This document shows positions 1 to 36,945 of a stretch of DNA of 36,945 nt, piece by piece. Numbering within the stretch: the stretch's first letter is position 1; each line of letters starts with the position of its first letter. The position numbers and the translations under genes are program-made. The DNA comes from a virus, in the IMG/VR virus record IMGVR_UViG_3300030085_001194, positions 1 through 36,945 of that record. One strand, written 5' to 3'. The notes under the pieces were generated by a model that was not told the DNA's origin, did no database searches, and saw nothing but the letters and a program-made list of their open reading frames with translations.

Positions 1-3000
1 TTAACAAGAAATGACTATGATGCAATAAAGGCATTTGACTTTTTATCTACAGCATTCCAAGGTTACAAAAATAAATTTATAACAACTGTAAGAGAAATCT
101 TAGATGATGCAGGTGGAGTTTCAAAAAATAATTTAGAAATCTTAGAAGAGGCAATAAAAACTATAGGCTTATCTAAAAAACAAAGTATCAGTATCTTTGA
201 TAATTTGTTTAACATAAACTACGGAGAGCCAAACTCTCATTACACTACAGGTCAAATTACACCTGAGGTGGGCAAGACACAATACTTTTATCCAAATAAC
301 ATAGGTGAATTTAAAGATAGTTTTGAAACTCTAACAGTTATAAAAAATGGCGTAATCTTAAAAAGAGAAAAAGATTATGGAATGGACCAAGTACAAATTG
401 AATTTGTAGAGCCAGTATTGTCTAGTGATGTTATTGAACTTAGACGATATAATAATATTGAAGAAGCGTATATTCCACCAAGTGCAACTTTATTAAAAAT
501 TAATCCGTTGTATGAACCAAAGTTTGTACAAGATGACAATTATGAAAGCAGTGTAGAATTTCTTCAAGGACATGACGGTTCTTTAACTCCTAAATTTAAT
601 GATAGAACAGATGATATTCTTTTAATGTTTGAGACATTGTTATGGAATAAACTAAATTTATTTCATTCTACAACAGATGAAACAGCTAGATTAGAAGCAG
701 AAAAACAATCTATAAACGATAAAATTAATTATGGTCCATACGATAGTGCAACCAATGATTGGGAACTATATGAAAAGAATTATACAATGTATCCTTTCTT
801 TAAGAAATGGATGATTAGAAACAATATAGATAATTTAGACAACACAATATTTGATCCAAATGATTGGAAAACTTGGAACTACAGAACACTAGATGCAGAT
901 ATGCCAGGTCATTGGAGAGGGATATTTCAGTATGTTTATAATACAGATGATCCTGTTCGTGAACCTCACAAAGTAATCGGTCTTACTGAAATGCCAGCAG
1001 ACTTTATTGCAAGTCATGGTAATGATTTTACTGATCCAGGACTTTGGGTTACATTATTCAATAATTATAATATAACAGGAAAGCCGGTACCGTTAGACGG
1101 AGCAGGCGTATTAAGAACACCTAATAGGTTATTCTTTAACAACTCTATTGGTAACAGTGAAATATCTTTAATGAACGAAGCATGGGAGTTTGGAGATGGT
1201 TCTCCTACAGAGATGGCATGGAGACGTTCAAGTGAATATCCGTTTATTGAATTTATCTTGATGATGCTTACTAAACCTTTCAAAGTATTTTATGAATATA
1301 AAGATGAAGTAGCAGAAGGAATTCGTATTTTTAATTCAAGAGAAGGTTTCAATACAGGTAATATTTTACAAGAGAAAGACCTATATGAATTTAAACTAGG
1401 TTCTAAATTAGGTGGCTTTGTTAATAACTTTAGATTGTTAGCAGAAAATACATCACTTAATAATAGTCGATATACAGATATACCAAAAGATAACTTTGAT
1501 TTAGTTATTCATGCCGGTGAACCAAACAGAAGTGAATTCTTTAGTGCATTGATTGTTGAAAAAGTTTCATTAGATGAATCTTATCCTATATATCAATTAG
1601 CAGACACAACAAATTACAAACCGGGCGATATTGTTTTAAATGATGCAGATGGAAAATATTATAAAAGAAAATCACCAACACAAACAACGTTAGAAGCAGG
1701 TGGAACAATTACATTTGATTATGCAAGTTGGACAATGATTTCTCAACCTAATGTAAGAAAGTATGGATATAAAATTCAAGGTTATGATGATATCAATCCT
1801 ACGTTCTTTGCAATGGAGTGGGACAAGACAAGTGGCGAGAAAGCATTTAACACTAAAGGTGATAGAAAAAATTTAAACGAATGGCAACAAGGTGCATTCT
1901 ATCGTAAAGACAGTTACATGAAATACGAAGGACAACCTTATGTTTGTCTACGTGAACACACATCGACTACATTACTAGACGATAATATTGAAGATTGGAA
2001 AAAACTAGTTGAGTGGCCTAAAACAAATGTTGTAACTGCAAACGGATACAAAGAATTTAAAACAGACCAAATTAAAACTTATAACTACGGGCAAATACTA
2101 GAAAATATTGATGATGTTGCTCACTTAATGTTGGGTTATCAAAAATATTTAGAATTTATCGGTTGGGGATTTACAGATGTTGATGAAGAAGGAAACACTG
2201 TAGACTTTGAACAACTATTATATAAATTTTTAGAATGGTCATCAGAGAATTTTGGTCCTGGTGAATTTATTACACTATCTCCAATGCTAGTTACTGGTAG
2301 CTTCACTGCACCATATGGCGTAGCATCAGTACGTAGAGAAACATTCAAAAACTTTTATCGTGTAGTAGATGCATCTGGAAGACTTGTTCCAGATAATCAA
2401 ATTACTTTTACTACAGACGGAAAAACAATAAACTTTAGAGCAAATATTCCAGTGTACGGAATGAAGATTGATATTCAAGATATTGAACATGCATTTGTTG
2501 TAGATAGAGTAGATAGTTTTGGTGATGTTATATATGATCCTTTCTTACATAACAGAAACTTACGTATGTCTATTGATTGTAATAGAAGTAAGAATTGGGA
2601 TGGAACTTTAAGCGTAGATGGGTTCTTAGTATACGGTGATAAACTAATACCTAACTTTGAAACACTTACGAGTGATAGTAAGTTCTTTAGAGATACACTA
2701 GTAGACCAAAATTTAGAAATTGTTAACAGATTAAAATCAAGTCAAATTGGTTATACACCAAGAGAGTATTTAAGAAATCATAGTGTAGAAAGAGAATCAC
2801 AATTAGAGTTTTATAAAGGATTTTTATCTCACAAAGGTACAAACTCCGCAGTTAATAGAATTCTTAATAATAACGGCAACTTCAAAGATATTCAACATGA
2901 GCATGTATGGGCATTTAAGATTTCTGATTACGGAAAATTAAATAACGGATACAAAGAAAACAAAACTATTAATGTTGTAGACATGGCGAGTGATCCACAT

Positions 3001-6000
3001 GTTGTTACATTTGATAGTATAAGAAATCCTTTTGTATACAGAGACATACCAAAAGAATATCCTCTAAAAACTGCGGGCTATGTTGACGGACAAGATGTAG
3101 ACTATACAGTAAACACAGAATATGATTTACAAAATTTATCTACAAATGAATTGAGTGAAGGCGATACTGCTTGGCTACAATTTGATCCAATAAGACAATG
3201 GGACGTAAGAAGATTAAGTGAAGTAGCAGAAATAGGTTATGTCGGTGAAACATCTGATAATCAACTATATCTAGGGTTAACAAATCAAATAGATACTACA
3301 GATAGTGTTTACTTAAAAATTAAGAATGCAGAAATTGAACCAGAGATTACAGATTACTATTATCTTGTAGAAAATGGAACAAGAGAAGTTGACGGAGCGA
3401 TAATTTACGAGTATCTTGTGTTTGAACTTAACTATGAACCGTTAATTGTTGAGATTGACAATTCAACTTCAAACAGTTTGTTTGTCCCTACAGGTTCTTC
3501 ATCTGGTGTTGAAGCAATTGGTACAGTTAGTTATCCAGATTTTCAATCTGGTGATACATTAGTTATAGATGGTGAATCATTTTCATATGTACCAGGAGCA
3601 GGCGGCGCCACAAATATTAATATAACTGGAACTACAGTTGACCCAATAGTTAATGAAGGAGAAACTGCAAGACTTCTAGTTTATAATTCAAACGGTTTTA
3701 TTGCAAACACTAATACTTTAATCCAATTTGATGGTACTTCAACAACAGGTACTTTAGGGGTAACGTCAACTCAAGGAGACCAGTTTAAAATTAATGACAA
3801 TGTTGTTACTGTTGACTTTAGTGATACAACAAGTATTGAAGCAACAACAAGTGTTACAACAACTGATAATATTGGAACAGGCGGTACTCTTGTTTTTGAT
3901 AGTACAGGCGAATCACAAGAAACAGTAACGATAAGAAATATACAACATGTTGGTAGCATTGCTAATCCAACTATTACTGGTACAAAGTCACTATCAGTTA
4001 ATGGCTCAGTTATAACATTTCAAGCTGGTGCATCATCTACTGAACAACAAACTGTATCATCAACTTCATCATCACTTACAGTAGGTACAAGTTTAACAAC
4101 TAATTCTGTATCTAGTATACAAGTCGATAATGGGTTAGATGCACCTTTTACTTTACCATCAAGTCAATATTCAGTTAGTGGGCAGACTATTAATTTTAGC
4201 CCTGCACTTGACAATCAAATGACTATACAAGATTATTTTATAAGACTAGGGTTTACAGATACTAGTTATATTTCACAATATGTTACGGCGCTAGAACAAC
4301 TAAGACAAGATATTTTAGGTGAAACAGTGCCTGCAGGCGGAAACGCAGATGATGTTTGGGATCAATTAGTAGCGGCTACATATTATAGAAACAGTATTAA
4401 TTTAAATATCCCTCCTTATACACAAACGTATATAGATGCATTAAACGTTCATATAGCAACATTTAATAGTACAGTTTCTTCATTAAACTCAACATTCGGT
4501 AATCAACCTCAAGATCCCCAACCGTTGGGTACTCAACCTTCTGAGGACCCATTATTTGCTTATCTACTTAATAACTCTAGTAGTGCAGTAACAACTCCAA
4601 CAGTTGTCAGAGATGAACCAATAGATTTAACAATTAACTTAGCAAGTGTTGTTCCGGTACAAGATATTATATCTACTATCAATGGTAGTGTAGCACCTAT
4701 TACTGCATCATTGAATACTTCAAACCAATTAGTTATTGATACAAGTGAATATTATTTAAATCTTTCAGGTGGTGTTTTAGTTGATATGGGATTAATTAGT
4801 TCTGGTTCTACTCTTATCGAAAGTAAACTATTTTTATTATCACAAGACGTTAATTCTATATCTTACTTGTCTTCATTTATAAACTCAAATGGTCAAATGG
4901 AAATAAGAACTACCAATGATGACTTACAAATAGGAGGAACAGCAAGACTAATTTTAGGATTAGACTCTTCATTTGATGCTACTTCTGATCCTACAGCGGA
5001 GTCTATTACAAATCAAATTAATGCACTTAACATAACAGGAGTAAATGCAGTTAAAGTAGGTTCTAATATTAAAATAATTTCTACTACAAACGAACTAGAT
5101 GTTGAAGAAGTTTCAGCAGGTGCGTTGTTTAGACTTGGTTTTGCAACTAACCCTGTAGAAATTAATGCGGTAACTACAATACGAGACAACATTAATGAAG
5201 TGTTACAAGGCAATGTAGGTAACACTGTGGCATCTATAAATGCAAATAGACAAATTGTTATTACATCTGACCAAGCAAGTATAGTGTTAGAGAACGTATC
5301 TGGAAATGCATGGAATGATATTGGTATGGCAACTGGTGCATATAATTCAAATACTGGTGGAGCATTGTCTAGTGCAATAGATTTCAAAGACCAAATAAAT
5401 TCACAAACTACAAATACTTTAGTTAGTGTTTCTAGTGATGGAAGAATGATATTTACTAACACTGGAGTCGCTATGAGTTTCAGTGGAACAGACCAAACTA
5501 TATTAGATAGAATTGGATTGTTTAGAGACTATACAGCCGTTACAAGTAACAATAACTTTAAAGCAATGCGTTGGAAATCTGTTAGATATTCTCCTACGTA
5601 TCTATTTGCTTCTTTTGATGAGTTTTATAGCGATTTGGGATTAAATGCTGAGGCTTTAATTTGGGCAGATGATTATAATGATAGTAAGTGGGCTGTGTTA
5701 CAACGTAGTAATACAGGTACATTAAGTATTAGAAACATACAAGCAGATACTATTGACTCTGATTTACACAGGCGTGTTATTATAAAAGATGGAGAAAACT
5801 TTTATAACTATCAATTATTTGATCCACTAAGTCTTAAAATGCCTGGTGAAATTATAAAGAATTTAGATTATATTACATGGGAAGATCCTGCAGGATATGA
5901 TACACCAACAAGTAAAGAACTATGGTTAGATGAACATCTAGGTGAAATTTGGTGGGACACTTCATTGGCAAGATACTACAGATATAACGACTATGGAGAT

Positions 6001-8094
6001 ACCAATGGTAGATTAATAGAAAAGTTTGCTTCAAAGTATTGGGGCAAATTAATTCCTGGTTCTGAGATTAACGTCAAGAAATGGACTAAGAGTGAAACAC
6101 TACCAGAAGATATTACTACGTTTACAACGAAAGTATATTTTGATACAGAAAAGAACAGAAGTATAACTGAATACTTCTATTGGTCAGAAGAAGGTTCTGA
6201 ACCTACTGATGGTAAAACATTAAGTGTTGAAGAATTAAAAATGCTTATTGAAAGTGGTAACATAAAAAATAAGTTTATCCCAATAAGCGTTGACAAAATA
6301 TTAATCAGTAACAACTCATATGTTTTTGAAAATCCAACAATAGATGTTTGTGTTGAATACAATACTGTTTCTGACACAGATAAAAAGCATACTGACTGGA
6401 AATTAATTCAAGAAGGCTCATCAGATAGACCTGGAGAGTTAGGATTGAATAACATGAGTTATTCTTTAGCTGGATTAATGTATCAATATAGTAATGTCAC
6501 AGTTGTTGATGAAAGTATGTTAGGAGATTTGACTAAAGGCAGAATACCAGTACCATTCTTAGATGCCAATTATAGTGAACTTGATATCTATGAAGGCGAT
6601 GCAACATTAGATGATATAGTAGTTACTGTAGACGGTTATGTTGTTGATGCAACAAGTCTTACAATATTTACAGACGGTAATCCTGCTAACGCAAAAATTG
6701 AAATAAAACAAAATGCACCTTACCCTTTAATGAAAGGTGATATTGTAAGAGTTTACAGAGTTAAACCATTCGATGGTGGATACTTCAAAAACTTGGAGTC
6801 AGCAAGAGACAACTTTGCATCATCAATAAATGCTCATTTTTCAAAAACACATTTGATAGCGAAATATCCTGAATATAAAGATTATTTTTACGGAGACCAA
6901 CTTGCATTATCATATCAAGATTGGTATCTAACTGATGAATATAAAAATATAGAAAAATTTTCATATCTTTCTAAGACAAGAGATTTTGATATGTTAAAAC
7001 TTTATGACGAAGGTGTTAAATCATTTAAGTTAGAATTAGGTGATAGAGATGAATATTACTTTGAACATGAAGGTACGTTGCGTTTAGTTAACAGTTCTAG
7101 AAGTGCATTACAAATGTCATTTACTGATATTCCTTACCCAGATAATTCAACTGCTAATAAAAAATATTATGATAATGCTATCGGTGTTCAAATTATAGAA
7201 TTAATGTATATGTTAAGAGCATATGCAACAGATGAAGTTATCAATCGTATATACTTTGATATGATAAACTACTTGTATACAGAAAAAACATATCCAGATT
7301 GGGTATTTAAAACAAGTTACATTGACTTAAATCTATTCAATAGAAATTTAAGAAAGTATGCTATCTATCAACGTGATAGTTATGATGATGTAATTGATTA
7401 TATCACAGAAGCAAAACCATACCATACTAAGATACGTGAAGTTATCAGATATTATGGCAAAGATGAATTAATGAATGCAGATGTAAGTGTTGCAGAAAAT
7501 ATGAATATAACACTTGACTTTGGCAATCATGGGCGTTATTCTGATATCGTTAAAGACGGTGGTGGATGGGATGACTCTAATTTAACAGAATTAGAAGATG
7601 GAACGTATGAACAAGGAAGATTATTAAGAACAAGATACACACGTTCAGACGGATATCAAGGAGATGACTTTGATACAGGATTGATAAAACCTGAATTTAG
7701 AGATTCGTCTGTTGTTTTTGTAGACCAATATACAGATGATACGAAAACAACACATGACAAAACATTCTTGTTTGTCTACGACATGTTTGGTAGAGGCTGG
7801 AAGATAGACGTTAAAAAAGAATCTACAGCTAGTTCATTTGATGGTGAAACACTCATAGTGGATCAACCTGCTAACTTTAATGTAGCATCAGGAGAAAACA
7901 AGAAATTAATAGCATTAAGAAATGAAACTACAGGTAAAATAGAGTTCATGACTTATAATAAGAAAGATAATACTAATTTGACTATTTCTGATAGAGGAAT
8001 ATACACTGGATTGTCCATGAGTTTAGGTTCAGGAACGAACAAAGTGTATGTTTTAGGCAGTCCGATGGAAATTGTTCTTCATGATATGGTTTAA
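1..8094 (+). CDS. Giant virion structural protein, 5' end cut by window edge
   Basis: The reading frame is open from base 1, so the TTG at 205 is not the start. At least 2697 residues are visible and the true N-terminus lies outside the window. The protein is Asp/Asn/Tyr-rich with no membrane segment. Visible parts, numbered from base 1: a mixed N-terminal region with the phrase LQGHDGSLTPKFNDR near residue 190; a Ser/Thr-rich low-complexity stretch at about 1150-1420; repeated beta-type units at about 1540-1840 (listed separately); and a C-terminal part with EAKPYHTKIRE near 2475. Giant proteins of this kind sit in the tail/baseplate region of marine T4-like phages, and three further virion-type genes follow directly. 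A baseplate, tail or fibre role is inference. I am confident it is one large structural protein, but not which virion part it forms. Confidence 0.8.
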   Translation, partial: LTRNDYDAIKAFDFLSTAFQGYKNKFITTVREILDDAGGVSKNNLEILEEAIKTIGLSKKQSISIFDNLFNINYGEPNSHYTTGQITPEVGKTQYFYPNNIGEFKDSFETLTVIKNGVILKREKDYGMDQVQIEFVEPVLSSDVIELRRYNNIEEAYIPPSATLLKINPLYEPKFVQDDNYESSVEFLQGHDGSLTPKFNDRTDDILLMFETLLWNKLNLFHSTTDETARLEAEKQSINDKINYGPYDSATNDWELYEKNYTMYPFFKKWMIRNNIDNLDNTIFDPNDWKTWNYRTLDADMPGHWRGIFQYVYNTDDPVREPHKVIGLTEMPADFIASHGNDFTDPGLWVTLFNNYNITGKPVPLDGAGVLRTPNRLFFNNSIGNSEISLMNEAWEFGDGSPTEMAWRRSSEYPFIEFILMMLTKPFKVFYEYKDEVAEGIRIFNSREGFNTGNILQEKDLYEFKLGSKLGGFVNNFRLLAENTSLNNSRYTDIPKDNFDLVIHAGEPNRSEFFSALIVEKVSLDESYPIYQLADTTNYKPGDIVLNDADGKYYKRKSPTQTTLEAGGTITFDYASWTMISQPNVRKYGYKIQGYDDINPTFFAMEWDKTSGEKAFNTKGDRKNLNEWQQGAFYRKDSYMKYEGQPYVCLREHTSTTLLDDNIEDWKKLVEWPKTNVVTANGYKEFKTDQIKTYNYGQILENIDDVAHLMLGYQKYLEFIGWGFTDVDEEGNTVDFEQLLYKFLEWSSENFGPGEFITLSPMLVTGSFTAPYGVASVRRETFKNFYRVVDASGRLVPDNQITFTTDGKTINFRANIPVYGMKIDIQDIEHAFVVDRVDSFGDVIYDPFLHNRNLRMSIDCNRSKNWDGTLSVDGFLVYGDKLIPNFETLTSDSKFFRDTLVDQNLEIVNRLKSSQIGYTPREYLRNHSVERESQLEFYKGFLSHKGTNSAVNRILNNNGNFKDIQHEHVWAFKISDYGKLNNGYKENKTINVVDMASDPHVVTFDSIRNPFVYRDIPKEYPLKTAGYVDGQDVDYTVNTEYDLQNLSTNELSEGDTAWLQFDPIRQWDVRRLSEVAEIGYVGETSDNQLYLGLTNQIDTTDSVYLKIKNAEIEPEITDYYYLVENGTREVDGAIIYEYLVFELNYEPLIVEIDNSTSNSLFVPTGSSSGVEAIGTVSYPDFQSGDTLVIDGESFSYVPGAGGATNINITGTTVDPIVNEGETARLLVYNSNGFIANTNTLIQFDGTSTTGTLGVTSTQGDQFKINDNVVTVDFSDTTSIEATTSVTTTDNIGTGGTLVFDSTGESQETVTIRNIQHVGSIANPTITGTKSLSVNGSVITFQAGASSTEQQTVSSTSSSLTVGTSLTTNSVSSIQVDNGLDAPFTLPSSQYSVSGQTINFSPALDNQMTIQDYFIRLGFTDTSYISQYVTALEQLRQDILGETVPAGGNADDVWDQLVAATYYRNSINLNIPPYTQTYIDALNVHIATFNSTVSSLNSTFGNQPQDPQPLGTQPSEDPLFAYLLNNSSSAVTTPTVVRDEPIDLTINLASVVPVQDIISTINGSVAPITASLNTSNQLVIDTSEYYLNLSGGVLVDMGLISSGSTLIESKLFLLSQDVNSISYLSSFINSNGQMEIRTTNDDLQIGGTARLILGLDSSFDATSDPTAESITNQINALNITGVNAVKVGSNIKIISTTNELDVEEVSAGALFRLGFATNPVEINAVTTIRDNINEVLQGNVGNTVASINANRQIVITSDQASIVLENVSGNAWNDIGMATGAYNSNTGGALSSAIDFKDQINSQTTNTLVSVSSDGRMIFTNTGVAMSFSGTDQTILDRIGLFRDYTAVTSNNNFKAMRWKSVRYSPTYLFASFDEFYSDLGLNAEALIWADDYNDSKWAVLQRSNTGTLSIRNIQADTIDSDLHRRVIIKDGENFYNYQLFDPLSLKMPGEIIKNLDYITWEDPAGYDTPTSKELWLDEHLGEIWWDTSLARYYRYNDYGDTNGRLIEKFASKYWGKLIPGSEINVKKWTKSETLPEDITTFTTKVYFDTEKNRSITEYFYWSEEGSEPTDGKTLSVEELKMLIESGNIKNKFIPISVDKILISNNSYVFENPTIDVCVEYNTVSDTDKKHTDWKLIQEGSSDRPGELGLNNMSYSLAGLMYQYSNVTVVDESMLGDLTKGRIPVPFLDANYSELDIYEGDATLDDIVVTVDGYVVDATSLTIFTDGNPANAKIEIKQNAPYPLMKGDIVRVYRVKPFDGGYFKNLESARDNFASSINAHFSKTHLIAKYPEYKDYFYGDQLALSYQDWYLTDEYKNIEKFSYLSKTRDFDMLKLYDEGVKSFKLELGDRDEYYFEHEGTLRLVNSSRSALQMSFTDIPYPDNSTANKKYYDNAIGVQIIELMYMLRAYATDEVINRIYFDMINYLYTEKTYPDWVFKTSYIDLNLFNRNLRKYAIYQRDSYDDVIDYITEAKPYHTKIREVIRYYGKDELMNADVSVAENMNITLDFGNHGRYSDIVKDGGGWDDSNLTELEDGTYEQGRLLRTRYTRSDGYQGDDFDTGLIKPEFRDSSVVFVDQYTDDTKTTHDKTFLFVYDMFGRGWKIDVKKESTASSFDGETLIVDQPANFNVASGENKKLIALRNETTGKIEFMTYNKKDNTNLTISDRGIYTGLSMSLGSGTNKVYVLGSPMEIVLHDMV
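4627..5520 (+). repeat. About five degenerate repeats of 50-70 residues within the giant structural protein
   Basis: The translated segment shows a recurring pattern: a short helix-like phrase (for example SITNQINAL, IRDNINEVL, FKDQINS), then a strand such as VNAVKVGSNIKIIST, NTVASINANRQIVITS or TLVSVSSDGRMIFTN, then a hydrophobic strand ending in a phrase like LFRLGF, WNDIGMA or LDRIGL. About five copies follow one another. This resembles repeat insertions found in tail and flagellar hook-type proteins, but the copies are too divergent for me to set exact borders by eye. Confidence 0.55.
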
Positions 8095-8114
8095 AAGGGG
8101 CTTACCAGAAATAA

Positions 8115-8122
8115 GATAAATA
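8115..8122 (+). promoter_or_regulatory. Possible variant late promoter (GATAAATA)
   Basis: GATAAATA lies in the gap after the giant structural gene, 25 bases before the next ATG. It differs by one base from the T4 late consensus TATAAATA. An AGAGAG ribosome binding site follows nearer the start. In AT-rich DNA an 8-mer like this often arises by chance, so position is the only support. Confidence 0.3.
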
Positions 8123-8147
8123 GATAAGATTACTAAGAGAGATAAAC

Positions 8148-8819
8148 ATGTTTAAAGATAAAATTAACTTACAAGCTATCGGTACACTGAAAATTTCAGA
8201 TAAAGAGACAGGAACCGTGCTTGTAGACAAGAGAAATGCGATACATCCAGGAAATATGGCGTATGTCTTAGCTTCTGCACTTGGTGGTAAACCAGCAAGT
8301 ATCAATAGTTCAGGCGATGCCCCATATATCAATTGGATGGCGTTTGGTAATGGTGGAAGTAGTTCAACAACTACACTATCATACCGCTCTCCAAGAGTTT
8401 TCACTACATATGATGGGTTACCAATTACATCCAGTAACTCAACATTGTATTCCAAAACATATCAACAAGAGGTCGTTACTGAGGTATTCGGGCCAGGACA
8501 AGATATGGGAGGAGTTGAAGTTCCAGAAAATACTTCAAAAGTAAACTTCAAAGTTGAAATGTCTCATTCTCAATATGAAGCAATGCAACAACTGATTGAT
8601 CCGACAATTCAAACACCGGTGACAGATAGTTCTACAGATACAGATAGTGTCAATGCATTTACTTTTGATGAAATCGGTCTTCTTGCAGGTGTAACAACAC
8701 CAACAGGATTGGATGAAACAAAATCTTTGATGGTAACACATGTAACTTTTCATCCTGTGTTATTGTCAGCGAATAGAACTATTGTAATTGATTACACTAT
8801 TACTATTCAACTTAGCTAA
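8148..8819 (+). CDS. Virion structural protein (tail/baseplate type), 223 aa
   Basis: The product is Gly/Ser/Thr-rich and beta-strand-like, with no membrane segment. It opens with a short basic stretch and a strand (LQAIGTLKISDKETG), then a glycine-rich region around residues 40-70 (NWMAFGNGGSSSTT). The C-terminus ends in alternating hydrophobic strands (NRTIVIDYTITIQLS), typical of phage structural subunits. The start at 8148 has AGAGAG about seven bases upstream. It lies 53 bases after the giant structural gene and before two further virion-type genes, so a virion role is well supported by context. I cannot say which part of the particle it forms. Confidence 0.65.
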   Translation: MFKDKINLQAIGTLKISDKETGTVLVDKRNAIHPGNMAYVLASALGGKPASINSSGDAPYINWMAFGNGGSSSTTTLSYRSPRVFTTYDGLPITSSNSTLYSKTYQQEVVTEVFGPGQDMGGVEVPENTSKVNFKVEMSHSQYEAMQQLIDPTIQTPVTDSSTDTDSVNAFTFDEIGLLAGVTTPTGLDETKSLMVTHVTFHPVLLSANRTIVIDYTITIQLS

Positions 8820-8886
8820 GAGGATATCCGGAAATACCTTTTAGTTATTAAATTTAAATTGACTAGTCAAATTTAGGAGTAAAAAC

Positions 8887-9792
8887 ATGGCGGTGATATC
8901 AAATAGTGACTTAAGTACACTTAGAGACACATTGAATACCATTCTTAATGGAACAGGTGTCGGCGGTGGCTATAACCAGTCACACTCGGTACAGGCCAAC
9001 CCTGCGGCAGGTGATTTGATTGATGATGCGTATCAAGATTCATTATTCTCTGCGGCGGCAAAGGTCACAAATTATTATAACATTACAAACCCACTAACGG
9101 CTGTCAATGCTGGTGACATCATTGACGACAATCAATATTACAATCATGCCTCATCATTGAACACAGATTTAACAACTAGATTTAATAATCCATGGGATTA
9201 TTCTTCTGGTTGGGATATGACAGTAGCTACAGAAACAACAGAGACATCATCCAATTGGAATGGTACTATTGATACTGTAACTAGAGTTACATTCAACGAT
9301 GAAGCTACAATGAATGCATGGTTCTCAGCAGGTGGAGAAATTAGAATTTCTTTATCACACACAGGATCAGGCGGTAACTCTCAAGGAACTTCATGGGAAC
9401 AACTAACAACAGAAGTAGGAACTTATAGAATTTCATTGAGACCAACTGATACAACTACAGTGGCAGATTCAGAACGTAAAAAATATTCAGACTTGACTAC
9501 TTCTTATGTAGAAGTTAAAAAAGAATATGCGGATGCTAGTGCATATAGTTCTAACTATGTATCTATCGAAGCATATAAAGATGGTGCGGATATTTATGTG
9601 AAGACAACTTTAGCGGATGCACACGTGGCAACATCAGGATCTGGATCAGGTTATGGAGGCCCATGGTCTTGGACAGGTCATGACCAAGTTACTGGTACAA
9701 CATCAGTTAACGTTGGATCATTAAAACTTTCCAACGCATCAGGTTCCGTTAACATAACAAATCCTAGTTTTACGGTTACAGACAGCTTATAA
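8887..9792 (+). CDS. Virion structural protein, paralogue A of a pair, 301 aa
   Basis: The start has AGGAG at 8875-8879. The N-terminal half contains a short helix region (TLRDTLNTILNG), a GYNQ phrase and a repeat-like 'GDLIDDAYQD ... GDIIDDNQYY' at residues 42-86. The C-terminal half has FSAGGEIRISLSHTGS at 146-161 followed by SWEQL and VGTYRISL, and ends in a Gly/Ser-rich beta region. The next gene shares the same order of motifs (FNTGGEIRLD, LDWQVL, VGMVKLG, HVA...GYAW), so the two are full-length paralogues. Marine T4-like phages carry similar proteins among tail/baseplate genes. Function beyond a probable structural role is unknown. Confidence 0.65.
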   Translation: MAVISNSDLSTLRDTLNTILNGTGVGGGYNQSHSVQANPAAGDLIDDAYQDSLFSAAAKVTNYYNITNPLTAVNAGDIIDDNQYYNHASSLNTDLTTRFNNPWDYSSGWDMTVATETTETSSNWNGTIDTVTRVTFNDEATMNAWFSAGGEIRISLSHTGSGGNSQGTSWEQLTTEVGTYRISLRPTDTTTVADSERKKYSDLTTSYVEVKKEYADASAYSSNYVSIEAYKDGADIYVKTTLADAHVATSGSGSGYGGPWSWTGHDQVTGTTSVNVGSLKLSNASGSVNITNPSFTVTDSL

Positions 9793-9832
9793 TAAATTAT
9801 AAGTCTATAATCATGCAAAGAGGATACAATAA

Positions 9833-10852
9833 ATGGCACCGCAGAGTTACTATTTAGGAGGAAAGATACGGGCAATCGATTACAACGGTTTCGCAGATGA
9901 TATCAATGATATCGTTGGAATTGGTGCTGATGACTCAGGATATGGTCAACCCCAACTAGTAATTCCAAATGTTGCCTCTGGCGTGAAAATAAATGCTAAC
10001 CATATGCAGTTACTCCTAACTGCATTGAAGTTTGCAGGAAGACATCAAGGGACTACTATACTATCACCACTTGATACTAGTAGTCCTCTTTATCCTACTC
10101 CAGGTAATCTTATCGAACTGGTTCCAAATTTGACAACAGATATCACCAATGTCCGTTCGAATAAGTTAAACTACGATATTGCAATGATGGATATTCAAAC
10201 AAATGTAATATCTTCATCAAAAACATATTTAATACCAGGAAATACTACACCAGAATATGTATGGGATAACATAGTCACATACGAAGTTTCTGCTATATTT
10301 CTTGACGAAGATACTAGAAGACATTATTTCAATACAGGCGGAGAGATAAGACTTGATACTAGTTTCACAGCCAGTGGCACAGATTTACAAAGTCTTGATT
10401 GGCAAGTTCTATTTTCAGACGTAGGAATGGTAAAATTAGGACACAACGTAACAACTGTTACAGGCAATACTGGTACACCAGACCCCGAAGGCAATGGTAT
10501 CACAGGAGGCTTTAAAAGTCTCACAAATACATATAAACGTATATACCATAAACAAGGCGGTACAAGCGGCGGTAATTCAAATCAATACTATGGTTCTAAC
10601 AGATATGAAATATATGCTAGATTAAATGGTACAAATGCGATTGATTTCCAGCTTAAATTAATAGATAATCACGTAGCAGACCAAGGTGAATGGGGCGGTT
10701 ATGCTTGGTACGGTCAAGATTATGTAGCAGGAACACTAACTGCACAAGTAGATTTGTTCTTTGCAAATGACCCAGATCCCTCAGGATTGGGTGTAAAACA
10801 CATTCCAAGTGGCTCAAAAGGTCCAACTTTTGTTGCAATTTCTGAACTTTAA
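9833..10852 (+). CDS. Virion structural protein, paralogue B of a pair, 339 aa
   Basis: The start at 9833 follows AGAGGA by about nine bases. Residues 10-75 contain GKIRAIDYNGFADDIN, a GYGQPQ phrase and INANHMQLLLTAL, which align with the GYNQ/LIDDAYQDSLFSAA part of the preceding gene. Residues 165-205 carry FNTGGEIRLDTS, SLDWQVLFSDVG and VKLG, again matching the neighbour. The C-terminal region (NHVADQGEWGGYAWYGQDYV) corresponds to AHVATSGSG...GPWSWTGHDQV in paralogue A. No signal peptide or membrane segment is present. It is the last of the structural block; a sigma70-like promoter lies just after its stop. I am confident in the relationship between the two genes and fairly confident in the virion role. 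Confidence 0.65.
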   Translation: MAPQSYYLGGKIRAIDYNGFADDINDIVGIGADDSGYGQPQLVIPNVASGVKINANHMQLLLTALKFAGRHQGTTILSPLDTSSPLYPTPGNLIELVPNLTTDITNVRSNKLNYDIAMMDIQTNVISSSKTYLIPGNTTPEYVWDNIVTYEVSAIFLDEDTRRHYFNTGGEIRLDTSFTASGTDLQSLDWQVLFSDVGMVKLGHNVTTVTGNTGTPDPEGNGITGGFKSLTNTYKRIYHKQGGTSGGNSNQYYGSNRYEIYARLNGTNAIDFQLKLIDNHVADQGEWGGYAWYGQDYVAGTLTAQVDLFFANDPDPSGLGVKHIPSGSKGPTFVAISEL

Positions 10853-10855
10853 CTA

Positions 10856-10884
10856 TTGACATTTGTTGATTTTTCCTGTATTAT
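10856..10884 (+). promoter_or_regulatory. Sigma70-like promoter ahead of the glycosyltransferase/radical SAM cluster
   Basis: TTGACA at 10856-10861, a 17-base spacer, then TATTAT at 10879-10884. It overlaps the end of the structural block and lies 24 bases before the 10909 ATG, whose AAGGAG (10896-10901) is a good ribosome binding site. A perfect -35 hexamer, ideal spacing and correct position make this a strong candidate for driving the long gene run downstream. Confidence 0.7.
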
Positions 10885-10908
10885 TAAAAGAATACAAGGA
10901 GTAAAACC

Positions 10909-11286
10909 ATGTCTAACGATATTACACCTTCTCAGGAACAACTTGAAAGGCTAGAAAAAGCATTAGATTTTTCTAATACAATGCAGACTTTTAATCTGAA
11001 TAAGAATAATTTAAAAGTCAAAACACAAAACCTTCTTAACTATAGCACAAATGGTGGTACATTTAATGTTAGTCAATCATTGATTGGCTTTACACATATG
11101 ATTGTTTCATCAGGAAAAAAAGAAGCTATTATTATGGATAAGAATGATATACCAATTAAGATTGAAGATACTAAAAAGTTTTTAGAAGATATTTCTAGTT
11201 TATACTTTGAAGCAATAAATGAATATTACAATGATTATCAGAAACTAAAAAGTTCTAGAAAGATTGAAAAGGTACTAGAGATATAA
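10909..11286 (+). CDS. Unrecognised small acidic-helical phage protein, 125 aa
   Basis: First gene after the sigma70-like promoter, with AAGGAG at 10896-10901. The sequence is charged and mostly helical at both ends (SQEQLERLEKALDF near the start; FLEDISSLYFEAINEYYNDY and KLKSSRKIEKVLEI at residues 88-125). A more beta-like centre (GGTFNVSQSLIGFTHMIVSSG, split here as GGTFNVSQS and LIGFTHMIVSSG) lies at about 48-70. No membrane segment or known motif is visible. Its stop overlaps the next start by one base, so it is co-expressed with the glycosyltransferases. I do not recognise it; a chaperone or adaptor role is possible but unsupported. Confidence 0.6.
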   Translation: MSNDITPSQEQLERLEKALDFSNTMQTFNLNKNNLKVKTQNLLNYSTNGGTFNVSQSLIGFTHMIVSSGKKEAIIMDKNDIPIKIEDTKKFLEDISSLYFEAINEYYNDYQKLKSSRKIEKVLEI

Positions 11287-12167
11287 TGAGCAAAGGAATT
11301 ATAATCTTTGCTACAAACAATGGGTTGATAGACTATATTAAAATTGCATGTGCTAGTGCAGGCTTTATTAGAAAAAACTTATCAAAATTTGATGAAATTT
11401 GTTTAATAACAGATGAAAAATCTATCGATGATAAAGAAACCCATAAACTAGTTGAGAAATATTTCGATAGAATTATATTTCAAGATCCAGGAAGCAAAGA
11501 AGAAAATATTAGATTGTTTAGAGACGGAAGTACAGGTGAATCTGCCTATGCTCCATTTGTAAACAAATCAAGAGGAGGTGTGTACGACATATCTCCTTAT
11601 GATGAGAATTTGGTTATAGATTGTGATTACTTTGTTATGAGTAACACACTTGACCAAGTGTGGGGTAGTGAAAACGACTTCATGATTAATTGTCAATATA
11701 GGGACGTTGCAGGTAGACATGGTGGTAACGTTTCCTATATTGATGATTTTTCAATACCAATGTATTGGGCTACTGTTTTCTATTTTAGAAAATCAGAATA
11801 TACAGAGAATTTGTTTTCATTAATAGAACACATTAAAAACAACTACAAGTATTATTATTTCTTATACAACTGCGGTGGAACATTATATAGAAACGATTTT
11901 GCTTTTTCTATGGCTATACATATAATCAACGGCTGTGTAGACTCTACTGCACCGCAACTTCCAATAGATTACTTAAATAATAGTTTCGATTTAGATGATG
12001 TTTTCAGAGTAAACAATAGCAGAGATATTATTATGTATTGTGCAAAAGCAGATAAAACAACCGAACATCTATTAGCTAGATTTAATAATACAGATATTCA
12101 TATCATGAATAAAAAATCAGTTGAAAGAAATATAGACGAGTTCTTAAATTGTGGGAGTGTAAGATGA
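11286..12167 (+). CDS. GT-A-like glycosyltransferase, paralogue 1, 293 aa
   Basis: The N-terminus is a Rossmann-like strand-turn (KGIIIFATNNGLIDY) followed by a helix and a second strand (DEICLITDE). A DxD-type motif, DCD at residues 112-114 inside NLVIDCDYFVMS, is where GT-A enzymes hold the metal and the sugar nucleotide. A later PMYWATVFYFRKSE segment and the C-terminal HIMNK region fit the acceptor side of GT8-like enzymes. The next gene starts the same way (MSKG.I..A.NN...DY.K.A), so the two are paralogues. The donor and acceptor cannot be read from sequence. The start overlaps the previous stop by one base. An alternative is a degenerate GT-A fold without activity, but the intact DxD argues against that. 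Confidence 0.65.
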   Translation: MSKGIIIFATNNGLIDYIKIACASAGFIRKNLSKFDEICLITDEKSIDDKETHKLVEKYFDRIIFQDPGSKEENIRLFRDGSTGESAYAPFVNKSRGGVYDISPYDENLVIDCDYFVMSNTLDQVWGSENDFMINCQYRDVAGRHGGNVSYIDDFSIPMYWATVFYFRKSEYTENLFSLIEHIKNNYKYYYFLYNCGGTLYRNDFAFSMAIHIINGCVDSTAPQLPIDYLNNSFDLDDVFRVNNSRDIIMYCAKADKTTEHLLARFNNTDIHIMNKKSVERNIDEFLNCGSVR

Positions 12168-13024
12168 GTAAAGGTTATATAGCTATTGCACAAAACAATG
12201 AAGAACACGATTATTTAAAGTTAGCATATGCTATGGCTTTAAGTATAAAAGCATCACAACAAGAAAATAAAATTTGTATTTGCGTAGATGAAAACACTAA
12301 AAGTAAAATCACAGATAAACATCGTGAAGTATTTGACCATATTGTTGACATACCATGGAATGATGATGCAGGAACTGATAAATGGAAAATACATAATAAA
12401 TGGAAATATGCACATATGTCTCCGTTTAAAGAAAGTATTATCTTAGATACAGATATGGTGTTTACTCATTCTGTAGACCATTGGTGGGATTATCTATCGA
12501 AAAAAGATTTATGGGTATGCACAAATGTTAAAACATTTAGAAATGAAAACGTTGTAGATGATTACTACAGAAAAAAGTTTACACAACTAGAATTACCAAA
12601 TGCGTACAGTAACTTCACATACTTTAAAGAGTCTTCAACTACTTACGAATTCTTTCGTATGGTAGAAATTATTATGACACACTGGAACGTATATTATGAT
12701 AAGTTTATGAGAGGCATAGGTCAAAACTGGATGAGTGCAGATTTGGCATTTGCTTTAGCTATAAGATTACTAGACCTTGAAGATGAAGTATGTGAATATA
12801 ATATTAAAGATGTTCCTACATTTGTACATATGAAAAGTTATATTCAGAATATACCACAAACTAAAATATCAAATGATTGGACTCAAAGTTTAACAAGCCA
12901 CTTATCTGATGATTTAAAAGTTAGAGTAGCAAATTATGAACAGTCTCTTCCTTTTCATTATGTAGAAAAGAGTTGGATGACTGATGAAAAAATAAAACAA
13001 TATGAAAGTGCATTGGATATATGA
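12164..13024 (+). CDS. GT-A-like glycosyltransferase, paralogue 2, 286 aa
   Basis: I chose the ATG at 12164 over the one 15 bases earlier. It has GGGAG seven bases upstream and forms an ATGA overlap with the preceding stop. The N-terminal strand (GYIAIAQNN) and helix match paralogue 1. The DxD motif is DTD at residues 95-97 in IILDTDMVFTHSVDHWW, a good metal/sugar-nucleotide site. Residues around 195-215 (GQNWMSADLAFALAIRLL) match the NDFAFSMAIHII segment of the neighbour. The protein is soluble, with no signal peptide. It probably transfers a sugar from a nucleotide sugar to an unknown acceptor, together with the other transferases of the run. Confidence 0.65.
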   Translation: MSKGYIAIAQNNEEHDYLKLAYAMALSIKASQQENKICICVDENTKSKITDKHREVFDHIVDIPWNDDAGTDKWKIHNKWKYAHMSPFKESIILDTDMVFTHSVDHWWDYLSKKDLWVCTNVKTFRNENVVDDYYRKKFTQLELPNAYSNFTYFKESSTTYEFFRMVEIIMTHWNVYYDKFMRGIGQNWMSADLAFALAIRLLDLEDEVCEYNIKDVPTFVHMKSYIQNIPQTKISNDWTQSLTSHLSDDLKVRVANYEQSLPFHYVEKSWMTDEKIKQYESALDI

Positions 13025-13599
13025 ATATAACTAGTATTGAAAAACGAGAGAGTGCAAGAGTAATAAGTTTCGATGATAATGGCAAAATATTAGCCATATC
13101 TTCTACTGAACCAGAAGATGAAAATACATTGTTTGCATACTTTGATGTTTCTGACGTTACTAAATTTATGACTGGTGAAGAAAAATTATCAGATTTTTTA
13201 ATCAGCAAAACTAAGGACGTATTTACATATGAATTAGTTAAAACAAGAGTACATCTTCAAAAACGTTCTAAAGAAAGTCAACTACATAAAATTTCACATA
13301 TTAAAAATTCAGATATTGAAATAACTTATGATGGTAAAGAATTAACGTTTATACCAAGCAATGTACTAATGAAAGCATCAAAAGTTAATAGTTCACAAGA
13401 TGTAACTGTTGGAGGGAAATATAGCCATCCATTTTTTATAACATTTGATAGCAAACCAGAGCATTTAATAGAAACTATACAAATACCTTTTGCTAAATTG
13501 CTTTCAGGTCCAGTTTCTATTAAATTCGAATATAATAAATACAGTATAAGTTTATACACCCAGAAGTTTCTGGAAAAATATTCATTCAGGAGATTATAA
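13021..13599 (+). CDS. Unrecognised protein in the glycosyltransferase/radical SAM run, 192 aa
   Basis: The start forms an ATGA overlap with the gene before, and its stop overlaps the next ATG by one base, so it is expressed as part of the run. The N-terminal half looks like a small alpha/beta domain (ARVISFDDNGKILAI, then DVSDVTKFMTGEEKLSDFL). The C-terminal half is beta-rich, with DIEITYDGKELTFIP, KYSHPFFITFDSKP and PVSIKFEYNKYSISLY at about residues 100-185, which could be a carbohydrate-binding or jelly-roll-like domain; this is only an impression. It has no cysteine cluster, DxD or signal peptide. I do not recognise it. Confidence 0.6.
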   Translation: MNITSIEKRESARVISFDDNGKILAISSTEPEDENTLFAYFDVSDVTKFMTGEEKLSDFLISKTKDVFTYELVKTRVHLQKRSKESQLHKISHIKNSDIEITYDGKELTFIPSNVLMKASKVNSSQDVTVGGKYSHPFFITFDSKPEHLIETIQIPFAKLLSGPVSIKFEYNKYSISLYTQKFLEKYSFRRL

Positions 13600-14573
13600 T
13601 GAAACTTGAAATTGGCGAACTAGATGTATTCTATTTAAGCTATGACGAACCCAATAAAGAAGAACATTGGGCTGATATTATCAGTAAGTTTCCTTTTGCT
13701 AAACGTGTTGACGGAGTGAAAGGATTCGATAATGCACATAAAGAATGTGCAAAACAAAGTGACACCGATAGATTTATTACTATCGATGGAGACAATATTG
13801 TTGAAGAAAACTTCTTTGATATTGAACTAACGTTCCCAGATGGCACAGATTTAGCAAACTCTGTTATATCTTGGAGTGCAAAAAATATGACTAACGGTTT
13901 AGTATACGGTAACGGTGGTATTAAATGCTGGCCAGTGCAACTTGTATTAGACATGAAGACACACGAAAATGCAGAAGATGAAACAAAGAAAGTAGACTTT
14001 TGTTGGGACTTGAACTATATTCAAATGAACAATATATATTCACGTGTATTTAATTCAGGTTCACCTTTTCAAGCCTTTCGTGCAGGTTATCGTGAAGGTG
14101 TCAAGATGTCACTTGATGAAGGCAAACGAGTACCTATCGAAGATTTTAAAAAACGTATTTGGCCCAAGAACTATGAACGATTGATTACATGGTGTAATAT
14201 TGGTGCTGATGTTGAGAATGGTATATGGGCATGTTATGGTGCTAGACTAGGTTGTTATGATGTAAATCTTAACAAAGATTTCATTCTTGAAAACATTTCA
14301 AGTTATGATTGGTTCAAAGAATATTTTGAGAATACTGTTTTTCCTAAATTCGAAGGCGGTGAAGAAAAATGTTCTAGAACTAAACTAGAATGGAACTATG
14401 AAAAGTTATTTGATGAAACTGTAAATCTTGGTGATATCCTTGATGATAAAATTGGTATGGAATTATGCGACCCTACTCCTGAGGTTGCTAGATTCTTCAA
14501 AAGAGTATATGTGAATCCACCAAGAGTTAATAATCCTTTAGCAACAGAAAAACAAACGGGTTGGGACAAGTAA
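13599..14573 (+). CDS. GT2/GT-A-like glycosyltransferase of marine phage type, 324 aa
   Basis: The N-terminal region (LDVFYLSYDEPNKEEHW, then AKRVDGVKGFDNAHKECA, then DRFITIDGDN at residues 58-66) follows the pattern of GT-A transferases: the DGDN motif ends a strand and would bind the metal ion of a nucleotide sugar. Similar proteins opening with LSYDEPN are common in marine T4-like phages. The C-terminal half is long and contains WPKNYERLITWCNIGADVENG, here seen as WPKNYERLITWC and NIGADVENGIWACYGARLG, which may bind the acceptor. AGGAG near 13587 precedes the start. It directly precedes the first radical SAM gene. Activity as a transferase is inferred from the fold-level motifs only. Confidence 0.6.
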   Translation: MKLEIGELDVFYLSYDEPNKEEHWADIISKFPFAKRVDGVKGFDNAHKECAKQSDTDRFITIDGDNIVEENFFDIELTFPDGTDLANSVISWSAKNMTNGLVYGNGGIKCWPVQLVLDMKTHENAEDETKKVDFCWDLNYIQMNNIYSRVFNSGSPFQAFRAGYREGVKMSLDEGKRVPIEDFKKRIWPKNYERLITWCNIGADVENGIWACYGARLGCYDVNLNKDFILENISSYDWFKEYFENTVFPKFEGGEEKCSRTKLEWNYEKLFDETVNLGDILDDKIGMELCDPTPEVARFFKRVYVNPPRVNNPLATEKQTGWDK

Positions 14574-14578
14574 TTTAA

Positions 14579-16147
14579 ATGTCTAACTATGATGATGATG
14601 CAATAGCAACAAGAGATAAACTTAATGCGTTATCTCCATCAATGTGTATGGCAAAGTGGTTGCAAGTTAGTTTGCATTTGCCACAAGGTCGTACACACAG
14701 TTGCTATCACCCTCCAACGCATCCAATTCCGTTAGACGAACTTAAAAAAGATCCTAATGCTTTGCATAATACTACGTTCAAATTACAAGAACGTAAACAA
14801 ATGAAATGTGGCGACCGTCCTGAAGGTTGCCAATATTGCTGGAACGTTGAAGACGCTCCTGATGCCCCAAAGGGCGGTAGATTGAGTGATAGACATTATC
14901 GCTCAAGTGAATGGTGGGTAAAAGATGCCTGGGATGAAGTCGTTAACAATCCTTGGGACCACAACATCACTCCCAGATATGTTGAGGTGAACTTTAATCA
15001 AGCATGTAATTTTAAATGCAGTTATTGTTCGCCCCACTTATCTACAGCATGGGAAGACGATGTAAAGAAACACGGCGGTTTCCGTTTCAGCAATGGTACA
15101 GGTCACAATGATATAGATTACTTACGTAAGACTGGACTTATGCCATTAGAAGTTTCACGTAAAGACAATCCTTATATCGAAGCATTTTGGAAATGGTTTC
15201 CAATGATATACAAAGACTTGAAAGTTTTTCGTATGACAGGTGGTGAACCATTAATGGATAGCAATACATTTAAAGTGTTTGATTATGTAAATGAAAATCC
15301 AAATCCTTTTTTAGATTTGAGTATTACATCAAACATGTGTCCTCCACAAGACAAGTTATTTGATAAATTTATTGATAAGATAAAAGCATGTGAAGAAATA
15401 CGAGTATGGGAAGATCCAAAAAGATTTAATCCTGATAGTGGTAATTACTGGTATGTTGCTCCTGCATATAAACATTTTAGTTTATATGTTAGTGTTGATG
15501 GTGTAGGTAAACAAGCAGAATATATGCGTGACGGATTAGACTTTGATAAGATGTATGATAATTGTCGTAGAGTATTGCGTGAAACTGATGGTACAGAAAT
15601 TTCTTTTATTAATACGTTTCAACTATTGAGTATACCAAATCTACGTGGTTTTTTACAAATGATATTAGACTTGCGTGAAGAATTTGGATATGAAAATCAA
15701 GAAGATAAAATTATACAACCACCGGATCATAATGGGTTCAAACACCCACCTTTTGTTAGAAAGAAAAGACAAAGAATTTGGTTTGATATTCCTTATCTAC
15801 GATATCCTGATTGGATGACAATACAATTAGCAGACCATGAGTTATTAGATACAATACAAAAGAATATTGACTTTATGAAAGAGAACGTATTAGAGAACGA
15901 TTTATATGGTAGAAAATATACAGGATTCAAGAATTACGAAGTTTTAAAACTTGAACGAGATTTAGCATGGGCCAAACAAGGGCTAAATATGAAAGATGAA
16001 GAATTAAGTACACATCTTATACGTTTCTATGAATATTTTACACAATATGATAAAAGACGTAATTTAAATTTTCTAGAAACGTTTCCAGAAATGAAAGATT
16101 TTTGGAACGAAGCAAAGGAAGAAAAAGAGGCTAGATATGGGTCGTAA
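14579..16147 (+). CDS. Radical SAM protein 1 with N-terminal twitch-like Cys domain, 522 aa
   Basis: The radical SAM motif CNFKCSYC (C143, C147, C150) would bind the [4Fe-4S] cluster that cleaves S-adenosylmethionine. RMTGGEPLM places the GGEP motif that binds the AdoMet amino group at 221-224, and SVDG follows later. Ahead of this domain is a cysteine-rich region: C23 (MCMAKW), C42 (SCYHPP) and C84/C87 (GCQYCW). This matches a four-cysteine twitch domain for an auxiliary Fe-S cluster, placed N-terminally. The SCYHPP and W-rich phrases are shared with the next gene only, making them a subgroup. The start at 14579 has only a weak ribosome binding site. Substrate unknown; relatives modify peptides, cofactors or sugars. 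Confidence 0.85.
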   Translation: MSNYDDDAIATRDKLNALSPSMCMAKWLQVSLHLPQGRTHSCYHPPTHPIPLDELKKDPNALHNTTFKLQERKQMKCGDRPEGCQYCWNVEDAPDAPKGGRLSDRHYRSSEWWVKDAWDEVVNNPWDHNITPRYVEVNFNQACNFKCSYCSPHLSTAWEDDVKKHGGFRFSNGTGHNDIDYLRKTGLMPLEVSRKDNPYIEAFWKWFPMIYKDLKVFRMTGGEPLMDSNTFKVFDYVNENPNPFLDLSITSNMCPPQDKLFDKFIDKIKACEEIRVWEDPKRFNPDSGNYWYVAPAYKHFSLYVSVDGVGKQAEYMRDGLDFDKMYDNCRRVLRETDGTEISFINTFQLLSIPNLRGFLQMILDLREEFGYENQEDKIIQPPDHNGFKHPPFVRKKRQRIWFDIPYLRYPDWMTIQLADHELLDTIQKNIDFMKENVLENDLYGRKYTGFKNYEVLKLERDLAWAKQGLNMKDEELSTHLIRFYEYFTQYDKRRNLNFLETFPEMKDFWNEAKEEKEARYGS

Positions 16148-17693
16148 ACACTGGGAAGGCGAAACACTACACCAATATAAAAAACGTATGATAGATACGG
16201 TTAGTGATTCTTATTGTGCGGCTAAATGGTATAATGCTACTATCTGGTTAGGACATGGTCAAACTGCAAGTTGTCACCACCCACCAGGACATTGGATACC
16301 ACTAGAAGAATTAAAAGATAATCCTACTGCAATTCATAATACAAAGCATAAAAAACTTATGCGTAAGTATATGCAAGAAGGTAAACGTCCAGCTGAATGT
16401 GAATACTGTTGGAAAGTTGAAGATATGGGCAAAGACCACATATCAGATAGAGTTTTTAAAACAGAGATTTTTAAAGATGAAGATATTCATAAGAGTGCAG
16501 AAATGCCATGGGACGATAATGTAAATTTACGTACATTAGAAATTTCATTTGACCGTGCTTGTAATCTCAAATGTTCATACTGTAACCCAGCATTCTCAAC
16601 AGCATGGGTTAAAGATATTAATACATATGGTGCCTATCAAAATATTCAGTCAGATGGACGTGGTCACTTTGTTGATACTGCTCCATGGGCGGCACCTGTA
16701 TCTAAGCAAGAAGAAGACAACCCATATATACAAGCGTTTCATAAATGGTGGGAAAGTGACTTAGCAGATTGTTTAGAAGAAATTAGAATTACTGGCGGTG
16801 AGCCTATTATGCATAGAGGTACTTGGAGGCTATTTGATTGGTTTGAACAAAATCCAGATAGAGGTAGAAATATGCGTTTTGCAATTAATTCAAATTTATC
16901 TCCTGAAAAGCCAAAAGTATTAGACAAACTTATTGAAAAGTCTTGGTTTGTTCCTAACTTTGAAATATACACATCAATGGAAGCAACAAAAGAACAAGCA
17001 GAATATATACGTGATGGATTGAATTATGATTTATGGAAATCAAATATTCATCGTGTATTGAAAGAATCAAATGTAAAAAAGTTACATATGATGATGACTA
17101 TTAACTCATTATGTTTAGTTACAATTACAAACTTTATGGATGAGATGTTAGACCTGAGAGAAGAATATGGACAACGTGCGCCTACAATGACTTTAAATAT
17201 TTTGCGTTTTCCTTCTTTTCAAAGTGCCGCAATATTACCAGAACATATAAAAACTTTTTACAAAGAGAAACTAGAAAGATGGTATCTATCGGATAGACCA
17301 CAAAGAAAACTAACAGAGGGTGAAAAGGCAAGTGTACAAAGATTAATAGATTATCTTGACATTGTAAAAACTCCACATAAGAATACTGCGGAGACTCCAA
17401 AACTATATAATGATTTTAAAGCATTCTTTTCACAATTTGATGTTCGTAGAGGTCACAATTTTAGAGAAGTATTTAAGGGTCCAATTGCAGATTGGTATGA
17501 TACTATAGATGCAAAAACTCCTACACCAGAACAAATCAAATCAAAAACATTTGTTCTTGAAGTAGGTAATAGAGCAGGAGACCCTGCAACTACAGAATCA
17601 TATGAAGGTGGTGATGATGCACACGAAAAAGCAGGTGTCGGTGGTTGGGATACTGATAAAGATGCTTTGGGTGGTGTAATCGTCAATGAATAA
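16137..17693 (+). CDS. Radical SAM protein 2 with N-terminal twitch-like Cys domain, 518 aa
   Basis: Closest sister of radical SAM protein 1. CNLKCSYC (C142, C146, C149) is the cluster motif and RITGGEPIM the AdoMet motif (GGEP 220-223). The N-terminal auxiliary-cluster candidates are C27 (YCAAKW), C46 (SCHHPP), C88 and C91 (CEYCW). Two differences stand out. The usual SxDG-type phrase after the central strands is replaced by TSMEA, and the last 50 or so residues form a Gly/Asp/Glu-rich tail (phrases such as GGDDAHEKAGVGGWDTDKD) not seen in the other six. The start overlaps the previous gene by 11 bases. The tail could be a flexible linker or a partner-binding segment; its role is unknown. 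Confidence 0.85.
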   Translation: MGRKHWEGETLHQYKKRMIDTVSDSYCAAKWYNATIWLGHGQTASCHHPPGHWIPLEELKDNPTAIHNTKHKKLMRKYMQEGKRPAECEYCWKVEDMGKDHISDRVFKTEIFKDEDIHKSAEMPWDDNVNLRTLEISFDRACNLKCSYCNPAFSTAWVKDINTYGAYQNIQSDGRGHFVDTAPWAAPVSKQEEDNPYIQAFHKWWESDLADCLEEIRITGGEPIMHRGTWRLFDWFEQNPDRGRNMRFAINSNLSPEKPKVLDKLIEKSWFVPNFEIYTSMEATKEQAEYIRDGLNYDLWKSNIHRVLKESNVKKLHMMMTINSLCLVTITNFMDEMLDLREEYGQRAPTMTLNILRFPSFQSAAILPEHIKTFYKEKLERWYLSDRPQRKLTEGEKASVQRLIDYLDIVKTPHKNTAETPKLYNDFKAFFSQFDVRRGHNFREVFKGPIADWYDTIDAKTPTPEQIKSKTFVLEVGNRAGDPATTESYEGGDDAHEKAGVGGWDTDKDALGGVIVNE

Positions 17694-18813
17694 CTTTTGT
17701 CCATTAGTAACTAATAATCTTGAACTTACTACAAAGGGTGAAGCAACTCCTTGTTGTATTAGTTCTAAAAGATTTACTATTAATGGAGAAAAAGCAAATG
17801 CACATTATCACACTATAACAGAAATACTTAATGACAGTGATAGAAACTACTGGATTAAAAACTTTGATGAGTATTACGAAACAGATTGTAAGCAATGTTA
17901 CGAAGTTGAAAAAACAGGTGGCGAAAGTAAAAGACAAAGAGAAATAAAACTATGGACAAAGAATTTCAGATATAAAAAGAATTCTTTACAAGCCATAGAT
18001 TTGAAAATGGGGAATACTTGTAATCTTGCTTGTGCAATATGTGGTTCTCATTCTAGTTCTAAATGGGGAAGTATAGATAAATCTTTTGGCATAGAATATA
18101 AGCCATATAATAAATGGCAAGACGAAGATAGATTTTGGGAAGATTTAAATAATCATGTAGAAGATTTGAATCGTGTTGAACTTGCCGGTGGTGAACCATT
18201 CATGATTAAGAAACAAAAGATTTTATTACAGTTCCTTGTTGATAAAGATATCGCAAAAAATATTGAAATAACTTGGTTCACAAATTGCACGATGTGGCCA
18301 AAAGAACTAATAGATTATTTTAAATATTTTAAATTAGTAAGAATTATGTTATCGATTGATAACACAAAAGAACAGTTTGAGTTTCAAAGATATCCTGCTA
18401 AGTGGAATGAAACATATGAAACGTTTAAAAAATTTATGCATCTCAGAGATGAAGGCTTATGTCAAGTAGAGATATCACATAGCGTAAGTGCTTTAAATAT
18501 ATTTCATTTACCTGAGTTTCATCAATGGTGCAATGAACATAATGTAAAAATTTTTAATAATCTTGTTATGCATCCTTTTTGTGTTAAAGATTTACCAGAA
18601 GAATTTAAAATAGTAGTGAAAGAAAAGTTTGATAAACATGATATAGAAGATATACAAATTAATCCAGTTATTGGTAAAGATAACTGGTTAACTAAATTTA
18701 TGGATATGCCAGGAGATGTTAATACATTTAAAACAAGACTTGAATATCCAAAACAAACAAGACCAGGGTTATTTGAGAAAGCATTTCCTGAGTTGATAGG
18801 ATACGTATGTTAG
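17686..18813 (+). CDS. Radical SAM protein 3 with N-terminal twitch-like Cys domain, 375 aa
   Basis: CNLACAIC (C112, C116, C119) is the radical SAM cluster motif, followed by the SHSSSKW phrase shared by several members here. GGEP is at 168-171 and SIDN occurs later. The N-terminal module holds C5 (NFCPL), C23/C24 (TPCC) and C68/C71 (CKQC), the spacing expected for a four-cysteine twitch-like auxiliary cluster site. At 375 residues it is shorter than proteins 1 and 2 and groups with proteins 6 and 7 by length and motif wording. It overlaps the previous gene by eight bases. Enzyme class is secure; the substrate is not deducible. Confidence 0.85.
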   Translation: MNNFCPLVTNNLELTTKGEATPCCISSKRFTINGEKANAHYHTITEILNDSDRNYWIKNFDEYYETDCKQCYEVEKTGGESKRQREIKLWTKNFRYKKNSLQAIDLKMGNTCNLACAICGSHSSSKWGSIDKSFGIEYKPYNKWQDEDRFWEDLNNHVEDLNRVELAGGEPFMIKKQKILLQFLVDKDIAKNIEITWFTNCTMWPKELIDYFKYFKLVRIMLSIDNTKEQFEFQRYPAKWNETYETFKKFMHLRDEGLCQVEISHSVSALNIFHLPEFHQWCNEHNVKIFNNLVMHPFCVKDLPEEFKIVVKEKFDKHDIEDIQINPVIGKDNWLTKFMDMPGDVNTFKTRLEYPKQTRPGLFEKAFPELIGYVC

Positions 18814-20057
18814 AACAAAAGAAAGCAAAAGAAAGTAAAGTTTTCTGTATGGCTCCGTGGGTTCACGTTCACGCTTGGGCTGGAGGAGAAGTATATCCTT
18901 GTTGTTTAAGTAACGTAGGTCCTGAACATCAGTTTGGTAATCTGAATAATACTAGTTTACAAGATATACTTAATACAGATAAAGCAAAACAGCTTAGAAA
19001 AAACATGCTTGAAAATAAACCTAGCAAAGCATGTACAAGATGTTATGAACAAGAAAGTTATGGCTTTGATAGTTTGCGTATCAATATGAATAGAGAAAAC
19101 TGGCATCATTATGACTTAGTTCAGAATACAGATGAAGACGGAACTTTAAAAGAATTAAGAATAACATATTGGGATATTAGATTTAGTAATAACTGTAATA
19201 TGAAGTGTCGAAGTTGTGGTCCTGACTTTAGTACAATGTGGTATGATGATAGTGTGAAATTATTAGGTGATACATTTGCTATACACAACACTAAAGTTAA
19301 GAAAGTACGTGATGACTTTTCTACTTTGCTTGATGAAACAAAACCACAAATGAAAAACTTAGAAAGAATATATTTTGCAGGCGGTGAGCCTTTAATAATG
19401 CCTGAACATTGGGACTTTATTGATGAGTTGATTAGACAAGGAAATCTTGATGCTGATATATTCTATCAAACTAATATGAGTCAGTTAAAGTACAAAAAGA
19501 GAACAGCCATAGATATATGGAATACACTTAAAAAAGTAAAAGTAATGGCAAGTATAGATGCATTTGGTGAACGTGCAGAATTCGTAAGACACGGACCGAA
19601 GTGGAAAAAGGTTGAAGAAAACTTAAGATTAGTAAGAAAAGAATGTCCTAATGTAGAAGTATATGATAGTTGTACAGTTGGTATTATGAATATGGAACAC
19701 GTAGTTGATTTACACAAGTATCTATACGAAAATGATTTAATTGATATTAATAGATTTGGTCTTAATCCATTGTTACATCCTGAGTGGTATCGTGTAGAAA
19801 CTGCACCTCCACATATGGTTGAGAAAGCAAAGAAAAAACTAGATGAACATATAACTTACTTAAAAAGACAAAATCAAAAAGTAGATTATACTTTACCTCA
19901 GTTCGAAAGCTATAGAAAGATGTTAGATAACGAATCATTGCATGATAAGTACTTTGACCAATTTGTAGATATAACAAAGAAACTAGATAAGATTAGAAAC
20001 CAGGACGTTAAACATTATCTTCCTGAGTTTAAAGAATACTTTGTGGAGAAAAAATGA
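18807..20057 (+). CDS. Radical SAM protein 4 with N-terminal twitch-like Cys domain, 416 aa
   Basis: Cluster motif CNMKCRSC (C130, C134, C137), GGEP at 192-195 and SIDA downstream. The N-terminal domain has FCMAPW (C14), YPCC (C32/C33) and CTRCY (C76, C79). FCMAPW is shared with protein 5, so these two form a subgroup. Between CC and CxxC lies a segment of the SPASM/twitch type (GNLNNTSLQDILNT ... LRKNMLENKP) that in the wider family contacts the substrate or cluster. The start overlaps the previous gene by seven bases, with AGGA upstream. Substrate unknown. Confidence 0.85.
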   Translation: MLEQKKAKESKVFCMAPWVHVHAWAGGEVYPCCLSNVGPEHQFGNLNNTSLQDILNTDKAKQLRKNMLENKPSKACTRCYEQESYGFDSLRINMNRENWHHYDLVQNTDEDGTLKELRITYWDIRFSNNCNMKCRSCGPDFSTMWYDDSVKLLGDTFAIHNTKVKKVRDDFSTLLDETKPQMKNLERIYFAGGEPLIMPEHWDFIDELIRQGNLDADIFYQTNMSQLKYKKRTAIDIWNTLKKVKVMASIDAFGERAEFVRHGPKWKKVEENLRLVRKECPNVEVYDSCTVGIMNMEHVVDLHKYLYENDLIDINRFGLNPLLHPEWYRVETAPPHMVEKAKKKLDEHITYLKRQNQKVDYTLPQFESYRKMLDNESLHDKYFDQFVDITKKLDKIRNQDVKHYLPEFKEYFVEKK

Positions 20058-21448
20058 GTAAGAGAATAATACCTATCTGGAAGTCTGACGGAAGTTGTGC
20101 AGAAGAAAGTAAGAATAAAACTTTTTGCATGGCTCCATGGTCTCATACCTATATTTCTCCTCAAGGTGAACGTAGACTATGTTGTGCATCACGTGAAGAA
20201 CATTCTTTTCAAAAACAATACATAGATGCATCAAACGATGAACGTTATGGTAAAGTAAAAGAAAGTAAAACAGATGCAGATGATTTTAATCCTGTATCAT
20301 TAGAAGAACACTGGAACTCTCAATACATGAGAGACATTAGAAAGAAACTAATGGCTGGAGAACGTATTCCACAGTGTGATGTTTGTAATGATGACATTTT
20401 AAGTTTGTCATCTTATCGTAAATGGTTTACTGGTGTGTTATTCAGAGATAAGATACAAGAAGCATTTGATAATACAGATGATGATGGTCGTACTGATATG
20501 CCTACAATTTCTTTTGATTATCGATATTCAAATTTATGTAATTTTAAATGTCGTATGTGTGGAGAACAATTATCAAGTTCTTGGGAAGCAGAAAAGAAAA
20601 AGCATGATATGTGGTCAGTTGAAAATCAACCTTTCATGCAACCAACTGTAAAACAAAAGATGGTTAAGTTTCAACGTACTGTAGTTGAGCCTGAATTTAA
20701 GAAAGCAATTTCAGATGGTATCGTAGAAGAAATATATTGGGTAGGCGGTGAACCACTTATGTACGATATACATTGGTGGGCATTAAAAGAAATGGTCGCT
20801 AATGGTTCAGCAAAGAATTGTCACTTAAGATATAACTCTAATTTATCTCGTACATCATTTAAAGGCATGGAGTTGTTTGATTACTTGCCTCAGTTTAAAG
20901 ATTGGTTGATGTGTGCGAGTATTGATGGCACAGGAGATATTGTAGAGTTTATTCGTAAAGGTATTGTATGGGAAGAATGGTTAGCTAACTTTAAGAAAGG
21001 ACTAGCCGCACCAGGTGGTAAAGACAAAATGTTATTTGACTTGACTATTACTGGACCAGGTATGTTTAGTATCAAAGATTTATTTGATTTGAGTTTAGAG
21101 TTAGATGTAAGAATAGAAACAAAGATTATGTTCGCTTTTCATCCTGATATTGTTATGAGTCCATTTGCATGGCCTAGACATATCTTGGATAGAAAAATTG
21201 ATGAACTACTTGCGTATATGGAACCTCGTTCTACTGGCAAACAAATGACACTTATCAATACCTTGAAGGGAATGAAAGACAGACCAACATTTGCAGAACA
21301 GTGGCCAGATACTCATGAACAACAGTTTAAAAATGGAAAAGGATTTCAGGATAGACTTGACCAGATTAGACAAGAACAGTATAGACTAGAAGATATCTAT
21401 AAAAGAGATACAGAATTATATGAATGGTGGAAAAGATATGAAACATAA
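20054..21448 (+). CDS. Radical SAM protein 5 with N-terminal twitch-like Cys domain, 464 aa
   Basis: Cluster motif CNFKCRMC (C162, C166, C169), WVGGEPLM (GGEP 231-234) and SIDGTGDIVEFIRKG for the later strand and cap. The auxiliary site is FCMAPW (C25), LCC (C43/C44) and CDVC (C108, C111). The spacing between CC and CxxC is about 64 residues, longer than in proteins 3, 4, 6 and 7 (about 43-51), which suggests an insertion in the twitch-like module. The start forms an ATGA overlap with the preceding stop. The following gene is the only non-radical-SAM gene inside the array. Confidence 0.85.
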   Translation: MSKRIIPIWKSDGSCAEESKNKTFCMAPWSHTYISPQGERRLCCASREEHSFQKQYIDASNDERYGKVKESKTDADDFNPVSLEEHWNSQYMRDIRKKLMAGERIPQCDVCNDDILSLSSYRKWFTGVLFRDKIQEAFDNTDDDGRTDMPTISFDYRYSNLCNFKCRMCGEQLSSSWEAEKKKHDMWSVENQPFMQPTVKQKMVKFQRTVVEPEFKKAISDGIVEEIYWVGGEPLMYDIHWWALKEMVANGSAKNCHLRYNSNLSRTSFKGMELFDYLPQFKDWLMCASIDGTGDIVEFIRKGIVWEEWLANFKKGLAAPGGKDKMLFDLTITGPGMFSIKDLFDLSLELDVRIETKIMFAFHPDIVMSPFAWPRHILDRKIDELLAYMEPRSTGKQMTLINTLKGMKDRPTFAEQWPDTHEQQFKNGKGFQDRLDQIRQEQYRLEDIYKRDTELYEWWKRYET

Positions 21449-22469
21449 AATTGAAATTATATACTCAAGAACTCCTCCAGAAACTTTCTTTCATGACAGT
21501 TCTGGAACAAACATTTTAGAATTACGTACAGACAGAAATAAAGAATACAGTTCAGATTCTACATATACATTAACATTTGAAATGCCGGATACAACTGTTT
21601 CTAAAAAGTTTGTTGATGTATGGAATTCATATAATGATGATGGAAAATACATATTGCATTTTAATACATATGCAACTTTATCTAGAGAAGAAATTTTACA
21701 AAGACAAGAATTGATGAATGAAGTTATTACTCAAATCAATAATTATAAGTATGATGATTGGTCAATACCAGATGAACTTGTTTTAGAACTTAATGGCGAA
21801 GATGCACAAGTTGATAAACTTAATGCATTGCATCGGTTTTTTGAAGATTGTAGTTATTATATGATGAAAGAAAAACAACAGCCACTTACTAAAGAGCGTA
21901 CTAATTATTTAAATAATATTTTAGTTTTACTAGAAAAAGTAAACTATCTAGTACACAGAATGGAAGGTGGTGCAGGAGTCAGTCTTAAAGATTATACAGT
22001 TTTTAGACATGCAAATGCAAAATTAAGAGATACAGTAAAACTTACTAAACGAGATTATAAATCATTTACTCCTTGTATTGCTCCAACATCTAATGGTGTT
22101 TTGTATCTAGACTATTGTACTGTTGGGAAAGATTTAGAAGCATGTTGGAGAACAAAAGATTTAGAATTAATAAAAGCTAAAGAAGTTAAGCAACAAGAAT
22201 ATATTAATACTGCTTTTAATTTTACTTTTAATACTGAACCAGTTCCTACTAGTGAAACACACAAACATGAAAAATTAAGAGTTAATAATTTAAAAAATCA
22301 ATGGTGTGAAGAAAATGATGTTGGTGATTACTATAACTATTGGGAGCCAGAATATAATGTAGGGAGACTTATACTAGGTGAGTGTGTTGATGAGGATATA
22401 ACCGATGTTATTTCATATAGAGACATGCTAAACCATTATCCATATGTTATAGATATAATTGTAAAGTGA
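21438..22469 (+). CDS. Unrecognised protein embedded in the radical SAM array, 343 aa
   Basis: I prefer the ATG at 21438 over that at 21420 because GGTGGA lies about ten bases upstream of it; it overlaps the previous gene by 11 bases. Residues up to about 60 look like a beta-rich domain (YTLTFEMPDTTVSKKFVDVW). The centre is helical. Around residue 215 there is a striking phrase, ITPS-like CIAPTSNGVLYLDYCTVG followed by KDLEACW, with three cysteines, then KEVKQQEYINTAFNF. It has no CxxxCxxC, DxD or signal peptide. It could be a partner or substrate-binding component for the flanking enzymes, but that rests on position alone. Confidence 0.6.
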   Translation: MKHKIEIIYSRTPPETFFHDSSGTNILELRTDRNKEYSSDSTYTLTFEMPDTTVSKKFVDVWNSYNDDGKYILHFNTYATLSREEILQRQELMNEVITQINNYKYDDWSIPDELVLELNGEDAQVDKLNALHRFFEDCSYYMMKEKQQPLTKERTNYLNNILVLLEKVNYLVHRMEGGAGVSLKDYTVFRHANAKLRDTVKLTKRDYKSFTPCIAPTSNGVLYLDYCTVGKDLEACWRTKDLELIKAKEVKQQEYINTAFNFTFNTEPVPTSETHKHEKLRVNNLKNQWCEENDVGDYYNYWEPEYNVGRLILGECVDEDITDVISYRDMLNHYPYVIDIIVK

Positions 22470-22476
22470 ATAAAAT

Positions 22477-23670
22477 ATGAGTGATACTTTTTGTCCATTA
22501 CTATTTCAACATTTAGCGACACATCCACATGGCGGAGTGACGCATTGTTGCATTGCGGATCATAGAAATGCATTAAGTAGTTCACGTGACGGTGATAGAT
22601 TTTACAATCTTAATCGTGACACAGTACATGATACAATGAATTCTGAATCGTTTCGTAAAGCAAGACTAGAAGTATTAGACGGCAAAAAGCCACGTGCATG
22701 TATGCGTTGCTATTCAGAAGAATCAAAAGGCATGATGTCTAAAAGATTAGAAGAAATAAAGAACTACCCTGAATACACTGTAGAAGTCGCTAGGGACGCC
22801 ACTGAGAGCGATGGAACAATGAAAGACGTTCAGCTAGAGTTTGTTGAATTAAGATTAGGTAATGTTTGCAATGTTGCATGTCGTACTTGTAACCCAGCTA
22901 GTTCAAGTAAATGGCGAAATGATTACGATGCTTTACAAAAGAAAACTACATTCACGTTAACAAGCTATGATACGATGGAAGGCTTTAGATGGCCTGAGCG
23001 TGAAGGGTTCTGGGAAGACTTATTGAAACATTGTGATAATGTAAAAACATTTTATATCAATGGTGGTGAACCTACTTTAATTAAACAACATTTTGCTTTC
23101 CTAGAAAGACTAGTTAGTTTAGGTAAAACAGATATCAAACTTTGGTATAATATTAATATGACAAATATGAACGATAAAGTTATAGATTTGTGGCGCAAGT
23201 TTGATAATGTAAAAGTAAGTTGCAGTATTGACGATATAGGTGATAGAAATTATTACATAAGATATCCTAGCGATTGGGATACTGTAATTAAAAACTTTAA
23301 AAGATTAAAAGAAGAAAACTTTGAATTAGATGTAACACAAACTGTTTCATGGATGAACTACTCAACATTAGGAGATTTTTATAATTTCTTTAACAGAGAA
23401 ATGGGAGTCCATGTACATCACAATTATGTTTACGACCCAGATATTCTTTCACCAGCAGTACTACCAAAAGAAATGAGAGAACGTATACACAAAAAGTTTT
23501 CTAATATATTTCCAAGTTGGAAGTTAACTGAGTTTGAAAAAATGTTTAGTGGACCTGATAGAAAAGATAAATGGCAAAAGGCTATTGAGTATACTAGAAA
23601 CCTAGATGAAATAAGAAAACAAAATATAGTAGATTATTTGCCAGAGTTCGAGGTATATTTTAATGAATAA
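22477..23670 (+). CDS. Radical SAM protein 6 with N-terminal twitch-like Cys domain, 397 aa
   Basis: Cluster motif CNVACRTC (C131, C135, C138) followed by NPASSSKW; NGGEPTL at 195-201 is the AdoMet motif; SIDD follows. The auxiliary-cluster candidates are FCPL (C6), HCC (C24/C25) and CMRCY (C75, C78). It groups with proteins 3 and 7 (similar length, GN.CN..C, SSSKW). The stop overlaps the next start by eight bases. It begins eight bases after the unrecognised gene, with a weak ribosome binding site, so translational coupling is likely. Substrate unknown. Confidence 0.85.
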   Translation: MSDTFCPLLFQHLATHPHGGVTHCCIADHRNALSSSRDGDRFYNLNRDTVHDTMNSESFRKARLEVLDGKKPRACMRCYSEESKGMMSKRLEEIKNYPEYTVEVARDATESDGTMKDVQLEFVELRLGNVCNVACRTCNPASSSKWRNDYDALQKKTTFTLTSYDTMEGFRWPEREGFWEDLLKHCDNVKTFYINGGEPTLIKQHFAFLERLVSLGKTDIKLWYNINMTNMNDKVIDLWRKFDNVKVSCSIDDIGDRNYYIRYPSDWDTVIKNFKRLKEENFELDVTQTVSWMNYSTLGDFYNFFNREMGVHVHHNYVYDPDILSPAVLPKEMRERIHKKFSNIFPSWKLTEFEKMFSGPDRKDKWQKAIEYTRNLDEIRKQNIVDYLPEFEVYFNE

Positions 23671-24820
23671 GTTTTGTGTATTACCTTTTGTACATATAGA
23701 AGTAGACACTGACGGAAAGATAAGACCTTGTTGTGTTTACGATGGACACTTTACAAAAGAAGATGGTAGTCTATACAATGCTAGAACAGATTCTTTACAT
23801 GATATAAGAAACTCTACATGGATTAAATCTATGCAACAAAAGATGCTTGATGATAAGCCAGATAGAGGTTGTAGAAAATGTTATTCAGAAGAAATGAATA
23901 ATAATGTAAGTAGACGTATAAGAGAGAACAAACGTTTCGAAGCAGAGATTGATAACATACATAACGGTGTGTTTAATTTAAAAATACTGGATATAAAACC
24001 AGGCAATACTTGTAATCTTAAATGTCGTATTTGCAATGAATACAGTAGTAGTAAATGGCTTGATGACAAATATAAATTATTCAATACTACCAAATTGTTT
24101 GACGAAACACAACTTGCTAACTTTAAATGGTATAACAATGAAAACTTTTGGAAAGAATTAGATGACCTAATAGAACACGTAGAGTTTATAGAAATCTTTG
24201 GTGGCGAACCAATGTTAATCAAACAACAGTTTAAGTTTTTAGAAAAGCTAGTAGAACGTGGCTTATCAAAAAACATTACTGTAAGCTATGCAACTAACGG
24301 TACTATATTTCCAGAGAATGCAGTTAAAAATATTTGGCCATACTTTAAGCGTATTATAATTATGTTAAGTGCAGATGGTATAAAGAAAGGATTTGAGTAC
24401 TCTCGTTATCCAGCAGAATGGTCAGTATATGAAAACACTCTACAACGATATGTAGACGCAGGTATTACACCTACTATAAGTTATGGTGTAAGTGTATATA
24501 GTATTTTTAATTTGATAGAAAGTATTGAGTATTACTATTCTAAAAATATTCCTGTATGGTTAAACATAGTTTATGATGCCAATACAAGCATAGCCGCTTT
24601 ACCAAACGAAATCAAAAAAGATATCACAGATAAAATTAAAAATGAATTTAAACCTGAGTGGAATTCTATATTGCAAGAAAAGACAATAGACGGCATTGTT
24701 AATTATATGAACAATACAAAAATGGATTTTGAACCAGTAAGATTAGATATTAACAACGTAGATGAAATACGAGAACAAAGTTTTAATAACGTATTTAAAG
24801 AACTAAAGGATTATTTGTAA
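23663..24820 (+). CDS. Radical SAM protein 7 with N-terminal twitch-like Cys domain, 385 aa
   Basis: Cluster motif CNLKCRIC (C117, C121, C124) followed by NEYSSSKW; FGGEPMLI holds GGEP at 180-183; SADG follows. The N-terminal module has FCVLPF (C5), RPCC (C23/C24) and CRKCY (C70, C73), with the typical G.(I/L)RPCC phrase of twitch/SPASM domains and LYNARTDSLHDIRNS between. It is the last of the seven. Its stop overlaps the ATG of a glycosyltransferase by one base, tying the radical SAM block to sugar-transfer genes on both sides. Substrate unknown. Confidence 0.85.
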   Translation: MNKFCVLPFVHIEVDTDGKIRPCCVYDGHFTKEDGSLYNARTDSLHDIRNSTWIKSMQQKMLDDKPDRGCRKCYSEEMNNNVSRRIRENKRFEAEIDNIHNGVFNLKILDIKPGNTCNLKCRICNEYSSSKWLDDKYKLFNTTKLFDETQLANFKWYNNENFWKELDDLIEHVEFIEIFGGEPMLIKQQFKFLEKLVERGLSKNITVSYATNGTIFPENAVKNIWPYFKRIIIMLSADGIKKGFEYSRYPAEWSVYENTLQRYVDAGITPTISYGVSVYSIFNLIESIEYYYSKNIPVWLNIVYDANTSIAALPNEIKKDITDKIKNEFKPEWNSILQEKTIDGIVNYMNNTKMDFEPVRLDINNVDEIREQSFNNVFKELKDYL

Positions 24821-25716
24821 TGACAACAACAATGCTGGTCAGCACATTGTATAAAGGACCTCATTATGAATTAATAGGACCATATAAAAAAGATATAATT
24901 GCAAATCATAAAAAGTTTGCAGAGTATAATGATATGGAATATCGTTTGTATGGCGAAGAACTTACTTATAGATTTAAAAATATAAAACCATATCATTTTA
25001 CTAAATGGGATATTCCTGTAAGCCCACTGAACATCTTACCAGGTATAGGTAAACTATATGCAATTCTTTCTGCAATGGAAGACTACCCACGGATAAATCG
25101 TTATATATTTGTAGACTTTGATAGTATTTTTATAAACAAAGTAAAAATAAAAGATGAAAGTAATTACATTAATGAAATAAACTATGAAAATGCTGAGGCT
25201 ACATTTAGTAGACAACAATCTCCTTTCTTATATGATATGTCATTCTTTTATTATTATTGTATGTATAAAGGCATAACATATAAAGACTTACAAAAGTATA
25301 GTCCTAAGTACCGATATAATTCTGGCTTATTCATAGTAAGTAAAGAGTTTATAACCATTAATAGTGTCAATGAGTACGTAAAGTTCTGCTTAGATATACA
25401 TGAAAACAAAACGCAATATTCTAAATCTAGTTCTCATAAGAAAGACGGAATGATATTACCTTACGAAAAAAGTGATTTAATAGATAAAGACAAACACGCA
25501 ATATTTCATCCAAGTGATGAAGTATGGTTTCAGTATAGAAGGACGCAACTGCTCAAAGATAAAGACAACGATATACATTTTCCTATGTTAAATGATACGT
25601 GGAATGTTATTGGAAGCGAAAAAGATAATGTCTTAGATAATATCAAAACTTCTAACCATATTCACTGTATAAATAAATCTGTTATACCTTATTGTTTGGA
25701 GAATAGCAATGTCTAA
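24820..25716 (+). CDS. GT-A-like glycosyltransferase, 298 aa
   Basis: An N-terminal strand (TMLVSTLYKGPHYE) is followed by a helix, then NRYIFVDFDSIFIN with the DxD-type motif DFD at residues 99-101. KWDIPVSPLNILPGIGKLYAI (seen as KWDIPVSPL and GIGKLYAILSA) just before it resembles the donor-binding helix of GT8/GT34-type enzymes. A second acceptor-side phrase, YNSGLFIVSKEF near 170, has the N-S-G seen in many GT8-like enzymes. It is soluble, with no signal peptide. The start sits directly on the stop of radical SAM protein 7 (TAATG). It is not an obvious paralogue of the two transferases at the head of the run. Sugar and acceptor are unknown. Confidence 0.65.
   Translation: MTTTMLVSTLYKGPHYELIGPYKKDIIANHKKFAEYNDMEYRLYGEELTYRFKNIKPYHFTKWDIPVSPLNILPGIGKLYAILSAMEDYPRINRYIFVDFDSIFINKVKIKDESNYINEINYENAEATFSRQQSPFLYDMSFFYYYCMYKGITYKDLQKYSPKYRYNSGLFIVSKEFITINSVNEYVKFCLDIHENKTQYSKSSSHKKDGMILPYEKSDLIDKDKHAIFHPSDEVWFQYRRTQLLKDKDNDIHFPMLNDTWNVIGSEKDNVLDNIKTSNHIHCINKSVIPYCLENSNV
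25678..25685 (+). promoter_or_regulatory. Possible internal late promoter TATAAATA
   Basis: A perfect TATAAATA lies inside the end of the glycosyltransferase gene, 23 bases before the ATG of the SGNH gene. Transcription would start near 25691, leaving room for the GGAG ribosome binding site. The same bases encode Ile-Asn in an AT-rich gene, so chance is a real alternative. Confidence 0.3.
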
Positions 25717-26605
25717 ATGTTGGATATTTGGAGATAGCTTTCAAGACAGTAACTTTCCAAGAGGACAAAAAGAAAGTTGGTGTGATATTCTATTTTCAAA
25801 AAAAGGATATGAAGTAAAAAACTTTTCAAAAGCAGGTCTTTCAACTGAGTCTATTATTTTGTCATGCATTGATATGATACCAAAGTTTAAAAGCAATGAC
25901 CTAGTTTTAGTATTCTTAAGTGCAGAAAAAAGATTTATGAGAGTTGAAGGGTCAGGTGATATACACTGTGAGTCTGGTTTTAAAAAATATATTGATACAC
26001 CAAGAAGACATACAGACATATGGGAACTGTATGCAAAAAACAATCGTGACCAGACAATAATTGATTATGCAGATAAATTAAGTTCTCCTTTAACTGATAA
26101 ACTAAAACATAGTGTTTGGAACAACTACATAGGTATATTATTAAGAAATAAAAAAAATGTAAATTTTAAAATAATACATGGACATTATGAACCTGTAGAA
26201 GTAAAAAGTAATTATGTAAAAGAGTATATGCATTATTGGGAACTTAGAACTTTCTTACCAAATGTAACTGCTTACTTTGATATGAGAAGTGCTTTAAAAC
26301 TTAAAGCAGGCTATTGTCTTATTAATGACTTCTTTCATTGTCAAATAGAACATTTGTCTAAAACTGTAGGTGAAGATTTCTTCATTGAATTAGAAAAAAT
26401 ATGCAATCATTGTAGTGAAGCAAGAAACTCCAAATCCAAAAGATTGAAATCTAGCTACGCAGATATTATGCAATCAGAATTCTTAAAACCTTTACGTAAA
26501 TTATATGGAAAAGAGAATGTTATATTCTATGACACTTGGCATTTAAATAAACATGGGCAAGCCATATATGCAGAATATGCCAAAGATTATGAGTGGATTA
26601 AATAA
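25709..26605 (+). CDS. SGNH/GDSL-like hydrolase or acyltransferase, 298 aa
   Basis: The N-terminus CWIFGDSFQDSNF carries the GDS block with candidate nucleophile Ser10. The block after it, NFSKAGLSTESIILSC, corresponds to the oxyanion-hole glycine region. The C-terminus has YDTWHLNKHGQAIYAEYA, in which Asp275 and His278 match the DxxH catalytic pair of SGNH enzymes. These enzymes remove or transfer acyl groups, often on polysaccharides. A GGAG ribosome binding site precedes the start, which overlaps the glycosyltransferase by eight bases. A role in acetylating or deacetylating a glycan made by the nearby transferases is plausible. Catalytic residues are all present, so this is the most convincing active SGNH enzyme in the window. 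Confidence 0.7.
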   Translation: MSKCWIFGDSFQDSNFPRGQKESWCDILFSKKGYEVKNFSKAGLSTESIILSCIDMIPKFKSNDLVLVFLSAEKRFMRVEGSGDIHCESGFKKYIDTPRRHTDIWELYAKNNRDQTIIDYADKLSSPLTDKLKHSVWNNYIGILLRNKKNVNFKIIHGHYEPVEVKSNYVKEYMHYWELRTFLPNVTAYFDMRSALKLKAGYCLINDFFHCQIEHLSKTVGEDFFIELEKICNHCSEARNSKSKRLKSSYADIMQSEFLKPLRKLYGKENVIFYDTWHLNKHGQAIYAEYAKDYEWIK

Positions 26606-27270
26606 TGAATAAACTTTTTATAATAGCATGTTCACACGGAATGGGTTGTGAAATAGAAGGACCAGGTATAGGTCACTTTACTAAAACTAATTTAGAAAAC
26701 TGTTATGGATCTATTGTTGCTAGTAAATTAAATTTAGAACCTATTAATCTTTCTTGGCCAGGAGGAAGTAACGATAGAATACACAGAGTAATTCATAATC
26801 TACTGAATGATGGTTTTGAGTTTTTCGAAAATACATACAAAGCAGAACCAGAAGATAAATTTTTAATACAATGGACTGGCCCAGATAGAATTGAATTGAA
26901 AACAAAAGATGGTTATCAAAACTTTTCAGTTGGCATGGGATATGAAGGCGTTAATCCAGATGGCACAAGATGGTGTATTAGCAAAGACAATAAAAAGTTT
27001 TATGAACATTATATAAATTACATAGCAGATCCTGAATATACAAACATATTAAAACTAAAAAATATTCTTAGTGCAAAATATATGTTAGATAAATCAGGTC
27101 ATACATATTGGATGACAGAAAGTGATAGAAGTGTATATAACGAAGGATTTATAATTAAAACTCCTTATTGGGAATACTTAAGTAAAAAAGGATTCAAACG
27201 TACTCCTGCAGAACACTTTGGTGCAGATGCACATGAAGAATGGGCTAAACTTATTTTAGAGAGTATATAA
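26605..27270 (+). CDS. SGNH-like protein, last gene of the long run, 221 aa
   Basis: The opening KLFIIACSHGMGCEI resembles an SGNH block I in which GDS is replaced by ACS, with Ser10 as candidate nucleophile. NLSWPGGSNDRIHRVIHNLL fits the glycine/asparagine blocks, and EHFGADAHEEWAKLI at the C-terminus resembles the catalytic D..H block (Asp208, His210). It is shorter than its neighbour and quite divergent, so enzyme activity is less certain. The start overlaps the previous stop by one base (TAATG), and a strong hairpin terminator begins three bases after its stop. It may act with the upstream SGNH enzyme on the same substrate. Confidence 0.5.
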   Translation: MNKLFIIACSHGMGCEIEGPGIGHFTKTNLENCYGSIVASKLNLEPINLSWPGGSNDRIHRVIHNLLNDGFEFFENTYKAEPEDKFLIQWTGPDRIELKTKDGYQNFSVGMGYEGVNPDGTRWCISKDNKKFYEHYINYIADPEYTNILKLKNILSAKYMLDKSGHTYWMTESDRSVYNEGFIIKTPYWEYLSKKGFKRTPAEHFGADAHEEWAKLILESI

Positions 27271-27272
27271 AA

Positions 27273-27299
27273 AAAGAGCACCATTTAATGATGCTCTTT
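27273..27299. terminator. Bidirectional hairpin terminator between converging genes
   Basis: AAAGAGCA pairs with TGCTCTTT, then one C/A mismatch, then CAT pairs with ATG around a TTA loop. On the plus strand a T-rich run follows (ATCTTTTTAT, to 27310). On the minus strand the complement of the A run at 27270-27275 gives Ts. It lies between the 27270 stop and the 27321 stop of the converging gene, so it can end transcription from both sides. Confidence 0.8.
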
Positions 27300-27320
27300 A
27301 ATCTTTTTATATTGTTAGAT

Positions 27321-28874
27321 TTAAAATCTAGATACGTGTTTGTTGATTAACCAAGTAGGTGCCTGTTTATAAGTACCGTCACCGTTGTTAACATATACAA
27401 AGCCGTCCATTGGTTGCATAAAACCACCGTCACATATAAAGTCCATATAACCATCATCATTTAAATCAACAGTGTGCATACCAAAACAATATCCTTGACT
27501 ACTGTGTTTTGACTCGTGAGTAGGCCAGTTATCAAGTGAATAGTGCATGTTTGGTTGTTGAGCAATAATTTGTTGACCTTTAGTAAAATTACCTTTACCG
27601 TCATTTAAGAATACTTGAAAGTACCCACCTACATAAAGCCATCCAATAGTATTACCTACAATATCTAGGTCACCATCATTATCTACGTCTGCCACTATAG
27701 CAGTAGGCATAAAACATAAGTCGATGTCATGACCGTTGTGCATTACTTGTTTACCGAAGTCAGTAAACTTTTTACCTTGTTTGTTGAAAAACTTTCCAGA
27801 ACCGTTACCAAATATTAACATAGTTTGGTTTCTTTTCTTTGATGCATGTTTTTTCTTTACAACACCATGGTCTTTGTAACAACTGTAGCTGGTTGCAACT
27901 GAAAGCAAGTCCGCATGACCGTCACCATTGAAGTCACCAATCTTAACATTGTTTCCCCATTGGTCGCCACATTGCTTACTAGTCAATTTACCAGTACCAT
28001 CATTGTACATACAGATAATGATTCCGTTACCTTTGCTACCACCTTTCCATGTGACACTTGAATGTACTACGTCTATATCACCGTCACCATCGATGTCGCC
28101 TAAATCTGACCTATGAGCAAACTCTACATATCTACCTGTTTTCTTATCAACAAATAAACCTTTTATCATATCACGACTACTTTCTTTGAAAGTGCCGTCA
28201 GGTTGAGAAAGATAATATGAATGCCAGCCTCCAAAGAAACCTTTACCGCCGCTACTTAAATTATTATGTAACGCAGAACCAATATAGATATCATCTATAC
28301 CATCGCCGTTAAAGTCAGCAACTAATGGTCTTTGACTAGATAACTGATGGTCGGCTAACCCTGCCATTTCAGGATCTTCAATAAACAAATGAGTTATATC
28401 TTCACCACCACTTCTATAGTAGTCATTAGCAAATCCTGATTTTTTGTGACCTGCAAATACTTTGAAACTTTTAAAATCAGAAGTAGTATGTTTGTAAATA
28501 TTAACATCAGTTACATTAGACTTCTGCATTTCAGAGGCTCTAAATGCAGTAACAATAAAATCTTGAATACCATCATTGTTAAAGTCTCCTACTGCGTAGA
28601 AGTTTGTCATAAAAGATTGAAGTCTACTTCTCCATTCATTGGGTTGTGATCCTCTAGTTCCGTTATGTATACTAACTATAGAATCCAACGGTAATACATA
28701 TTTTCCTTTTACTTTGTATTCTGGAGAATAGTATGTACCATTATTATTAACTGAATTATTAAAAACACCAGTAGAATTATTACTAACTGTATTATTGGCA
28801 ATGCTATTAGCAAATGCACTACTACCAACTGCAACTGTAAGAATAGCAGTAGATAATATTTTTTGAAAACTCAT
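27321..28874 (-). CDS. Secreted VCBS/FG-GAP repeat protein, 517 aa
   Basis: I chose the ATG at 28874: AGAGAGG lies eight bases upstream, and the product then begins with a clean signal peptide (MSFQKILSTAILTVAVG, AFA cleavage site before NSIANN). The mature protein has six calcium-binding-type repeats D-x-[ND]-x-D-G-x-x-D: DFNNDGIQD, DFNGDGIDD, DIDGDGDID, DFNGDGHAD, DVDNDGDLD and DLNDDGYMD, each followed by a hydrophobic strand. This is the pattern of FG-GAP/VCBS beta-propeller blades of integrin type. It would be exported, probably to the periplasm or cell exterior, where such proteins bind ligands or surfaces. Transcription comes from the sigma70-like promoter at 28909-28936. A secreted propeller is unusual cargo for a phage; its function in infection is unknown. 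Confidence 0.8.
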   Translation of the reverse strand: MSFQKILSTAILTVAVGSSAFANSIANNTVSNNSTGVFNNSVNNNGTYYSPEYKVKGKYVLPLDSIVSIHNGTRGSQPNEWRSRLQSFMTNFYAVGDFNNDGIQDFIVTAFRASEMQKSNVTDVNIYKHTTSDFKSFKVFAGHKKSGFANDYYRSGGEDITHLFIEDPEMAGLADHQLSSQRPLVADFNGDGIDDIYIGSALHNNLSSGGKGFFGGWHSYYLSQPDGTFKESSRDMIKGLFVDKKTGRYVEFAHRSDLGDIDGDGDIDVVHSSVTWKGGSKGNGIIICMYNDGTGKLTSKQCGDQWGNNVKIGDFNGDGHADLLSVATSYSCYKDHGVVKKKHASKKRNQTMLIFGNGSGKFFNKQGKKFTDFGKQVMHNGHDIDLCFMPTAIVADVDNDGDLDIVGNTIGWLYVGGYFQVFLNDGKGNFTKGQQIIAQQPNMHYSLDNWPTHESKHSSQGYCFGMHTVDLNDDGYMDFICDGGFMQPMDGFVYVNNGDGTYKQAPTWLINKHVSRF

Positions 28875-28908
28875 TATAACCTCTCTTGTTCGTTTCATTT
28901 ATGTATAT

Positions 28909-28936
28909 AATATAACACGAATCTGTGTTTTGTCAA
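28909..28936 (-). promoter_or_regulatory. Sigma70-like extended -10 promoter for the VCBS gene
   Basis: Minus strand: TTGACA (28936-28931), a 16-base spacer, then TATATT (28914-28909), with TG one base before the -10 (CGTGTTATATT). A leader of about 28 bases carries the AGAGAGG ribosome binding site. The -35 lies four bases from the plus-strand TATAAATA box. Confidence 0.75.
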
Positions 28937-28940
28937 GTTT

Positions 28941-28948
28941 TATAAATA
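28941..28948 (+). promoter_or_regulatory. T4-type late promoter TATAAATA for the first GCS-type SGNH gene
   Basis: Perfect TATAAATA five bases before the ATG at 28954. In T4, transcription starts roughly six bases after this box, so the mRNA would start at or next to the ATG and have almost no leader. The same box at the same distance precedes the gene at 31420, with the same flank (TTTTGTCAAGTTT), which makes chance unlikely. Confidence 0.7.
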
Positions 28949-28953
28949 TAACT

Positions 28954-29928
28954 ATGACTACATATTTCAACCATTCCGAGCATGATCCATACTATTATAA
29001 GTTACCAGACACTCAGTTTTTATCTAGAAACTTGAAAAACCACATAAAAAAGTGGGAAGGTGACGAAGAAAGTAAACGTAACCAAACTATTAGTAGATTA
29101 AAAAAATTAGGACACAAGTGGAGGTTTTACAATAATAATCAACCAATAACTTATCGTACAAATTCTGATGGCTTTAGACATAATAAAAATCTAGATGAAG
29201 TTGATTGGAAAAATACATATGCTATAGTAGGATGTTCTTATATATACGGTCAAGCAATGCCTGAGCATTTAACTGTATCAGGAATACTAACCAATGAATA
29301 TAATATGCCAACAGTAAATCTTGGTTCTCCAGGTGCATCAAATACAGTGATACATTCAAATGCTATTCATGTTATGAAAAAATATAGACCTAAAAATGTT
29401 ATAATATTATGGAGTCATTTGAGTAGAAATACTTGGATAACAGACTATAATAAAGATGCAAAAGAGTGGGAGTTTGATATAGCAGACCACAAAGTACGTG
29501 ACCACGCATCTGTTTTCAACAAGCAACGATTAAATCATCTTAAACAAATAGGTTATCCTTCAGCATTTATGAAAGATGTTTATACTCCACATACTGTATA
29601 TGAATATACTCGTTACAAGGATATACATGATTTATTAGGTCATCTACAGTTTAGTATACCAGAAAGTTCTCACAAAGACCTTAAAGAAACTTTTCCTTTA
29701 TTGAACTTAGTAAAACCAAAAGATGAAACTCTTTATAGAAAATATGAAGAATTTTATGCTCGTCAATGTAAACATGGTTTTGATATAAACGATCCACTTT
29801 TAATTGAAATAGTCAACAACATGTATGCTAGAGATCCAATTTGGCATGATAACAGACTTAGTATGGGTCATTGGGGAGAACGCATCTTGCGAGACATGGC
29901 AGACCTGATACATAGGTCTATTAAATAA
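28954..29928 (+). CDS. SGNH-like protein of GCS type, paralogue C, 324 aa
   Basis: The start at 28954 is set by the TATAAATA box five bases upstream; the TTG 24 bases earlier lies across that box. The core reads FRHNKNLDEVDWKNTYAIVG (residues 74-93) then GCSYIYGQ, where GCS (93-95) stands in place of GDS, with Ser95 as candidate nucleophile. VNLGSPGASNTVIHSN follows as the glycine/asparagine block. Near the C-terminus SMGHWGERILRDMADLI gives His306 as candidate catalytic base. Two genes further on share the NS.GFR...VDW.N.Y....GCS signature. Soluble, no signal peptide. Probable acyl-ester hydrolase or transferase acting on a glycan; inactive relatives exist, so activity is unproven. Confidence 0.6.
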   Translation: MTTYFNHSEHDPYYYKLPDTQFLSRNLKNHIKKWEGDEESKRNQTISRLKKLGHKWRFYNNNQPITYRTNSDGFRHNKNLDEVDWKNTYAIVGCSYIYGQAMPEHLTVSGILTNEYNMPTVNLGSPGASNTVIHSNAIHVMKKYRPKNVIILWSHLSRNTWITDYNKDAKEWEFDIADHKVRDHASVFNKQRLNHLKQIGYPSAFMKDVYTPHTVYEYTRYKDIHDLLGHLQFSIPESSHKDLKETFPLLNLVKPKDETLYRKYEEFYARQCKHGFDINDPLLIEIVNNMYARDPIWHDNRLSMGHWGERILRDMADLIHRSIK

Positions 29929-29929
29929 T

Positions 29930-30313
29930 TTAAACTAACAAATCTTTAAACTCTGTTTCTCGGTCGAGAAATTTATAATCAACTTTAACCGGATCCATTT
30001 CATCTAAGAAAGGAAGAACTTGCTTTGGCTCCATTGGCGCACAAGTGTAAACGTCAAGTTGTACAAGTGCTGGATTAGGTTCATCCCATATATGCATAGC
30101 AATGTGTGATGTTTCTATGATAGCGAATGCAGTTACTCCTCTATTACCAGGCATCTTACAATATGATGCAGTTGGCCCGTACATTGCTTTCATGTTTATT
30201 GCTTTTATCATTCTTCTTAGAAACTTGATTGTTCGATTACGATTTTGAAGAGGCTTCTTTACCTCGGCACGAATTAACAGATGTTTGTGAACTAATACAT
30301 TTTCCATAGTCAT
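29930..30313 (-). CDS. speD: SpeD-like pyruvoyl-dependent decarboxylase (AdoMet decarboxylase family), 127 aa
   Basis: The start at 30313 lies two bases after the stop of the small gene upstream (TAAATATG), so I prefer it to the ATG 36 bases earlier. The core IIETSHIAMHIWDE then LVQLDVYTC matches bacterial SpeD: the Ser of ETSH is where the chain is cut to form the pyruvoyl group, the His of MHIW matches His68 and the Cys of YTC matches Cys83 of the Thermotoga enzyme. Two oddities: the residue before the cleavage Ser is Thr rather than Glu, and two extra residues lie between His and Cys. The usual product is decarboxylated AdoMet for spermidine synthesis. Some SpeD homologues instead decarboxylate arginine or ornithine, so substrate is open. 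Known as auxiliary metabolic cargo in marine phages. No spermidine synthase is in the window. Confidence 0.75.
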   Translation of the reverse strand: MTMENVLVHKHLLIRAEVKKPLQNRNRTIKFLRRMIKAINMKAMYGPTASYCKMPGNRGVTAFAIIETSHIAMHIWDEPNPALVQLDVYTCAPMEPKQVLPFLDEMDPVKVDYKFLDRETEFKDLLV

Positions 30314-30315
30314 AT

Positions 30316-30453
30316 TTAGTCTTGAGGTTCGTAAACCAGAACGTACCATTCAATTTTTAATTCTTTACAAACGTTTAAGATTTCTAATAGGTCTTCTTTG
30401 TTGAAGTCGTGTGTGATATAATCAGTTGGTGACTTGTAACATATAATTCTCAT
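30316..30453 (-). CDS. Small soluble protein upstream of the SpeD-like gene, 45 aa
   Basis: The frame reads MRIICYKSPTDYITH and ends in ELKIEWYVLVYEPQD. AAGG lies about six bases before the ATG. It overlaps the 31-residue gene upstream by ATGA and ends two bases before the decarboxylase ATG, so it fits exactly into the space between them. The predicted form is strand, helix (KEDLLEILNVCKELK), strand. No known motif. The tight fit and clean coding pattern support a real gene; function unknown, possibly linked to the decarboxylase. Confidence 0.6.
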   Translation of the reverse strand: MRIICYKSPTDYITHDFNKEDLLEILNVCKELKIEWYVLVYEPQD

Positions 30454-30545
30454 TTGACCTTTTCATTATCCCATAAGAGGAATAATATGACAATGCCGGC
30501 GTAGATGCCGGCAATGTACAAGAGAGAAAGCAGTATTTGACTCAT
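30450..30545 (-). CDS. Single-pass membrane microprotein, 31 aa
   Basis: The product MSQILLSLLYIAGIYAGIVI (residues 1-20) continues LFLLWDNEKVK: one hydrophobic span of about 23 residues, then a short charged tail, probably facing the cytoplasm. Its ATG overlaps the upstream stop (ATGA) and its TGA overlaps the downstream ATG, so it sits exactly in frame with the operon logic. Too small for family assignment. Small phage membrane proteins of this type can act in lysis control or superinfection exclusion, but nothing here shows which. Confidence 0.6.
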   Translation of the reverse strand: MSQILLSLLYIAGIYAGIVILFLLWDNEKVK

Positions 30546-31366
30546 ATAACTTTTACGTAGTTAAGCCTTGTTTCTTTTATTTCTTCATGTTTCCAAACAG
30601 TACCGTGAGATTTTACTTTGGCTTCAATCTTAAAAGACTTGCCTTCTGAATCTCTCCAGTCTTCTTTACTTGAATAGAAACTAACTCTATTGCCGTCTAC
30701 AGAGAGTGCAGACACGTTATACCCTCCATAGACTTGGCTAATGTTCACTTTCAATACTTCTATTTCAGTGTATATCTTTCCGTCTTTTCTATCACTGTTT
30801 AGATGTACTGAATTCTCACTCTTATCTTTAATCTGTCTTTCCCATACCTTCTTAACTGCATATGTTGGAAGATATGCACAAGTGCCCCAATAATGACGGT
30901 CTAGTTTAGTTGTAGACCCAAGAATACTTGCAATGTTACTTTCAAATTCTGTCATATCCTCAGCCAACACTTTGAACATAAAATCAACTTCTAGTTCGGT
31001 AATAATGTTATTAGCCGCCTCGATATGTTTATCTTTAATAAGATGTGGATACAGAAACAGAATGCCTTCTACAATCTGCTTGTTAGATACCTTTTGTTGT
31101 AGATAACGAGAACCTTCTGATGTTTCTGTAAAGTTGAATTCACCACCATTTACTTTGATGTATTCACCTTCATTAAATTCGTTTGCAACGATAGACGCCG
31201 CCAATACTTGTTGTTTTGAGAAACCTATATCCTCACGTTCTTTGATTTCTTTATAGTCAACTTGAGATATATCAAAGTTGTACTTGTGAAAGTATATAAC
31301 ATTCCTTTCAGAATGCGTGTGTTTTGATCCTGTGTGTTCCAATTGATATGCCTCTAAACTTGTCAT
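30542..31366 (-). CDS. Unrecognised phage protein with possible OB-like C-terminus, 274 aa
   Basis: First gene of the minus-strand operon that ends with the SpeD-like gene. It starts about ten bases after the -10 hexamer of its promoter and has no ribosome binding site, so the mRNA is probably nearly leaderless. The N-terminal two thirds are helical and charged (for example SNKQIVEGILFLYPHLIKD). The last 60 residues are beta-rich (SVDGNRVSFYSSKEDWRDS, then SFKIEAKVKSHGTVW and ETRLNYVKVI). A similar ending, KxH...ETxLxxVKV, occurs in many phage early proteins and may be an OB-like nucleic-acid-binding barrel; this is an impression, not a match. No cysteine cluster or signal peptide. Confidence 0.6.
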   Translation of the reverse strand: MTSLEAYQLEHTGSKHTHSERNVIYFHKYNFDISQVDYKEIKEREDIGFSKQQVLAASIVANEFNEGEYIKVNGGEFNFTETSEGSRYLQQKVSNKQIVEGILFLYPHLIKDKHIEAANNIITELEVDFMFKVLAEDMTEFESNIASILGSTTKLDRHYWGTCAYLPTYAVKKVWERQIKDKSENSVHLNSDRKDGKIYTEIEVLKVNISQVYGGYNVSALSVDGNRVSFYSSKEDWRDSEGKSFKIEAKVKSHGTVWKHEEIKETRLNYVKVI

Positions 31367-31375
31367 GATGTATAT

Positions 31376-31403
31376 ACTATAACACGATTCTTAGTTTTGT
31401 CAA
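31376..31403 (-). promoter_or_regulatory. Sigma70-like extended -10 promoter for the SpeD operon
   Basis: Minus strand: TTGACA (31403-31398), a 16-base spacer, then TATAGT (31381-31376), with TG one base before the -10 (CGTGTTATAGT). Transcription would begin near 31369, only about three bases before the ATG at 31366. The arrangement copies the promoter at 28909-28936. Confidence 0.8.
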
Positions 31404-31406
31404 GTT

Positions 31407-31414
31407 TATAAATA
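31407..31414 (+). promoter_or_regulatory. T4-type late promoter TATAAATA for the second GCS-type SGNH gene
   Basis: Perfect TATAAATA five bases before the ATG at 31420, matching the spacing at 28941-28954. It is preceded by TTTTGTCAAGTT, which is also the complement of the -35 of the opposing promoter. The transcript would start about at the ATG. Confidence 0.7.
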
Positions 31415-31419
31415 CTTAC

Positions 31420-32418
31420 ATGACGATTAGAAGTATAGATTGGGCAAACCCAAAGGAACAAGACCAACACCAGGATATGGGTATACACTGGATGACGGAA
31501 GCAAACATAAAACGTCCTTTACAAAAATGTGACTATCTTAATAAAGAAACAGAGTTTTGGATTGGATCAGATACAAAAGAACAATATGAAGAATTAATCA
31601 AAGCTGGAATTCCAGACTACTGGAGATTTCATCGTAGTTCCTTTTCATATAAGATAAATTCATTTGGATTCAGAGCACCAGATTTCGATACTGTAGACTG
31701 GAGAAACAGTTATGTTATTCTAGGATGTTCTCATGTGTTTGGTGTAGGTACTCCTTATCATGAAACTATTGGTCAATATATAGCGAAAGAACTTAACAGT
31801 CCTGTTATTAATATGGGAGTTGGTGGTGCAACTACAACAGTTATATATAATAACTTTTTAAAACTTATAAAAGATTATGGTAAACCAAAAGGAGTGTTTA
31901 TACTGTGGACATATCCAACTAGACAAACATTAGTTAATTACTCTGTACCTGAAAATAATCATAGTTATATTGAACCTTTTTGGAAAAGACAAGATGTTAT
32001 ACCTGGTTTTGAACTTTACAAAAAAGTTACTATAGACGACCAATATCTCAACAAATGTTTTTACGATAGAAGTATATACCTTGAAAGTACAAAACAAATA
32101 TTACATGATACTCCTCTTTCCATGTTACCACATCCACATTGTTGGGTATTGGCTAGTCATGTTAATCCTAAAAAGAGACCTGAAGACTATCCAGGAGTTG
32201 TAGTACCAGTACCAAGCAAACATACAATATTTCGAAAAATAAAGTTGAATGATCCATCGGTATGGCATACTATTCCTGAAGAATCTAAAGTGTGGTATAT
32301 GAATGAATTAATAGCAAGAGATATACATGGATATAGTAAATCAGGACCTGGACACTCACATTGGGGCAGACTCATACACAAATGTATTGCCAAAACTATG
32401 GTAGAGAATTTAAAATGA
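31420..32418 (+). CDS. SGNH-like protein of GCS type, paralogue D, 332 aa
   Basis: The core reads NSFGFRAPDFDTVDWRNSYV then ILGCSHVFGVGTP, with GCS at 102-104 and Ser104 as candidate nucleophile. VINMGVGGATTTVIYNN is the glycine/asparagine block. PKGVFILWTYPTRQT follows as a buried strand and loop, and GPGHSHWGRL near the C-terminus supplies the candidate catalytic His. Its next neighbour is a clear tandem duplicate. The start is fixed by the late promoter five bases upstream. Together with paralogues C and E it forms a family restricted, in this window, to late-type plus-strand blocks. Likely esterase/acyltransferase fold; substrate unknown. Confidence 0.6.
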   Translation: MTIRSIDWANPKEQDQHQDMGIHWMTEANIKRPLQKCDYLNKETEFWIGSDTKEQYEELIKAGIPDYWRFHRSSFSYKINSFGFRAPDFDTVDWRNSYVILGCSHVFGVGTPYHETIGQYIAKELNSPVINMGVGGATTTVIYNNFLKLIKDYGKPKGVFILWTYPTRQTLVNYSVPENNHSYIEPFWKRQDVIPGFELYKKVTIDDQYLNKCFYDRSIYLESTKQILHDTPLSMLPHPHCWVLASHVNPKKRPEDYPGVVVPVPSKHTIFRKIKLNDPSVWHTIPEESKVWYMNELIARDIHGYSKSGPGHSHWGRLIHKCIAKTMVENLK

Positions 32419-33458
32419 AAACTATTGACTGGTATAATAGAGGACAAGAATTTGAATTCAGAGATATGGGTTTGCATTGGTTTGTTAACGGCAATGGCGG
32501 TACTTCTTTAGAACGAAATTCCTGGATGAAGGCTAGACCTGAGGTTAAAGATTTCTGGGATGAGTCTCCTGACTCATCATACCATTTCGAAAGGAACCTA
32601 AAAGTATTACCAGAAAAGTGGAGATTTAGAAAAGATACAGTTGGATATGAATTCAATTCAGAGGGATTTAGAACAACTGAATTTGATAAAGTAGATTGGC
32701 AGAATAGTTATGTTATACTTGGTTGTTCATATGTATTTGGTATTGGTGTACCACAACGAGAAACTATAGGACATTATATAGAACAACAGTTAGGTAAACC
32801 TGTTATAAACCTTGGCGTTGGTGGGGCTTCTGTAACTGCCATATATAATAATCTTGTAAAACTATTAACTGACTTTGGTAAACCAAAAGGAGTAATTATT
32901 CTTTGGACCTGGCCACATAGAAAAACAAACATAATCAGTTACAATGTATATGATGATAAATCATACTCTGACTTTTGGCGTAGAGAAGATATAGTACCTG
33001 GTGATAGCACTTCGTACAAAAGCAAACAAGATTTTGACAACAAATATATGAGTGAGCAATATTATCAAAGAAGTCTACTACATGCATCCGCTGAATTATT
33101 ACTGAATAATACGCCATACGCAAACATAGACACGCCTGTGTGTTGGTTAATGGATACTCATGTCAAAACACATGGCTTTATGTTTAAAAACGGTTCTCCG
33201 GACGTTGTAGTACCGACACCAAAGAAATATAAAGAACATCTACAGAATTTACAAAAGGGGTTTCCCGGTATCTGGAAAAAGATACCCATTGATGCTAAAG
33301 AATGGTATCTCAATAATATTTGTGCAAGAGATATTCAGAAAGTGACTAATGGTGGACCAGACGGATTTCATTGGGGTCCAGCAGTAAATCGAGCAGTTGC
33401 GGATAAACTAGTTTTTAGATTAAAGAATGATGCATCTATAAAACGTATTAAACTATAG
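32415..33458 (+). CDS. SGNH-like protein of GCS type, paralogue E, 347 aa
   Basis: I place the start at 32415, where ATGA overlaps the previous stop; an ATG 54 bases earlier lies wholly inside the preceding gene. The core NSEGFRTTEFDKVDWQNSYV then ILGCSYVFGIGVP (GCS 103-105), VINLGVGGASVTAIYNN, PKGVIILWTWPHRKT and GGPDGFHWGP follow paralogue D block by block, including the opening IDW...RDMGLHW. This is a recent tandem duplication, with divergence mainly in the middle. Soluble. Same likely role as paralogue D, perhaps with a different acyl or sugar preference. Confidence 0.6.
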   Translation: MKTIDWYNRGQEFEFRDMGLHWFVNGNGGTSLERNSWMKARPEVKDFWDESPDSSYHFERNLKVLPEKWRFRKDTVGYEFNSEGFRTTEFDKVDWQNSYVILGCSYVFGIGVPQRETIGHYIEQQLGKPVINLGVGGASVTAIYNNLVKLLTDFGKPKGVIILWTWPHRKTNIISYNVYDDKSYSDFWRREDIVPGDSTSYKSKQDFDNKYMSEQYYQRSLLHASAELLLNNTPYANIDTPVCWLMDTHVKTHGFMFKNGSPDVVVPTPKKYKEHLQNLQKGFPGIWKKIPIDAKEWYLNNICARDIQKVTNGGPDGFHWGPAVNRAVADKLVFRLKNDASIKRIKL

Positions 33459-33467
33459 TTAACAACA

Positions 33468-34064
33468 ATGAATGATACAGAAGAAGATAAAGTATGGAAA
33501 ACAATAAATCCAGATTACATATGGGTAATGGATAAACTTATACTATCCAAAAAGCTGGGATATGAATGTGGACCAACAGGCATTGATGTTACAGAACCAG
33601 GATATTATATTGTAAGACCTTGCGTTAATGCATTAGGTTTAGGACTGGGTGCAAAAAAAGTTTGGTTAGAAAAAGATACTACGCATCTTCCATATGGATA
33701 TTTCTGGTGTGAATGGTTTGAAGGTAGACATTTAAGCATAGATTACAAAAATAAAAAACAAGTATTATGTGTTGAAGGACACAAACAAAAAGATACATTT
33801 ACTAAATGGGACAAGTGGATCAAGACAAATGATGAACTACCCTTTCCAAATATATTAAAAGACCTTACAGATATAGAATTAATTAATTGTGAATATATAG
33901 GTGATAAACTAATTGAAGTTCATTTACGTCACAATGAAGATTTCAATGACAATATAACAGAGTTTATCCCTGTGTGGAAGGGACAAGATACAACACCTCC
34001 GGAAGGATATACTTATAGAGATTATCCAGATATACACGGAAGAATTGGAGCATTTATAAAATGA
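33468..34064 (+). CDS. Unrecognised conserved-looking phage protein, 198 aa
   Basis: Nine bases separate it from the preceding SGNH gene, so it is probably co-transcribed. Visible features: DKLILSKKLGYECGPTGIDV at about residues 22-41, GYYIVRPCVNALGLGLGA at about 46-63, and YGYFWCEWFEGRHLSIDY at about 76-93. A strand ending in RP.N followed by FWCE.F.G.H.S.D slightly recalls the ATP-grasp pattern, but the usual catalytic set cannot be traced, so I do not assign it. The gene converges with a minus-strand gene ten bases on. No signal peptide or membrane segment. Confidence 0.6.
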   Translation: MNDTEEDKVWKTINPDYIWVMDKLILSKKLGYECGPTGIDVTEPGYYIVRPCVNALGLGLGAKKVWLEKDTTHLPYGYFWCEWFEGRHLSIDYKNKKQVLCVEGHKQKDTFTKWDKWIKTNDELPFPNILKDLTDIELINCEYIGDKLIEVHLRHNEDFNDNITEFIPVWKGQDTTPPEGYTYRDYPDIHGRIGAFIK

Positions 34065-34073
34065 GTACGAGAC

Positions 34074-34322
34074 TTAATGTAACGTGCTTGAGTCTCTGTC
34101 TATGTGAGTATAATAGTAAGCCATTTCATCCCATTCATACTCAGGTTCAATAAAGCCTAGTTCGATTGCTCTATAAAAGCCTGGAGTTCCGTATTCTGGG
34201 AATCCAAAGTTTTCTAATAATGCGATGAAGTCTTCTTTAGTTATATGCTTTGTTAAATCTTCAATTTCCATAATCTTATTCTTGTACAGAAACTTCATCT
34301 TTTTTGGTTTCTTTTTTGTCAT
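34074..34322 (-). CDS. Unrecognised small acidic protein, 82 aa (start uncertain)
   Basis: Last gene of the small minus-strand operon. Three starts are possible: 34322 (GGAAAG seven bases upstream, but 47 bases of overlap with the zinc-ribbon gene), 34298, or 34271 (four bases after the zinc-ribbon stop, giving 65 residues). The upstream part is Lys-rich (MTKKKPKKMKFLYKNK) and could be a real basic tail or just untranslated overlap. The body contains TKEDFIALLENFGFPEYGT and an acidic, Tyr-rich end (EYEWDEMAYYYTHIDRD). No family recognised. Confidence 0.55.
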   Translation of the reverse strand: MTKKKPKKMKFLYKNKIMEIEDLTKHITKEDFIALLENFGFPEYGTPGFYRAIELGFIEPEYEWDEMAYYYTHIDRDSSTLH

Positions 34323-34446
34323 TTATCTTTCCACAATGAGGGCAGTATAGACGTTTTGGTTGCCATGCATCTTGACTAGCGATACTCCACCAGCCAGAAC
34401 AGTATTTACATACAAAGTGCCAGATTGTTTCTTTATCAACTCGCAT
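34276..34446 (-). CDS. Zinc-ribbon microprotein, 56 aa
   Basis: The frame reads MRVDKETIWHFVCKYCSGWW and later RLYCPHCGKINDKK. Cysteines 13, 16, 35 and 38 form a CxxC...CxxC zinc-ribbon pair, and the aromatic WHFVCKYC and CPHCG wording is typical of phage small zinc-ribbon proteins. The ATG lies eleven bases inside the end of the upstream gene; an AGGAGG lies about 14 bases before it, rather far. Its 3' end runs under the start of the next gene in another frame. It may bind nucleic acid or host RNA polymerase, but no target is visible. Confidence 0.7.
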   Translation of the reverse strand: MRVDKETIWHFVCKYCSGWWSIASQDAWQPKRLYCPHCGKINDKKETKKDEVSVQE

Positions 34447-34846
34447 GAATACGACATGTTCCTCCTGTCTTTAATGATTTCCCTACTGTATTTATAGTAG
34501 TCATAATTTCGTATCTGAGATTATAACGGTTTATATAATGTGAATCATAACCAGCTACAGTTTGAATCACTAGAATATACTCTGTTGGAAACTTGATTAA
34601 AAGACCTGACTTAGCCGTATCGTTTGGATCTGTGAGACTTCGGATTAAACCCACTGACCCGTATTCGCCATTGGGTCTTAGTATAACCGCTGAGAAGTCC
34701 TCTTCGCTGAAACCACATACTAACTTTATGTCTGGCCCGACTTCAAGTTCTTCTGCGTTAACGTGTTTGAACGTTGCGGCAAAAATAAAGCCCCACACTG
34801 TTATGAGTAGGGCTGTTACAATAATGTTTCTTAGTATGTTGTTCAT
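34436..34846 (-). CDS. Exported or membrane-anchored small protein, 136 aa
   Basis: The N-terminus MNNILRNIIVTALLITVWGF then IFAATFKHVNAEELE has a positive residue followed by a hydrophobic span and a VNA-E site that could be a signal peptidase cleavage point; if uncleaved it is a membrane anchor. The rest (about 100 residues) is a small mixed domain with two cysteines (LVCGF near 44 and GTCRI near 131) that could form a disulphide outside the cytoplasm. It follows the 60-residue membrane gene by nine bases. The ribosome binding site is weak, so coupling is likely. No family recognised. Confidence 0.6.
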   Translation of the reverse strand: MNNILRNIIVTALLITVWGFIFAATFKHVNAEELEVGPDIKLVCGFSEEDFSAVILRPNGEYGSVGLIRSLTDPNDTAKSGLLIKFPTEYILVIQTVAGYDSHYINRYNLRYEIMTTINTVGKSLKTGGTCRIHAS

Positions 34847-34855
34847 AGTGGCTAT

Positions 34856-35038
34856 TTAGTTTAGAAATAAAATTAATAGTCCTAATACAACAATCCAAGG
34901 TGCAAATTTCCAACCAATACGAATTGAACCAAATATCACTGCGAGTACAACACCAGCGGTGATACCCATAATGATTAATGGTTGCAGTACTGACCAGAAC
35001 TGTTCTATGTTTAGCATGAATGCCTCACTGGTACTCAT
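34856..35038 (-). CDS. Small membrane protein, 60 aa
   Basis: Two hydrophobic stretches, LQPLIIMGITAGVVLAVIFG (about 18-37) and FAPWIVVLGLLILFL (about 45-59), with a basic turn (SIRIGWK) between suggest a two-pass hairpin, loop on the cytoplasmic side. The ATG overlaps the preceding stop by one base (TAATG). The shape is like some phage holins, but no lysis enzyme is in view and the gene is in an early-type operon, so that is only one possibility. Confidence 0.6.
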   Translation of the reverse strand: MSTSEAFMLNIEQFWSVLQPLIIMGITAGVVLAVIFGSIRIGWKFAPWIVVLGLLILFLN

Positions 35039-35145
35039 TAGAAATATCCCAAACTGTTACCAATCATTTGAACGATAAACACACAACCAAGTGCAATACC
35101 AAACAAACTAGATTTAGTTACAGGAAGATGATTAAAATGTTTCAT
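35038..35145 (-). CDS. Single-pass membrane microprotein, 35 aa
   Basis: The frame reads MKHFNHLPVTKSS then LFGIALGCVFIVQMIGNSLG and YF. One hydrophobic span follows a basic N-terminus. AAGG lies eight bases before the ATG, and both ends overlap neighbours by one base (TAATG twice), which is strong support for translation. No family can be assigned at this size. Confidence 0.6.
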   Translation of the reverse strand: MKHFNHLPVTKSSLFGIALGCVFIVQMIGNSLGYF

Positions 35146-35444
35146 TAAGCTACCTTTCGTGTAATCATTGAGTTTTGAATTTTAGTAATAGTTCGACCAA
35201 ACGGTGATGCACCAGCATCTGCGACTTCTACTGTCTTACGGTTCATCTTTTGAATGATCCCGGTACGTACCATACCACGATATTCCCATTCAATAGTGTC
35301 ACCTTTTTTAAGACCTGACTTGGCCATATTACCAATGAAAGTCTGTTGTTGACGCCAGATATCAGCAAGTACTGACAAATCTGCTTGAGTTTTGATTTGA
35401 CGCATTGCATCAATGGCGTTTTTGAGTTCTAGTGATTGTTGCAT
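35145..35444 (-). CDS. Small SH3/KOW-like phage protein, 99 aa
   Basis: I place the start at the ATG at 35444: AGAGGT lies six bases upstream, and this removes MRGKT, which encodes that site. An ATG at 35459 is the alternative. The first half is helical (ELKNAIDAMRQIKTQADLSV, then LADIWRQQQTF). The second half, KSGLKKGDTIEWEYRGMVRT then GIIQKMNRKTVEVAD, is the pattern of a small beta-barrel of SH3/KOW type found in many marine phage early proteins. It leads the operon after a sigma70-like promoter. Possible nucleic-acid or transcription role; not shown. Confidence 0.6.
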   Translation of the reverse strand: MQQSLELKNAIDAMRQIKTQADLSVLADIWRQQQTFIGNMAKSGLKKGDTIEWEYRGMVRTGIIQKMNRKTVEVADAGASPFGRTITKIQNSMITRKVA

Positions 35445-35473
35445 TGTTTTACCTCTCATTTAAATGTACTATT

Positions 35474-35501
35474 ATAATAGCACGTTTTTGTTTAGTGTCA
35501 A
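35474..35501 (-). promoter_or_regulatory. Sigma70-like extended -10 promoter for the microprotein operon
   Basis: Minus strand: TTGACA (35501-35496), a 16-base spacer, then TATTAT (35479-35474), with TG one base before the -10 (CGTGCTATTAT). The CGTG(T/C)TAT block is shared with the two other minus-strand promoters. The -35 ends seven bases from the stop of the lyase-like gene upstream. Confidence 0.75.
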
Positions 35502-35507
35502 GTTTTA

Positions 35508-36464
35508 TTAGTCCCAGAATACACCTCTGCATGAACCAGGACCACCTTCTCCACACTTAACAATGTGTGACATCTTACTTGCGTTAGTTGAACCTGTTAG
35601 TTCTTCCAAATCTGAACATGTTGCTGATATTTTATCACATGTTTTACCTTTGAATATATCTGCATACTGAACAGTTACTGGTTGTATTTCAATACCTCGG
35701 TCTGTTGCTTGTTTCATGTGGTGTCTGTATGAACCTACTTTATACATGAATGCGGTACCACCTTGTCGTAGATTACCATAATATTCTGCACGTAGTTCGT
35801 TGTTTATCCATACTGCAACTGAACCAGCATCTTTCCATTCTACACGAAAAGTCACAGTAACCCAACTACCTTTAAGGTCTTGTGTATCTGCTAGTGTTAG
35901 AAAGTAGGCTTCTGAGTTATTACATTCTTCTGCACCTGATACTCTTTTCTTGCATGATTGTTTATCTGAACCAGATAGACCCAATAGAAATCTATTGTTG
36001 TTTATTGAGAAAGAGATTGGCGGAGCACCAGTATCTGTTTTACCTATGATACGTTTAAAGTCTGCAAATGATAAAGTATAATGTGGAACATCTAAATCTT
36101 CTGCTACTTTAAATCTAAATGTATACCAGCCTGTAGTATTAGCACGTGTATACTTCTTTGATTGTACTTGCCAACGTTGAGCAAAACCTTCTTCTCCTCG
36201 TCTAGCCCAATCAACTTCTCCACCTTTCATTGAATAATCAAGTGTAACAGTTAGAACATCATTATCATATGTAACTGCTTTGTTGGTTACATTATTCCAG
36301 TTATGACGAAACTCTTTGTTGATTTTATATGTGGGTGTATTATCCCATGGCTCAGAACCTGCAAATGCAGACGTACTAAGCAGAACGAGGACAGCCGATG
36401 CTACGACCGGAATCCTGCTTTTCTTTTCGGAAAAATTTCTAAACACCTTATTAAGTATAGACAT
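35508..36464 (-). CDS. Secreted polysaccharide-lyase-like jelly-roll protein, 318 aa
   Basis: I chose the ATG at 36464: AAAGGT lies upstream, and the product then has a normal signal peptide (basic SEKKSR, hydrophobic VVASAVLVLLSTS, AFA cleavage site before GSEPWD). The mature part is beta-rich and carries WYTFRFKVAEDL, PPISFSINNN, GSWVTVTFRVEWKDAGSVAV then WINNELRAEYYGN, and FMYKVGSYRH. The last phrase (K-x-G-x-Y-R) with the 'W.....F...W...G.v.vwin' strands is the pattern of heparin-lyase-I/alginate-lyase-type jelly rolls (PF14099-like). The region after residue 265 has four paired cysteines, consistent with export. It would cleave or bind a glycan in the periplasm or outside. The catalytic set cannot be confirmed by eye; a non-catalytic lectin is the alternative. 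Confidence 0.6.
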   Translation of the reverse strand: MSILNKVFRNFSEKKSRIPVVASAVLVLLSTSAFAGSEPWDNTPTYKINKEFRHNWNNVTNKAVTYDNDVLTVTLDYSMKGGEVDWARRGEEGFAQRWQVQSKKYTRANTTGWYTFRFKVAEDLDVPHYTLSFADFKRIIGKTDTGAPPISFSINNNRFLLGLSGSDKQSCKKRVSGAEECNNSEAYFLTLADTQDLKGSWVTVTFRVEWKDAGSVAVWINNELRAEYYGNLRQGGTAFMYKVGSYRHHMKQATDRGIEIQPVTVQYADIFKGKTCDKISATCSDLEELTGSTNASKMSHIVKCGEGGPGSCRGVFWD

Positions 36465-36466
36465 AA

Positions 36467-36640
36467 TTAACCTTTCTTTTGTTGTACAGGACATACCCAT
36501 TTGAGTACTGTGAAGTCTGGATCTCCCTCTTTGAATATACTACACTGAAATCCAGTCCGTTCAGCACCTGCTATAGCAGACTCTAAAGTTGGATACGTAC
36601 TGTGAGTATAACCGAAATTAACTAGAAATACACTATACAT
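36467..36640 (-). CDS. Unrecognised small protein, 57 aa
   Basis: Reads MYSVFLVNFGYTHSTYPTLE and ends in DFTVLKWVCPVQQKKG. AGGAG lies eight bases before the ATG, which immediately follows the stop of the 42-residue gene (TGAATG). The stop lies two bases before the start of the lyase-like gene. The body has a helix (TLESAIAGAERTGFQ) between two strands, like a small alpha/beta fold. Well-placed ribosome binding site and operon fit support it; no family recognised. Confidence 0.6.
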   Translation of the reverse strand: MYSVFLVNFGYTHSTYPTLESAIAGAERTGFQCSIFKEGDPDFTVLKWVCPVQQKKG

Positions 36641-36769
36641 TCACTTCTCCTGTTTATTGTTGTTTCTATTGTCCCACCATTCTTTAATGAGATATTCTAT
36701 GTACATACCACCTAAGAGTATGCCTGAGAATACCACAGAGAATACGGCTATGATTAAGAAGTCTGACAT
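36641..36769 (-). CDS. Single-pass membrane microprotein, 42 aa
   Basis: Reads MSDFLIIAVFSVVFSGILLG then GMYIEYLIKEWWDNRNNN. One hydrophobic span (residues 4-24) with a charged tail. Its stop touches the next ATG and its start overlaps the upstream gene by 16 bases. Third single-span microprotein of the minus strand in this window. Function unknown. Confidence 0.55.
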   Translation of the reverse strand: MSDFLIIAVFSVVFSGILLGGMYIEYLIKEWWDNRNNNKQEK

Positions 36770-36945
36770 GGAACTAAGTCTAGCTTTCCTGTTGAAGTAT
36801 TAGGGATTAACTCACACTGAATACCTTGTTCTTTAACCGCTTCTAGCAAAATCTTTTCATATATAGGGGTTACAATCTCAGTAATACGTTCCCAATTCGC
36901 TCTCATGAGTAGTTCTCCACCTCTGTATTCTTCTAGTGGTAACTC
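36754..36945 (-). CDS. C-terminal part of an unrecognised protein, cut by right edge, at least 63 aa
   Basis: The frame is open from the window edge to TAA at 36756-36754. Visible sequence includes ELPLEEYRGGELLMRANWER, IVTPIYEKILLEAVKEQGIQ and ends TGKLDLVPCQTS. It overlaps the next gene's start by 16 bases. The start lies outside the window or, less likely, at the internal ATG at 36906. Too little is visible for assignment. Confidence 0.5.
   Translation of the reverse strand, partial: ELPLEEYRGGELLMRANWERITEIVTPIYEKILLEAVKEQGIQCELIPNTSTGKLDLVPCQTS

Follow-up and report, generated by a model that had tools for sequence, protein, structure and literature searches.

Cassettes of radical SAM and glycosyltransferase genes have already been noted in T4-like phages. 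In pelagimyophages, which are T4-like and marine, the host-recognition cluster is a hypervariable island for which O-chain modification was proposed; transferases, mostly of family GT8, neighbour the tail fibre genes, and radical SAM 'gene cassettes' occur as a variable insertion (PMC7029224). The locus described here shares these elements but differs in its fixed core order, colinear radical SAM set and conserved promoter. The marine T4-like phage TARA_ERS488813_N000010 likewise has many such genes, with 12 for radical SAM proteins in addition to one for an Fe-S A-type carrier (PMC5332604). Neither a pathway nor a gene order was put forward for it, whereas contigs related to ours encode up to 19 radical SAM enzymes of the N_Twi type.

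Glycosylation of virion proteins by phage-encoded transferases has been proposed or shown for mycobacteriophages (Freeman et al. 2023, in the account given by PMC12619734) and for XacN1, with its glycoproteins (PMC5852040). Radical SAM enzymes are not reported in the available text of these sources, and virion glycosylation in the present case is a reading of the genes only. In moraphages, also large aquatic phages, the most widely shared orthologous groups include four putative glycosyltransferases; the available portion of that paper does not mention radical SAM, and the likeness to the present core is one of description only (PMC12619734). We found no description of the present architecture in the literature.

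Several bacterial adhesins are paired with a dedicated cytosolic transferase, as in HMW1/HMW1C, AIDA-I/AAH and the serine-rich repeat proteins. By analogy only, the present locus resembles these systems, in which an adhesin gene is followed by soluble transferases that act on the adhesin.

Layout of the locus

The run under study occupies positions 10909-27270 of a 36,945-nt window, by which we mean the whole stretch of DNA analysed (IMG/VR record IMGVR_UViG_3300030085_001194). Its source is a large aquatic, T4-like phage. The original prediction of 16 tightly coupled genes directly behind virion structural genes, with their own sigma70-like promoter and terminator, was borne out: all 16 ORFs were recovered in one direction, mostly overlapping, with junctions between a 29-nt overlap and a 7-nt gap. 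The features are as follows.

1..8094, +, giant virion structural protein, C-terminal part, truncated at the 5′ end by the contig edge (PHROG 10938, E=1e-141)
8148..8819, +, tail-region protein c54 (PHROG 11259, E=6.5e-37), ATAAATA late-promoter-like motif upstream
8887..9792, +, TAIL4 family protein, copy 1, in one cluster with copy 2 and alignable
9833..10852, +, TAIL4 family protein, copy 2, putative tail adhesin, homologue of PA5oct gp360 (tblastn E=1e-4)
10856..10884, +, sigma70-type promoter of the run, TTGACA-17-TATTAT
10909..11286, +, g1, small conserved protein that opens the module
11286..12167, +, g2, GT8-like glycosyltransferase, motif DCD (family profile vs glycogenin, E=1.2e-5)
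12164..13024, +, g3, GT8-like glycosyltransferase, motif DTD (same family profile and glycogenin match as g2)
13021..13599, +, g4, fast-evolving gene (dN/dS 0.28)
13599..14573, +, g5 (GT5), unannotated transferase family, GT-A-like predicted fold, motif DGDN
14579..16147, +, g6, radical SAM N_Twi, subfamily A (NF033640 E=4e-88)
16137..17693, +, g7, radical SAM N_Twi, subfamily B (NF033640 E=6e-92)
17686..18813, +, g8, radical SAM N_Twi, subfamily C, accessory (NF033640 E=1e-70)
18807..20057, +, g9, radical SAM N_Twi, subfamily D, accessory (NF033640 E=3e-115)
20054..21448, +, g10, radical SAM N_Twi, subfamily E (NF033640 E=1e-99)
21420..22469, +, g11, usually close upstream of the subfamily F gene
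22477..23670, +, g12, radical SAM N_Twi, subfamily F (NF033640 E=9e-110)
23663..24820, +, g13, radical SAM N_Twi, subfamily G, accessory (NF033640 E=1e-92)
24820..25716, +, g14, putative transferase by its DFD motif
25709..26605, +, g15, SGNH-like protein (sub-threshold PF00657 match, E=0.003; linked by profile to family c15, E=1.6e-7)
26605..27270, +, g16, SGNH-like protein (profile link to family c15, E=3e-12)
27273..27299, unstranded, intrinsic-terminator hairpin with a 12-bp stem, between the run and a convergent FG-GAP gene

For g3, a start at ATG 12164 is more likely than one at TTG 12149. Wherever dS was unsaturated, dN/dS of the transferase and radical SAM genes was ~0.03-0.15, indicating purifying selection. 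Genes for a polysaccharide lyase and the FG-GAP protein, with apparent signal peptides and sigma70-like sites, lie just downstream of the run.

Tail linkage and the transferase core

Homologues of the giant structural protein were found by tblastn in the jumbo phages PA5oct, SCTP-2 and PBECO4. In PA5oct, the record of this homologue (gp355) bears an ESI-MS/MS note, as does that of gp360, the TAIL4 homologue, which is a virion protein detected by mass spectrometry and whose gene comes after the same giant gene and after two wedge genes. PA5oct-type phages have no such cassette after TAIL4. The relatives of TAIL4 contain Gly/Tyr repeat segments in several forms (GYGYGY, GGYGGY, SGYSGY). Structure prediction for TAIL4 was of low confidence (pLDDT 65), making a fold search with this model meaningless, and no acceptor site was identified.

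Co-occurrence with particular tail proteins, which had been put forward as a check, was strong. A TAIL4-anchored search gave 80 loci, equivalent to 46 clusters at 80% identity; g1, the GTa family of g2 and g3, and GT5 were present downstream of TAIL4 in every locus with at least 5 kb of downstream sequence (61/61). A transferase gene beside a structural gene, the arrangement expected of virion-glycosylation systems, is found in each of these 61. When the search was anchored on GT5 instead, the order g1-GT-GT-x-GT5 was seen in 95 of 99 loci. The co-occurrence of tail gene and core is far beyond chance.

The sigma70 site is the only 11-of-12 site within positions 8000-27900. Among 88 distinct regions preceding g1 it was retained in 38 (0.3 expected), and among those preceding the tail gene in 0 of 97. 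In 30 of 50 loci, against 3.1 expected, the motif ATAAATA lay no more than 60 nt upstream of c54; it was also enriched upstream of g1 across loci. Over the whole window, the T4-type TATAAATA showed no enrichment (4 occurrences against 7.8 expected). As the sigma70 promoter is conserved at g1 and absent from the tail gene, expression of the run probably precedes or accompanies that of the late genes.

Four GT-A-like transferases had been predicted. The call is tentative for g2, g3 and g5, and for g14 it comes down to the DFD motif. The GTa family profile matched glycogenin, a tyrosine-glucosylating GT8 enzyme; as single proteins, neither g2 nor g3 matched Pfam GT families, and we class the two as GT8-like only. 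The AlphaFold2 model of GT5 was confident (pLDDT 93). Its best PDB matches in Foldseek were mostly GT-A or nucleotidyltransferase folds, with probabilities up to 1.0 but TM-scores of 0.2-0.4, and included, at low TM, the protein or peptide glycosyltransferases ppGalNAc-T2, SunS and GlyE. Both Asp residues of DGDN are invariant in 75 sequences. At least 596 viral stretches matched the GT5 family; annotated phage records gave no match, and PDB profile searches with g1 and GT5 returned nothing significant. The g4 position is occupied in other phages by the related families c32 and c53 (profile comparison, E=1e-5 to 5e-8). For g14 there was no support in Pfam, PHROG or PDB, no profile link to g2/g3 or g5, and no sequence or profile similarity to any glycosyltransferase.

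No member of the GTa and GT5 families has a strongly hydrophobic segment, and such segments occur in only 16 of 640 genes within 9 kb after GT5. Membrane components such as a flippase, polymerase or ligase are absent from the run. The pairing of membrane flippase and membrane glucosyltransferase that marks phage serotype conversion (gtr-type) is absent from the core families.

Two SGNH-like proteins had also been predicted. The Pfam GDSL cut-off of 23.6 bits was missed by g15 (18.3 bits), and g16 gave no match; a member of family c15, to which both proteins are linked by profile, passes this cut-off (PF00657). We therefore call g15 and g16 SGNH-like only. The SGNH end of the run varies between loci.

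Radical SAM genes and modular make-up

The expected seven radical SAM proteins were all recovered, and all belong to one NCBIfam subfamily (NF033640, N_Twi_rSAM), scoring 238-385 bits against a cut-off of 170. In a genome-wide scan, only five of the seven passed the generic Pfam Radical_SAM cut-off. The CX3CX2C motif and the N-terminal twitch cysteines are visible by eye in all seven, and are kept in 526/526 and 513/526 N_Twi homologues, respectively. On these sequence features the seven are predicted N_Twi radical SAM enzymes. A scan of 14 well-known control genomes found no N_Twi enzyme above cut-off. The gene g11 has no profile relative among the families of the run that were compared.

The subfamily order A-B-E-F was identical in 67 of 67 loci, distant phages included. 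Lineage-specific tandem duplication was rejected as an origin of these genes: the subfamilies are old and orthologous across phages. Among 24 relatives, four encode their own SAM synthetase and nine an Fe-S A-type carrier.

The run is a composite of a glycosyltransferase core, a radical SAM cassette and a variable SGNH end. In most core-bearing loci the cassette follows GT5 directly, yet some, with g1 in place, have no radical SAM gene nearby, and cassette and SGNH end are each gained or missing independently of the core. Conversely, contig G010 (124 kb) carries A-B-E-F beside IMP-dehydrogenase-like, DNA-ligase and PhoH-like genes, with no TAIL4 match and only a weak GT5 match elsewhere, and contig G006 (239 kb) has radical SAM genes and neither TAIL4 nor GT5. 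Because core and cassette occur apart, the idea of a single 16-gene pathway must be given up.

In the relative G002, further radical SAM clusters are accompanied by halogenase, AMP-ligase, ketosynthase, acyl-carrier and metK genes, and GT5 paralogues again stand beside radical SAM genes in its cluster 2, as they do in Bdellovibrionia. The Bdellovibrionia genomes searched, the five from which the loci came, are rich in N_Twi enzymes; on these chromosomes GT5 and radical SAM genes occur apart from tail genes and adjoin GT2 and PMT-like genes. A literature search for Bdellovibrio radical SAM or SPASM work found none. Relatives also encode a carbamoyltransferase, a nucleotide-sugar epimerase and a UDP-sugar dehydrogenase. 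One relative has thyA-like and DHFR-like genes on the strand opposite its second radical SAM cluster.

Candidate roles of the run

The fixed core and the same-order radical SAM row suggest a dedicated pathway that decorates either the phage tail or the surface of the infected cell. Such a glycan or surface-modification role had been foreseen, and it fits the GT8-like, GT-A-like and SGNH-like proteins and the sugar-related enzymes of relatives. The original prediction saw nothing to choose between virion and cell surface. Evidence now bears on both, none of it decisive: co-occurrence with TAIL4 favours the virion, while the separate sigma70 promoter and the tail-free Bdellovibrionia occurrences keep the cell surface open.

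The leading reading, at a rough probability of 0.45, sees in the run a tail-linked cassette with which T4-like aquatic phages would modify the TAIL4 adhesin, by cytosolic glycosylation with radical tailoring. The sigma70 promoter would place the enzymes in the cell before the late tail proteins appear. The GT8-like pair and GT5 would build a glycan on TAIL4 in the cytosol before tail assembly, by a logic analogous to that of bacterial adhesins with a dedicated neighbouring transferase. The radical SAM set (A-B-E-F with accessories C, D and G) may form a separable tailoring line on the glycan or glycosylated protein, the SGNH proteins may attach or remove acyl groups, and the outcome would be a receptor-binding surface of unusual chemistry. 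The TAIL4 linkage, the gp360 mass-spectrometry note, the Gly/Tyr repeats, the glycogenin match, the low-TM GT5 matches to protein and peptide glycosyltransferases and the scarcity of hydrophobic segments tentatively support this reading, as may the constancy of A-B-E-F and CX3CX2C and the SAM synthetase and Fe-S carrier of relatives. Against it stand TAIL4 in PA5oct-type phages lacking the cassette, the G010 cassette lacking TAIL4 and the tail-free Bdellovibrionia homologues. A separate sigma70 promoter would be equally expected of an early host-takeover pathway, and co-inheritance in one phage lineage, with no substrate relationship, could yield the same linkage.

Host-envelope remodelling ranks second and is possible, if doubtful. 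Here a glycan of the infected cell (LPS core or similar) would be built or altered, which might, for instance, prevent superinfection or keep progeny from re-adsorbing. The run's own promoter, missing at the tail genes, is consistent with it, as are the accessory nucleotide-sugar, carbamoyl and SGNH enzymes, the downstream lyase and FG-GAP genes and the GT2 and PMT-like neighbours in Bdellovibrionia; it is also the published view for pelagimyophage GT8 genes (PMC7029224). The lack of membrane components argues against it, and invariable linkage to one tail protein exceeds what a host-surface gene would need. Two unrelated adjacent systems, a tail-linked core and a mobile radical SAM cassette with a separate product (small molecule, modified peptide, nucleotide or cofactor), would account for G010, G006, the biosynthetic genes of G002 and the core-bearing loci with no radical SAM nearby; given the cassette's usual place directly after GT5, and the recurrence of GT5 paralogues with radical SAM genes in G002 and Bdellovibrionia, we regard this as unlikely.

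DNA base hypermodification with glycosylation has precedent in glycosyltransferases that hypermodify phage DNA (PMC12619734), and the thyA-like and DHFR-like genes would suit it. It is nonetheless highly improbable: the run encodes no enzyme that acts on nucleotides or DNA, and its linkage is to tail genes, not to those of replication.

A SPASM/twitch architecture is typical of radical SAM enzymes that act on peptides, and would accord with a RiPP-type cassette whose maturases modify a short precursor peptide encoded in the run. This reading is largely ruled out and hardly credible. The run has no precursor peptide gene and, with no intergenic gap above 7 nt, no room for one; its only small gene, g1, is conserved and found in loci that lack radical SAM genes.

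To return to TAIL4 glycosylation with radical tailoring, it is rather unlikely, taken as a claim of its own, that A-B-E-F and the accessories form a colinear viral assembly line rewriting a glycan or glycosylated tail adhesin by radical chemistry. If true, radical chemistry would diversify receptor-binding surfaces, a route we found described for no virus. With a fixed order, a conserved promoter and a tail partner, what would otherwise be labelled vaguely as 'AMG' becomes a pathway that can be tested and for which a candidate substrate can be named. Most proteins of these cassettes carry no useful annotation, and the radical SAM subfamilies make up a large set of enzymes that is still untouched. 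The radical SAM cassette takes up long stretches of related phage contigs.

Gene content of the run

The window is an IMG/VR virus record of 36,945 bases. All 16 open reading frames at 10909–27270 lie on a single strand, with gene junctions between a 29-nt overlap and a 7-nt gap, a compact run as described in the original prediction. The seven radical SAM enzymes proposed there were recovered in full, as g6–g10, g12 and g13 all scored above the cut-off of NCBIfam NF033640 (N_Twi; E = 1e-70 to 1e-115), a family of radical SAM enzymes that bear a twitch domain at the N terminus. The two SGNH-like proteins correspond to g15 and g16, putatively so classed, and the three unknowns (g1, g4 and g11) remain without assigned function. 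The claim of four GT-A-like transferases held in part. The family profile of g2 and g3 matched glycogenin, a GT8 enzyme (E ~1e-5); searched singly, neither matched a Pfam GT family. No Pfam family matched g5, and its PHROG match was very weak. The predicted g5 model (pLDDT 93, built from a 75-sequence alignment) had mostly GT-A or nucleotidyltransferase folds as its nearest PDB structures, at TM-scores of only 0.2–0.4, HddC, ppGalNAc-T2, WrtF, SunS and GlyE among them. For g14, the transferase assignment comes from a motif only.

Relative to L002, the locus of the closest large relative, the transferase and radical SAM genes had dN/dS of 0.03–0.15 wherever dS was unsaturated, and g4, g11, g14 and g15 had 0.15–0.28. 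Residues 119–192 of g13 (23663–24820) matched cyanobacterial phycobilisome CpcN (E = 1.5e-8) and CpcJ (E = 1.4e-3) in phmmer searches.

Linkage of the transferase core to a tail protein

Loci were collected by scans with g9 (65 loci), with GT5, the g5 family (80 loci of at least 596 matching stretches), and of genome contigs (21 loci). In 95 of 99 GT5-bearing loci with enough upstream sequence, GT5 was preceded by TAIL4 (a putative tail adhesin family), g1 and GTa (the g2/g3 family). The core loci include near-identical contigs: the 96 loci collapse to 83 clusters when GT5 is grouped at 95% identity, and to 46 at 80%. To escape the bias of a GT5-anchored search, a TAIL4-anchored search was added; TAIL4 was followed by g1, GTa and GT5 in 61/61 of its loci that had 5 kb or more of downstream sequence, and N_Twi genes followed within 7 kb in 44 of the 61. 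Because this set derives from the best 80 of at least 566 matches, more distant relatives of TAIL4 are under-sampled in it. Co-occurrence with particular tail proteins, put forward earlier as a check, was seen from both anchors for the transferase core. Some core loci had no radical SAM gene nearby, and PA5oct-type phages carry a TAIL4-like tail protein and lack the core.

The giant protein upstream of the run matched PHROG 10938 and jumbo-phage proteins of the PA5oct/SCTP-2/PBECO4 type. The equivalent stretch of PA5oct contains wedge genes and the giant gp355, with gp360, to which the second TAIL4 of the window is similar, lying further downstream; the PA5oct record carries ESI-MS/MS notes on gp355 and gp360. 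Several of the related contigs carry a gene for a gp23-type major capsid protein, which places the group among T4-like phages.

At six loci of freshwater phages (L014, L016, L020, L024, L046 and L060), GT5 has tandem repeats (...YEHVWMLD...) fused to its N terminus and comes after a large protein with a TAIL4 domain. Gly/Tyr repeats (GYGYGY, GGYGGY, SGYSGY, NGYNGY) recur in TAIL4 of L003, L121, L124, L126, L142, L144 and others, and recall Gly-rich adhesin loops.

The run was also predicted to have its own sigma70-like promoter, and this is conserved: a site matching 11 or more of the 12 consensus bases lay before g1 in 38 of 88 distinct upstream regions, where mononucleotide shuffles predict 0.3. 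Such sites were found upstream of tail genes in 0/97 (TAIL4), 0/56 (family c33) and 1/50 regions (c54, a tail-region protein). The late-like motif ATAAATA was enriched upstream of both c54 (30/50) and g1 (28/88), with 3.1 expected in each case, and was absent before GTa across the loci checked. Six loci (L136, L140, L141, L146, L149 and L158) have a composite promoter upstream of g1, with ATAAATA inside the sigma70 spacer; before g1 of the window only the sigma70 site is seen. From this distribution, the run is its own transcription unit. Judging from the motifs, early availability is probable, with late availability as well in some relatives.

Candidate roles of the run

Two genes near the run bear on its possible role:

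27321–28898, minus strand, FG-GAP protein, downstream of and convergent to the run, with an apparent signal peptide by eye
35508–36500, minus strand, polysaccharide lyase, downstream of the run, with an apparent signal peptide by eye

Sigma70-like sites lie upstream of these genes, at 28936 and 35501. At two SGNH-like genes the ATG (28954 and 31420) comes just a few bases after a TATAAATA motif (28941–28948 and 31407–31414), an arrangement that suggests late, nearly leaderless transcripts.

We favour modification of the tail adhesin by the enzymes of the run, since the transferase core is inseparable from one virion protein, the enzymes are soluble, and several of the structures that g5 resembles have protein-glycosylating character. 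The sigma70 promoter would allow the enzymes to be made ahead of their late substrate, the adhesin. The same promoter is compatible with remodelling of the host envelope, a role that we keep alive and that would also accord with the exported lyase nearby (by its apparent signal peptide) and with cellular relatives that lack tail genes. Between 11 and 33 N_Twi matches were counted in each of five cellular genomes; the titles of four name Bdellovibrionia or Bdellovibrionales, and the fifth reads only 'bacterium'. Many N_Twi genes of Bdellovibrionia-type genomes (L184–L191, L077, L083, L085) lie in chromosomal islands with relatives of GT5 and of protein families c8, c9, c10 and c12, one island also with GT2 and PMT-like genes; in L085, GT5 sits within an ordinary chromosomal neighbourhood. 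As cellular genomes carry N_Twi and GT5 relatives, the enzymes are not tied to virions in general.

The radical SAM cassette

Radical SAM cassettes and GT8 genes occur in the host-recognition cluster of pelagimyophages, where O-chain modification was suggested (PMC7029224). A T4-like marine genome has 12 radical SAM genes (PMC5332604), and the moraphages, which are large aquatic phages, widely share a gene set that includes four transferases (PMC12619734). In the open-licence literature we found neither the fixed core nor the colinear A-B-E-F cassette nor the promoter described, which is not proof of absence.

N_Twi genes numbered up to 19 on single contigs and 17 in the closest large relative, and none of the control genomes had one above the cut-off. 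In a tree of 155 radical SAM proteins the subfamilies were old, not recent duplicates. By subfamily profiles, the order A-B-E-F (g6, g7, g10 and g12) was kept in 67/67 loci holding at least two of them, and all four were present in 30, counting same-strand genes and the first occurrence of each subfamily; these 67 loci are not independent. The order was kept too in freshwater phages whose cassette is flanked on one side by an amidase, c12 and an IMP-dehydrogenase-like gene (functions by eye), and on the other by a carbamoyltransferase with DNA-ligase-like and PhoH-like genes (the latter two by eye). One contig with this freshwater-type cassette (G010, 124 kb) had no TAIL4 match and only a weak GT5 match, away from the cassette. 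The radical SAM cassette may work on the same glycan as the transferases, or towards a product of its own. What the analysis shows is the identity, linkage and order of the genes and the conservation of the promoter; the substrate, the chemistry and the timing are inferred. An SAM synthetase was encoded in 4 of 24 contigs and an Fe-S A-type carrier in 9 of 24.

The contig of the closest large relative (L002; L170–L175) encodes an SAM synthetase, a Trp-halogenase-family protein, an AMP-ligase, a ketosynthase and an acyl carrier protein, as well as a second radical SAM/GT5/c12 cluster, a biosynthetic content unusual for a phage. In Vibrio phage K566 (L066, record 151697–176455), radical SAM genes lie within a few kb of a gene annotated as PagP, for lipid A acylation.
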